This document shows, in pieces, positions 1 to 64,000 of a stretch of 64,000 nt of DNA (the stretch's first letter is position 1; each line of letters starts with the position of its first letter). Location of the stretch: the NCBI GenBank assembly GCA_963924555.1, contig OZ004586.1, positions 1,550,001 through 1,614,000 on the forward strand, given 5' to 3'. Origin of the DNA: Crambe crambe. Lineage: Eukaryota > Porifera > Demospongiae > Poecilosclerida > Crambeidae. The notes beneath the pieces are model-generated. The model worked only from the letters and a program-made list of their open reading frames with translations. It ran no database searches and had not been told where the DNA came from. A program made the position numbers and the translations under genes.

Positions 1-762
1 ACATCCACATTCCATATTACCATCTGGTCAGACTGATACTGTAGCTATAAACTATAATTCTCAGATATTGCTCAACGCTTCTAGATATACACTCAAAAAA
101 AATGATGCCAGCATTATTTATCTGGGCCTACTAGCTACCTTCAAGTGATATGTAGTCATTACTCAGCAAACATCCTCAGGGAACTATAGTAGTAACAGGT
201 GATCAACATGATCACGTCTCCTCTTGTGTTGTGCACTCTAACCCACTGCGAAAAGCAATTTTTTTCATGGTTATGTTTAACACAAAGCTGCTACATCCAC
301 CTTTAACTGCATCACACTAGCTGCATCTGAATTGGTACAATTGCAATTGTTGCTAGCAATCATAGATTTAATACCCATGCAATATAGAACATGGAAGAAT
401 GTGTGTTAATAATCAAAATCTCAGATTCCAGTATTCCATTCCAGTATTCCATTCCATTCCATTCCACCAATCCACTGAATCTAGACACCCTTCAGAGACT
501 GTAGCTAAAGTTACATGATAACTATTGTTAAACCATTCGGTACAATTTGGTAGTAATTTAACCTTTGAACTCCATTTCATGATGTCATCCAAAGAATGTG
601 TGTGATTAATGTAGTATGACATAATGCATTAGTTAGCTATACAGGATAAACCATTCACTTAGCAGTTTACTTTGAGTGTAAAAGCTTTATTTTTAGTACT
701 ACAAGGTGAAGAAACATAAGTGAAGAGTTTAGACCTGCAAGAACACGGCTACCAAGGAGAGT
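1..762. other. Non-coding start of window
   Basis: No coding exon recognised. It contains a short CCATT-type simple repeat near 430-470. A block near 555-610 containing CATTTCATGATGTCATCC recurs near 1515 and 3690, so the upstream region of the first coiled-coil gene belongs to the duplicated promoter-like family described at 1490 and 3660. Confidence 0.5.
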
Positions 763-1349
763 ATGGAATATCCTGTTTTACATGACCTTGCAGCAGATTC
801 TGACAAGAATCCGATTCCTGGAAACAGTATTAAGCAGCAGCTATCTTCTGGTAAGATCTCAGAAGCTTCTATAGCTATGACAGCTTTTTTATGCATAATC
901 ATATAACTAATCTAGGTGTTATCACTGACCAGAGGCATCAAAAGTTGGAAAATATTGTTAGAAAACAAGTTGAACGGAGATTTGCTAGCAATCTTGAGTC
1001 AGTGCATCGGGAGCTACTGGAGTTATTTCAAAAGTATATCACTGAACTTCCAATAAGTCAATTGGAGAATTTGAAAAAAAATCTTGAACCTACACTGCAA
1101 TCTAAAGAGGACCAAAAAAGAGTGAGTGAAGAGGTGGAAGCTCTTAGGCAACAGATAGCGCGACAAGAGGAGCAAATAAAGCAACTTAGGAGCGAAATGC
1201 AGCTCACAGAAGAGGATACACAAGAAGAGACTCCACAACAATCCGAAGAAGAAGATCAAACAAAGCTGGTAGAAAGTCTACGCCAAAAGATTGACCAGCA
1301 AGAGAAAGAGATAGAGAGGCTGAATAAGAAGAAATGTATCATATTATAA
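763..1349 (+). CDS. Coiled-coil protein with C-terminal CaaX-like motif
   Basis: Two-exon model, 763-850 and 916-1349, phase-1 intron, 173 residues. Exon 1 codes a short acidic leader. Exon 2 is a long Glu/Gln/Lys-rich heptad region (about residues 65-165) that should form a coiled coil. The protein ends in KKK followed by CIIL, a CaaX-type prenylation motif after basic residues; terminal Leu usually favours geranylgeranylation. Just upstream, 739-765 matches the start of the CARD gene at 2218, but the ancestral ATG reads ACG here, so initiation is placed at the next in-frame Met. It is probably a CARD-lacking paralogue of the 2218-3474 gene. Function unknown; membrane scaffold is an inference. 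Confidence 0.6.
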
Positions 1350-1489
1350 TGTTATGGGAACTGTATAAAGTTGGTGCAGCTAAGTAGTGTGCTACAATTA
1401 TAGTAATTAAGGAAATAGTATGTTAGTTGCCAATTTAAATGAAGTCTTACATACTTTTCAGTTGTAAACATTCTACATGTGTGAATCAG

Positions 1490-1730
1490 CTAGTTATATT
1501 TCGTGTCTTAATCTTTGAACTACATTTCATGTCATCCAAAGAATGCGTGGGTTATTCAGTACACGTGTATCATAATACAAGCCTCATAGTAACATAATAC
1601 CTGTATGTCACTAATGAATATCACAGACATGTACACAACTAGCCCTGCAGTCCTGTAACTTAATTATGCATGTTCCTTTGTATGTATTACATCATTACAA
1701 TAAGATCGCCATGGTTTCATACTACAAATG
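1490..1730. repeat. Duplicated upstream block, copy 1
   Basis: Shares long stretches with 3660-3935, including a CATAGTAACATAATACCTGT string, a CATGTTCCTTTG-like string and a downstream CCATGG. Copies lie upstream of coiled-coil remnants, which suggests the whole promoter-plus-gene block was duplicated. Confidence 0.6.
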
Positions 1731-1739
1731 GAGCACTCA

Positions 1740-2059
1740 CTTCCTGTTGAAGCTGTCCAGTGGCATCACACAACACTCAAAATCCTATTCCGATACAACC
1801 ACAAGACACTGCACAACAATTATGCATAAAAAGTCTCCAGCACCAGCTTGCCAAACAAGAGTCAATAGCTCAGCTTCAGCTTTTCCCCACACAACTCCTA
1901 GAAGCTTCACTGAGCAATCAAGAGAATTCGCCTCAACCGGTTGAGCAGCTGGAAGCTAAAGTAGCTTCAGGGACTGTAGCCACAGTTATGTATAACTATT
2001 CAATAGTGATTTGTGTGTTCAAAGTAGCATTTTATCAGCAAAGGATGTGTAAGCGTTAA
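1740..2059 (+). pseudogene. Degenerate Gln-rich coiled-coil copy
   Basis: A Gln-rich stretch (frame of 1760-1990) resembles the 3' half of the coiled-coil exon at 3038-3474: both contain a dinucleotide-level match around CAAGATGCTGCACAA / CAAGACACTGCACAA and LQHQLA. No CaaX end, no clear splice acceptor and divergent reading frames. Read as a decayed tandem copy. Confidence 0.5.
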
Positions 2060-2217
2060 ATCAGTTGGGAATACACATTTATTGGGTCATTAATCTCCAT
2101 GACTATGCACACAAGCACCACATACGTAATTCAATATGTGATTGTTTTGATTGGGGATATACCCACGATGTGGTCATGTGACTATACACTTAGTTATCTC
2201 TCTCTCGTAATTTGGAC

Positions 2218-2583
2218 ATGGCTACCAAAGAGAATATAGGGTATACTACGCTAACTGAACTCACACCGCAAATCACTTCAGAACTAGCTGCAGGTCCTCA
2301 GGCTATTTCAGAAAAATTGCTAGCTAATGGATTCATCTCTACAGCACAACACACACTGATGCGATCTGATACTAAAGATGACCACAGCAAGGCCGGTGAA
2401 TTGCTGAAACAAGTCACTAGTAAAGTCCAATTATTTCCTGAAAAATTTCATGAGTTTGTGGGGATCCTTGATGAGGAACTCTGGCTCAAAGATATCGCCG
2501 AGTTAATACGTGAAAGATTTGATAAGCATCAAAAAGCTCAACTAAAAGACAAGGTACAGAGAGAGCTAATCTGGTCAACATAA
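2218..2583 (+). CDS. CARD-like DEATH-fold protein, 5' exon
   Basis: Starts at ATG 2218 (MATKEN). The open frame to 2583 codes about 120 residues. Residues about 12-100 look like a CARD: helix with LTPQITSEL, then QAISEKLLANGFIS, a short loop, KAGELLKQV and a helix with FPEKFHEFVGIL before a final LKDIAEL helix. CARDs are homotypic six-helix interaction modules of apoptosome and innate-immune complexes. The frame may end at its own stop, or splice out near the end (possible donor at 2510, phase 1, giving ...ELIR) to the coiled-coil exon at 3038. The N-terminus resembles the leader of the gene at 763. CARD assignment is by eye. Confidence 0.6.
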   Translation: MATKENIGYTTLTELTPQITSELAAGPQAISEKLLANGFISTAQHTLMRSDTKDDHSKAGELLKQVTSKVQLFPEKFHEFVGILDEELWLKDIAELIRERFDKHQKAQLKDKVQRELIWST

Positions 2584-3037
2584 CATAGACTGATATAATT
2601 ATTATCCTGAATAGCATTCTGGGTACAGAATGTCTTTATTAATAAACTCTTCATATGATGGAGAAGAGTCTTCTGATACAGAGCATAACAAAAGAGGTAA
2701 AAATAGATCATGAAGCATCTAATATATAGAGTCTGGAAGAGATATAATAATAGATTCCATTAAGCATCCAACTCTGGTGATAGCTCACTCGCTTCTTTTT
2801 ACTAATCATTCTAAGGTTCAAGGCTATCTGAAAGTGACATGAGGGAGATATCAGGTATGATGAACCACATAACCTTTTAAATAATTCCAGCTACCTTCCA
2901 TTGATTATAGCTGATGAAGGATATCAAAGGAGGAGACACAATACATTTTCTGGCCATTCCTCCAGGGAAGGTATAGTCAGCCTTGTTGCATGGTGATACA
3001 ATTTAGCTATAGCTATAATATTCTCAATAAATTTTAG

Positions 3038-3474
3038 GAAATAAAGAAGATCTACAAAAGTTTCAAAAATTGCAGAAATGTTATACACTAGATCATCATG
3101 TTCAGTGGTCTCTCTTTCAGCAGCGGATGAAGTTTCATCAAGAATTAGATGAGGCTTTTCAGCTCCATTATGCCAAGAAACAAGAAGAAGCTCTCCTGCA
3201 TCAACTTGCTGTGATACGAGAGTCACTAGGACTTCAATCACAATCGCCACCACAGAACGATCAGCTTGCTAAGGTGTGGGAGTCAATAAATCAGCTTCAA
3301 CAAAGACTTCCACTACGATCACAAGATGCTGCACAAAACTGTCAAGAGAACCTTCAGAACCCTCAGCAGCAGATAGAAGCTCTTCAGCACCAGCTTGCAG
3401 AACAACAGCAGTTGATAAAGAAGCTTCAGCAGCAGCAACCAAAAAAGCATCGGAAAAGATGCAAACTAATGTGA
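3038..3474 (+). CDS. Gln-rich coiled-coil exon with CaaX-like end
   Basis: Open exon after a clear acceptor (attttag at 3031-3037), phase-1 entry, about 145 residues. It carries heptad-like Gln/Leu repeats (QQQIEALQHQLAEQQ and similar) and ends KKHRKR then CKLM. A Cys four residues from the stop after a polybasic tract fits a CaaX box, although Lys at a1 is unusual. Phase-1 entry matches exon 2 of the gene at 763, so this is probably the 3' exon of the CARD gene at 2218, giving CARD + coiled coil + lipid tail. The joining exon(s) between 2510 and 3038 were not resolved. Confidence 0.55.
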
Positions 3475-3594
3475 ATAATGACAGACAAAAATACCACTTC
3501 CATATGCCTTTTTTTTGTTTTGTTATTATATTTATAATATAAAGAAGCAACTGAAGTCCTAGCTAGGTGTAATTTAAGCCATGTGGGCGGGGTA

Positions 3595-3636
3595 GGGCTA
3601 GGGCTATGGTTAGGGCTAGGGCTAGGGCTAGCTAAA
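3595..3636. repeat. Interstitial telomere-like repeat
   Basis: About six copies of a GGGCTA hexamer with one GGTTAG variant. It resembles the metazoan TTAGGG telomere repeat with T to C changes. Short and internal. Confidence 0.6.
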
Positions 3637-3659
3637 GTGATAGAACATGCTCGGGCTAC

Positions 3660-3935
3660 ACAACAGTATAACTGTTCTTAACTTTGACGTTCATTTCATG
3701 ACGTCATCCAAAAAATGTGTAGGCTCTGCAGCACATAGTTACCATACAAGCCCCATAGTAACATAATACCTGTAACTAATGAATATATTATCATCACCAT
3801 TGATGACACATAACTAGTCCTAGCTGTAATGCATGCTCCTTTGGGGGAATGTTACTATCACTATATATATATCACATACGCTATTACATCACTACATTAC
3901 CTATAATTAGATCACCATGGCTTCATATAATGGAC
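3660..3935. repeat. Duplicated upstream block, copy 2
   Basis: Second copy of the block at 1490-1730, ending in a similar CCATGG. No functional exon follows; the small open frame at 3917-4153 lacks recognisable domains and splice context. Confidence 0.55.
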
Positions 3936-4262
3936 ACTCATTTCCTGTCTTATATCCCTATCTGCAGCACCACAATGCATATGTCCATGCACCTAATTGT
4001 GTGTGTGCAAATATGACTGCATGCATATGGATGGCTTTAATTTGCTACCATTTGGACTGGTCTGAGGTTATTTCCCACTCTTACCTCGGCTCCATTAACA
4101 GGAAGTGTGACACTACTGGGGTCTCACATTTCAAAAACCTAGCTGGAGTGTAAGTCAGTATTTAATAGCTAACTACAGGATAAAGTCTGTTAGCTGGAGT
4201 GTAAGTCAAAGGTCCAGAAACTACTGCTGTATGAGAGTGTCACTTTCTGAAAAGATACTGGT

Positions 4263-5654
4263 ATGGCTGGAGTCGATGAATTAGGTAAAAAAATAATTTA
4301 CCAACTTTTAGCTAGCACTCAATTTAGTACCGTCTTGTTGATAATTATTCCAGATATACAATCACCTATTGAAACAGCATTAGGTAAGACATGAATTTAC
4401 TTAACTAGCTAGCTACTTGCAGAGATGCTCAAATGATGCAGTCAACCACTTAAATCAGCAGTTCATATTAGGTTAAGCATTAATTTCATCAACCTTGCCA
4501 GGAGGTTGATAAGTGATTCATTGACCTCAGCATTTATCAACCTCTCCAGGAATATCACTTTTTTGACTTCAAATGTAGCAATCCTATTGGTCCAAATTTA
4601 CAACCATGGTTCAATAATCATAATAATCATATAATACCTCAGATGAAGATGATCTGAGTGATATCATGGATGAGTTAGGAATAATCACTTCGAAATGGCG
4701 GAACGTGGGGATGGTGTTGGGTCTGAGACAGGATATTTTAGAATCCATAAAGCATCTCCATCAAAACGACAATCAAATGCTGATGACTGCCATGGCTACC
4801 GAGTGGCTCAAGAGGAACTACAACGTGGAGAGATTTGGCAAGCCCTCATGGAAGAAGCTGGTGGAGGCAGTGGAGGCAAAATCTGGAGGCCACAATACTG
4901 CACTGGCTCAGGACATAGCAAGAAGACACTCAGGTATATTCAAACATAGAAAATGAAAACAGCTTTTACCTCCTACCCCAAGATATATTTGGTTGTTCAT
5001 AACAAGTAGTAGCTATACTAACTATACATAGTAGAAGTCAAGTCTGAAACTCTTTTTTTTTTTATACAGTTGCCTTCATCCCTAGTGAACAACCAGACGG
5101 CGAATACAAAGGCACTTTGTCAACGAGTTCTCTAAAAGGTAAGTGAATTATGTAGTGGCATGCCAACTAATGATAAAAGATTACTTCTGTGAAGTGAGTA
5201 ATCCATGTGTATTCCAGCTGCTTCATGAATATTTCTTTTTTTCATAGAGATTTCACGCATAAGGCAGCAGCCTTCAGTTCACTTAACAACAGCAGTCGAG
5301 CAGCTTATTATGAACCACAAAAGCTATCACGAATTAATCACTGGATCTGAGGCAGAAACGATACTGAAGGCATACAACCACACTTGTTATCTCACCAGAT
5401 TCTCAGAGCAGCAAATGAAATATGTGCTCTCGGTGGCTTTCAAGAAGAAAGATGGGAGCTTTGCATACAAACATTTCCAAATCGTTAAGAATCATGGCAC
5501 ATCCACTTTCAAGATCGAAGGTGCTGAGAAAAGCTTCAACAGTGTTGAGAAAATGCTGGAATATTATCAACACAATGCCCTAACTCCTATCATCACACAT
5601 ATCGGCAAACCATGCTTCAAGAAAGAGTCGGAAAAAAAGTGTGTGATATCTTAA
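4263..5654 (+). CDS. DD-SH2 unit 1: Death-SH2 adaptor
   Basis: Exons 4263-4284, 4354-4383, 4643-4933, 5070-5138, 5248-5654 (272 aa). Leader MAGVDELG; the Death domain fills the third exon (SKWRNVG..LGL, WLKRNYNVERFGKPSW, then ALAQDIA). The SH2 lies in the last exon: SYHELITG, then CYLTRFS carrying the phosphate-binding Arg, KHFQI with a His at the predicted betaD4 site, and a conserved IGKPC end. It is the most divergent intact member: it has an extra 30-nt exon, lacks the Trp/Cys linker exon found in later units, and has YLTRFS instead of YLLRYS. Predicted cytosolic adaptor binding phosphotyrosine and Death partners. Confidence 0.8.
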
Positions 5655-5929
5655 CACAATAATAGCCAAGCTTTACATTTCATTATAACTTGTTATTTTT
5701 GTTGCTCTTGTTTGTTATATTATTGTTGTTTTTATTGCTATTGCTATTATACTAAGGATCATCGGTTAAATTTACTAACTATGACAAATTATTCCTGAGC
5801 ACATAACTATACTAGACAGAGTGACAGCCAATTGATACATTCATATGATCCACCAAATAGTCGTATAATTGTATGCCATCATTATCAATCTTTCTTTCTA
5901 CATCTTGCAGGGGATTAATTAATTTAATA

Positions 5930-6024
<95 letters not shown>

Positions 6025-7265
6025 ATCTAACTGTGGTCTATACTTTTAGCATTTCCTTATAATCACCATTACATCATTGCAAAATGGGGGTAATCCATTT
6101 CTATTCTCACCTGTTGACCACAAAATTAATGTTGACATAATCAAAGCCTCACAATCACATACACAGCGTGCTCTAGACACGTACACACATGCCGCCTGCA
6201 CCAACAAAACCGTGTCATCACAACATTTGATAGCTTGATATCTTTACTACCATACAGATGCAAGTGCATTCTAATTGAAATAAAATGGATCATTAAGAGG
6301 CTCCATCAATACCATTTCCTGTAGATTCTTTGCTATATATGCATGTTATGATATATTATCATGGCTATATATGTAGATACTTGGCATGTAATAAAATTAC
6401 ACAGTCTTGCACAGACAGTTGGAGAATCTCTTATCAAGTAATGAAAATTATACAGTCAATTGATGCACAGGCAGTTGGAGAATTTCCTTGGACTTCTCTA
6501 TAATGTACAAGATTTAACTTTTTGCATTAAAACTCTAGCTAGCTATGTATAGTGAAAAAGATTCAGCTGAGAGCTATCAATATGCGCACCATGCTAGGTG
6601 ATTGTCCACTGGCTGAGGTTTGATACGATATTATAATTCAAATTCAATTCGTATTTCAGTTACCATCCCTATGTGCCCCCCCCCCCCCCCCCCAGTCTAA
6701 AATATCTTCCTACACCTATGTAGTCTGCTCTTGTAATCCTAGCTTGATTTCCACTCATGAATATCATTACCACAGCTCATATAAGTGATGACTAGGCATG
6801 ACATAATGATTATCTATTTAAGTGAAATTTCTCTAGATTTACATTTTATCTATTTAAGTGAAATCTCTTCCTTGTGATTCCTTTAGCTAGCTATATAATA
6901 TAGCAGTATAATTATGATGATTCAAAAAAATAAAAAACCATTGGTGCATGTGAATGACGTGATGCTTACACACAACTGTTATAGCAACATAACATGCATA
7001 CCAGGCATGCAACAATCACTTAAATTGCTCTCCATATATAGACACTTATAGTCATGGCATCTATTAATACACAGTCATATTTATGTGGCATGCCCCCACA
7101 CAGCACATACTTGAAGTGTTATGATACGTAGAGCTTCTGAGTTAGCTGATGTGTTGAATGTGTGTAGTGTGCCACCACAGAGTTAGCTGTAGCACATAGC
7201 TAGCTAGCTAAATCTGTGTTAGCTGATGTGTTGAATGTGTGTAGTAAACTAGAACTATTTATTTC
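5655..7265. other. Spacer between units 1 and 2
   Basis: No exon recognised. It holds a (TG)n tract at 5932-6023 and an 18-C run at 6676-6693. Two near-identical strings around 6405-6490 (CAGTTGGAGAAT) are a local duplication, and GTTAGCTGATGTGTTGAATGTGTGTAG occurs twice (7141, 7218). Confidence 0.6.
5932..6023. repeat. (TG)n microsatellite
   Basis: About 46 uninterrupted TG dinucleotides. Confidence 0.95.
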
Positions 7266-8830
7266 ATGGCCAGTTCCTATTATCCAGGTAAGGACTACTT
7301 CTATATGAGCTTCATGATCATCATCAAATCACATGGCTACATAGTCCTTATATATCTCCATGCAATATGACAGAAAAGAGAGTCGAAGTGTCCAGAGTGA
7401 AGATCGCTTTGAGTAAGTGGAAATTGAATATGAGATTAGGTATCAGTAACTATACGTATGTTCCTTGACTTATTTATGTGTCACTAGATGAAGATGATCT
7501 TTATGAGATAGTGCAGAAATTAGCAAGCATCGCTATCAGGTGGCGCAGGATAGGTATGGCTTTAGGGCTACGGCAAGAGACACTGGACAAAATAGAGCAC
7601 AGGTACCACGATCTGGATGACCAGTTGATCAACATGGTGTCAGAGTGGCTGAAAAGGAACTACACGGTGGAGAAATTCGGCGAGCCAACCTGGAGAAAGC
7701 TGGTGGAAGCAGTGGGGGCAACCACTGGAGGGGCAAATGCAGCACTGGCTCAAGCAATAGCAAAGAAACACTGTGGTATGATGATGATGATGTTGACAAT
7801 CAGTGCATAATTCCCCCAACAATATCTATTTTGTCTGTTTGGTCAAATTCCTAAACTATATGATCAGGTGGCATTTAAGACGATTTCCTGGTCCATTTTT
7901 ACTAGTCACATTAACAGCTATATTAGGACCATCATCAAGTTAATCTATGAATCACTTCAAGCACTGGACAATATTTTGTGTCATATAATTGATATACAAA
8001 TGTAGTGATTTACACAAGAGTTGAATCAGTACGGATGAATACGGCTATGCCGATGCGAGGCACTCCTGTCATCCAACAAGAGAATTGGTAAAAGAAAAAA
8101 CAATTAACTGTCTAGCTGTAAACTTGATGATTTATATACGTAGTCATTCAAGATGGAACTGGAATTGCTGTTGCTTCAGAAGAAGGCATGGAAGACACTC
8201 AAACACAGCGACATACTCTACAAATGTAGCATTTGAAGATGATTCTTTCACTGCTGAAAGGTAAAAGTTTACTGCATTTAATCGGGTTACAATATCCCCC
8301 AATCTGACTTATTTTTCATGGCTATTTTAGTTATTGGTCACCAAAGGTCTTTTGGTACCTTAAAAACAGATTTGCACACTTTTTAATAACATGCTTGCAG
8401 GACATATAGCACCGCATCTTCTTCCTCTCGAGACTTAGTTCAAGCCCTTCCCACCTGGAAGTTTGACCACATAAAGGATCACCCCATCTACCATGGCGCT
8501 CTGACTGGAGAGGAAGCAGAGTTGAAGTTGCAAGACCACAATGGTGGTAATTGCTATCTAATACGATACAGTGAACAGAGAAAGACACACGTCCTCACTG
8601 TTTTGAGAAGAAATGAAGCAAATCCTGACAAGCCATTCAAAGCTCACTTCACACTGAATATAACTAAGAAGAATGGCTGTAACTGCTATGAAGTCGAAGG
8701 AGCAGAAAAGAGTTTCGCAAACATCAATTCATTGTTAGCTTTCTATGAAAAAAACCCATTGACTGCCACCATAACATGCATAGGAGAGCCATATGTCAGA
8801 ACTAGCAAGCAGAAAAATGTGACGAAGTAG
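7266..8830 (+). CDS. DD-SH2 unit 2: Death-SH2 adaptor
   Basis: Exons 7266-7287, 7374-7412, 7488-7775, 8030-8087, 8144-8260, 8401-8830 (317 aa). Leader MASSYYPG; a small basic exon 2 (weaker evidence); Death exon with RWRRIG..LGL and FGEPTW; linker exon with a WNWNCCCF cluster; SH2 with IYHGALTG, CYLIRYS, AHFTL (His at betaD4) and a CIGEPYV end. It shares the extra second exon, the QKLA-IAI start of the Death domain and the GEPYV end with unit 19, its closest paralogue in the window. The linker acceptor at 8143 was chosen because the next AG would create a TGA. Confidence 0.78.
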
Positions 8831-9353
8831 CTAGCATTGTTATATATAGTGACCAAAATAATACAGACTATTTAATATAAGCAAAAAAGTGAGGTATAGC
8901 TAGCATTTGTAGCAACTTCCAGTTCAGATAGATAAGAGCATCCAAGAAACTTTCCTAACTGTAATAAGGAACTGAACTTTATTTCCTTTGATTGCCTGAT
9001 ACTTGTTCACTCTAACAAGAAGCAATGCCACCAGAGGATGTGGCACGTACTGGAGTAGAGAAAATAATCAGGTATTAGACACCTACTAACAGCTTCAAGA
9101 AAACTACTAACACAGTATAGTACCAACCTCACAATGAAAGTGCACAGGTCAAACCTCAAGTTAAACTCAATCCCCAGAACACTTTCCATATTTGGGGCTC
9201 TTAGAGTATAGTAAATGAAGCATGTGATACGTAGCACAGGATTGATTTCCTGATGAGCTCAAGAATGAAGACATTGTGTAGGTCAAGAGTCAGAAACAAA
9301 TAGCTAGCTAGCTACAGTATATATATATATAGTTACATATTGATGATCAAGTT
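8831..9353. other. Spacer between unit 2 and a TIR element
   Basis: No exon recognised. It contains a short (TA)n tract near 9318. The open frame at 9007-9237 on the - strand shows no domain. Confidence 0.5.
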
Positions 9354-9620
9354 CAGGGGCGGATCTAGCCCTTGAAATTGATAGTCTTCCGCCTGTGGTA
9401 AATCACTTCGCGCAGGAAAATTTATCTGACCACGCTCACCTTTGCTCAGCCACGCCCATTTCAATTTCGAAGTTGGTGCTGATGAAGAGAATGGTGCTGA
9501 TCATGGCCCAGTTGTAGCCTGTAGCTAGCTGCTAGCAGTAAACTGTACTGACTGAAACCTAACCAAATGCTAAGTGCTCACCTTTCTTTCTCAGACATGC
9601 TTCCGAGTCTCTTCGAGTGT

Positions 9621-9664
<44 letters not shown>

Positions 9665-10136
9665 CCGATAAACTTGTAATTAATAATTTTCGGAATTAGA
9701 TTATACACAGACAAACAAACAAGTCCAAGTCATGGCACTCCGTCTAGAGAGGGGGGGAGAGTTGGGAGGCGATGTAGCCATAAACAGGCGTTGCCACGCC
9801 ACAGGGCGATGGCTAGTCGACCAAAGAGGTGCTTGGAAGAGTTGGAGGAATCTGTAGTACCCACTCTGTCTGCGATGGCCTTGCCAATGGAGCGAACAGT
9901 TTGAATTGTGTCGTCAGCAAGGCCCCCTAATGTTTCTGCTACCAGAGGAATGAAGTGCAAGCCTGCCGAGCGGCAAGCTGATAAAGAGGATGCTAGCTTG
10001 CGGTTCACTCCCACCTGAAGGGCATGGCCTGGGGTGAAGGAGTGTAAAATCAGTCTGCGCACGCGCTAATGATCTTTACCTAATATCAAAAAATAATAGA
10101 CCGTCTTCCGGAACACGGTGCCTAAATCCACCCCTG
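9354..10136. mobile_element. TIR element with 5-bp target duplication
   Basis: The left end CAGGGGCGGATCTAG and the right end (inverted) CAGGGGTGGATTTAG are imperfect terminal inverted repeats. The further inner strings with CTTCCG also match in inverted orientation. AAGTT lies directly outside both ends (9349-9353 and 10137-10141), fitting a 5-bp target duplication. Non-autonomous: the only coding content is a retroelement scrap. Superfamily not assigned. Confidence 0.6.
9623..10062 (-). pseudogene. 5'-truncated retrotransposon fragment with poly-A
   Basis: A - strand frame of about 110 aa (10062-9730) contains PLVAETLGGL, HLFGRLAIALWRGNACLWLHR and a DGVP end. This resembles the C-terminal tail common in invertebrate reverse-transcriptase polyproteins. 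It is followed by 38 T on the + strand (9623-9660), i.e. a poly-A tail on the - strand, as expected of a truncated LINE-like insertion. It lies inside the TIR element at 9354-10136. Family is uncertain. Confidence 0.5.
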
Positions 10137-10159
10137 AAGTTGAAGCATGATCAACCATC

Positions 10160-10257
10160 ATGGCCAGCAAATCAGAACTCAGAGTAGGTTAGTGAAACTA
10201 GCTAGCTATATATACCAACTACTGTGTGGAAGCTAATGTAGGCCTTGGTGCTGTTTC

Positions 10258-10291
<34 letters not shown>

Positions 10292-11748
10292 TACAGATGA
10301 AGATGATCTCTTTGAAATACTCCAGGAGTTGGCATCAGTTGCCATAAAGTGGCGTAAGATAGGCGTGGCCCTGGGGCTCAATTGTAACACACTGGACAAG
10401 ATAGAGCACATGTACCACGACCCCGATGACCAGCTCAGCAATATGGTGGTGCAATGGCTGAAGAAGAACTACAATGTGGAGAGATTTGGGGACCCCACTT
10501 GGGGAAAACTGGCAAAAGCTGTGAGAGCTAGAGCGGGCGGAGGGAATTCGGCACTGGCTCAGAGAATAGAAGACAATCATTGCAGTAATTAGATAGCTAG
10601 AAGTGGTTATTGTTATAATCACATGATGATAATGATCATTCCTCACACACACCTGACAATATCTAGAACTGCCTACTAGAAAATATGAAAAACTCTCCAT
10701 CAATAATTCTGATATGCAAGAAAATGAGTAAGGAAAGAACATTTGCAAATAATTTGTGGCTATGGTTGATTGTCATATATCACGCAGTAGATCGAATTGC
10801 TGGATCTGTTGTTGCTGCTGTTGCTGTTTCAGTTGTTGCAGAAAACACTCCAGGCAAACGGAGCAGTCTTATAATGCCACATCAGAGAGTAATTTCACTG
10901 CTCCAAGAAGGCAAGTCTCTTTCAGTATGTGCAATGTGTTGTCCAGCTTCCTACACCCCTTGATTGTATTTTGACCTCAGGGAAATGTGTGGAATGTATA
11001 CTACAACAATACACTACTAGATGGCCCATCCAAAAATGTACCTATCTAGATAATCATAGTATTAGCTACTACACAGGCAGTATGCATTCTGTATGCATGT
11101 ATAATTCAAATGAGGCACTGTAATTTATATAGCACAGTCAGTGCACTAGGTTACAGCTGTGAAGGTTCTTTTTTCTATGCTAGTAGCTAACTAGCTAGCA
11201 TAATTTTTTGTTAGTAGCTAATCGGGTTTTGAAACCATGTGGTGGGAAAAAATTATAGTCACCGGTCACCGTCCATAACCTGCAGCTATATTATATCATC
11301 ATGCAGATACAAGGGTCGTAGTGTGCCTCTGGATATATCCCAACACTTACTCCAAGCAATCCCCTCCTGGAAACTCAAGGACATCAAAGACCATCCCAGT
11401 TACCATGGAGCCATAACTGGCAGAGAAGCAGAATACAAACTGAAGCAAAGAGGAGGCAGCTGCTATTTGTTGAGATACAGCGACTGGAGAAGAGTCTTCG
11501 TGCTATCAGTGCTGATACGACAGGAAGGAAAAAGAAGGCCTTTCCACTCTAACTTTGTACTGAACATAACCAAAGGAGAAAATGGAAACATTTATGAGAT
11601 TGAAGGAACCGAGGAGACATTCGAAGACATTCATAAAATGTTGGGATACTATGAAATGAACCCGTTGACCCCAAAAGTTGCACACATTGGACAACCATGC
11701 GTCAATGAGTGGTGGTTGCAAATGAACAAGCGAGGAACTACAATATGA
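10160..11748 (+). CDS. DD-SH2 unit 3: Death-SH2 adaptor
   Basis: Exons 10160-10187, 10297-10584, 10667-10727, 10788-10910, 11307-11748 (313 aa). Death exon: KWRKIG..LGL, DPTWGKL. The linker exon has the richest Cys cluster of the array (CWICCCCCCFSCC). SH2: SYHGAITG, CYLLRYS, SNFVL (Asn at betaD4), IGQPC. The linker exon appears to end in a GC donor (AAG|GCAAGT), whereas paralogues have GT at the same codon. A (TA)n tract (10260-10289) abuts the Death-exon acceptor. Relics of a unit-3-like SH2 3' end recur upstream of units 5, 6 and 7, so this gene resembles the ancestor at the duplication boundary. Confidence 0.78.
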
Positions 11749-11948
11749 CTTCATCTGACTCTTTCATTTCCTTGAAGTTATTTCATTTCCTTGAAGTTAT
11801 TGTCATGTTAGAACAATGCAACAATACCTCTATATGTAGTAGTTACAGCCATATATAAATAAGAGTCATAATGATCTGCATTCCAATTATGGGTAAAGCT
11901 ACAATCAATACTAGCTAGCTACCGTTCCCCTGAAATATTGCTAGCTAG

Positions 11949-13072
11949 ATGGCCAGGTATAATGCTTCAGGTACGTATGAAGAAATAATGATGTTTTAAG
12001 TGATTCTTCATTATCTATTAATAAGGTAATGTATTGAATGAAGAGGATCTGCCTGAAATTCTGCACATTTTGGGAACTAGTGAGACAAAATGGCGGGAGA
12101 TAGGTGTGGCACTAGGACTAGGGGAGAATGTACTGGACAGGATAGAGCGCGAAAACCATGATCTTATGAGTCGTTTGAGCAAAATGGTCTCAGAGTGGCT
12201 GAAGAACTATAATACTAAGAGATTTGGTGAGCCTACCTGGGAAAAGCTGGCAGAAGTAGTGAGAAGCAAAGTTGGGGGAAACAACTCAGCATTGGCTCAG
12301 GACATTGCAAGAAAACATGGTAACAATAGCTAATTCACACTCAAATATGTCACTCAATTTCTTTTAGGGATACATATTGAAGAAATTGGAATAAGGACAA
12401 CCACAAATGATGACCGGTAAGAATATTTTATCATCAGTGAGTATTGGATAATTTTCTGTTATACAGTCCTACAACTTCTTGTTGGTTCTGCTGCTTCAGA
12501 ACGACATCAGATATCAGTTCGCATACTAAACTAACTACTACTGCTGAAAGGTCAGTTATTGCCTATATTAGCTAGCTATGTGACCAAATTATGAAATTGT
12601 ATCTCTGGTTTGCTCCGATCTCACACATAAATACAGTCTGAGTAAATCCTTGGACACATCTCAGCGTTTGGCTCAAGCAATTCCTACGTGGAAGCTGAAG
12701 GACATCAAGGATATCCCCAGCTACCATGGTGCCCTGACTGGGAACCAGGCAGAGTCAAGACTCAAAGAATGTGGAGGCAACTGCTATCTATTGAGATATA
12801 GTGTAAAACAAAAGGCTTTTGTGCTTTCAGTGTTAACAGGAAACAATGATGAAAAAGTGTCGGATAACACTTTCCACGTTAACTTCACGTTGAAAATAAC
12901 AAAAGGAAATGACAATAAAAATACCTATGAGATCGATGGAAGTGAAGAACGCTTTGAGAATATCAATGAACTGTTGAAATGTTATAGTATGTCCCCTCTG
13001 GATGCAACAGTAACAAGCATTGGGAAACCATGCATCAAGACAAATCTAGAAAAACGTAGCATCACACTTTAA
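11949..13072 (+). CDS. DD-SH2 unit 4: Death-SH2 adaptor
   Basis: Exons 11949-11970, 12026-12319, 12368-12416, 12467-12550, 12637-13072 (294 aa). Leader MARYNASG. Death: NEEDLPEIL, KWREIG..LGL, GEPTW, LAQDIARKHG; it is one residue shorter after WLK (a Lys missing relative to WLKKNYN in units 5, 6 and 17). Small exon GIHIEEIG. Linker SCWFCCF. SH2: SYHGALTG, CYLLRYS, VNFTL (Asn at betaD4), IGKPC. Intron phases are 1, 1, 2, 2, as in nearly all units. Confidence 0.82.
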
Positions 13073-13689
13073 CTTGATTTCATGTGTGCACAGTTAATAA
13101 GATATTGTTTCAAGCAAGCTGGGATAGCTACAAAGTCTTTTTCATGTGAGAATTCAGAATTACGTGCAAATGAATACAACTAGAGTAACACATGTAGAGT
13201 ATAATAAATCCTTGAGTGGGATGCACAGCTGCATATGACTGTCCTAATATGGCCACTCTACTCCAATTCTACACTCAGGGGTTGGGGGAAGGGAAATGGG
13301 GTCATAACTAGGTCGATCATTCGGCTTATAACTAGGTCGATCATTCATGAACACTTAATCATTCTTCATTTCTTAGACAGCTACAGCTAAATGTAACAGA
13401 GATTCACTTTCAGTCAGACCTATAAAAGTTGTCTCAAAAGTTACACACATTGAACAACCATGCGTCAAAGAGTGGTGGTTGCAAAAGAACAAGCGAGAAA
13501 TTATACAATATGACTTCTTTATTTCCTTGAAGTTATTATTGCCATGTTAGAACAATGCATTTGTATGACTATGCCATATACGTATAAATAGAGTCATATC
13601 CAATTATGGCATAGCTACAATCAGTACATAGCTATGTAACTTCCCCTAGCTACATGTATAGTTCATAGATCAAATCTTACTAGCTATAG
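13073..13689. other. Spacer with SH2 3'-end relic (units 4/5)
   Basis: 13425-13515 matches the last coding bases and 3' UTR of unit 3 (CAACCATGCGTCAA, GAGTGGTGGTTGCAAA, AACAAGCGAG, TATGACTTC). It is a frozen piece of a unit-3-like SH2 exon, marking the left edge of the duplicated segment. Otherwise no exon. Confidence 0.65.
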
Positions 13690-14821
13690 ATGGCCAGCTA
13701 CAATGTTTCAGGTATGAGGAAATATTTAAGTCCAAGTTATACTGATTCTTCATTATCTATTGATAAGGTGATGTATTGAATGAAGAGGATCTGGCTGAAA
13801 TTCTGCACATTTTGGGAACTAGTGTGACAAAATGGAGGGAGATAGGTGTGGTACTAGGACTCGAGGAGAATGTACTGAACAGAATAGAGCACGAAAACCG
13901 TGATCTTATGAGTTGCTTGAGAAAAATGGTCTCAGAGTGGCTGAATAAGAACTACAATACTGAGAGATTTGGTGAGCCTACCTGGGAAAAACTGGTAGCA
14001 GCTGTCAAAAGCAAAGTTGGGGGAAATAACTCAGCACTGGCTCAAGAGATTGCAAGAAAACATGGTAACTATAACTATCCACTTCACACTTCTCCCTCAA
14101 ATACTTTTTTTATAGGGATACATCTACATATTGAAGAATTTGGAGCAAGGAGAGCTGACCAGTAAGAATATTTATCATTGGTGAGTATTGGATTATTTTT
14201 GTCCTATTATAAAGCCCTACAGCATCTTGTTGGTTCTGCTGCTTCAGAACAACAACATCTTCTAACAGTTCACGTGCTGAACTACCTAAGAACAGTCACA
14301 CTACTACTCCTGAAAGGTCAGTTATAGCTATGTGACCAAAAATCATGAAGTTGTATCTCTGGTCTGCTCCAATGTACAGTCTCACCACATCCATTGACAC
14401 ATCTCAGCAATTGCTTCAAGCAATTCCTATGTGGAAGGTGAAGGACATCAAGGATCAACCCAGCTACCATGGTGCCCTGACTGGGAACCAGGCAGAATTA
14501 AAACTCAGAAAATGTGGAGGCAATTGCTACCTGTTGAGATACAGCGAAAAACATAAGGCTTTTGTGCTTTCAGTGTTAGCAAGAAATGACGATGAAGATG
14601 AAGAAGAGTTGGATGAAGCTTTCCATGCTAACTTCACACTGAAAATAACAAAGAAAGATGATGGCAAAAAAATCTATGAGATCGAAGGAAGCGAAGCACA
14701 CTTTGAGAGTATCTATGAATTGTTGGAGTGTTATAGTACCACCCCACTGAGTCCAACAGTAGCAAGCATTGGAAAACCATGTATCAAGAGAAATCCAAAT
14801 AGACATGGTATCACAGTTTAA
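13690..14821 (+). CDS. DD-SH2 unit 5: Death-SH2 adaptor
   Basis: Exons 13690-13711, 13768-14064, 14116-14161, 14215-14316, 14380-14821 (302 aa). Leader MASYNVSG; Death with KWREIG..LGL, WLNKNYN, FGEPTW, LAQEIARKHG; small exon GIHLHIEEFG; linker SCWFCCF plus a Ser/Thr-rich tail; SH2 with SYHGALTG, CYLLRYS, an acidic CD loop (DDEDEEELDEA), ANFTL and IGKPC. The SH2 exon is nearly identical to that of the damaged unit 18, evidence of recent duplication or gene conversion across about 45 kb. Confidence 0.83.
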
Positions 14822-15839
14822 TTTTAGACCTAATATGTGCATGTGTGTACATTTAGAGTATCAGACATAGCTGAGTGTTTTATCATTCTAAAAGCAAGCT
14901 GGGCTTCTCACAAGTCACATGACCTACGATGATTGATGTGCATAGCAAGGGGAGATGTACGTATGTACTTTATACAGTTATAACAATTTTAATAGCTTAA
15001 TTATTGTGACTAGCTGATAGCATTCACATCCAGAAATTGCATAATATATTAAACTACCATCTAGCATATTCATGTACACATGACTCCCCTAATACGGTCA
15101 CATGACTACCATGAAAGCCACTCCACTCTTGAGAGCATTCACAAACTGTTTGGAATATTATGAACCAACGAACCTGTATTGACTCCGAAAGTTAAGTATT
15201 AATAATTGGACAACCCTGCAGCGAAACAAGCGATGCAACTTCATCCAGATGTTATAACTAGGTCAATCACAAGTTCTTCATTTCTTAGACAACTAGATAA
15301 TGGAACAAAGATTCACTTCCAGTCAAAAACTAGAACTTGTCTCACATGATCTGACACTATCACATGATGGACACGAATGACGTCATAGTTATGGATGCAA
15401 TAACAGTAGTTGGGGCATGAAGGTATGTGAATAACAACCAAGCAACCCTGGCACTTTTTTCATTATTGGGAATGTACATAGATGGTCAAAATATTGGACG
15501 TTACTCAAGGTTTAATATTTCTCAGTACGTTTAGGAACATTGAACAGCTGGGTTATTGGCATGGGCAATGGCCTTTGGATTCTTTGAAGATGATGCATGC
15601 CCAAGCCGTAAGTACCTCAGATTGTATAAAGGTTCTTCAGCAGAATACAAGCTGAAGCAAAGAAAAGCAGCTGCTATTCGTTGAGATAAAGGGACTGGAA
15701 AAGACTCCTACTGACTCTTATAACAGCATGACAATACCTCTAAATAAGTACCACAGTAGCTATAGTATGGCCATATATAAAGAGTCATATGATCTGAACT
15801 CTAATAGTTACCATTTCCACTAGTTAGGAATCTTTCTAG
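14822..15839. other. Spacer with two SH2 relics (units 5/6)
   Basis: 15110-15250 keeps the decayed 3' end of a unit-3-like SH2 (TTGGACAACC, CAAGCGA, ACTTCATC). 15640-15730 keeps an internal piece (GCAGAATACAAGCTGAAGCA, CAGCTGCTATT). Both are out of frame. No intact exon. Confidence 0.6.
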
Positions 15840-17366
15840 ATGGCCAGGTTTAATGATTCAGGTATGAAGAATTCACATTGTTTTGAGTACTAGCTATACT
15901 GATGTATCTTTATCTATTGATAAGGTAATGTATTGAATGAAGAGGATCTGGCTGAAATTCTACACATTTTGGGAACTAGTGTGACAAAATGGAGGGAGAT
16001 AGGTGTGGCACTAGGACTCTGGGAGAATGTACTGAACAGAATAGAGCATGAAAATCGTGATCTTATGAGTTGCTTGAGAAAAATGATCTCGGAATGGCTG
16101 AAAAAGAACTATAATACTGAGAGATTTGGTGAGCCTACCTGGGAAAAGCTTGCAGCAGCTGTCAAAAGCAGTGTTGGAGGAAGCAACTCAGCACTGGCTC
16201 AAAAAATAGCAAGAAAACATGGTAACAATAATAGCTGCTCATACTTTTTCCTCACCTTCACTATCTCCTAAAGGGACACACATTGGAGAAGTGAAAGAAA
16301 GGATAACCATAAATGATGATCAGTAAGAATATCGTATTGTTTGTGAGTATAGTCGTGTTTCATATTTCATCATTACAGTCCTACAACATGTTGTTGGCCC
16401 TTCTGTTGTCTGGAAACAAGATCTTCTATCTCACGTGTTGATTCAAGAACTACACTACTTGAGAACAGTCATATGGTTGCTGCTGCTTCTTCTTCTTCTT
16501 CTTCTTCTATACCTACTACTGTAACAACTGAAAGGTCAGTAGGGACTGGCACATTCTGCCTGCATAGTTTTGGGAATAATAGGTCTATCAAAGCAGGAAG
16601 CATAATGCTGGCATAATAGGCTATCAAAAGTGAACTTCATGGTTGATCTTGAATGTAGCTATTTATCATGTGTACTAGCTAGCCTAGCTGGACCAAACTT
16701 GTCTGCTAATAGCTATTTACGTAGTCTTTCAAATACATATGACATCAGGTACGAGCATAATTAAAGAATAATAGGTCAGTAAAAAAAGAATAATGACTTT
16801 ATACAGCTGGAATTAAAGAATAGAATAATAGGGAAGCAAAAAAGCATAATGTGCCAGTCCCTAAAGGTCAGTCAGTTGTATGTACATTGTATACATTCTA
16901 TATTACATACGCATAAATTCATAGCATATCAATAGACAATTCGTCTCCACGTTTGCTTCAAGCCACTCCTACTTGGATGCTAAAGGACATCCAGTATAAC
17001 CCCAGTTACCATGGTGCTCTGACTGGGAGACAGGCAAATTATGTACTCAGAAAATGTGGAGGCACCTGCTACCTGTTGAGATACAGTGAAAATAAAAAAG
17101 CTTTTGTGCTTTCAGTGTTAATAAGAAATGATAATGACTCAGATGATTCGGAAGCATTCCATACTAACTTTGCTAACTTCAAGCTGAAAATAACAAAGGG
17201 AGATGATGATCAAAATATCTACGAGATTGATGGAAGTGAAGAACGCTTTCAGAATATCAATGAACTGTTGAAATGTTATAGTACAACCCCACTGAGTCCA
17301 GCAGTAACAAACATTGGAAGACCATGTACCAAGAGAAATCAAAATAAACGTGGTGTCACACTTTAA
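15840..17366 (+). CDS. DD-SH2 unit 6: Death-SH2 adaptor
   Basis: Exons 15840-15861, 15925-16221, 16274-16322, 16379-16534, 16925-17366 (321 aa, the longest intact model). Leader MARFNDSG. The linker exon is expanded by a poly-Ser run (from CTT repeats at about 16487-16510) and has a CCWPFCC cluster. SH2: SYHGALTG, CYLLRYS, then NFANFKL, a small duplication of NF at the betaD region; ends IGRPC. Intron 4 holds a 300-bp stretch with repeated AGAATAATAGG and AGCATAAT strings flanked by CAGTAGGGACTGGCACATT / GTGCCAGTCCCTA, an inverted terminal pair suggesting a small insertion (16541-16863). Confidence 0.8.
16541..16863. mobile_element. MITE-like insertion in intron 4 of unit 6
   Basis: Ends GGGACTGGCACATTCTGCCT and (inverted, from about 16863) GGGACTGGCACATTATGCTT are matching terminal inverted repeats. 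The sequence between has no coding capacity and is rich in AATAATAGG. Target duplication not obvious. Confidence 0.6.
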
Positions 17367-18274
17367 CTTTAAACATAATTATAGAGTTATAGCTTATAAT
17401 ACAAATGAGTGTTTTATAACGCAAGCTGGCATTTTTATGTGTTGTTATACGCAAGCTGGCATTTTCATGCAGGAATTTGATTACTATAATGTCAAATGAG
17501 TACAACTAGAGCACAATGGCTTCACTATCATGTGTTCCATAGAGCTAGCTGATAGCATTCACAGCCAGAAAATGAAAATTACATAACGCACTATGGTGGG
17601 GGTGGGGATAGGGGATAACTGATGTTTGAGAGCATTTTTGGAATAGAACCCATTGACTCTAAAAGTTGAATATAATTATTGGACAACCCTCTATCAATGG
17701 ATGTTGCAGCAGGACAAGTATGACTTCATCTACATGTAAATGCTATAATCATGACCATACGTCTTGTTCTTCATTTCTTAGACAACTAGCTATAGCTATA
17801 ATATCTTTCAGTCAAAACCTTGATGCTATCACATGATTTGACATGAATGAAGCTACAACAACAATCAACAATTTTTCAACATCTGTTTTGAAAATTCAAA
17901 CCGTATAATTTTATACTCAATTCATAAGCAAATTTGTTCATGCTACTAATACAGATTCTCATGCATGTAGTATCAGAATAGAACTTCATGCAACTACCAA
18001 GTTAACCACAACTGAGTAGTTTGTGGTTCAAAAAAAAAAGTCAGTAGCTAACCAATTCTCCAAGACAATAGTAAGTTAGCTAGTAAGTATTATTTAAGTG
18101 CATTTTAAATGGTTGAGCTGTAGGGCCAAGAATAAGGCTATATGTTTGAGAGTAGCTATACCTGTCAGTATATTTGCTATGTTATGAATACAGTGAATCT
18201 AGTATGATGATTGATTACCCAGACTATGTATCTGCTCCTTTTTATCACAGCTACTTCAGATCTCAGTGAAGATC
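17367..18274. other. Spacer with SH2 3'-end relic (units 6/7)
   Basis: 17405-17470 contains an approximate duplication of a TTATACGCAAGCTGGCATTTT string. 17610-17735 is another decayed unit-3-like SH2 end (TTTGAGAGCATTTTTGGAAT, TTGGACAACCCT, ATGACTTCATCT). 17940-18050 is related to the 93-bp repeat at 20661. Confidence 0.6.
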
Positions 18275-20149
18275 ATGGAAAATAATCTAGGTAAGTAGTG
18301 GCTATATGAGTCACTATACATGGTAGAGCTAACCAAATAGCACAAAAGGATGGCATATAGGATTAGCCATGACACAAGCTGCTTTGATTAGCTAACCCTC
18401 AGGCACAAGGGTTGCACTGGATGGTTGTCAGTAAGGATTGAGAAATAGGTAGTGGCTTATAAAGACACCTAATCCTTTCACGTCCTATACAATCCATGCC
18501 CATAGAACAAACTGTATCCACCTATTCCCCAAACTTTCCTGACAACCAAGCTGCAATGGACAATAGTACTCAGTTTACTTATTGAGAATCTTTACTTACT
18601 TATAGTGGAAGATGACCTATCTGAAATCCTACAAAGGCTATCACCTGTTGATATCAGATGGCGGGAAATAGGTGTTCAGTTGGGACTGAGACAAGATGTA
18701 TTGGATAGGATAGCACACGAAAATCATGATCTGATGATCTGCTTGAGCAAAATGGTATCAGAATGGCTGCTGAAGAGGAACTATAACATCGAAAAGTTTG
18801 GAGAGCCCTCCTGGAGAAAGCTGGCAGAGGCTGTAGGGAATGCAGCTGGAGGAAGGAATCCAGAACTGGCTCGACAAATAAAGCAAGAACACTGTGATCA
18901 TATTGGTAATGCAGTCAAAGTAAAATTTTCACAGGAAAAAAATAACTATTTTATCAATGTTAATTTAATTTGCAGCAATAGTGAAAGAGAAATCACAGAA
19001 AAACACTTTGAAGGATAATCCAAGTGAAAGGTTGGAATAAATAGATGACATAGCTAGGTAGAAATCAATAAAATATTAGCTACCCCCTTTTTTGTTCTAC
19101 AGCCACTCCACATTCAGCTGGTGCTGCTGTTCCTCAAATACGAATAAACAGTCTAGAAGACCTGCTACTGCTACATATAGCAAACTATTAGAAAACGACA
19201 TTTCAGCTTCAAAAAAAGAGTAAATCATCTATGCATGCCTGCATGTGAATTAGTTCACAGGTTGATACGATACCCAAACTCTTTCCTTGCCCTCAACACT
19301 TTGGCACAAGACTTTGGAGAGTCTTATAACATTCTGAAAGAGCGCTCAATAATCATGAGGCATAAATTTAGGGGATGTGGTTAAATCAATCCTTTTATCG
19401 GTGCTTTTTAATAATAGCAAGTTAATTCAAGTTAGGAAACATAAAGTGTCCATAATATAGCTGCTTCGTGCTTCTTATCCAAATGTTATACAGTGAAACC
19501 TGCCTTAAATATCACCTGTATCCATGAGATCACCCTTCTATAAAAACCACCAGATTCTGTTCTAAAAGTACCATTTCAATTGATTTTGATTTCCATACAA
19601 AGACCACTTCCCTATAAAGACCACTCTTTTGTGACCCAGAGGTGGTTGCTAGGCAAGTTTCACTGTAACAACCATCATGATAATCATTGAGTCAATATTA
19701 TAAATTTATTACACAGCCTAACAAAATCATTTGACAAATCTGTGAATACTATTCAAGCAATTCCTACTTGGAAGCTCAAAGATGTCAAAAATCAGCCCAG
19801 CTACCATGGTGCCATGACGGAAAAAGTTGCAGAATTCATACTTGAACAACAAACTGGTGAAAGTTGCTATCTGATGAGATACAGTGAGCAAAGAAAAGTC
19901 TTTGTGATTTCAGTCTTGACAAGAAATAGGGCTGAAAAAGGCTCAGACTTCCATGCTAGCTTCACACTAAACATAACTAAAGGAGAAGATGGGAATATTT
20001 ATGAGATTGAAGGAACCGAAGAGACATTTGGAAACATCAGTAAATTGTTGGCATTCTATGAAAACAATCCACTGGATGCGAAAGTAAAATCCATTGGAAA
20101 ACCTTGTAATGATGAACCAATGTTAAAACGCTACTTCAGTATGACCTAA
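18275..20149 (+). CDS. DD-SH2 unit 7: Death-SH2 adaptor
   Basis: Exons 18275-18290, 18606-18905, 18976-19030, 19103-19219, 19717-20149 (306 aa). Leader MENNLG; Death with VEDDLSEIL, RWREIG..LGL, WLLKRNYN, GEPSW; small basic exon 3; linker FSWCCCS; SH2 with SYHGAMTE, CYLMRYS, ASFTL (Ser at betaD4), IGKPC. The SH2 exon groups with units 11 and 15. Intron 4 hosts a MITE (19489-19667). The stop is followed at once by a (TTG)n tract. Confidence 0.8.
18415..18555. mobile_element. Short TIR repeat in intron 1 of unit 7
   Basis: Begins CACTGGATGGTTGTCAGTAAGG and ends (inverted) CCATTGCAGCTTGGTTGTCAGGAAA, an imperfect inverted pair. Related sequence occurs at 21286-21362 and, inverted, at about 62325-62490. 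No coding capacity. Confidence 0.5.
19489..19667. mobile_element. MITE with TACAGTGAAAC ends
   Basis: TACAGTGAAACCTGCCT at the left and AGGCAAGTTTCACTGTA at the right are near-perfect 17-bp inverted repeats, flanked by TA-type sequence. 179 bp, non-coding, within the last intron of unit 7. Confidence 0.7.
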
Positions 20150-20228
20150 ATCTTGTTGTTGTTGTTGTTATTGTTGTTGTTGTTGCTGCTGCTGTTGTTG
20201 TACGTTCACAAATACATAATTATGCTCA
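20150..20228. repeat. (TTG)n after unit 7
   Basis: Imperfect TTG/CTG triplets (about 20155-20200) directly behind the unit 7 stop. Similar tracts follow units 8, 11, 13 and 15. Confidence 0.8.
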
Positions 20229-20609
20229 ATAGCTCATCCATACTTGGATGCTAAAGGACATCTAGTATAACCACAGTTACCATAGTGACATGACTGGGAG
20301 ACAGGTGGAGTTTATACTCAGAGAATGTGCTACCTGTTGAGATACAATGAAGCTTTTTCATGCTAATAAAAAAATGATGAAGACAACTCATGCTAATAAA
20401 AAATGATGAAGACGACTCAAATTAACTTCAAGCTGAAAATAACAAGAGGAAATGATGATATGAATATCTTCTTTGAGAGTGAGGAACGCTTTGAGAGTAT
20501 CGATAAATTGTTGGAATGTTATAGTACAATCCCACTGAGCCCAATAGTAACAAGCAACAGTAAACATACAGGATCTTGCTATAGCCCAATCCATGGCACA
20601 GTTGCTTAA
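20229..20609 (+). pseudogene. SH2 exon remnant
   Basis: Matches the SH2 exon of unit 6 (ATACTTGGATGCTAAAGGACATC, CAGTTACCAT, ATGACTGGGAGACAGG, CTACCTGTTGAGATACA) but has an in-frame TAG after KDI, large internal deletions and frameshifts. The C-terminal part (GAGGAACGCTTTGAGAGTATC) is still recognisable. Non-functional. Confidence 0.8.
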
Positions 20610-20660
20610 TAAAAACATGCACCTGCTGATTCAAACCCACTCAGTCATAAAGCAATTTGG

Positions 20661-20846
20661 TGGTAAGCTACAAAGTTAGTTCCAACTCTATTTATAATAA
20701 TTTTTTATACTCAGATTCTCATGCATGTAGTATCTACCAAGTTAACCACACTCTGGTAAGCTACAAAGTTAGTTCCAACTCTATTTATAATAATTTTTTA
20801 TACTCAGATTCTCATGCATGTAGTAACTACCAAATTAACCACAACT
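20661..20846. repeat. 93-bp tandem duplication
   Basis: Two near-identical copies start at 20661 and 20754 (TGGTAAGCTACAAAGTTAG). The second half of the unit resembles 17940-18050, linking the upstream regions of units 7 and 8. Confidence 0.85.
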
Positions 20847-21150
20847 AAATAATCTGTGGTTCCAAAAAAAAAAGAAGGTCAGTAGCCCTTACAACCATAG
20901 AAGATTCTCCAAGATAATATAGTAAGTTAATGGTTGCTAGTATGCATAGTTGAGGGCCAAGAACATGGCTATCATCAAGATAGTAACTACCTGTCAGCTT
21001 CTTATATATCATAAATGATACTTTCCTCACTTCCTGTGGAAAAATGCGAGCTGATGATTATAGAGTCAGTGTAACTAATATGTATGATGATTGATCACCC
21101 AATCTATCTGCTCCTTTTTATCACAGCCATTTCAGACCCGAGTGAAGATC

Positions 21151-22467
21151 ATGGGTGATAATATAGGTACTAAATAGTGGCTATGAGTCACTATGCATGG
21201 TAAAACTAACCAAATGGCACAGAAAGCAGCTACATAGGATTAGCCATGATACAAATCATTTTGATTAGCAGAGGGTTGTATTGTGGATTTTGCAGTAAGG
21301 ACAGGTAGTGGCTTACAGAAAACTGATTCTTTCATGTCCTATACAATCCATGTAGTTATGTAAACCATGAGACAACTCTGTTTTTAGCAGTTACTTATTG
21401 AGAATCTTACTTATATAGAGAAAGATGACCTATCTGAAATCCTACAAATGCTATCACCTGTTGTTGCTCACAGATGGAGGGGAATAGGTTTTGAGTTGGG
21501 ACTGAAACAAGATGAATTGAGTAAGATAGAGAAGAGAAATCACAATAACAACAAGGAGCTCTTGAGTGCAATGATGTCAGAATGGCTGCAGATGGAGGAG
21601 CACACTTGGGAGAAGCTTGTCAATGCAGTACATAGCGGAAATGGAGGAATGAATCCTACACTGGCTAGAAAAATTAGGGTACATGCGACTAAGATTAAAA
21701 GCGGACTGATGTGAACAAAGTTTGAATATTGACAGAACTCTCCAAAACTGTCACCTAGATACATCTAGCTAGCTACATATATCAAATAAAACCTTTGTCC
21801 AAATTGTTCCAAGTCCACATTCCCTCTCCCTTCTCCTGCGTCAAACGTGTTAGGTAATCAAGACAGGGCATCAGCATTTCCGTTTTTCTTTCCTGGTCTG
21901 TAAATCACCTTGTAATGATAAGGCTGAAGGAACAAACTCCAACGAGTAAGTCTTCTTCTATCATTCTAATGCTCTGTGCATGGTCTTCCAAGTAAAATAT
22001 GCTCGAAATATTTGTATACCTAACTTTATCTAAACACTCTTCTACAACGGGAAGTAACTTTCTACTGAAGTAGGATCATTACCATCGTCATCAAGTTGAC
22101 TCAGAACTGCCCCCAATGCCTGAACTCTTTCTTTGCCCTTGATGATGGAGAGATGAGACATAAATTTAGGAGGTATGGTTAGATCAATGACAGAAAAAGT
22201 TGCACAATTCAAACTCGAACAACAAACTGATAAAAGTTGTTATCCGATGAGATACAACAGCAAACAAAGAAAGTCTTTGTGATTTTCAGTCCTGACAAGA
22301 AAAAGGCTCGGATTTCCACTAAATATATAACTAAAGGGGAGGATGGGAATATTTATGAGATTGAAGAGACATTTGGAAATATCAGTGAACTGCAGAGGTG
22401 TTGGAAGCAAAATTTGATTGGTAAGGAAAACCTTGTAATGATGAACACACCACTTCAGTTTGACTAA
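21151..22467 (+). pseudogene. DD-SH2 unit 8: decayed copy of unit 7
   Basis: Leader exon 21151-21166 (MGDNIG) and Death frame 21419-21714 (EKDDLSEIL, HRWRGIG..LGL, HTWEKL) are open, but the Death domain has lost the NYNVERFGEP segment before TW. The expected donor is not at the usual site and the frame runs to a stop at 21714. The SH2 (about 22186-22467) is frameshifted and shortened: TEKVAQF, CYPMRY with the Arg still visible, GNIYEIE, but no intact strand order. A retroelement scrap separates the halves. The Death part could still be expressed as a Death-only protein. Confidence 0.7.
21835..22130 (-). pseudogene. Ty3/gypsy-type RNase H fragment
   Basis: On the - strand, about 21950-21861 reads RWSLFLQPYHYKVIYRPGK followed by NGNADALS, the hallmark end of the RNase H region of Ty3/gypsy LTR retrotransposons. 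Further upstream (22125-22050) ALGAVLSQLDDDG matches the start of the same domain, but frameshifts and a stop lie between. No LTRs seen. It sits between the Death and SH2 parts of unit 8. Confidence 0.75.
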
Positions 22468-24019
22468 AGTCAGACTTGTTGTTATTGTCATTGTTGTTGT
22501 TGCATGATGTTGTGTTGTTGTCGTTCCTGCTGCTGCTGTTGGTTCACAATACATAAGCTCAATAGCCCATGCATAATGGATCATGATCCATACCAGGGAG
22601 TAATTCGTGGACTAAATATGGTTCGTGGGCTGAATATGCTTAAGATTAGGGGAAGAAGAAAACACACATTATCATAACTACACTTTGACCTATCCAATGA
22701 TGCACAATAACAAGCAGTTGAGACAATGCATGCCAAGTCAGCAACCCATTGAGACTGGAATGTATTTCCTATTACTCACAATTCATGAATATCATTAGAG
22801 AGTTAGTAAACCAGACAATCATGCTGTATAAGTGAAGCCATAGTTGTAGTAGGTAGATTGTAAGTAATGGCTCATAGATTGGTAGGTGAGTATGATATAT
22901 CTCAGTATTTAATAATCACTATTAGCCAAGCTATATATACTGCAGGTGAAGAAGATCACCTTGAAATAGTTCAAGAGTTATCACCTATTGCTTGCAAGTG
23001 GCGTAAGATAGGCTTCGCCCTGGGGCTTAGTGCTAACACGTTGGACAACATACAGCACCGATATCATGATCTTGATGACCAGTTGAGGAGCATGGTCTCA
23101 GAGTGGCTGAAGAAAAACTATAACTTTGAAAGACACGGAGTACCAACTTGGGACAAACTGGTAGGGGCAGTGGGTGGAAGAGTAGGCGGAAGAGACTCTT
23201 CTCTGGCTCAAAGAATAGCAGAGAGGCATCATGGTAATCATACTGAATCAGATGTATGAACATTTACTACTTAATCCTCTCTGCAGTATCATACATTAAT
23301 GAATTACAAGAAGATCAGTAAGAAAAATCCATAAATATAAGAGCCATTCATGAATTGACTTATATATATGTCATTCTGGTATAGCCAGAGAAGATCCATA
23401 TGGACCTGCTGCTGCTTTCGCACTGACAGAAGTCATTATCACGATGTGCTACCCAGAATCTCTGATTCATCATTGTGAGGCATATTCATATTGATTTAAG
23501 TATTCTTGCATCAATTGAAATTCTTGTGGGTAAATTTAGTTTTTCGTGGTTTTGTAAAGATTGGAAGTGTGAACTGTATTGCTTCTTTAGAACCACAAAA
23601 TCCACTCTACCCCACTCTGCCCCACTCAGCCCCACGAAAATTTTCTGCTTAGCTACAGTAGCAAACTACACACTTTTCAATTTAATAACATAAAAATTGT
23701 ACACTACACATGCAGTCACAGAAATGACAGTAAATCATCAGAAGATTCTCGTATAACTGAAGCCATTCCTGATTGGAAAGTAGAGGATATCAAACATCTC
23801 TCTTATTACCATGGCATCATGACCGGGCCAAAGGCACAGTCAGTACTCCAACAACATGGTGGACACTGCTTTTTGATCAGATACAGTGAAAGAAAGAGAG
23901 CCTTTGTGATCTCGGTATTGATGAGAAATAGCACCCATAGAGCTATGGGGTGCCAAATGGGTCAAAATGCCACACTGGTGCAGCTACCTTCAAATACTAA
24001 TATAAGAGGCTCCTAGGAC

Positions 24020-24790
24020 ATTCTGATATGATGGAGACTCCGATATAATATATAGGAGACTCCGATATAATATATAGGAGACTCCGATATAATATATAGG
24101 AGACTCCGATATAATATATAGGAGACTCCGATATAATATATAGGAGACTCCGATATAATATATAGGAGACTCCGATATAATTATATAGGAGACTCCGATA
24201 TAATATATAGGAGACTCCGATATATATAGGAGACTCCGATATAATATATAGGAGACTCCGATATAATTATATAGGAGACTCCGATATAATATATAGGAGA
24301 CTCCGATATGATATATAGGAGACTCCGATATAATATATAGGAGACTCCGATATAATATATAGGAGACTCCGATAATTATATAGGAGACTCCGATATAATA
24401 TATAGGAGACTCCGATATAATATATAGGAGACTCCGCGATATAATATATAGGAGACTCCGATATAATATATAGGAGACTCCGATATAATATATAGGAGAC
24501 TCCGATATAATATATAGGAGACCCCGATATAATATATAGGAGACTCCGATATAATATATAGGAGACTCCGATATAATATATAGGAGACTCCGATAATTAT
24601 ATAGGAGACTCCGATATAATATATAGGAGACTCCGATATAATATATAGGAGACTCCGCGATATAATATATAGGAGACTCCGATATAATATATAGGAGACT
24701 CCTATATAATATATAGGAGACTCCTATATAATATATACGTAGGAGACTCTGATATATTAAATAGGAGACTCCTATAATATTAAATAGGAG
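24020..24790. repeat. Left minisatellite of the transposon
   Basis: About 35 copies of a 21-22 bp unit (ATATAGGAGACTCCGATATA core) with variants lacking or gaining AT. The GGAGACTCC centre is nearly self-complementary. The last copies diverge (CTCCTATA). The long - strand open frame here is only a by-product of the repeat. Confidence 0.95.
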
Positions 24791-25054
24791 ACTCATATAG
24801 CTATATCAATTATTCAAGTGAGGTTATAAATGAGAGGCAGGACATGTGGGTCAGGTCAGGCATGCGTAGACAGGCAGCTGGACACAAGGGTACCTACTTG
24901 AGTGCAAAGATGGCAGTTAACACCTGGTACCCCCAAGCACTGGTTCTATCCCACTTATCAGCCGAATCATTAATTATAGGAGTGACCTAAGTATCAACAC
25001 TCGTAAAGGCTATCTTGCTAACTACTAATAGCTTTATTTTTCAAAATCAAGATC

Positions 25055-25172
25055 ATTTCAAAAGAGAGAAGACATGAATGTGTGCATGGTTGTAGAGCAG
25101 CATGAATGTGTGCGTGCATTAGAAGAGGCGTGTATGGTGCATCCGGGGACATGTCCGCCAGGCAAAGAGGGT
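25055..25172. repeat. Inner inverted repeat, left copy
   Basis: About 115 bp (ATGAATGTGTGCATGGTTG ... GACATGTCCGCCAGGCAAAG) repeated in inverted orientation at 30905-31027 with only a few mismatches. It lies just past the 3' end of the transposase gene. Confidence 0.85.
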
Positions 25173-25214
25173 GAGAGGGAAAATAGTCAAATTGGACAGC
25201 TCCAATAGCAGAAT

Positions 25215-26630
25215 TCAGTCTTCACCAAACAATCCATCATTGGACATCAGAGTAAAAAGTAGTTGAACTGTATCTAAATATAAGTTCTTCCCAAAGTCAT
25301 CACAGTCTTGTAGTGGATTAATGCTGGAATTAAGATGTTGAAGGCTAGAATGACTCAGTGTAATATTCGTCTGGGGCACCATTACACTTGCATCGTCATC
25401 ACTACCACTGTCATAATTTAATTCACTTTCAACTGGATCCACAATTTCTTCAAATAAGTGGCTCCCTTGTGAGTAAGCTGTGTACAACTGTAATGGTGAC
25501 ATGTTATTTTCTGTTGATAACTGGTGGTTATTCCAAGCAGACTTGAATGCTGCTAGAGATGCATTAATCCTTGGAAGGTAAACATAGTGAAGAGAGAATA
25601 AGTCAGCCTCATTATCCGGATCTAGAACACCTTCATATTCAAGCTCACTGAAAACTGTGATGAAGGATGATGAAACTGACCTATACACATCTCGCCATAA
25701 CCTTTCTATTCTTGAATTGTGTACACTTCGTCCTGCTATATATGAATTTCTTCCCATTCCCCTTTGTTCTTCCATAAAATCCCATATGCGTACATTTTCT
25801 CCTCCATGATCTGTGCGTACTCTAGAAGGGATGCCATATTCTCGTGTAGCTTGAATGAAACAGTCTAATACTGTATCTGATAAATTGTTATCGGAGCAAT
25901 GAAGAAAAGTAATTAAACGAGAATAACCATCAATCCCGCCATGTATCACAAGTCTCCACTTGATCATTTTGTGGTTTCCATCCACATGCCACAAAGCATT
26001 CGGACCAGAAACGGAATAGGTTCTTCTATATATCTGAGGAGATCTTGCTTGGCTGCCTGATACCCGAATTATAGATTCCCTTAAACGGCGTCTCTGGATC
26101 AGCACCTAAGTACAGAGGTTAAATTTTATGAAAGTGGTAGTTTGTGCTTTCTAATTCACACCCATATTTTTAACTACTTACAACTGAATGAAAAGAGGAA
26201 AAAAATATGGTATGGTGCCTTCAAACCAATATGATTTGTAATCATGAGTCTGTAAAATGGCTCTCATAATCGATGTATAGCAGTGGAAACTGCATACCTG
26301 CATTCACTTAATGTCATTATTTTACAGTTCAAGCTAGGTCATTAAGCATTTAGCCAATGTACTTTGAGCACCTACCTTTCGAGACTGTAAATGACCACGA
26401 ATCATGACTTCTCCTGATGATGGAAACTGCAATATTATGTCCCTTACTACTGCATCGAGAGACTGGTCAGATATCGATAAGTATGTTCCAATACCCCATT
26501 CTTTGGCCCTCCTTTGAATGGTTTTGGCTGATGTTCCCAAAATTGATGCTATCTCATCCCAAGTAAATCGAAGTTGTCGTAAGTATTCCAGATGTTCCCT
26601 ATTGATGATTTTCTTAGGGCGCCCAGACAT
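25215..26630 (-). CDS. DDE integrase-like transposase
   Basis: Two exons on the - strand, 26630-26376 and 26105-25215, phase-0 intron, 381 aa. The N-terminal part has a helix-turn-helix (WDEIASILGTSAKTIQRRAKEW) likely to bind the element ends. The second exon is an rve-type catalytic core: HVDGNHK (first Asp), RTDHGGEN (second Asp) and NSRIERLWRD (Glu), the DDE triad that performs strand transfer. ATG 26630 was preferred because the frame upstream starts only with GTG. No stops or frameshifts, so the enzyme may be active. Shares a 149-bp promoter region with the divergent HECT gene. Confidence 0.82.
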
Positions 26631-26779
26631 ACCACTGCCAGTAGCCACTGCAATTGTCTAGCGACATGCTCGGTGGGCATTTATTGGAGAATGGAGATTG
26701 TCTCGTGATCAGCGCGCGCCGCAATTCGCAACCGGCCAGCTAGCCACGTGTACGTGAGCACTGTCTGGTCTGCAAAAGA
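26631..26779. promoter_or_regulatory. Divergent promoter region of the transposon
   Basis: Only 149 bp separate the start codons of the transposase (-) and HECT gene (+). GC content rises sharply (CAGCGCGCGCCGCAATTCGC, CACGTG at 26743), unlike the AT-rich surroundings. No TATA box is obvious. Inferred bidirectional promoter. Confidence 0.6.
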
Positions 26780-29700
26780 ATGGCTGAGGTGCCACTGGAT
26801 CAAATTGCCGGAGCTGTAGCTAATGCCATAAGGCAATCGTTGACGAATAGATCTGCTAGTAGTGTGTCACCAAATAGCTCCAGCAGCTCCTCACTTGTTG
26901 CCAACGTTGGTAATAGTACTCGTCCCGCTCGGCCTCCTACCACATTTGAACAAGCTGTAGGACTAAGAAAAAGACCGAAATTTGAGCCACCGAGTTTGTT
27001 TCAAAACGTGAGAAATCGCAGATCAAGAAAGCGGGATAATTCCAGAAGTAAACCAGTTTCAACTTATGTTAGAGATATAATTCTCCTTCCAAAGGAATTC
27101 AAGTGTCGAGATGGAGATATCAGTATTCCCAGATGCTCTAGGAGAAACAAATTGGGTAAAACTGGACTAGTTGGGAAAATTCAGATTAACTCTGACATGA
27201 CGGACACAGAAATTCGTCGAGAGATATGCGAGATATTTGCGGCACCAATGGAGTTAAATGAAGATAACATAAAAAGCGGCCAGTTGTTTCCTTTTACATA
27301 TCTACAAAGAGCCGGTGCAGGATGTAGATCACTTTGTGTGCCTTCGGTAAAAGACTCCTTTGAGTGGAATGGGAAGGAAGTGGTGTCACTTGCTAAATCA
27401 GGATCGTACATATATCTCCTTGCCAATGCTGAATTACCTGGGTATCAAAAACTCGTAAGTCATGCATAGTAGCTACTACCTATGTAACAAACTAGCTACA
27501 GTACAACTTTGTTTCTGTCAACATGAATGCTTATTTTCTTTGTAGATCAAGAAGGAGGCTGAAGTTCAAGTAATATCAAGTGATGAGGTATGTCTTGGAC
27601 TAGAATGTCTCAGCATGACTTCTTATTACAGAGCTAAAAATAAGGGTTCAATGTTGCCAGGACAACTTGTCCTAGCAAAATGAGATTTGATTGGTCATTT
27701 AGTAAAATTGGTCGGACATATACACAAAAAAAAAAGAAAAAAAAGGTAGGACTGCGCTGTCCATGTGGAGCATGCGCAGTGCGCTCACTACATTGAAGTG
27801 GGTGGAGTCTTGAACTAGAGTTAGAGAGAAGTTAGTTTCTCACCTCCTGACTCTAGGCAGTGCCAACTGAAGCCTAGATAAGAGTAACAAGGTACTGAAG
27901 GTAGTGTAGATAGTTTAGTTCATATTTCCAAGTGCATAAGCTGGAAAGCCTACCTTAGTTCTGGTGATTGCAGCTGCTGGATGCACGAAGCTTTCATGGC
28001 TGACTAGCTAGCTTTAGTGCTTCATTTGAAGCCTTTCTACTTTAGTCTAAGTTCCAAAGCTTGGTTAAAAGTTTGTTCAAGGATCATTTTAGTCTGAAAC
28101 TGTTGTTTAATAGGACATTGTGGCAGTGCAAACTGTGAATTGATCGGTCAAATCTGATAATTGCTCGGAAAATGACCGATGTCCGCCTGTTATTTTTAGC
28201 TCTGATTATTAGGTCATCACTATGTGATGTATAGCCTTGATATTTAAGTGCTCTTATTATGTCATCATCACTATGTGATGTATAGCCTGACTGGGGTAAG
28301 CTCCTCTTTCAACTTCCATGAAAGCGAAGACATTTCCCCCCTTAGAAAGTGATCAGCTAATTTTGTTATTGCATTGTGTAACTTGAAGCACATACATACC
28401 TTTCAACCTGGTACAGTAGAACTTCAGATTGAAAATATTAAAGGTCAAAGTTCGGAATACACATTGCTCATGTGCAATACCAAAATTTTTTGCAGCTGTT
28501 TTATCGATCGATTTAAGAGCGGAAGAGTTCGTTCCAGGTCTACTATATAATAATGTCTACCACAGGTTTTAGCTAGCTAGAGTGCTTGTCATGGGTAGCC
28601 AGCAAAATGAAGCAGTTCACTTTGTATAAACGGGGGTGTGGTTGTGTCAAAGTAGGTGCGGTTGTGTGAATTTCATTATCCGAACATTCACTTATCCGAC
28701 ATGCTTCTACTCTTCTGTCTGGATAATCGAGGGTCTACTGTATTGTGTCTGTGCTAAAGTTGTGGCGAGGCACTACTTAGGGTTAAATATTTCTGAAGTA
28801 TGCTTGTATTATGCTTCTGTTATTATTGCATAGATTTTTGAAGGCAGTAGTGATGAAGACCTTCCAGACGTTTCTATTATTACAAGGTTGTTAATTACCC
28901 CCACTCCCCCTTTCTGGCATTCATTTCCTAGTAGTGTAAAATTATATAGCTATGAAATAGAGAGTCCGTTAATTTTTATTTATAATAATCTTTATAGTGG
29001 TGGAGCAGGGAGAGTCTTAAATTCAGAAGATTCCCATTCTCCATCTGATCAATCACCCTTCTCATCTACATCTGCTTCTTTTCGAGATGAGCATTCCATC
29101 TCTGCTGCCCACATATCACGTTCTCCTCAGTCCCTGCCATCTGTATCTGATTATCGGTCATCTCTTCCATCCACATCTGCCTCTCGAGATGATAATTCCA
29201 TCTCTGCTGTACATCACAGTGCTGCTGCTACGCCATGTTCTCCTCGGGTCAGTGAAACTGCTCTCACTTGTCTTGATTCAGCAACAACCAGCTCAGCTTA
29301 TAGAAGTAGCCTGGATCAGCTATTGGATACATTTGTAAGTGAAGATAATCTGTCAACGAAACAGGTGGTTACCATTTATGAGTTATCTGGTTCTGACTTC
29401 GACAAGAGCATGACCTGTCTTCTTGACGGACCCACACTTCAGTCGATCATAAAGATGATAAATGGACGATTTGTTCAATTTCCTCGAGTGAAGCTATCAT
29501 TGGATGCCGAAGACATGTGGGGTGATATGGTAGCTCAGTACAAGTGTCCATCTACGAGTCTTCAATCTCAACTTCGTATTACATTAAATCGTCAGCCTGC
29601 AGTGGACACTGGAGGGGTTCGTCGGCAAGTGTATAGTACGATCTTTGAAGACTTTGCAACCAACAAGTATATAAGACTTTTTGATGGGCCAATGAATCAT

Positions 29701-30833
29701 ATTCGACCTGCAGCGACAGCGGAAGCTAGATCATCTGGACTACTGAAAGTCCTTGGCTCCATGATCTCTCATAGTATTTCTCAAGATGGTATAGGATTCC
29801 CTTTCCTTTCTCCAACATGCTATTGGTACTTGGTTGGTGGGGAGGAAAAGGCTATAGAGTTTATAACAACTGAAGACCTTCCTGCTGATTCAGCATCAGT
29901 AGTTACCGAGGTATGTATATCAGACTGCATGCATAGGGGCTGAAATTGAATGGCCGAAATTGTAGATAGACAGCTAAGTTTGTACTCTGATAAATAGATG
30001 TGCAAGATTGTACAATAAATGCTACTGATATAATGGTTCTGTTTCAGATCAATGGAGCCAGAACAGAAGAAGATCTCCATGTTTTGTTTCAATCAAACCT
30101 GTATAGCAATGTATTTGAAAGATGCGGGATTACACAAATGTTAACGGTAAGTCCATCTCTGAACTGACAATATCAAAACTGTAGGGTGTGCGTTATTAAA
30201 CAACTTTTCCTTCAGTTGCTATGCTACTTTGGATGCACACTTATTCAACACTGTGTATATTATTTCTATAGATGTCTAATAAGACTATGATTGCCCAAGA
30301 GATATTGTACTATGATGGTATTGGGCGAATATCCAAGCTCCTTGATCAACTGTGTGAAGGACTCAGTGCCTTGTCCAGTATCCGTGATTTCCCTGGATTA
30401 TTCACCCCTCTTCTGGTGTACACAGCCTGCCTCTCACCAACTGATGTCAGCAACGCAGTGTATGTGGATGAAACTTTGACCAGTCTTCTACCTGGTGACT
30501 TGCTGGTGATGGCTTATCTCAACCAATGGATAAGTGAAGCCTCTGAAGAATGTATGTTTTTGTTTTTAATTGTTTATGCATATACTTTATGTTTACTTTA
30601 TTTGTATAGCTTTGAAACAATTTTTACTACATGTCACTGGGGCGTCATATCCAAGCAACAAGTCTGTCAGGGTTGACTTCTTGGATGAGGATGGGCATGG
30701 AGCTATAACAGCCCACACATGCTCCAAAGTGATATCCTTTCCCCGAGGGGTATTTGGTGATGATGCTTTTGAATTCTTCAAATCGGCTCTTGAATCTGTC
30801 ATAACATCAAGATTCCATTTCAATACAGTTTGA
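26780..30833 (+). CDS. Transposon-borne HECT-type ubiquitin ligase
   Basis: Seven exons: 26780-27454, 27546-27587, 28834-28886, 28998-29910, 30048-30146, 30272-30551, 30610-30833; phases agree, 761 aa. The N-terminal half is Ser-rich and disordered-looking apart from a region with RDIILLPKEFKC and PSVKDSFEWNG. The C-terminal ~360 residues resemble a HECT domain: RQPAVDTGGVRRQVYS, then the C-lobe ending AHTCSKVISFPRG, where Cys in TCS is the expected thioester Cys, and a C-terminal FNTV. HECT ligases accept ubiquitin from E2 on this Cys and pass it to substrates. Intact and between the transposon ends, so part of its cargo. Similar proteins are often named G2E3-like in databases. Confidence 0.75.
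28423..28742. mobile_element. MITE with TACAGTAGA ends inside HECT intron
   Basis: Left end GTACAGTAGAACTTCAGATT and right end (inverted) ACAGTAGACCCTCGATTATCC share the TACAGTAGA motif. Non-coding, within intron 2 of the HECT gene; a nested insertion. Confidence 0.5.
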
Positions 30834-30904
30834 CTTTTTCATTGTTTTTGTGTGTGTGTGTTTTTTGTTTTTGTTTTCGTTTTTTGTTGTTTTTTTCAAT
30901 TTCT

Positions 30905-31027
30905 CTCAGCCCACCCTCTTTGCCTGGCGGACATGTCCCCAGATGCACCACACATGCCTCTTGTAATACACGCACACATTCATGCTGCTCTACAACCATG
31001 CACACATTCATGCCTTCTTTCTATTGA
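30905..31027. repeat. Inner inverted repeat, right copy
   Basis: Inverted partner of 25055-25172, beginning about 70 bp after the HECT stop codon. The pair brackets exactly the two genes, so the gene block may be, or once was, an element in its own right. Confidence 0.85.
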
Positions 31028-33137
31028 ACAAAATTCTAGCTGTGTCCTTTGCTGGTGCACTAATTAAGATATCCTGTGTTTCTTCAGTCTTTGGTATAAC
31101 TAGTTATAAAGTTGGTTTTATGGTTGGTATTACTTCAACATCCGTTGGTGGTTGATGTCGGTACCGGGTGATTTGTTAGTGACACTCTAAGCACAATGTA
31201 TAGATCAGAGCATTATTAATCTCCTTGTACATGTTACTGGAGGTCTTCACCCAGACGCTCAATGGAACCATTACTAAAAATCTTGAGGACTACTCACTCT
31301 TGGCTACTGCTCTATCCAGATAGTGAGGCTGTTCTCATTAATGCTATAGCTGTAGCCAAGTTCATATCTTAAGTTACAGCTGATTTACCTTTCATACAAG
31401 AACTTCTGTGTATACAGGATGAAAAAGTTGGTGGTAAGATTCAGAATAAGAGACATTGAAAATGTTATACACTCTGCTGGCGTACAGTATCTTAACTGCA
31501 AACAGTGCACATTTTATAGTTACAATGACCATTATTGTTCACCTTCATCATCATAATCCAATGACTTGCACAAGAACTGCACTGCCACTATAGCTTCAGC
31601 TAACTTTGTTGAAATCATAGCATAATAATTATTATGCCTCAAGTTGTGGTGGAAGCTTGCATGCATTAGAGTTTTTGGTATTACATGGAGTTAAGTTGTG
31701 AGGTGATATAGCTAAATCAGTGCTGATGCAATGCATCAGCTTAGCTATAAACCTGATGATCTCTTTAAACTATTCCTTTTTGCTACATCAGTGGAATCAT
31801 TGAGTGATGGATATTATGTGATAGACTGCTGGCACTAGGAACATGACTGTAAACTTACTTTCATTGGTTCATTTTTTTGCATTATTAACAGACACTTAAT
31901 CTCATTGGTTATTTAATACAGTGATCTTATTGGCTTATTTTAGCATTGTAGCTATCAACCAATCACATTCATTTTTGTGGACAAGCTATAAAAGGCAGAT
32001 CGATGCTTAGCATCTAGAGACAGTTGTGCTTGAATTCAAATCACCAAAAACTCTGTTCCCTCAGTAACATATTATACTCGGCTTCTTTCTGTTTGGGACT
32101 AGGGTTGAATAAATTATGCTAAAATTATTCTATTCTCTGATTCTCATGTTAGTTACCTATTATTCTTAAGCACTAACATAATTATTCCCAATATTTTGCC
32201 CATTATTCTTGATTATTCTTTAATGCAACAAGATTACAAGAAAGGATTTTATGAGTGCCTATAGCTATACTGTAGCATCAATGAAACTCTACATAGTCTT
32301 CTAGAGCAAGAGTTTGTTGCTATTTTCTAACAAAGAAAAAACTCTCTCTGCTGCAGCAGATGATGTTGAATAAGTAAGACTGATCTATAGCTGCTAGACC
32401 AAAGGGGAAGTTCAGATGTATGTCTGTTCCACCACTTTAGCCTGTCAACTTCCTGAGATACTGAGATGTTCCCTATTATTCCAGCATTATTCCCTGATTC
32501 TTTGGCATACCTCAATATTATGCTAGCATAAAAATTATTCAAGCCTAATTGGGACCCACAGCATTTTGTCCATCATATAGAGAAATTCGTACAGAGAAGA
32601 GTCCTTTGTTGCATCAGAGCTTATTACATAGATAGCCCTGTGCTAATTATTCATTTATAGACCAGGTATTTTATTCAACATTTTGCTCCCTACAGACAGT
32701 CCCTATCAAAACTGAGTGATGACAACACTGACTGACTGACTGCATGCTAGAGACAAGTAATAAGGATCATTATTTGACAGGATTGACAGTCATAATTATT
32801 ACATAGTTCATCAACTCAACGATTATTGTACTGAAGCATCAAAGACGTCTCAGTTAGAGCCTATTATTCAATTTCTGAAAGAAGCTACCTATTTAATTAG
32901 CTCAGGCCTATACATAGATCCCTGGTCATTATGTAATAATCTTGTTTGTTTGTTGCTGCTGTTGTTGTCGTGGTGGTGGTGGCTTTGTGATCATTGTTAT
33001 TGTTGTCATTGTTATTCATTTACTTTGTAGCATCAAGACTCCTAGACATTATATACTTACATGATGCAACAACAAAACAACATTATCAACCAAAACAACA
33101 TTATTGGAAAAAAAACACAATGACAATGACTACAATA
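31028..33137. other. AT-rich filler of the transposon, right side
   Basis: No coding exon recognised in 2.1 kb. It includes ATTATTC-rich stretches (32120-32230, 32440-32560) that recall the small insertion at 16541-16863, and a (TTG)/(GTGG) patch at 32947-32985. Confidence 0.5.
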
Positions 33138-33146
33138 GTCATTGTT

Positions 33147-33196
<50 letters not shown>

Positions 33197-33229
33197 GCTA
33201 TTGTTGCTGCTGCTCTTGTTAGAGCTCTA
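33138..33229. repeat. (TTG)n microsatellite
   Basis: About 20 consecutive GTT/TTG triplets with a CTG-rich end, just before the right minisatellite. Confidence 0.9.
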
Positions 33230-34460
33230 AGACTATAAATTAAGCTCCTACTTATATAGGAATTAGCTAAGTCTTATTACTAGCAGCTCTTAGGAGCTCT
33301 TATATACGTATGGGAGCTCTTATATAAATCTTATTTATATATGGGAGCTCATAATTATTTATTATGAAGAGCTCTTATTATAGGAGCTCTTATTATGGGA
33401 GGCTCTTGTTTATAGGAGCTCTTGTTTATATAATTATAGGAGCTCTTATAATATGGGAAGCTCTTATTTATATATAGGAGACTCTTATTTATAGGAGGCT
33501 CTTATTTATATATAGGATGCTCTTATTTATATATAGGATGCTCTTATTTATATATAGGATGCTCTTATTTATATATAGGAGGCTCTTATTTATATATAGG
33601 AGGCTCTTATATATATAGGAGGCTCTTATTTATATATAGGATGCTCTTATTTATATATAGGAGGCTCATATTTATATATAGGAGGCTCTTATATATATAG
33701 GAGGCTCTTACTTATAAATATAGGAGGCTCTTACTTATATATAGGAGGCTCTTATTTATATATAGGACGCTCTTATTTATATATAGGAGGCTCTTATTTA
33801 TATATAGGAGGCTCTTATTTATATAATATAGGAGGCTCTTATTTATATATAGGATGCTCTTATTTATATATAGGATGCTCTTATTTATATATAGGATATG
33901 CTCTTATTTATATATAGGATGCTCTTATTTATATATAGGAGGCTCTTATTTATATATAGGATGCTCTTATTTATATATAGGAGGCTCTTATTTATATATA
34001 GGAGGCTCTTATTTATATATAGGAGGCTCTTATTTATATATAGGAGGCTCTTATTTATATATAGGAGGCTCTTATTTATATATAGGAGGCTCTTATATAT
34101 ATAGGAGGCTCTTATTTATATATAGGAGGCTCTTATTTATATATAGGAGGCTCTTATTTATATATAGGAGGCTTTTATTTATATATAGGAGGCTCTTATT
34201 TATATATAGGAGGCTCTTATTTATATATAGGAGGCTCTTATTTATATATAGGAGGCTCTTATTTATATATAGGAGGCTCTTATTTATATATAGGAGGCTC
34301 TTATTTATATATAGGAGGCTCTTATTTATATATAGGAGGCTCTTATTTATATATAGGAGGCTCTTATTTATATATAGGAGGCTCTTATTTATATATAGGA
34401 GGCTCTTATTTATATATAGGAGGCTCTTATTTATATATAGGAGGCTCTTATTTATTTACG
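33230..34460. repeat. Right minisatellite of the transposon
   Basis: About 55 copies of a 21-bp unit (ATATAGGAGGCTCTTATTTA). The left part is diverse (GGAGCTCTTATT, GGATGCTCTT, GGAAGCTC); the right part is nearly uniform. Shares the TATATAGGAG-CTC core and the same orientation with the left array. Confidence 0.95.
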
Positions 34461-34477
34461 GAGATCCTGTTTGATGC

Positions 34478-34542
34478 ATAAGCTGCTACCTAGGGTGCAT
34501 GGAGCCGCGAAGCGGCTCCATGCACCCTAGGTAGCAGCTTAT
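34478..34542. repeat. Perfect 31-bp palindrome with 3-nt loop
   Basis: Arms 34478-34508 and 34512-34542 are exact reverse complements; loop GAA. Arm centre GGAGCCGC|GAA|GCGGCTCC is far richer in G+C than its surroundings. It lies 38 bp inside the right end of the transposon, where the left end has only a partial match (GCAGCTACCT). Confidence 0.97.
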
Positions 34543-34779
34543 ACCTAAGTATGGCTTTTTGACCTATTTGGCACCCCATATAGAGCATCCCATTTCAAAC
34601 TGAAAGTAACAAAGGGGAATGACTATAATAATATATATGAAATTGAAAGATCCGAAAAAAGTTTTGAGAGAATCAATGAACTATGTGAATACTTTAAAAT
34701 CAACCCTATCCCTCCAACAATAACGACTATTGGAGATCCTTGTATTAATGAACTAAGGAGTGTGGAGACTACAGTGTAA

Positions 34780-35606
34780 GCCATAGCTATAACTGATCTT
34801 TATTATGATTATTATACTATTATACTCTCTTCCTATCATGTTATGCTACACATGCAGTATATTAAATGCGATGCATGAGTTACAAATGTACATGCTATAT
34901 ATGGGAATGTTATTATAATTATATCTGCATCATCACTTGATGGCTTGCAACTGGTAAAGCAAAGCTTGCATTGTAAGTTTAAATACTGCAAATGGGGAAA
35001 ATTTCGATGTTAATTTATTTTCGTGGTTATGTCCAATAACAAAAATTAATCTCATGAAAATTAATTACATGCACAAAAAATAGTTATTTACAAGTTGTAA
35101 CAACAGAAATGAAAATATAAACATGAATTACGTATTATCTAACAAAAATTTCCCAATTCACGGTAGCTAGCTATATGGCCAGGTACCATATATACCACTA
35201 CTGCAGACTGACTGATTTTAGATAAGAAGAATCTCTAGCTTCTAGCTAGCTATAGCAGTTAGGAATAACACAATTCGAGGATCATTGAACACTTTATCAA
35301 TTATAGATGATGTCATGCTGAATTGTTGTAAGTCTTAAATTGGAATCGAGACACCTCAACCCATTAGCTACTCCAAAGTAACACACATGCATTCGTCAAG
35401 AAAATAAGCAGGAAAATACACTTACTCCTTCACTTCCTTATTATTGTCATGTTAAGAATTACCACACTGTAGTAGTCAAGCCATATATAAAAGAATCACA
35501 TGATTTGATCTGAACTCCAATTATGTGGGAATCAATCAATATGTAGCTACCATTATTAGTCTTCCTCTAGTTCAATGATCAAAGTTCAATAAATCTTGCT
35601 AGCTAG
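34780..35606. other. Spacer between units 9 and 10
   Basis: No exon recognised. Short repeats such as AAATTAAT and TAGCTAGC; nothing diagnostic. Confidence 0.5.
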
Positions 35607-36993
35607 ATGGCTGCCAGGTATAATGTTTCAGGTATGAAGTTTTCAAGTCAATTTAGTTCTATAGCTATAGATACTGATTCTTCATTATCTTTTGATAAGG
35701 TAATGTATTGAATGAAGAGGATCTGGCTGAAATTATGCACTTTTTGGGAAATAGTGAGACAAAATGGAAGGAGATTGGTATGGCATTAGGACTCAAGGAG
35801 AACACACTGAACAGAATAGAGCATGAAAATCATGATCTTATGAGTCGCTTGAGAAAAATGGTCTTAGAGTGGCTGAAGAAGAACTACAATACTGAGAAAT
35901 TTGGTGAACCTACCTGGGAAAAGCTGGTAGCAGCTGTGAGAAGCAGAGTAGGGGGAAACAACTCAGCATTGGCTCAGGAGATAGCAAGAGGACATGGTAA
36001 CTTAATATTACAGATAACTATTGTAGATAATTCACTTTTTTCTTCAAATACTTTAGCTAATTTTTCATTTTTAAGGGATACATTTTGAAGAAATTAGAGC
36101 AAGGACAAGCATAGATGATCAGTAAGTGTTCATCAGCTATTTCATGCTAGCTAGACTGTAGCTATATTATTAAACCCTATAACACCTGGATTTCCACGAA
36201 TATATTAAGCTCCATACATACATTCATTAATTATTATATTAACTAGTTTATGTATATGTAGCAATATACATTATTACAGTAAATCCATCTGGTTTTACTG
36301 CTGCTGCTGCTGCTTTCGCACTGACAGAAGTCACTATGATCACGATTATGACTTTATGTTCTCTGATTCTTCATCATTGTGAGAAGTAGCTAATTCATAA
36401 CAGTTAGCTAATCTTAGGTATTGTTAATGATCAAAGTACAATGTTTTAATGGTTTGTTTTTGTTGTTTTTTTTGCAAAGATTGGGAAGTGTGAACCATAT
36501 TGCTTTCATATACAAAATCCACTCTACCCCTTCCTATTATGTAGCTTCAATAATAACTGTATTTTCACTTCACAGTCGCAGAAGAGTTGACAGTAAATCA
36601 TCAGCGGCATCTCAGCCTATAACTCAAGCTATTTCTGATTGGAAACTAGAGGATATCAGACACCTCTCCTATTACCATGGCGTTGTGACTGGGCTAGAGG
36701 CACAGTATCTACTCCGACGACATGGTGGACACTGCTTCTTGATCAGATACAGTGAAAGAAAGAGAGCCTTTGTGATCTCGGTATTGAGAGATAACACCCG
36801 CACGGCATCTCATTTCAAACTGAAAATAGCCAAGGGGAACGACTGCAATATGTATGAAATTGAAGGATCCGAAAAAAGTTTTGAGAAAATCAATGAACTG
36901 CTTGACTACTTTAAAATAAACCCAATCCCTCCAACAATAACGACTATTGGAGATCCTTGTGCTGACAAACAAAGAGTGGAAACTACATTGTAA
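35607..36993 (+). CDS. DD-SH2 unit 10: Death-SH2 adaptor
   Basis: Exons 35607-35631, 35700-35996, 36076-36121, 36280-36378, 36576-36993 (294 aa). Leader MAARYNVSG; Death with NEEDLAEIM, KWKEIG..LGL, GEPTW, LAQEIARGHG; small exon GIHFEEI; linker with FYCCCCCF then an Asp/Tyr-rich tail (YDHDYDFM); SH2 with YYHGVVTG, CFLIRYS, SHFKL (His at betaD4), IGDPC. The Death exon resembles units 4-6 but the linker and SH2 match units 9 and 14, so the gene is a mosaic of two subfamilies. Confidence 0.83.
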
Positions 36994-38156
36994 AATATTC
37001 CTATAATAATTTACTTCGAACAAAAGTATTTAGCTAATCTTTATTGTGGTACTTGCAGAGTATATATTGCAGCTGTAGATAATTTCTACAACGATTAGCT
37101 ATTAATTTGTGCACAATTTCTTCCTATTATACATGTAACTATAGATGGCCAGATACCATAACTCCGCAGACCAGATTTTAGAACTATAGTTACCATTAGA
37201 AATTAGATAAACTCCCCACATCCTTGAACACTTTGACCATTACCAGTCATATCAATTATAGATGATGTAATGATATAACAGTCGTAGATTGGACCTATAT
37301 GTAACATAGAGGCAGAGACAATATTACCCTCCGTGAGATCATGATTTGTATGACTCGTATTGGGTTTACTGAAGTGTAGTGTAGTGGTTATAGAGGAGAC
37401 CCATTCCTTCACAGACAGGATTCTATATACAGCTGGCAACATATATAGACAATAATTCTACAGGGACTGTGATGTTAATGATAATTACATAACTTGAAAT
37501 ATTCTCACACGCAATACACCTAATCTAGTAAAGAATGGTACTGAAATAATCCCCCATGCACACAACACTACATATCAATTTCCCACAGCCATAATATTAC
37601 GTAATCACTAGATGGAAGGCTTCAAGAAGTGTGGTGTGAAGTAAATAAACACAAAGGGAGAGGAAGGAAGAAGTAACGAAAACTACAATACCCAAACAAC
37701 CATTCATCTTTCTTTTTTTTCTTTTAAGGTGAAGAAAATCTCTACAAAGTTGTGCAAGAGCTGAACACTATATTGCTGTGAAGTGGAGGGCAAGTTGTGT
37801 GTTGTACGTGTGTTGTGTGCATGTATGAAACTCCTACAGTACAGCTTCCAAATAACGGACACACTAGGGACTCATCCTTGTGTCCTTTGTAGAAAGGTTG
37901 TCCTTTTTTGGAGGTTATTTTGTATAGAGTGTATATACAAAGGTACTTTTAGATTGACATTTGTTGAAAGGTTTGTCCTTTGTTGAGAGTCCTTTATTAG
38001 GAGGTTCTTCTCTGTACAGGTAAGACCATTTATGTTACTACTTAAGCTATACACTTGTGTATTGTTCTCTATGGTTGAGATTAGAGTCTTTTAAGGCAAT
38101 GTACTATGATTTTGTGGTATTGGCTGGGATCTCTAAGTAATTGATATGATTCAGGT
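36994..38156. other. Spacer with a Death-exon stub (units 10/11)
   Basis: At 37728-37790, after TTTTAAG, GTGAAGAAAATCTCTACAAA reads GEENLYKVVQELNT, the start of a Death exon of the unit 2/9 type. A small change gives a stop and the rest is gone. No other exon recognised. Confidence 0.6.
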
Positions 38157-39614
38157 ATGAAGAATTTTGCAATGGGTGATGTTGTATTGAATGAAGAGGA
38201 TCTGGCTGAAATTATGCAAACTTTGGGAACAAGTGAGACAAAATGGAGGGAGATAGGTGTGGCACTAGGACTTGGGGAGAATGTACTGAACAGGATAGAG
38301 CACGAAAATCGTGACCTCATGAGTTGCTTGAGCAAAATGGTCTCAGAGTGGCTGAAGAAAAACTACAATGTTGAGAGATTTGGTGAACCTACCTGGGAAA
38401 AGTTGGCAGAAGCTGTGAAAAGCAGAGTTGGGGGAAATAATTCAGCATTGGCTCACAAGATTGCAAGAAAACATGGTGACTAATATAGCTCTTCACACTT
38501 TTTCCCTTGAATACTTAACTTTTTCTCTTTTTTTGAAGCAAGGACAATCACAAATAATGCTTCCTCACAAGCAAGTAGACCAGCTATACCGCACAGATCA
38601 ACGTCTAGTTGGTTAAACTGCCTCAGAAGGTCAGAATCTCCTGACTCAGATATCACTTCACCCACTAGCACTAAACTACCTGAGGACAGTCACATTACTA
38701 CTACACCTGAAAGGTCAGTTAGTTTCTTAGTATAAGGGAAACGCAAGCATTATGAGGTGAGTGCTTAGCCTCGTACACAGGCCTTAGGAACAAGGCTAGG
38801 CTAACACTGATAGCATAATTTAAAAGGCAGTTTCAAATTAATTACTTATTTAACAGCTTTCTTATAGCAGACAGGACGAAATAAAAACTACTCTATACCT
38901 CAGTATATTATGCATCATACTGTGTATACCTCAGTAGGCTATGCATCATACTGTAAACTACTCTGTATACCTCAGTATACTATGCATTATACTGTAAACT
39001 ACTCTGTATACCTCAGTATACTATGCATCATACTGTAATGCCATCTCTTATGGTCATGTGTTCTAGTACTAACAGTAGTACTAGGATATGCAAGCTTAAT
39101 TTTGTTTTAATTCTATCAAAATAGGGCAGGGAAATCTGTTAACAAGTAATGAACTGCCTATTCATTAATTGATTACACATGCAGCCCCAAAAGATCATTT
39201 GATAAATCTGTGAATACTACGCAAGCAATTCCTACTTGGAAGCTCAAAGATCTTAAAAATCTTCCCAGCTACCATGGTGCCATGACAGAAAGCATTGCAG
39301 AATTCGAACTTGAGCATCGAACTGGTGAGAGTTGCTATCTGATAAGATACAGTGAGAGAAGGAAAGTCTTTGTGATTTCAGTCCTGACAAGGAACAGGGC
39401 TAAAAAAGGCTCGGATTTCCATGCTAGCTTCACACTGAACATAACTAAAAGGGAGGATGGGAATATTTATGAGATTGAAGGAACTGAAGAGACATTTGGA
39501 AACATCAGTATAATGTTGGCATTCTATGAAAACAATCCACTGACTGCGAAAGTAAAATCCATTGGAAAACCTTATAATGATGAACTGATATTAAAACGCT
39601 GCACTACAGTATGA
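38157..39614 (+). CDS. DD-SH2 unit 11: Death-SH2 adaptor with fused exons
   Basis: Exons 38157-38475, 38539-38713, 39185-39614 (307 aa). The usual leader exon is missing; the frame is open from ATG 38157 across what is intron 1 elsewhere (MKNFAMGDVVLNEEDL). The small exon and linker exon form one 175-nt exon, so the intron between them has been lost. The linker Cys cluster is reduced to a single Cys (SSWLNCL). SH2: SYHGAMTE, CYLIRYS, ASFTL (Ser at betaD4), IGKPY (Cys to Tyr). A paralogue of unit 15. The start is less certain than the rest. Confidence 0.7.
38885..39045. repeat. ~46-bp tandem repeat in unit 11 intron
   Basis: Four imperfect copies of a unit containing CTCTGTATACCTCAGTATACTATGCATCATACTGTAAACTA-type sequence, in the last intron of unit 11. 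Confidence 0.85.
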
Positions 39615-39767
39615 CTGAATCACTTTATAGTCGTTGTTGTTGTTGTTGCTGTTATGAGTTGTTGTTGCTATTGTTGTTGTTGTTGTTAATAATGAATATA
39701 TATATGTTAAAATTTAAACACTACTATAATGTGACTGAATTGTTGTTGCTATTGTTGTTGTTGCAGC

Positions 39768-39828
<61 letters not shown>

Positions 39829-39835
39829 GCTAATA
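39615..39835. repeat. (TTG)n tracts after unit 11
   Basis: Three TTG-rich runs, the longest at about 39765-39830, starting 15 bp after the stop codon. The same arrangement follows unit 15. Confidence 0.9.
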
Positions 39836-39940
39836 TTCAAGGGAGCAACTCCATACTGGTTAATGGTTGGGGATCTCTAATTACCACTTTTGGTTGTATG
39901 TGGAATAGTAGGCACTTTCTAACAAAATAACAGTTAGGGT

Positions 39941-40000
39941 TTTTTCTCTGCTTCAGCTTGTATTCTGCATCATGATGTGGTCTTTGATGTCCTTCATTGT
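39941..40000 (-). pseudogene. Antisense SH2 fragment
   Basis: On the - strand, LKDIK-like GAAGGACATCAAAGACCA and GCAGAATACAAGCTGAAGCA match the unit 3 SH2 start, with an internal deletion. Homologous antisense pieces occur at 55130-55186 and, weaker, 56941-56995. Confidence 0.7.
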
Positions 40001-41399
40001 AAAATGATAGCACACCGTTAGTGTCTGCATTGGGACATTTTGTCCCAATACGGCACAGTGAGCACACCAAAGTGTTTATATTTTACAGAATTGAGTTTCC
40101 AAAAGGGGATTAATGTTTGCTATAATTATTATTATTATCTCAACAAATTAAGGACAATCTAAAAGTACCTTTGTATACCTCGGTCCCAAGTGTCAGAGGA
40201 CTCACTATTATATTCCAGCAGTATTATTTTTGCCATGGCTATGTAGAGATAGTTCAATCATTATAGAACACATGACAGAAGTTTGGGACAATTTCATCAA
40301 TTTCCCATTCAATTAATCTACTTAAAAAACAGACCTGGGATTTCAGACAATAACTGTAATAATTATCTTACCTTGGTCTATAACTCCCTCTGAACTTGAG
40401 AGACTGTGAGATGGCTATCGAGAGTGATTGCAGCCATTCGATCTAATATGGTATTTAATGCATCAGGGTTGTAGCTATACTGAGCAAACTAGCTATTAAT
40501 ATAGTGCAGGTAATCGAGTTTAATAGCTAGCTGCATGCATTGTGGCAGCCTCAATCAAGAACCATCTTACTCTTGTTTGGTGCATACAAGTAACATGCAT
40601 GTTAAATGACTGGTGCATGCATGTATGGACGTATCATTGGGAATAACCTTCATTCTGTGAGAGTCAGCTTGGAAAATAGATCTTCTGGAGTGATCAACAC
40701 AAAACAATTCCTGCATGAGTGAAGACAAGAGTCATACAGCTACCTTTGACTAGCTAGCATCTCTGCTCCATTGCAAATGTAATCAAGTTTGCAATGGACC
40801 GATATCTCAATATCTACAGTACACTGTACAGGAAATTCCTTTTAGCTACTACAATTAGATTCTATAACACAAGATGATGACTGACCTTCCGGAGGGATCC
40901 TTGCATTCCCAGCGACTTCAAAGATATTGTGCAACTACCCTAACCTAGATATCCGAGTTACGTCTTCCCTCTGTTGGAATCAGAGTCAGAAGGTCACTTT
41001 TGGAGACCAGTTTTCCGTAGTGTTGGTGCTCCTTATATGCTCAGCAGGTTTTTTTTGTTGTTTTTTTTTGTTTGCTATGAGATCAACTGTATAAAAGTTT
41101 CTTCATTTTCGCGAACCATAGGCAGAGGTCAAAGGGCAGGGAGAAAGTACAGCAAGAGTCTGGCATACTGATAGCACCGCCCATTGAACTGTCAAGTAAA
41201 TCAAGTGGCTGGTCATGCAAGAGATTCATTATGTAGCAGTATGTATAATAATGATAAAAAAAAATAAAACATTAGCTACATTTACCTATGTTCTAGTTAT
41301 AGTTATGATACTGCATTATGTGAAGAGCAAGTGATATGATATATATACATAGAGCTAGCTATAACTAGCATTATGAACTGTTGTTAGCTAGCTAGCTAA
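40001..41399. other. Region downstream of the ALS2-like gene
   Basis: No coding exon recognised. The first 100 bp are shared with 55190-55310 as part of the unit 11/15 block duplication; a TTTTGTCCCAATA / TATTGGGACA inverted string lies at 40027-40052. Confidence 0.5.
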
Positions 41400-44300
41400 C
41401 TATACATAGTTTCTCTTGATGAAATTGTAAGCAGCCTGCACAGACAAAGGAAGATCACAATCAACATAGAGTAGCTTTCATCATACCATACCTCATAAGT
41501 AACTAGAGTGTACTCATCCTCTGGCTGAGTGTGAGCAAAGTCCATCAGAAAATGTAAGTAGGCCCCGAGATGTGGAATACTAAAGCAGAAAGGGAATTAA
41601 AATGCTAACTTAGACCCTTTATTTTACAGCTACACAACTATACTAACTAGAGATGCTCGTATAGCATTAGTTGGGCGAGCAAGCATGCAGCCAGTGGTCA
41701 TTTCAATGTGCTCCTCCCTCACTTATGATTATATAGCCCCAACAGTGACTTTCGATATCTAGCTATTCAGGTTGTTAACTGACTTGGTGCATTCCCAGTT
41801 AGCATTAGAGTGTCTTCTCTGAACCCAGGCTACCACTCCTGTTCAGACTCAGTAGCTAGTCTCTCAAATAATGAGCCCTCATATGCTCTAATCTGGCAGC
41901 TCTGTGTTCTGCTGACTCTGCTCTCCTTCTGGCTCTCATTTGCTCTGCTCTTGCAGCATTATCTTCTACTGACTCTGTACATTCCCTCCTCCTGGCTCTA
42001 TCTGTCGCATTTCTTTGCTAGTCTTGTTTTTCTCTGTTCCTTTGTTCTCCTTCTAGCTCTGTCTCTTTCATTTCTTTCATGAGGTCTCGCTCTTCTTTGC
42101 TGGTCAGTTTCTAGAGGGTGTTCTGGGGCCTTCCTTCGCTTGTTTTCTGGTTCTCTGGGTTCCATAATACTCGCTACAATAGTGTTTCAACTTCAAGCTT
42201 AACGAAAATGATTGCTTATTATGACGTTGCTTAGTAGCTATTTCATGCGCATGCGTAAGCGCATGCGCATTTTGAGTGACGTAAATATCGCAATTTTCCA
42301 TTTTGACCAATTAGTGTGGGGCTTCGCTCGCTCGCCAACTACAATAGCTACAACGTGCTTACTTTGCTTTGACTAAGATGTAGACAATTGCAGGCAGCAA
42401 GAAATCCCCAGAAAGCTGATCAATCTGTTTGAATGACAATCATGATAATCATTACAATCACTTTAGATGAGTAACTTACACCACTAAGATGCTTGAATGC
42501 CATCTTGAAGTGATCCAGGAACTCTCCAGGAGTGAACAAGGAGCTATTATAATATTGAGTTGTGGAAGTGATTGCTACATAGCGGTATCATTGCATGTGT
42601 CTCACTTTATAACTCGTAGGATGTTGGAAGCTTGATCCAAACTCTGTCAGTGGTGAATAATGGCAATATTGTAGTCATGGTTAGCTATGTGGTATGTTAT
42701 CTGTACGCACCTTAATTATGTCTCCATCTGCTGATTTCCCTACCAACTTGTTACATAAGTGACTGAAAAAGAGCAAGAGTTTATAGCTAAATACTTAGCT
42801 AGCTCAGCTAGTAGTATTAGCAGTACAAGCATTGTGGGAGAAAGATACAGATGTGGGGGAAAGATACAGAAAGATATGTGGGGGAAAGATACAGAAAGAT
42901 ACAGAAAGATATGTGGGGGAAAGATACAGAAAGATACAGAAAGATATGTGGGGGAAAGATACAGAAAGATATGTGGGGGAAAGATACAGAAAGATACAGA
43001 AAGATATGTGGGGGAAAGATACAGAAAGATATGTGGGGGAAAGATACAGAAAGATACAGAAAGATATGTGGGGGAAAGATACAGAAAGATACAGAAAGAT
43101 ATGTGGGGGAAAGATACAGAAAGATATGTGGGGGAAAGATACAGAAAGATACAGAAAGATATGTGGGGGAAAGATACAGAAAGATATGTGGGGGAAAGAT
43201 ACAGAAAGATACAGAAAGATATGTGGGGGAAAGATACAGAAAGATATGTGGGGGAAAGATACAGAAAGATATGTGGGGGAAAGATACAGAAAGATATGTG
43301 GGGGAAAGATACAGAAAGATATGTGGGGGAAAGATACAGAAAGATATGTGGGGGAAAGATACAGAAAGATATGTGGGGGAAAGATACAGAAAGATATGTG
43401 GGGGAAAGATACAGAAAGATATGTGGGGGAAAGATACAGAAAGATATGTGGGGGAAAGATACAGAAAGATACAGAAAGATATGTGGGGGAAAGATACAGA
43501 AAGATATGTGGGGGAAAGATACAGAAAGATATGTGGGGGAAAGATACAGAAAGATACAGAAAGATATGTGGGGGAAAGATACAGAAAGATACAGAAAGAT
43601 ATGTGGGGGAAAGATACAGAAAGATATGTGGGGGAAAGATACAGAAAGATACAGAAAGATATGTGGGGGAAAGATACAGAAAGATATGTGGGGGAAAGAT
43701 ACAGAAAGATACAGAAAGATATGTGGGGGAAAGATACAGAAAGATATGTGGGGGAAAGATACAGAAAGATATGTGGGGGAAAGATACAGAAAGATACAGA
43801 AAGATATGTGGGGGAAAGATACAGAAAGATATGTGGGGGAAAGATACAGAAAGATATGTGGGGGAAAGATACAGAAAGATACAGAAAGATATGTGGGGGA
43901 AAGATACAGAAAGATATGTGGGGAAAGATACAGAAAGATATGTGGGGGAAAGATACAGAAAGATACAGAAAGATATGTGGGGGAAAGATACAGAAAGATA
44001 TGTGGGGGAAAGATACAGAAAGATATGTGGGGGAAAGATACAGAAAGATATGTGGGGGAAAGATACAGAAAGATATGTGGGGGAAAGATACAGAAAGATA
44101 CAGAAAGATATGTGGGGGAAAGATACAGAAAGATATGTGGGGGAAAGATACAGAAAGATACAGAAAGATATGTGGGGGAAAGATACAGAAAGATATGTGG
44201 GGAAAGATACAGAAAGATATGTGGGGGAAAGATACAGAAAGATACAGAAAGATATGTGGGGGAAAGATACAGAAAGATACAGAAAGATATGTGGGGGAAA

Positions 44301-47300
44301 GATACAGAAAGATACAGAAAGATATGTGGGGGAAAGATACAGAAAGATACAGAAAGATATGTGGGGGAAAGATACAGAAAGATACAGAAAGATATGTGGG
44401 GGAAAGATACAGAAAGATACAGAAAGATACGAAAAGATACAGAAAGAATGCATTCAGTTTACCTAAGGTCATCACAAAAAGAAGCTGCAATGCTGGAACG
44501 TACGATATATACAATATGCTTGCATAATAATTATGATCATCATCGCTTGTCCCAAATAAATAAATATAACACATGCAGTAGATATCTGTGAACTCACTCT
44601 GGGAATCGGATGTATTGGACTAGTCTGTCATCCTCCATCTCCTTCAAGAAGTTGAGTCCTTTCTGATAGGTCAGATCATGGTTGTCATGGTGAAGGACGT
44701 AGAGATTAATCAGAGTGGGGAAGAGACGAATGAAAACAAGAGAGTGAAGGAGACTGTACCCTGCAGGCAGGATAACTGAAGAGAAGTAAAAGGGGAGGGA
44801 GGAATGGGGATTGAGGTGAGCTACGTATGTACCTGAATCTATTGAAATATAATCATCTGGGTCCCCCCGGTTCACACCATCCTCTGTACGCGAGTACCCA
44901 TGACGGGATAAGTGCTGATCTTCATTGGAAAGAAATGGAAAGAGAATTCTAAGGAAACAAAAAAAAAGAGAGAAGAGATAGGCATACACAATTACAAGCA
45001 TTTCTAATTCACACACCTCACTATCCCGTGAATTCTTTGTATCATGGAGTGTGTTTCTGCGATGGCATGGGGAAGAAGAAACTTACTAGCTGCTATTCCA
45101 CCATATGACAGTCTATAAACCATTTCTATTCTGTTCATAAGCATGCCCAAGGGGTGATCGGGGGTATTGAAAGCCTTGTCCACGTAATTCTGTATCCCAG
45201 TTCTAACATCTCCGGGATTTGTGGTCATTTCTAACTCACTCTCCTGCTCCTTACAATCGGGTGAAGGTTCTTTCGAGTTCTTATCCTGCGGGGGGCCATC
45301 ATTGTAATCAGCCTGGGGGGCGTAGGGGGAGTTGGAGATCCTATAGGAGAGACCCGATGGGTACGAGCAACAGAGGGACTCCTCTAGATTGAGTGGTCGA
45401 CTAATTTCAGGCCTGAACTCCTCGGTTTTATCTGAATGTGTGGTGAAGGTGTTTCCAAAGTGAGAGTGCCGTGCGGTGCTTCGAACACTTGTCAAGAAAG
45501 CGTCATCTTTGGTTAAAGTGTTGTCTGATGTTTGAGCTCTTGCCCTTTCTAGAGGGATGAGTTGAACTGGTATCTTCACTGTTCGACCGTGAAGACCCGT
45601 GAGAGAATTGGCCCTTCGAGACAGAAAAGGAGAAGTGGAAATGTGAGGGTGTTTAGTGGTCATTGTTCGTTTCTTGTTGAAGGCACTAGTGGCTAGTTTG
45701 CTCCATGCTGAGAAGACATCGTTAGTGGCATCACCACTCATGCCCAAAGAGTGCTCACACTCACGAAAAATCTCTTGCCATTTGTTGCAAGCCAGCACAG
45801 TGCAATTACCGATTCGCTTATCTAGCTTTGCTATCCTGTATGTGTAAGAATATGTAAGTAATGCTATTCAGGGAGAAAACAGACATCAGTCCTCTTCCCC
45901 TCCCTCCCTCTCTCTTCCTCCCTCCCACCCTACCCCTCCATGTTAATGTAATAAGTCATTCATAATAGTATCCCATGATAAAAACCACACTTCAATTTAG
46001 TTTCACTTACTGCAATTCTGATATGGCAGCATCTATTGATTCACTTGTTTCAGAGGATCGTTGAATATCGTCTTCAAGGACACCTTTAGTGATCTCTATC
46101 TTTTTGGTCCAGCTCCCTCCGAAGATGCCCTCTATTGTAGTTCCATTCGTGAGAGTCAAAAGACCCTGTAATAGTGCAGTGTGCATTATTGCTTGTAGAT
46201 ATGGCTATATGATTCCGGTACAATTTTCATGTTGTTAAAGCTTACTTTTTATAATTGTTGTTGTTGTTATGGAAATAAAATAAAGCTGGGTGGGAGATGA
46301 AAGTTTATGACATGCAATACAAGGTCAATTAGTCGTGAATCCATTGTTGTATCATATAATACTGAACCACATAATTATAAAGACTTATCAGTCGTCAAAA
46401 GGCATGCTTAAGTAAAAACACTACAAAGATGCATATGTGTCAATTATTTCTAGTTAACTAGGAGGGGGTCCCCTCACACTTGATTTATAGTTAGCTCACC
46501 TTTCCTGTTAGTTTCATGTTAGGTCCAAGTTTTCCAATGAAAGAGCGGCCATTAGGGTCGATCACGAATCCATCATTACCAGGCTGTAAGTGAAAAGAAC
46601 AATTTACAGCATCTGTGGTGTGATAGCAAACATCATATCCACTGCTACATCCAAAAGGTCATTTTCATTGGTGTACTGTGCACTTACACTGATGGAGTCA
46701 TTGGCAAAAATAGCTTCTGAGTAAGTGCCTGAGGAAGTGACTATAATGCCTGGACCACACCTCACACCATCTGCCCACATCCCTAGATATCGCTCATGTC
46801 TGGAGAGAGAGAGAGAGAGAAAAAGAAAAAATCCATTACATAGAGGAAGTTAACCTCCTTCCTTCCCTCCCTCCCTTCACTCTCCCTTCCTTCCTCCCTC
46901 TTCCTCTTCCCTCCTTCCTTCCTCCTCTGCCTCCCCCTTCATCCCTCCTTCCCCTCCCCCTCCTACCTTCCTCTCCTTCCTCTTCCTCCCTCCTCTCCCT
47001 CCTTCCTTCCTCTCCTTCCTCCCTCCCTCCTTCCTTCCTCCTCTGCCTCCCCCTTCATCCCTCCCCCTCCCCCCTTTCCTTCCTCTCCTAGCTTAAAACC
47101 ATGTTACTTCTCACTTGATTTTATCCTCATAGAGACCATATCCATTTCTCTTGTCCAGTCTCCAACTTCCAATGTAGAAGGAGCCCTTCCTCGAGGATTC
47201 CTCGATCTTACCAAATCCAGACCTCTGTCCACTGACCCAGTGACCAGAGTACACATGACCATCCGAATACCTATAGAACAAAACAACAGCTGATCTCATA

Positions 47301-48219
47301 TGTAAGAAATATTATTTGACTCCCTAAGTGGCTTGCTTCATTTGCCGGGAATTCTCTAAATTTGTGTTTCACAGTCAAATAATTTATTTGAAATGTAGAT
47401 GTGTTCTTACTTCATTTCTCCATGTCCGTCCATGCTGTGGTTCTTGAACTCTCCAATGTATTTCTTACGCATATCTTTGTCGAAGAACCAGTGCATCTCC
47501 CCCTGGCCATGAAACTTGCCATCCTTGAATTCTCCCTTGTAATGAATACCAGTGGACTCTTGAGTGAATTCGCCTCTAAAGATAAAAAAAAATGTCAAAC
47601 AGAATACTGGACATAGGTAGTCATTACTTACTTTCCAGAAGGTTTACCATTTCTCCAATGACCTTTGAACTTCCCATTTTTCAGTTCAGAAAGAGTCTTG
47701 AAGGTGTACTCTAAGGAATCTCGTGCCTTAATGAGTTCGAGTTTTGTGTCCAGGTTTAGATCACTGCATTCCAGTAAAAGTAAATTATGCGATTGGATAA
47801 CCTTATATATATGCAAAAAAAATTAAAGTCTACAAGCTACATACACGCCTCCATAACGTTTGAGTTATAAATTTAATTGCATTATTTTTTTTAGATGATA
47901 GGATTAAAAAAACTCTGATTTTTGCTCCTAGACACAGTAACATAATTATAACGTTCATGGAAATCCACTTACCCCCTACCAGCGACAAAGACTGGCAAGT
48001 TCAGAAAGATACCAATGTAGTCAGCGATGGCTGTCACCCATTTGGACTGCAACATCAATAATAAATCAAAGGAGGGAGAAAGGGAGAGAAAGAGGAGAGG
48101 GAGAGAAGGGAGAGAGGAAGGGAGAGAGGGAGAAAAGGGAAGGAAGAGAGAGGAACAGATGACCCATGTACCTTATGTATCAACTCTTTACATTGCAACT
48201 CCATACTGCCCTCTGGGAA
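41400..48219 (-). CDS. ALS2/alsin-like MORN-VPS9 protein (5' end unresolved)
   Basis: Fifteen exons on the - strand: 48219-48172, 48046-47973, 47763-47632, 47575-47411, 47270-47115, 46799-46688, 46583-46500, 46165-46011, 45835-45017, 44948-44833, 44775-44598, 42543-42480, 42424-42363, 41579-41492, 41435-41400 (763 codons; all phases agree). MORN-type repeats: GKFKGHWRNGKPSG, YKGEFKDGKFHGQGE, YIGEFKNHSMDGHGE, YSGHWVSGQRSGFG, YIGSWRLDKRNGYG. C-terminal VPS9 domain: DFLLPAIVYILVKANIPHLG across the 42363/41579 junction, then YLHFLMDF. VPS9 domains are exchange factors for Rab5. Human ALS2 and ALS2CL also have DH-PH (and RCC1) parts upstream; those exons were not found before unit 14, so the gene is truncated or its 5' exons lie farther off. 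Confidence 0.82.
41865..42165 (-). pseudogene. STPR-repeat fragment of a transposon protein
   Basis: ATG at 42165 on the - strand opens a frame with RRARPHERNERDRARRRTKEQ and RLAKKCDR then a stop; after a frameshift ARRRAESAEHRAARLEHMRA continues. This Arg/Glu repeat of about 23 residues is the STPR type, common at the start of invertebrate Helitron/PIF1-like proteins. It lies in an intron of the ALS2-like gene. The Leu/Ser-rich open frame on the + strand is its shadow. Confidence 0.6.
42835..44448. repeat. 1.6-kb minisatellite with 25- and 35-bp units
   Basis: About 55 units of GGGGGAAAGATACAGAAAGATATGT (25 bp), many with an extra ACAGAAAGAT (35 bp), in irregular order; two units have one G fewer. 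All 500-600 codon open frames here on both strands come from the repeat. It lies in the intron between ALS2-like exons 42543 and 44598. Confidence 0.97.
46853..47092. repeat. Polypyrimidine tract in ALS2-like intron
   Basis: About 240 bp almost only C and T on the + strand (purine-rich in the transcript), with internally repeated CTCCTCTGCCTCCCCCTTCAT blocks. A (GA)n run adjoins it at 46801. Confidence 0.95.
48060..48155. repeat. Polypurine tract
   Basis: GGGAGAGAAAGAGG-type purine run on the + strand, in the intron between the first two recognised ALS2-like exons. Confidence 0.9.
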
Positions 48220-48875
48220 CTGCAAACAAAAGGAGGACCTGCACATGAATAAGATCCATCATGATTTTGCCAAAATGCTTCGACTAAGATTAAAATGATT
48301 GAGCACTTCCCCTCAGAATCCAGGAAGTAGTTAACTACTTAATTAAACTTATTAAACTTTGACTAAAACATGAATAACGTTTGATTTCTACCCTCACTGT
48401 CACACATATATATAGCCTCGTACCAGGCTCGCTTTTTTCGCAGGGCAGTAAAAAAGTGAAGGGCCTGGTATCCATTGCATGAGCATGTGCTTAATTAAAC
48501 ACGTAAAATTTCGTGTATGGTGAATGATATAATCATCAAAATGTACTAGCTTAGCTTTAGCTAGCTAGCTCCAGACTTGATTCACATCTAGTGTGACTAA
48601 ATAGTTTTTGCTATCATAGCTGTTCTGCTATTGGTTAAGTTGACCAACATGGGTAAGCATGGAAATCAATTAGTAATACCCAACCTCGGTCAAAGAATAA
48701 TAGCTGAAAGCATTCATATCTAGAAAATCATATAGCGTAAATCTCATTACTCACATGCACATGATTTAACTATAAAGGTCACACAAATTCAAATTTCCGG
48801 CAAATCAACAAAGGCTTCTATCAGAGAGTGCTACGCAAAATACCACGCTCATTAATAATAATAATCTTCTTCTTG
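48220..48875. other. Region upstream of the ALS2-like exons
   Basis: No exon found on either strand. 48420-48475 has TACCAGGC ... GGGCCTGGTA, a short inverted pair that may be a small mobile fragment. Confidence 0.4.
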
Positions 48876-49149
48876 ACAGCCATAACTCCCAACTGCTTCA
48901 TCCTATTTCTACCATATTATTGAAGCTTTATACCTGACCTAAGGAATGGTATTGTTCAAATTGAAGTAAAGCTCAAGTCCTAACTGTCAATTGCCGTCCG
49001 AGTGCCTTCGTGGACGCTTGACAGCCATAACTCCCGACTGCTTCATCCTATATCTACGATCTTGGTACCATCTTGAAGCTCTACACCTCAGTTAAGGAAT
49101 GGTATTGCTCAAATTGAAGTAAAGCTCAAGTCCTAACTGTCAATTGCCG
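48876..49149. repeat. ~140-bp tandem duplication
   Basis: TTGACAGCCATAACTCCC...CTGCTTCATCCTAT...GTCCTAACTGTCAATTGCCG occurs twice (from about 48876 and 49018). Non-coding. Confidence 0.85.
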
Positions 49150-49369
49150 TTTGCTTTGTAGACAGCACAATTAGTTTATACACTTCATAGATGCTACGTA
49201 GACGTTTCGTAGACAACATTAGAATGCTAGAACGCTTCGTAGACACAGTCAGTTTATACACTGAGAAAAAACTGTCTTGCTGAGTTGCGGTGGGCGTGGT
49301 AAGATTATTTGGTAAAGGGTCGTTCTTGCCATCCTTAGCCATGCCCCTTGAAAAAAGTGTGCAAACAAG

Positions 49370-49772
49370 TGAGAGTAAAAACATTTCTTCTAAATGAAAG
49401 AGTGATGTAGGCTTGAGTACATGACTATAAAAAACAAGGTGCTGGCTATGTACTGCATTTGCTCTGCTAACTGTCACAGAATTGACAAATCCTGCATCGC
49501 TGCATGGACTGCATTTATCACTGTGCTCTGCTAACTGTCATAAAATTGACATAAACTTTATTGGGCTACACCTTGCAGTGATGTAGGGTTTATGTCAATT
49601 TTATGACAGTTAGCAGAGCACAGTGACAAATGCAGTCCATGCAGCAATGTAGGGTTGTCAATTCTGTGACAGTTAGCAGAGTACATAGCCAGCACCTTAT
49701 TTTCGTACTTTTTATAGTCATGTACTCAAGCCTACATCACTCTTTCATTTAGAAGAAATGTTTTTACTCTCA
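49370..49772. repeat. Foldback element, ~185-bp arms
   Basis: Left arm 49370-49556 and right arm 49588-49772 are near-perfect reverse complements (GAGAGTAAAAACATTTCTTC ... ATTGACATAAAC) around a ~31-bp loop. Each arm itself holds two copies of CTCTGCTAACTGTCA. Could fold into a long hairpin if transcribed. Confidence 0.95.
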
Positions 49773-49854
49773 TAGCTATTAGCCATCTCAAATTTCTTAT
49801 CATGTATTCTATATTACACAAATTAGTAGCATATTAATAGACGATTCGTCTCCA

Positions 49855-50131
49855 TGATTACTTCAAGCCATTCCTACTTGGACGTTGAAGGATCACATGG
49901 TGCTCTGACTGGGAGACAAGCAGATTATGTACTCAGAAAGTAATCATACTTCCATGCTAGCTTATGCTAAATATAACTAAAGGGGAGGATGGGAATATTT
50001 ATGAGATTGAAGGAACATTTAGTGAACTGTTGGCATTCTATGAAAATAATCCACTGATCGCAGTAGTAAAATCCATTAGAAAACCTTATAATGATGAACC
50101 GATGTTAAAATGCCATTTCAGTATGACCTAA
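49855..50131 (+). pseudogene. DD-SH2 unit 13: SH2 remnant
   Basis: Chimeric remnant: the first part (CTTCAAGCCATTCCTACTTGGA, GGTGCTCTGACTGGGAGACA) is like units 6/17, while from about 49950 it matches unit 7/15-type 3' ends (AGGATGGGAATATTTATGAGAT ... CATTTCAGTATGACCTAA). Central strands are deleted, including the FLVR-like Arg. Followed by (TTG)n like units 7 and 8. Confidence 0.75.
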
Positions 50132-50491
50132 GTTGTTGTCTTGTTGTTGTTGTTGTTATTGTTATTGTTGTTGTTATTGTTGGTTCACAATACAAAATTA
50201 TGCTCAATAGCCCATGCATAATGAGCCATCAAGGGACTAGTTAAATATACTTAATGGTCTAAATGTAGTTTGGGTGCTCAAAATTAGGGGAAGAAGGAAA
50301 AACACTATCAAAACTACACTTTGACTTATCGAATGGAGCACAATAACAGACAATGCACAGTCAGCAACCCATTGAGACAGGAATGCGTTCTCACGATCCA
50401 TGAATATCATTAGAGACTCAGAGACATAGTAAACAAGTCAATCTTGGTGTATAAGTGAAGCCATACAGTTGTAGTAGATCCGTAAGTACTA
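50132..50491. other. Spacer with (TTG)n, block copy of 22480-22866
   Basis: Starts with TTG triplets (50132-50182), then shares ATTAGGGGAAGAAG, AACTACACTTTGAC and CATGAATATCATTAGAGA with the region upstream of unit 9. Confidence 0.6.
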
Positions 50492-52756
50492 ATGGCTCAT
50501 AGATTTGTAGGTAAGTATGATACATCTCAGTCATCAATATCATTAGAGAATTAGTAAACCAGTCAATGAGTGATGCCATATATAGTTGTAGTATAGATCT
50601 GTAAGTACTAATGGATCATAGATTTGTAGGTAACATCTCAGTCACTATTTGTCAAGCTATATATATTAATATTAGTGAGCAATTTTAAATGATTTCGTAA
50701 TACAGTTTATAGAATGAAAAGCTCTATAATAACCACCTGCCCTGCATGCATGAAGGGGAAGTACCAGAAACTAATAGTATGGCTTAGCTATAATCATTAT
50801 GCTGGTAAAGTTAGCCTCCAAACAGAAACTAATTCTATCTATTGATAAGGTAATGTATTGAATGAAGAGGATCTGGCTGAAATTCTTCACATTTTGGGAA
50901 CTAGTGTGACAAAATGGAGGGAGATAGGCGTGGCACTAGGACTTGGGGAGAATGTACTGAACAGGATAGAGCACGAAAACCGTGATCTTATGAGTTGCTT
51001 GAGAAAAATGGCCTCAGAGTGGCTGAAGAAGAACTACAATACTGAGAGATTTGGTGAGCCTACATGGGGAAAGCTGGTAGCAGCTGTGAGAAGCAGAGCT
51101 GGAGGAAACAACTCAGCATTGGCTCACGAGATTGCAAGAAAACATGGTAACTATATAGACACTTTACACTTTGCTTTCAAATATTTCTTTTTTTCTTGTT
51201 TAAGGGATAGAAATTGGTACGGGGACAACCATAAATGCTCAGTAAGTGTTTTATCATCAGCAAGTAATGGACAATTTTAGCAAAGCCCCATTATATTCTG
51301 AAAAACCCAGGGGGGTAACTAGTAGGGTTCCAAAAACCGGTCAAATAATGCACATCGCTCCAAAATAATGCACATTGCTCTAAATAGCACACATCACTCA
51401 AACTAAAGCTAATTCTAGTCTAAGTCTTTCCTGCATCCCAGGCCAAAGAGGCCTAGAACCTAAGGTGACTGTTAGTAGAATGCTTCTGTGGTATTAAAAT
51501 AAGGTGATGAATCAATATCTGGACCTAAGGTGACTGTTAGTAGAATGCTTCTGTGGTATTAAAATAAGGTGATGAATCAATATCTGTAGAGCCATCAAGT
51601 GGGCATAGCTAGTTTATGGGAAGTGGGCATGGCCAGGCCAAGAATTTTCCACATGATATTTGGAAACCTCTCATGATCATTTTCTAAAAATGTCCCTGGA
51701 AATCCATAAATATAAGCTCCCTCCATGTATTGATTTATACAGCTAGCAAACTACAGATTTAGAACCCAAGGGCCCCCAGGATATGGTGCAGCAAGGGCAC
51801 TCACTAGCCATGCATGTCAGAACCAAAAAAGAAGACTTGTGCTGGACCTTCAGACCTCCATTATATTTCATACTATATAGACACTATTAGGGGCCCAAGG
51901 GTTTCTAAATACCATAGATCCCATTGGTCGAGGTGTTCTATAGCCAGTTTGTGGATAATATTAATGACATTCATGATTGTGGTAAATTCTAAGTTCCAAA
52001 TGCTATTGAAATGAGACCTGTATTGGTTAGATGGGTACAGTTATAGTCCAAATAAAACTATAATGTATGATTGTGTATATATAATAATTATATTACAGAA
52101 AATCCATCTGGTTTTACTGCTGCTGTTATTGCTTTCGCACTGACAGAAGTCACTATGATTATGATTATGAATTTATGTTACCTGATTCATCATTGTGAGA
52201 CATACTTAGAGCTAGCTAATCTAATAAAGTACATGAAGTTTTTGTGGGTTAAATTAGGTTTGCAAAGATTGAAAGTGAATCATATTAGTTTGTGAACCCA
52301 CTCTACAAATGATTATTTTCCTAATATAACCATAGTCGCAGAAGAGTTGACAGTAAATCATCAGCGGCATCTCAGCCTATAACTCCAACCATTCCTGATT
52401 GGAAACTAGAGGATATCAGACACCTCTCTTTTTACCATGGCTTCAAGACCGGTCTAGAGGCACAGTTACTACTCCAACTACATGGTGGACACTGCTTTTT
52501 GATCAGATACAGCGAAAGAAAGAGAGCCTTTGTGATCTCGGTATTGAGAAATAACACTCCAACAGCATCTCATTTCAAATTGAAAGTAACAAAGGAGAAT
52601 GACCGCACTTTGTATGAAGTTCAAGGATCTGAAAAACCTTTTGAGAAAATCAATAAACTGCTGGAATACTTTAAAATTAACTCAATCCCTCCAACAGTGA
52701 TGACTCTAGGAAATTCTTGTGATGATAAACAAAGACCTGTGGAGACTACAGTGTAA
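50492..52756 (+). CDS. DD-SH2 unit 14: Death-SH2 adaptor
   Basis: Exons 50492-50510, 50850-51146, 51205-51241, 52099-52194, 52336-52756 (289 aa). Leader MAHRFVG as in unit 9; a second, tandem leader (50611-50629, MDHRFVG) could replace it in the same phase. Death with KWREIG..LGL, GEPTW, LAHEIARKHG; small exon GIEIGTG; linker FYCCCYCF plus YDYDYEFM; SH2 with FYHGFKTG, CFLIRYS, SHFKL (His at betaD4), LGNSC (Pro to Ser). Gene 14 and its upstream block copy the unit 8-9 junction. Confidence 0.83.
51458..51586. repeat. 65-bp tandem duplication
   Basis: ACCTAAGGTGACTGTTAGTA...ATCAATATCTG occurs twice, nearly identical, in intron 3 of unit 14. Confidence 0.95.
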
Positions 52757-53494
52757 AATTATAACTCGATCTGCATGCCACTGGAATTAATAATTTGTAC
52801 ACAATCTCTTCCTATTATATATAGCTAGCTAGATGGCCCTACCATAACCTTTACTCCACAATTATAAAATTTCTAGCTAGTAGAAACAGACAATTCCCAA
52901 TATCTTTGAACACTTCAATATCTAGATGATGTAATTATGTAAATAAATATAATAATAACAAATCTTAGAAATTGGACCTAACATAGGAGCAGATGCAATA
53001 TTACCCCCCATGAGATCATGAACTAGGTACTAGTAGCAGTGCAACAGTACGGGATACAACATTCGCTAAGTAGAGATGCATCATGCTGGAAAAACATAAA
53101 CTTGCTATAAAATGTACTTGAAACTACCACCTACAATCCTGATGTAGAAATCAAATCAAGCAATTACAATTGGAGCATGCACATACATACATATGCGCCT
53201 GGGGCACTTTGGAGTGTAGACCTAGATAGCTATATAATTATATAGAACAATTTCAATGAGTCATGACCTGAGAGTCTCAAATTCGAGGAATCGGAAGTTC
53301 TTACCAATTTCATCACTGAGTCAGTCAGTATGGTCTGTTCATGTATACTACATTATTATATTATCGGAACAATTTAATAGCTGACAGCATTCACAACTAT
53401 CAAATTACCAATAGCATGAATCTCATTTGATGCACACAGTCATATGACCACATATTATTTCTAGCAAGGTTTCTATAGCAGCGAGCCATAAACC
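52757..53494. other. Spacer between units 14 and 15
   Basis: No exon recognised. The part near 53290-53420 (GACAGCATTCA, ATGAATCTCATT) recurs upstream of unit 18 and the 62793 gene, always shortly before a leader-type exon. Confidence 0.5.
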
Positions 53495-54807
53495 ATGGCT
53501 GCAAGAAATAGTAAGTAAAATTTATTGTAGGCATGTACCAGCTAGCAGCATAACTTTGATTATTTATAATAGGCAACATTAAATTAACCATAGTTTCTGG
53601 CCATGCCCACTTATTGATTTTGGTATATACAACCTTAGAGCTATTTTCATTATAGCTAATTAAAGTCCCCCAAAATTTAACTCCACCTGTACTGATGTAG
53701 GTAATGTATTGAATGAAGAGGATCTGGCAGAAATTGTGCAAACTTTGGGAACTAGTGAGACAAAATGGAGGGAGATAGGTGTGGCACTAGGACTTGGGGA
53801 GAGTGTACTGAACAGGATAGAGCATGAAAATCGTGATCTTATGAGTCGCTTGAGCAAAATGGTCACAGAATGGCTGAAAAAGAACTATAATGTTGAGAGA
53901 TTTGGTGAGCCTACCTGGGAAAAGCTAGTAGCAGCTGTGAGAAGCAAAGTTGGGGGAAATAACTCAGCATTGGCTCAAGAGATAGCAAGAAAACATGGTA
54001 ACTATATAGCTACGTACTTCACACTTCTCTTTCGAATACTTCACTCTATTTTCTTTTTAAGGGCTACATATTGAAGAATTTGGAACAAGGAAGAACACAA
54101 AAATTGAATACACAAGTAAGTAGTGGATGATTTGTTTCACAACAGCTGTATTACACAGCTCGACGTCTAGTTGGTTCTGCTGTTTCAGAAGGACAGCATC
54201 TCCTGACTCAGATATCAATTCGCTTACTAATCTACCTGAGAACAGTCCTACGCCTGAAAGGTCAGTTAGCTAGTTGAAATACAAGCATCGTGGAGTGAGT
54301 GCTTAGCCTCGTACACAGGTACTATTAGGCCTGGGAACAAGTACTATAATCATTTATATCATTAATTACACATGCAGCCCAAAAAAATCATTTGATAAAT
54401 CTGTGAATACTACGCAAGCAATTCCTACTTGGAAGCTCAAAGATCTTAAAAATCTTCCCAGCTACCATGGTGCCATGACAGAAAGCATCGCAGAATTCAA
54501 ACTTGAGCATCAAACTGGTGGAAGTTGCTATTTGATAAGATACAGTGAGAGAAGGAAAATCTTTGTGATTTCAGTCATGACGAGGAATAGGGTTGAAAAC
54601 GGCTCGGATTTCCATGCTAGCTTCACACTGAACATAACTAAAGGGGAGGATGGAAATATTTATGAGATTGAAGGAACTGAAGAGACATTTGGAAACATCA
54701 GTAAAATGTTGGCATTCTATGAAAACAATCCACTGACTGCGAAAGTAAAATCCATTGGAAAACCTTGTAATGATGAACAGATGTTAAAACGCTGCACTAC
54801 AGTATGA
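53495..54807 (+). CDS. DD-SH2 unit 15: Death-SH2 adaptor
   Basis: Exons 53495-53510, 53701-53997, 54062-54119, 54159-54260, 54378-54807 (300 aa). Leader MAARN, a different type from units 4-6. Death with NEEDLAEIV, KWREIG..LGL, GEPTW; small exon GLHIEEFG; donor at 54120 chosen over the upstream GTAAGT at 54115 because only it keeps the linker frame SSWFCCF. SH2: SYHGAMTE, CYLIRYS, ASFTL (Ser at betaD4), IGKPC. Closely related to unit 11, and the two share flanking sequence including the (TTG)n tail. Confidence 0.78.
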
Positions 54808-55010
54808 CTGAATTACTTTATAGTCTTGCTGCTGTTGTTGTTGCTGTTGAGTTGTTGTTGTTGCTATTGTTGTTGTTGCTGTTGTTAATAATGAACATAA
54901 TTATGTTAAAAACACTGTACTTAGTGTACTATAGTGTGACTGAATTGTTGTTGTTATTGTTGTTGTTGTTGTTGTTGTTGTAGCAGTTGTGTTGGTTCAA
55001 AAGTGTATAG
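54808..55010. repeat. (TTG)n tracts after unit 15
   Basis: Two imperfect TTG/CTG runs (about 54825-54885 and 54948-54985) beginning just behind the stop, matching the arrangement after unit 11. Confidence 0.9.
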
Positions 55011-55456
55011 TGTCTAATATTCAAGGGAGCGACTCCATGCGGGTTAATGGCTGGGGATCTCTAATTACCACTTATGGTTGTACTGTGTAGAATAGTAGGC
55101 ACTTTCTAACAAATAGCATCTAGCTGCTTTTTTCTCTGCTTCAGCTTGTATTCTGCATCATGATGTGGTCTTTGATGTCCTTCACTGTAAAACAATAGTG
55201 TGTTGTGCACACCATTAGTGTCCGTATTGGGACAAAGTGTTTATTTATTTATTATTATTATTATTATTTATTTTTTTACAGAATTGAGTTTCCAAAAGGG
55301 GATTGCTTGGAGTAAATTATTATTGTCATGCTAATAACAACAACTAGTATTACATAAAATGAGTCATATGATCTGAACTCCAATCGTGTAGGAATAGCAG
55401 TACATAACTAACTACCATTTTAAATCTTCCACTAGTTCAGAAACCTTACTAGCCAG
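55011..55456. other. Spacer with antisense SH2 fragment
   Basis: 55130-55186 is the - strand SH2 fragment homologous to 39941-40000 (GAAGGACATCAAAGACCA inverted). A (TTA)n run lies at 55236-55262. The whole stretch is colinear with 39838-40110. Confidence 0.65.
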
Positions 55457-56561
55457 ATGGCCAGTTACAATGATTCAGGTATGATATTGATTCTTCATTA
55501 TCTATTGATAAGGTAATGTATTAAATGAAGAGGATCTGGCTGAAATTCTGCACATTTTGGGAACTAGTGTGATAAAATGGAAGGAGATTGGTATGGCACT
55601 AGGACTCAAGGAGAACACACTGAACAGGATAGAGCACGAAAATCGTGATCTCATGAGTCGCTTGAGCAAAATGGTCTCAGAGTGGCTGAAGAAGAACTAT
55701 AATGTTGAGAGATTTGGTGAGCCTACCTGGGAAAAACTGGCAGAAGTTGTGAGAAGCAGAGAAGGGGGAAACAACTCAGCATTGGCTCAGGATATTGCAA
55801 GAAAACATGGTAACTATAACTACCCACTTCACACTTCTTCCTCAAATACTTCTTTTTAGGGATACATCTACATATTGAAGAATTTGGAACAAGGATAAGA
55901 TGACCGGTAGGAATATTTATTTATCATTGGTAAATATTTGTCATTATTATTATACAGCCCTACAACATCGTGTTGGTTTTGCTGTTTCAGAATAACAACA
56001 TCTTCTAACAGTTCACATGCTGAATTACCTAAGAACACTACTACTACTCCTCCTGAAAGGTCAGTTATAGCTAGCTATGTGACCAAATTGTATGGTCTGC
56101 TCCATTCACACATATATAATAGTCTCGGCACATCCATCGACGAATCTCAGCAATTGCTTCAAGCCACTCCTACTTGGAAGCTGAAGGACATCACATATCA
56201 CCCCAGTTACCATGGTGCTATGACTGGGAGACAGGCAGATTATAAACTCAGAAAATGTGGAGGCAATTGCTACCTGTTGAGATACAGTGAAAAACATAAG
56301 GCCTTTGTGCTTTCAGTGTTAACAAGAAATGACAATGAAGACAAAGAAGACTCAGATGAAGCGTTCCTTGCTAACTTCACACTGAAAATAACAAAAGATG
56401 ATGGTAAAAAAATCTATGAAATTGAAGGAAGCGAAGTGCACTTTGAGAATATCTATGAATTGTTGGAGTGTTATAGTACCACTCCACTGAGTCCAACATG
56501 CAATAATAAGTTTCATACATACATCTGTTACCCTAGCTCCAATCTTTCACTGTATAACTGA
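55457..56561 (+). pseudogene. DD-SH2 unit 16: frameshifted copy
   Basis: Exons 55457-55478, 55513-55809, 55860-55906, 55958-56059, 56123-56561. Leader MASYNDSG; Death intact (KWKEIG..LGL, GEPTW). The third exon is 47 nt instead of 46 or 49, and in frame reads a TGA just before its donor, so the standard transcript ends after the Death domain. The linker (SCWFCCF) and most of the SH2 (SYHGAMTG, CYLLRYS, ANFTL) are open in their own frame, but the last beta strand and the IGKPC end are replaced by unrelated residues. Could make a Death-only protein. Confidence 0.75.
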
Positions 56562-57139
56562 ATAGTGGGACAACTTCTACTATAAAGTTATTGAAAATGC
56601 TATCATTTTCCACTGTCACATGCTCCATCCCCATAATTATAACTAATAAAAAAAATTTTCACAGGGAAAAAAAATTTTTTTAAGTGTTTGTGCATGCCTC
56701 ATGCAGTAGACTCTTGTTATAGTCCATTCCATGGTTGCTAAAAACAAACAAAACAAACTTAAAAAAAAAAAAAAAGCAAAGAAAAAAACATGCACTTGTC
56801 GATTCAAACCCACTGTATTCAATTTGTCAAATGTTCAAGCAGATACAAAGCTTGTAGTATACCTCGGATATATCCCAAGAGGTCAGAGTTGTTCAGCACC
56901 AATAACACAAAGATTCTTCTCCAATCGCTGTATCTCAACATTTTTCTTTGCTTCAGTTTGTATTCCGCATTATAACTGGGGTGGTCTTGAGTTTCCAAGA
57001 GGGGATTGCTTGAGTATGTGTTTGCTATATTATTATTGTCATGTTAATAATAATGCAAAATTGCATAAAGAGTCATATGACCTGAACTCCGATTGTGTAG
57101 GAATAGCAGTACCTTCCACTAGTTCAGAAATCTTACTAG
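56562..57139. other. Spacer between units 16 and 17
   Basis: Two poly-A-rich patches (56648-56682, 56758-56790). 56941-56995 holds a weaker antisense SH2 piece (inverted GAATACAAACTGAAGCAAAG). No intact exon. Confidence 0.5.
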
Positions 57140-58446
57140 ATGGCCAGGTATAATGATTCAGGTATGAAGAATTCATATTTTTAAGTCAAGCTAGTATCTT
57201 TATCTATTGATAAGGTAATGTATTGAATGAAGAGGATCTGGCTGAAATTCTACACATTTTGGGAACAAGTGTGACAAAATGGAGGGAGATAGGTGTGGTA
57301 CTAGGACTCGAGGAGAATGTACTGAACAGAATAGAGCACGAAAACCGTGATCTTATGAGTTGCTTGAGAAAAATGGTCTCAGAGTGGCTGAAGAAGAACT
57401 ATAATATTGAGAGATTTGGTGAGCCTACCTGGCTAAAGCTGGCAGCAGCTGTCAGAAGCAGTGTTGGGGGAAGCAACTCGGCACTGGCTCAAGAGATAGC
57501 GAGAAAACATGGTAACAATATAACTACTTCACACTTTTCCCTCACCTTCACTGTTTCCTAAAGGGACACATGAAGAAGTGAAACAAAGGGAGACCATAAA
57601 TGATGATCAGTAAGAATATCGTACAGTGTAAATATGTTTACTGCACACCATCTTGTCCCAATGCACACACTGTTTTGTTTTTAGTGTGTGTATTGGGACA
57701 ATTTAGTGTGCAGTACACACTTTCGTTTTTACAGTGTATTGTCAGTGAGTAGTGGATAAATTTGTATTTCATACCAGTCCTACAACATGTTGTTGGCCCT
57801 TCTGTTTTCTGGAAACAAGATCTTCTATTTCACGTGTTGATTCAAGAACCAAACTACTTCCAAACTGTCATGCTCCTCCTCCTGCTTCTTCTTCTACTTC
57901 TATTCCTACTAGTATAACGACTGAAAGGTCAGTCAGTGGTATGTGAACATTGCATACATCCCAGATAGACTTAGCTGGTGTGAATTGTTTCTATGTCATG
58001 TTTTCTTTATTACACAAATTCGTAGCATATTAAAAGATGATCCATCTCCGCATCTTCAAGCCACTCCTACTTGGAAGCTGAAGGACATCACATATCACCC
58101 CAGTTACCATGGTGCTGTGACTGGGAGACAGGCAGACTATGTACTCAGAAAATGTGGAGGCAACTGCTACCTGTTGAGATATAGTGAAAGAAAAAACGCT
58201 TTTGTGCTTTCAGTGCTAACAAAAAACGATGATGAAGAAGACTCAGATGAAGCTTTCTACGCTAACTTCACACTGAAAATAACAAAGGGTAATGATGATA
58301 CAAATATCTATGAGATTGATGGAACTGAGGAACGCTTTGAGAGTATCTATGAATTGTTAGAATGTTATAGTATAATCCCACTGAGTCCAACAGTAACAAG
58401 CATTGGGAAACCATGCACCAGGAATAATAAACGCATCACAGTTTAA
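57140..58446 (+). CDS. DD-SH2 unit 17: Death-SH2 adaptor
   Basis: Exons 57140-57161, 57215-57511, 57564-57609, 57778-57927, 58026-58446 (311 aa). Leader MARYNDSG; Death with KWREIG..LGL, FGEPTW, LAQEIARKHG; small acidic exon GTHEEV; long linker with CCWPFCF and a Pro/Ser/Thr tail, like unit 6; SH2 with SYHGAVTG, CYLLRYS, an acidic CD loop (DDEEDSDEA), ANFTL, IGKPC. Paralogue of unit 6. Intron 3 contains a hairpin (57621-57735). Confidence 0.83.
57621..57735. repeat. Hairpin (MITE-like) in intron of unit 17
   Basis: ACTGCACACCATCTTGTCCCAA on the left pairs with inverted TTGGGACAATTTAGTGTGCAGT on the right around a short T-rich loop. Shorter TTGGGACA strings occur at 40027 and 55223. Confidence 0.8.
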
Positions 58447-59313
58447 GTTTAGACTTAGTATGTGTGCACATGTGTACATTTATGAGACATTGCTGAGTGT
58501 TGTTTTATTATCCTAAGCATATACAAATATATAATGAATTAGATATACACATCAATTGTGTGTGGTATGTTACGATAATATTATCATAGGAGTTATTGTT
58601 GTTGTTGTTGTTGTAGCAGTTATTGTCTCTGATTACCAACAAAGGAAGTTTCTTGACCACTTTTGGTTGTACTGTACTCACATGTAGAATAGTAGTGAAC
58701 TTTCAAATAACCACTTTGGTCGTACTCACATACACACATTATAGAACCACATTGACTACATACAGTTCAGGCTGTTCCCATGCACCTGGAAGATCAAAAC
58801 TATCAAGGACCACCGTGACTCAGAGCTCATAGACTTGAGGAGGTACATAAGAAATCTTCACTTGCCAACTTCATTATGCCATACGCCCATGTATACTCTA
58901 TTTAATATGATCACTCATGAATCTCATAGTATATGGAACTATAGAACATATGCATAATTATATACAGCTGCATAGAGTATGCTAAATTTGCCAAGTAGAT
59001 ATTATATAGAAGATTCATCAAGAACTGAGGCTTAAGAAATTAGGAATGGTTCTAGGGCTGAGGCAGGACATAATATAACAGGAACACGCTCACCACATGG
59101 TATCACAGTGGGAAATCAGTGTATGATCTGTTCATGTACACTATACATAGTAACCTCATATCCTACATAGCTATACATATACCATGGAAACAATAGCTGA
59201 CAGCATTCATATCTAGAAAAATCACATAGCATGAATTTCATTACTCACATGCACTTATAAGGATCACATGAATTCAAATTGCAAATCAATAGAGGCTTCT
59301 ACAACTATAAACC
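58447..59313. other. Spacer with SH2 and Death stubs (units 17/18)
   Basis: 58591-58615 (TTG)n; 58765-58845 is the start of an SH2 exon (CAGGCTGTTCCC, TGGAAGATCAAA, ATCAAGGACCACCGTGA) with frame damage. 59025-59112 is a Death piece of unit 19 type (GGAATGGTTCTAGGGCTGAGGCAGGACAT, then an in-frame stop, ATGGTATCACAGTGG). Confidence 0.65.
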
Positions 59314-60403
59314 ATGGCTAAAAGAAACAGTAAGTGATATACAAAGCTAGAATCAATTGTTCATTGCAGGCATATACCACAAGCTAGCAGTGTACACTGA
59401 ATCTTTTGATTATATTAGGCCACAATCTTTAGTTTCTGGTCCCCGCCCACTTCTAATTTCCGGGACTACCAGAATGCATGTGCAAAGTGCATGGTCATAT
59501 GATAATTACATCCACTCACATGCTAGTGAGCAATTTGAAAGGATCTTGCAATAAGTGGAATACAGCATATAGAATGAGAAGATCTATTAACCACCTGACC
59601 TGAGAAGGGGAACTGATTTGGTGTGGCCTGAAAAATTTAAGTCAAGCTATACTGATGCAATTTTATCTTTTGATAAGGTAATGTATTGAATGAAGAGGAT
59701 CTGGCTGAAATTCTGCGCATTTTGGGAACTAGTGTGACAAAATGGAGGGAGATAGGTATAGCACTAGGACTCAGGCAGGACGTATTGAACAGGATAGAGC
59801 ATGAAAATCGTGACCTCATGAGTCGCTTGACTAAAATGGTCTCAGAGTGGCTGAAGAAGAACTATAATGTTGAGAGATTTGGTGAGCCTACCTGGAAAAT
59901 GCTGGTAGCAGCTGTCAGAAGTGAAGTTGGGGGAAATAACTCAGCATTGGCTCAGGAGATTGCAAGAAAACATGGTAGCAATATATCTACGTCATACTTT
60001 TCCCTTGAATATGTGGAAGGTGAAGGACATCAAGGATCATCCCAGCTACCATGGTGCCCTGACTGGGAACCAGGCAGAGTTAAAACTCAGAAAATGTGGA
60101 GGCAATTGCTACCTGTTGAGATACAGCGAAAAACATAAGGCTTTTGTGCTTTCAGTGTTAGCAAGAAATGACGATGAAGATGAAGAAGAGTTGGATGAAG
60201 CTTTCCATGCTAACTTCACACTGAAAATAACAAAGAAAGATGACGGTGAAAAAATCTATGAGATTGAAGGAAGCGAAGCACACTTTGAGAGTATCTATGA
60301 ATTATTGGAGTGTTATAGTACCACCCCACTGAGTCCAACAGTAACAAGCATTGGAAAACCATGTATCAAGAGAAATCCAAATAGACATGGTATCACAGTT
60401 TAA
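59314..60403 (+). pseudogene. DD-SH2 unit 18: internal deletion
   Basis: Leader exon 59314-59329 (MAKRN), Death exon 59678-59974 (KWREIG..LGLRQD, GEPTW). Only about 36 bp into the following intron the sequence jumps into the SH2 exon at 60011 (GTGGAAGGTGAAGGACAT), removing the small exon, the linker and the first SH2 bases. The SH2 is then intact to its stop (SYHGALTG, CYLLRYS, ANFTL, IGKPC) but in another frame, and no acceptor restores the phase. The SH2 differs from unit 5 at only a few positions. Death-only product possible. Confidence 0.8.
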
Positions 60404-61001
60404 CTTACTATGTATGCACATGTGTAAATATAATTGAGTGTTGTTCTATTATCCTATAAGCATACACAAAATATTATGATTATATAGATATGCATATCAC
60501 GGTATGTTACAATAATTATAGTTGTTGTCATAGCAGTTATTGTTGTTGTTGTTGTTATTATTATTGGTTCAGAAGTGTTGTCTAATATGCAAGGGAACAT
60601 ATCTCTGATTATTTGTCAAAGGAAGTTTCTTGACCACTTTTGGTTGTACTGTACCACATGTAGAACAGTAGTGCACTTGTTTGTACCCATATACACACAT
60701 TATAGAACCACAACCACTACATACAGTTCAGGCCATTCCCACCAGGAAGAAAACTATTGAGGACCACTGTGATAGACTTGAGGAAGTACATAAGAAATCT
60801 TCACTTGCCGACTTCATTATGCCATACGACCATGTATACTCTAGTTAATATGGTCACTTATGAATCTCATAGTATATGGAACAATAGATCATATGCATAT
60901 ATGTAGCTGCATAGAGTATGTGACCCATGCTAAATTTGCCAAATAGATAATATATAGGAGATTCATCAAGAACTGAGGCTTAAGAGAAAGTTAAAAGTTA
61001 T
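60404..61001. other. Spacer with SH2 stub (units 18/19)
   Basis: (TTG)n/(TTA)n at 60539-60565. 60725-60785 is a damaged SH2 start like the one at 58765. 58447-59035 and 60404-60975 are colinear overall, so units 17 and 18 were duplicated together with their 3' flanks. Confidence 0.6.
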
Positions 61002-61727
61002 ATGGCTAGTTATCAAAAACCAGGTTGGAGTTATCATGAGTTAATGCATGACTTGATATACTTTCTTTTTCTATAGCACTTTCTATAGAAGCTTCAAGTA
61101 GTTACAGTGCAGCTGCATTGAGTAAGAATCGAAAACTACATAGGGTTATTGATTAGTAATGACTTCAATTAGATGAAGATGACTTACAAGAGATTGTGCA
61201 GAAGTTGGCAGATATTGCTATCAAATGGCCTAAAATAGGAATGGTTCTGGGGCTGAGGCAAGATATACTGAATACTATACAACAAGAACACGGCCACCAC
61301 GACCTTGTTACTCAGTTGACCAACATGGTATCACAGTGGCTAAAGAGAAACTATAATGTTGATAAATTTGGAGAACCAACCTGGGAAAAGCTGGCAGAGG
61401 CTGTGGGGAACAAAGTAGGTGGAGCAAACACAGCCCTGGCTCAAGAGATAGCAGAGACACATATGCACTGTAAGGCTATGAAATGAATACAGTGAAGTAC
61501 AACAATCTACTTCTGACCAATTATCTTTTTCAAGCTTTTCATGTGAGAAGTGGTACTAAAAGCAGAGAAATGGCAAAACACATGGTTTCTACTGAACAGC
61601 AAGACAGCCAGTAAGAACATGTATTACACCAAAAATAATTTGTTCCTGTTTTCTTCTATAGATCATCTGAGTACAACTGGTTTTGCTGCTTCAAAATGCA
61701 CAAAAGCAACTCATTACCACAATTAAA

Positions 61728-61764
<37 letters not shown>

Positions 61765-62229
61765 CCATTCCAATTTACTGAAAGGTGCAGGCATACACAT
61801 GTATTTAGTTAGTAACTAAAATACTGTACATATACATGTAGTATGTCATCACAAGGTACTGCCCAAACAACTCGAGCCATTCCTACCTGGAAGCTGAAAG
61901 ATATCAAGAATCGTTCCAGTTATCATGGCGCCATGACTGGAAAAGAAGCAGTATTAAAACTCAAAGAACATGGTGGCAACTGCTATCTCCTACGATATAG
62001 TGAAGTTAGAAAATCACTTGTGATCACAGTATTGAGAGGAGATGAAAAGAAACCATTTCATTTCATACTAAATATTACTAAAAAGGATAACCGCAGTATC
62101 TATGAAATAGAAGGAACTGAAGAGTACTTTGATAATATCGATTCACTGCTAGCCTTCTATCAAGACAACCCTTTAACTGCCATAATAACATGCATAGGAG
62201 AGCCGTATGTTAGAGAGTGCAACCTGTAA
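61002..62229 (+). CDS. DD-SH2 unit 19: Death-SH2 adaptor
   Basis: Exons 61002-61023, 61077-61121, 61173-61469, 61535-61610, 61662-61784, 61842-62229 (316 aa). Leader MASYQKPG; extra Ser/Ala-rich exon 2 as in unit 2; Death with IVQKLA, KWPKIG..LGLRQD, GEPTW, LAQEIA; longer basic small exon; linker YNWFCCF followed by eleven Asp in a row (GAT repeat); SH2 with SYHGAMTG, CYLLRYS, FHFIL (His at betaD4), IGEPYV. Last unit of the array and closest to unit 2. Confidence 0.82.
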
Positions 62230-62792
62230 CTTTATCATTGTAGTGTTGTGGTATTCTTTGTGGTGCTTATTCCCCATCTTTGTGGTCATGCACATTAAAT
62301 GATTTCCCATTGAGTACTGTCCATTGCAGGTTGGTTGTCAGGAAGGTAAAGGGAATAGGTGGATACAATTTGTCCTATGGTTTACACAACTGCATGGATT
62401 GTATAGGACATGAAAGGATCGGGTTTCTTAGGTCCTTGTAAGCCACTCCCTATTTCTCATTCCTTACCGATAACCATCCTGAAATCTACAGTATCTGTTG
62501 CACTCAACAAATTATACTCAATCAGTTTGCATGGTGTACTCTATATCATTATGACCATACAATAAATGACACAGAATTCATATGCATAACTGTACCAGTA
62601 TGAATCTCATTACTACCACATATTCACATGCACATGACTACCCTAATATGGTCACATGACTATAAACATTTACTTCAATGCAGTGTACTCACATGACTAC
62701 CCTACATGACTATAAACATTTACTTCAATGCAGTGTACTAGCTGTACAGTTGAGCAAGTCAACAAAGGCTTCACAACAGCCATATAGTTACC
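62230..62792. other. Spacer after the array
   Basis: 62325-62490 is an inverted relative of the small repeat at 18415-18555. ATGACTATAAACATTTACTTCAATGCAGTGTACT is present twice (62657, 62706). No exon recognised. Confidence 0.6.
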
Positions 62793-63786
62793 ATGGCCAC
62801 AGGAAACAGTGAGTGGGGTAGAACAATAGCTATAGATCATTATAAGCATGATACTATAACTGACAATGAGGTCATACATGAAACCATAAAGATTATTCTA
62901 GGGTTACCTGATATACCACCATACTTGGGCACAAGGTATTCATGCATGCACAGCAATAGCTAAACAACTGCATGGAAATACGGAAATAAAGTCTTTCAAG
63001 ATCTCACTATACAACAGAGAAAAGATAATATAGAGAGAGACATCACTGTTACTGCATTTATAATTACTACTTATTTTCTCATTCATTTCAGCTCAGAGTG
63101 ATGGAGAGCGTAAGTTTATTATAAACATAACACATACAAACTGCAACAGATTAAGTGACCTAGAAATGCTGATCACATACTACAGGTCCTGAAATGCCCT
63201 CCACAGATTACTTTTCAGACCCTAACGATGGAACAAGGGATCGAGGGAGAAGGAGCAGGCATGGCTACAGCCACCCAGCAACGCCTAATCACACAAGGGA
63301 GAGGAGCAGTGGGATCATGCAGATTGGAAGTCAGACGGACATCAGAAGGAGTAATGGTCTCCAGTTTGGATCCAATCCTTCAACATGTACGTCTGATAAT
63401 CAATAAAAGTATGTAAGCGGGCTTGATTCGCTGTCTGTGGCTTTTAATTACAGCACATCAAGACTTCAATCAAGATCCAGGTAAGATAATCACCATGATT
63501 GATTTTTGAAACACTTTTCATCATAATGTTTATCTGATAATTCAACACTACAGGCATAGCTGGCGATGACTATCCTCCAGGTATAAATGAGAGCTAAATT
63601 AATATTTTACTCTTTAAAAAAAATTTTTTTTAATTGCACAACTTCTAGGTTCAAGAGCTGAAGATCACTATCGGGCTTATTCTGGTAAGTGGTAATAGCC
63701 AATTACAGATCTCCAACTGATCATGAACTTGTGTGTATCTTGTAGATTATGCCTTTGGCTTGGATGAGGACAAGGAGAGGAATAGG
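62793..63786 (+). CDS. Unrecognised gene of tiny exons, 5' part
   Basis: Exons 62793-62808, 63092-63109, 63186-63386, 63454-63480, 63554-63580, 63649-63684, 63746-63786, each bounded by AG and GT with consistent phases; it continues beyond the window. The leader MATGN resembles the leaders of units 15 and 18 and has similar upstream sequence. The 201-nt exon is hydrophilic (Arg/Ser-rich, RDRGRRSRHGYSH, GSQTDIRRSN). The following exons code short Asp/Tyr/Gly stretches (AGDDYPPG, EDHYRAYS, DYAFGLDEDKE). No known domain seen; the 63386 donor was preferred to reading into a stop at 63406. Confidence 0.55.
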
Positions 63787-64000
63787 GTGAGTATGTACAA
63801 CTGTCAAAAAATCTCACTTAAGAGTTGCAAAGGCTAAATATTGCCTAATGTCCATTTGCATTCACCTTGCCCCTTGATCATTCACTATAACTGCTATAAC
63901 TTGCTCAAATCTCAAATTTGAAACACCAGCAGAGAGAGTGGATAATCAGCTGTCATTAAATTAGAAATTTGGTTAAGAATTGAGAAAGTTATAGCAGTTA

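Follow-up and report, generated by a model that had tools for sequence, protein, structure and literature searches.

Proteins combining Death-superfamily domains with a C-terminal SH2 domain are described from the sponge Amphimedon, and these are the closest published kind found in this analysis. According to Kaur et al. 2021 (PMC8195603), 357 Amphimedon proteins carry Death-superfamily and TRADD-N (NCOA6 clade) domains, mostly with 1–3 N-terminal Death-like domains and with SH2 as one C-terminal option. The array analyzed here, in a window of 64,000 nucleotides of Crambe crambe DNA, resembles this set as a lineage-specific expansion in a sponge with an N-terminal Death domain and SH2 at the C-terminus. 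However, the Amphimedon set is defined by TRADD-N, whereas four full array models contained only Death and SH2 domains at a Pfam E value of 0.01, plus one sub-cut-off match; furthermore, lipid motifs are not mentioned in the portion of PMC8195603 examined, whereas the array has a Cys cluster or a CaaX box. The proposal, made in a sequence-only reading, that no standard animal family consists of only Death and SH2 holds within our searches, with the qualification that Amphimedon combines Death and TRADD-N with a possible C-terminal SH2 (PMC8195603). Text searches of the open-licence literature found no paper on a Death-SH2 fusion, no report of an SH2-CaaX architecture and none linking a sponge Death expansion with tyrosine kinases and SH2, and a first search with full-length protein gave one match only.

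Organization of the Death-SH2 array

Between 4.6 and 62.2 kb of the window, a motif search placed 17 Death and 16 SH2 exons on the forward strand and none of either on the reverse strand. The two types alternate throughout, with a single Death-Death step at 21475/22999 as the sole exception (chance of no adjacent SH2 exons when 17 Death and 16 SH2 exons are shuffled, p = 1.3e-7), in agreement with the approximately 17 tandem units originally read. A more sensitive profile search gave extra SH2 fragments, including a weak one on the reverse strand. By profile search, Death/SH2 pairs begin at C9:1,476,879 and SH2 genes extend to 1,614,418, so that the array first placed at 4263..62229 exists but belongs to a larger cluster truncated by the window coordinates, with ~73 kb more on the left and 0.4 kb more on the right. 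The cluster was found again on a contig apparently from another assembly, and at least 150 Death exon matches were scored genome-wide.

Both domain assignments were borne out. Pfam Death (PF00531) matched 22/22 Death exons at E<=0.01 (17 in the window, 5 elsewhere), several with scores slightly under the curated cut-off. The predicted structure is a six-helix death fold with the FADD Death domain as nearest, the best Foldseek E value being 0.047 and none falling below 0.001; the Death profile gave four weak matches among PDB sequences, namely three CLK2 kinases and the RIPK1 Death domain (E 0.0008). Pfam SH2 (PF00017) matched 27/27 SH2 exons at E<=0.01 (13 in the window, 14 elsewhere), in a set leaving out those of U09, U14 and U16, and an SH2 fold was predicted (Foldseek E 1.8e-6 to SHP2). 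The FLVRES-equivalent motif is C-Y/F-L-x-R-Y/F-S; its phosphotyrosine-binding Arg is nearly invariant, with His replacing it in one flank copy.

Splice chains built from the window sequence using GT/GC-AG signals gave open Death-linker-SH2 frames in 13 units (U01–U07, U10–U13, U15 and U17; Table 1), the same number of intact units as counted before. Exon 1 was joined in six of these chains, the other seven beginning at the Death exon, and the final models of U07, U11, U13, U15 and U17 were hand-picked or lower-ranked rather than the top automatic chain. The five-exon plan, with intron phases 1,1,2,2, holds for most units but is not common to all: U13 has phases 1,1,1,2, U01 has five exons on a different plan, and in U11 exons 3 and 4 are apparently merged, with no convincing exon 1. 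The profiles, structure prediction, splice phases and purifying selection together uphold the two domains, the tandem expansion and the joining of Death and SH2 in a single gene model, and an intact unit is probably a single gene encoding a cytosolic adaptor of ~270–315 aa.

The expansion had been recognized without its exon mosaicism. Eight mosaic units combine near-identical Death exons with three old SH2 classes, the breakpoint lying between exons 3 and 4. The array provides natural sets of one Death half with differing SH2 halves, which allows the direct question of whether the choice of SH2 determines the input and Death the output.

Table 1. Array units and neighboring open reading frames (window positions).
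Feature	Span	Strand	Exons	Remarks
ORF	855..1349	+		Coiled-coil-like; ends KKKCIIL (CaaX)
ORF	2194-2580	+		Weakly CARD-like
ORF	ends 3474	+		Coiled-coil-like; ends CKLM (CaaX); span 2194..3474 is one or more genes
U01	4263..5654	+	4263-4284, 4354-4383, 4643-4933 (Death), 5070-5138, 5248-5654 (SH2)	Ends KKCVIS (CaaX); introns all phase 1; no Cys cluster
U02	7266..8830	+	7266-7287, 7488-7775 (Death), 8006-8087 (weak), 8144-8260 (WNWNCCCFRRR), 8401-8830 (SH2)	
U03	10160..11748	+	10160-10187, 10297-10584 (Death), 10667-10727, 10788-10910 (WICCCCCCCF; GC donor), 11307-11748 (SH2)	SH2 exon: alternative acceptor 11286, equal score
U04	11949..13072	+	11949-11970 (candidate), 12026-12319 (Death), 12368-12416, 12467-12550 (CWFCCFR), 12637-13072 (SH2)	
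U05	13690..14821	+	13690-13711, 13768-14064 (Death), 14116-14161, 14215-14316 (CWFCCFR), 14380-14821 (SH2)	Basis includes structure models
U06	15840..17366	+	15840-15861 (candidate), 15925-16221 (Death), 16274-16322, 16379-16534 (CCWPFCCL), 16925-17366 (SH2)	
U07	18275..20149	+	18275-18290, 18606-18893 (Death), 18976-19030, 19103-19219 (SWCCCSS; hand-picked), 19717-20149 (SH2)	
U08	21421..22419	+	21421-21681 (Death), 22184-22273, 22315-22419 (SH2 fragments only)	Broken
U09	22867..34779	+	22867-22885, 22946-23233 (Death), 23287-23317, 23385-23474 (WTCCCFR), 23725-23921 / 34584-34779 (SH2, two parts)	Broken; ~10.7 kb insert between SH2 parts
U10	35607..36993	+	35607-35631 (candidate), 35700-35996 (Death), 36076-36121, 36280-36378 (WFYCCCCCFR), 36576-36993 (SH2)	Ends ETTL; start of 36280-36378 ties with two alternatives
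U11	38155..39614	+	38155-38475 (Death), 38539-38713 (merged linker, hand-picked), 39185-39614 (SH2)	Linker WLNCLRR, one Cys only; ends CTTV
U12	50492..52756	+	50492-50510, 50850-51146 (Death), 51205-51241, 52099-52194 (WFYCCCYCFR), 52336-52756 (SH2)	Ends ETTV
U13	53495..54807	+	53495-53510 (candidate), 53701-53997 (Death), 54062-54115, 54146-54260 (WFCCFRR; hand-picked), 54378-54807 (SH2)	Ends CTTV
U14	55513..56561	+		Broken; Death exon intact; in-frame TGA in exon 3; exon 4 CWFCCFR retained; SH2 C-terminus gone
U15	57140..58446	+	57140-57161 (candidate), 57215-57511 (Death), 57564-57609, 57778-57927 (CCWPFCFL), 58026-58446 (SH2)	Second-best automatic chain
U16	59678..60403	+		Broken; Death and SH2 exons intact; exons 3 and 4 absent; Death donor to SH2 start about 36 bases
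U17	61002..62229	+	61002-61023 (candidate), 61173-61469 (Death), 61535-61610, 61662-61784 (WFCCFK, poly-Asp), 61842-62229 (SH2)	End of 61662-61784 hand-picked

Proposed mechanism

The reading we favor, and consider rather probable, is that the array proteins are lipid-anchored adaptors turning phosphotyrosine into death-fold assembly; we infer the splicing, lipidation, binding and assembly from the sequence. Each protein would comprise a short start exon, the Death domain, a low-complexity linker with the Cys cluster and the C-terminal SH2 domain. Lipidation of the Cys cluster, or of the CaaX box in U01, would hold the protein at the membrane, and upon activation of a receptor or of its kinase, the SH2 domain would bind tyrosine-phosphorylated tails. 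Docked copies would then crowd, allowing their Death domains to assemble and to recruit further Death-domain partners. The array itself may have evolved by duplication and by swapping of a common Death half (output) among SH2 halves (input), and the proteins may have an immune role, as suggested in the sequence-only reading, or one in cell death.

The same proteins could act in the opposite sense, as decoys or brakes in which the anchored SH2 domain fills phosphotyrosine sites and the Death domain caps rather than seeds assemblies. This is possible but unlikely: no enzyme domain scored above Pfam's cut-off in the 4/13 models scanned, the closest solved SH2 domains by sequence are those of the phosphatase SHP2 and numerous copies could conceivably buffer signaling, but the present evidence fits an activator and a brake alike.

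Putative lipid signals in the linker and the SH2 family

The lipid-anchored adaptor reading draws on two features overlooked when the Death-SH2 plan was first described, a Cys cluster in linker exon 4 and a CaaX family. The cluster, which is likely a putative palmitoylation site with exon inclusion predicted from splice signals, occurs in 13/14 readable copies and is absent from Lx4 and from a decayed pair at 1,514,000. A metal- or disulfide-binding patch, or an intron lying 5' of a downstream acceptor, would offer a non-anchor explanation, which we regard as rather unlikely. In its favor, the number of Cys varies from 2 to 7, and a second AG (TTCAG or GACAG) often occurs 3' of the Cys codons and, if used as the acceptor, would leave the cluster out of several units; chains containing the cluster received a score bonus of 1.5, and once this was removed a cluster-free chain using the downstream acceptor led in U04, U05, U12 and U15. 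Against this, all 13 clustered exon 4s are open in a single frame from the upstream AG, with a conserved Trp, a Phe-Arg/Lys usually following the Cys run and mostly synonymous changes in a check on three units, and sister SH2 genes bear CaaX, another lipid signal.

The array SH2 domains fall within a broader family of small proteins that combine SH2 with a C-terminal CaaX prenylation box. A Cys exactly at position -4 was found in 29/37 SH2 relatives on other contigs compared with 3/120 controls, and CaaX in 8/11 non-Death SH2 ORFs examined in the same genome. Of the 13 units that are intact in the window, a canonical CaaX was present in U01 (Death-SH2-CaaX) only; U11 and U13 end in CTTV and the other ten are without a CaaX box. 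Grouping of U01 with the CaaX branch was favored (support 90.7/88), the alternative not being rejected (AU p = 0.127). Some units have PDZ-ligand C-termini (ETTV, ETTL, GTTI); since these are missing from others, no weight is placed on them.

More tentatively, and with slightly more doubt than confidence, some animals, probably sponges, may possess a large lipid-anchored SH2 family (minimal SH2-CaaX and SH2-coiled coil-CaaX), to two branches of which Death was joined, each retaining its lipid signal (CaaX in U01, the Cys cluster in nearly all others). The array would then be a swap board placing one death-fold output on changing phosphotyrosine inputs at the membrane.

Comparison with other loci and known systems

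It is improbable that the array represents remnants of Amphimedon-type Death-TRADD-N-SH2 proteins after TRADD-N loss, although such architectures are reported in PMC8195603. At C19:1.74 Mb (L021), a Death exon, a 325-aa exon and an SH2 exon follow consecutively, the long exon giving no TRADD-N match in Pfam. This locus may be a Death-TRADD-N-SH2 gene and would then favor the remnant explanation; against that explanation, its SH2 motif is an ordinary FLIRES as opposed to the CYLLRYS type of the array. The SH2 trees covered SH2 domains other than those of Death-TRADD-N proteins. Elsewhere (L017), a Death exon is followed 2.3 kb downstream by an SH2 exon of ordinary type, both on one strand. Two further candidate fusions were set aside, as their exon mix, which by eye we take to be Death, SUMO-ligase-like zinc and GRB2-like SH2 (L019) and Death, SH3, SH2 and kinase-like (L020), reads as probably separate genes.

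That the array's own Death and SH2 exons are separate interleaved genes is very improbable: the joining is predicted from genomic DNA and the cluster includes SH2 genes without a nearby Death exon of the array's family, most ending in CaaX, but this explanation is at odds with the near-perfect alternation, with splice phases that match and chains that stay open in 13 units, and with the distant pair Lx2, in which Death shares 50% identity with the query, the order is the same and CCCFK lies between Death and SH2.

In vertebrates, several proteins are needed to link phosphotyrosine signaling and death-fold assembly. CARD9/CARMA1-BCL10-MALT1 leads from tyrosine-kinase input to death-fold assembly through several proteins and CARD, whereas in the array the reader and the death fold would be one polypeptide. 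Small Death adaptors of the MyD88, FADD and IRAK type likewise join Death to a second recognition or effector domain, which is TIR, DED or kinase in these proteins and SH2 in the array. SAP and EAT-2, which contain little beyond a single SH2 domain, are similarly small SH2 adaptors but are without a Death domain and a CaaX box. Lipid-anchored phosphotyrosine signaling is known from Src-family anchors and from palmitoylated scaffolds of the LAT/PAG type; however, LAT and PAG themselves carry the tyrosines, whereas the anchored array protein would bear the reader instead. If the adaptor reading is correct, a membrane tyrosine-kinase signal would trigger death-fold assembly via one protein, uniting the two processes in single small membrane adaptors of an early-branching animal.

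Layout of the cluster and gene models

Motif scans of the window gave 17 Death and 16 SH2 exons, which all lie on the + strand and alternate, with the sole exception of one Death-Death step; under random order of these exons, the absence of adjacent SH2s has p = 1.3e-7. Profiles built from the family itself recovered the same exons, together with a few extra SH2 fragments, and extended the cluster leftward. The array proposed at 4263..62229 in the sequence-only reading thus stands for the exons inside the window, the true cluster being larger (see table). An 894,434-base contig that seems to belong to another public assembly, and that was taken by its length to be one contig in the SH2 and Death searches, has 7 SH2 relatives (all 46 matches listed) and at least 15 Death relatives (among the best 120 of 436 matches); because some are marked as window-encoded and others are slightly different, an assembly artefact is unlikely to account for the cluster. 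Across the genome (143 Mb, 119 contigs) the Death exon set is very large, with 965 first-look candidates, of which 150 were scored, and at least 150 matches at E<=0.001; SH2 exons are also closely spaced on contigs C5 and C12.

Features within and around the cluster (C9, contig OZ004586.1, on which the window spans 1,550,001-1,614,000; C6 and C8, other contigs of the same genome)
Feature	Position	Strand	Evidence
Left Death/SH2 pair	C9:1,476,879		own-family profiles
Left Death/SH2 pair	C9:1,486,682		own-family profiles
Left Death/SH2 pair	C9:1,488,958		own-family profiles
Left Death/SH2 pair	C9:1,491,272		own-family profiles
Decayed Death/SH2 pair	C9:1,514,000		own-family profiles
SH2 genes of the cluster, right limit	to C9:1,614,418		own-family profiles
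SH2 genes, no Death exon of the array's family nearby	C9:1,494,863-1,534,479; C8:7.23-7.27 Mb; C6:2.745 Mb
SH2 gene, no Death exon of the array's family nearby	C9:1,614,107 (0.1 kb right of window)
Integrase-core ORF in U09 insert	window 25215-26102	-	rva_4, E 2.8e-82

In most units (U01-U17, left to right), exon 1 supplies the ATG and about 5-9 codons and ends in phase 1, exon 2 encodes the Death domain (phase 1-1), exons 3 (1-2) and 4 (2-2) form the linker and exon 5 encodes the SH2 domain and runs to the stop. This plan had been ascribed to about 17 units, some of which depart from it in the splice models; the count of thirteen intact units was borne out by open chains in 13/17, with U08, U09, U14 and U16 broken. 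Six open chains were joined including exon 1 and seven start at the Death exon, a candidate exon 1 being present for 12/13; the model differs from the top automatic chain in 5/13 (U07, U11, U13, U15 and U17). Pfam profiles matched both Death and SH2 in the four spliced models scanned, and no further domain except one sub-cut-off hit.

The U09 SH2 exon is split by a ~10.7 kb insert (window 23922-34583), which has tandem arrays of 22-base and 21-base units close to its ends. Elsewhere, window 855-3474 holds two coiled-coil-like ORFs with CaaX ends (CIIL, CKLM) and an ORF that weakly resembles CARD (Pfam E 0.046) and has a 63% identical copy 12 kb leftward (C9:1,540,485-1,540,889). Window 42851-44429 is a ~1.6 kb tandem array of the GAAAGATA type, in which many frames of both strands are open.

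Candidate lipidation motifs and the SH2-CaaX family

The sequence-only reading saw the Death and SH2 domains and overlooked a cysteine cluster in exon 4. At least two Cys surround a Trp in 13/14 readable window copies, which include those of the broken units U09 and U14 and were modelled with a chain score whose 1.5 bonus for Cys-cluster chains decides the ranking in U04, U05, U12 and U15. In 12 of the 13 clustered copies a run of 2-7 Cys follows the Trp directly or a few residues on, mostly ahead of Phe-Arg/Lys (CWFCCFR, WNCCCFRR, WFYCCCCCFR, WFCCFK); U15 has two Cys ahead of the Trp and one behind, and U11 a single Cys. CC(C) motifs also lie between Death and SH2 in the unspliced sequence of 3/4 left pairs, one of them with a Death about 50% identical, and none was seen in that of the decayed pair. 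Among the related units U04, U05 and U14, chosen for this count, the Cys stretch shows 7 synonymous vs 2 nonsynonymous codon differences, summed over three pairs. An AG often stands 3' of the Cys codons and could serve as a later acceptor, which is the weak point of the exon 4 models. In one left pair (Lx2), a long proline-rich stretch after CCCFK (C9:1,487,200-1,487,540) is a possible SH3 or EVH1 ligand.

An SH2 alignment searched against 5.8 billion proteins returned 46, of which 37 remain once those on the 894,434- and 1,397,223-base contigs are set aside. A Cys stands exactly four residues from the end, as in a CaaX prenylation box, in 29 of these 37, with I, V or L at −2 in 27 of the 29; any other of the last 12 positions has at most 3 Cys. 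Control values were 3/120 for Death ORFs (same database, matches listed), which are exons of multi-exon genes, many perhaps ending inside introns, and 32/612 for six-frame ORFs of the region, true CaaX ends included. P0002-P0046, from contigs of other assemblies, represent a family of minimal SH2-CaaX proteins. In the genome under study, 8/11 examined non-Death SH2 ORFs of the family end in CaaX (CIIL, CILL, CTLM, CRIL, CALM), some of them as SH2-coiled coil-CaaX. From the Cys at -4 in both sets it follows that there is an SH2-CaaX family, among whose members the Death-SH2 genes are found; a canonical CaaX box is present in 1/13 intact Death-SH2 units.

Origin of the fusion and exchange between units

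In SH2 trees, into which no ordinary SH2s were taken, the 16 SH2s of Death-SH2 genes other than U01 group together (support 90.1/91). U01 ends in CaaX and lacks the Cys cluster; its SH2 forms a pair with an SH2 from the other branch (90.7/88) whose own ORF contains no CaaX. Placing U01 with the Death-SH2 group was not rejected (AU p=0.127). Given this grouping, Death was likely joined to SH2 on two separate occasions.

Eight of the 13 intact units share close Death exons yet fall in three SH2 classes (U04, U05, U06 and U15; U10 and U12; U11 and U13), the other five, of other Death types, being left out of this count. Within vs between classes, identity was 0.91 vs 0.89 for Death, 0.76 vs 0.52 for exon 4 and 0.84 vs 0.62 for SH2, and the U10-U13 synonymous distance was 0.28 for Death and 1.73 for SH2. 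With Death alike across classes and exon 4 and SH2 class-bound, a common Death half has spread over old SH2 halves, via gene conversion or unequal exchange, and the break falls after exon 3 and before exon 4. U07 fits this pattern, since its SH2 is of the U11/U13 class but its Death shows 59% identity to that of U05. Both halves are under purifying selection, with median dN/dS of 0.28 (Death) and 0.36 (SH2) and zero pairs >1, over pairs with dS 0.03-1.5 that include the broken U14 and U16 and lack the core-set U11 Death pairs.

Proposed mechanism and comparison with known proteins

The anatomy of the units, shown by sequence, fold and evolution, suggests a membrane-held adaptor. We infer lipidation, ligand binding, assembly and a biological role as follows: a lipid on the linker or C-terminus would hold the adaptor at the membrane, the SH2 would dock on phosphorylated tails, and the Death domains could then assemble and recruit other Death proteins. 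The main rival to such a recruiting adaptor is an inhibitory role of the Death-SH2 proteins.

The architecture had been called unusual, and text searches of open-licence papers found none on Death-SH2 or SH2-CaaX proteins; kindred proteins that may include SH2 are nonetheless known from Amphimedon. In the part of the account by Kaur et al. 2021 (PMC8195603) drawn on here, Amphimedon has 357 TRADD-N proteins, most architectures carrying 1-3 Death-like domains N-terminally, with varied C-termini that include SH2 among the options. The idea of Death plus SH2 is thus common to both. Compared with the proteins described in that part, the window genes differ in having Death and SH2 alone (the one sub-cut-off hit aside, in the four models scanned), in their candidate lipid motifs and in SH2s that belong to the SH2-CaaX family.
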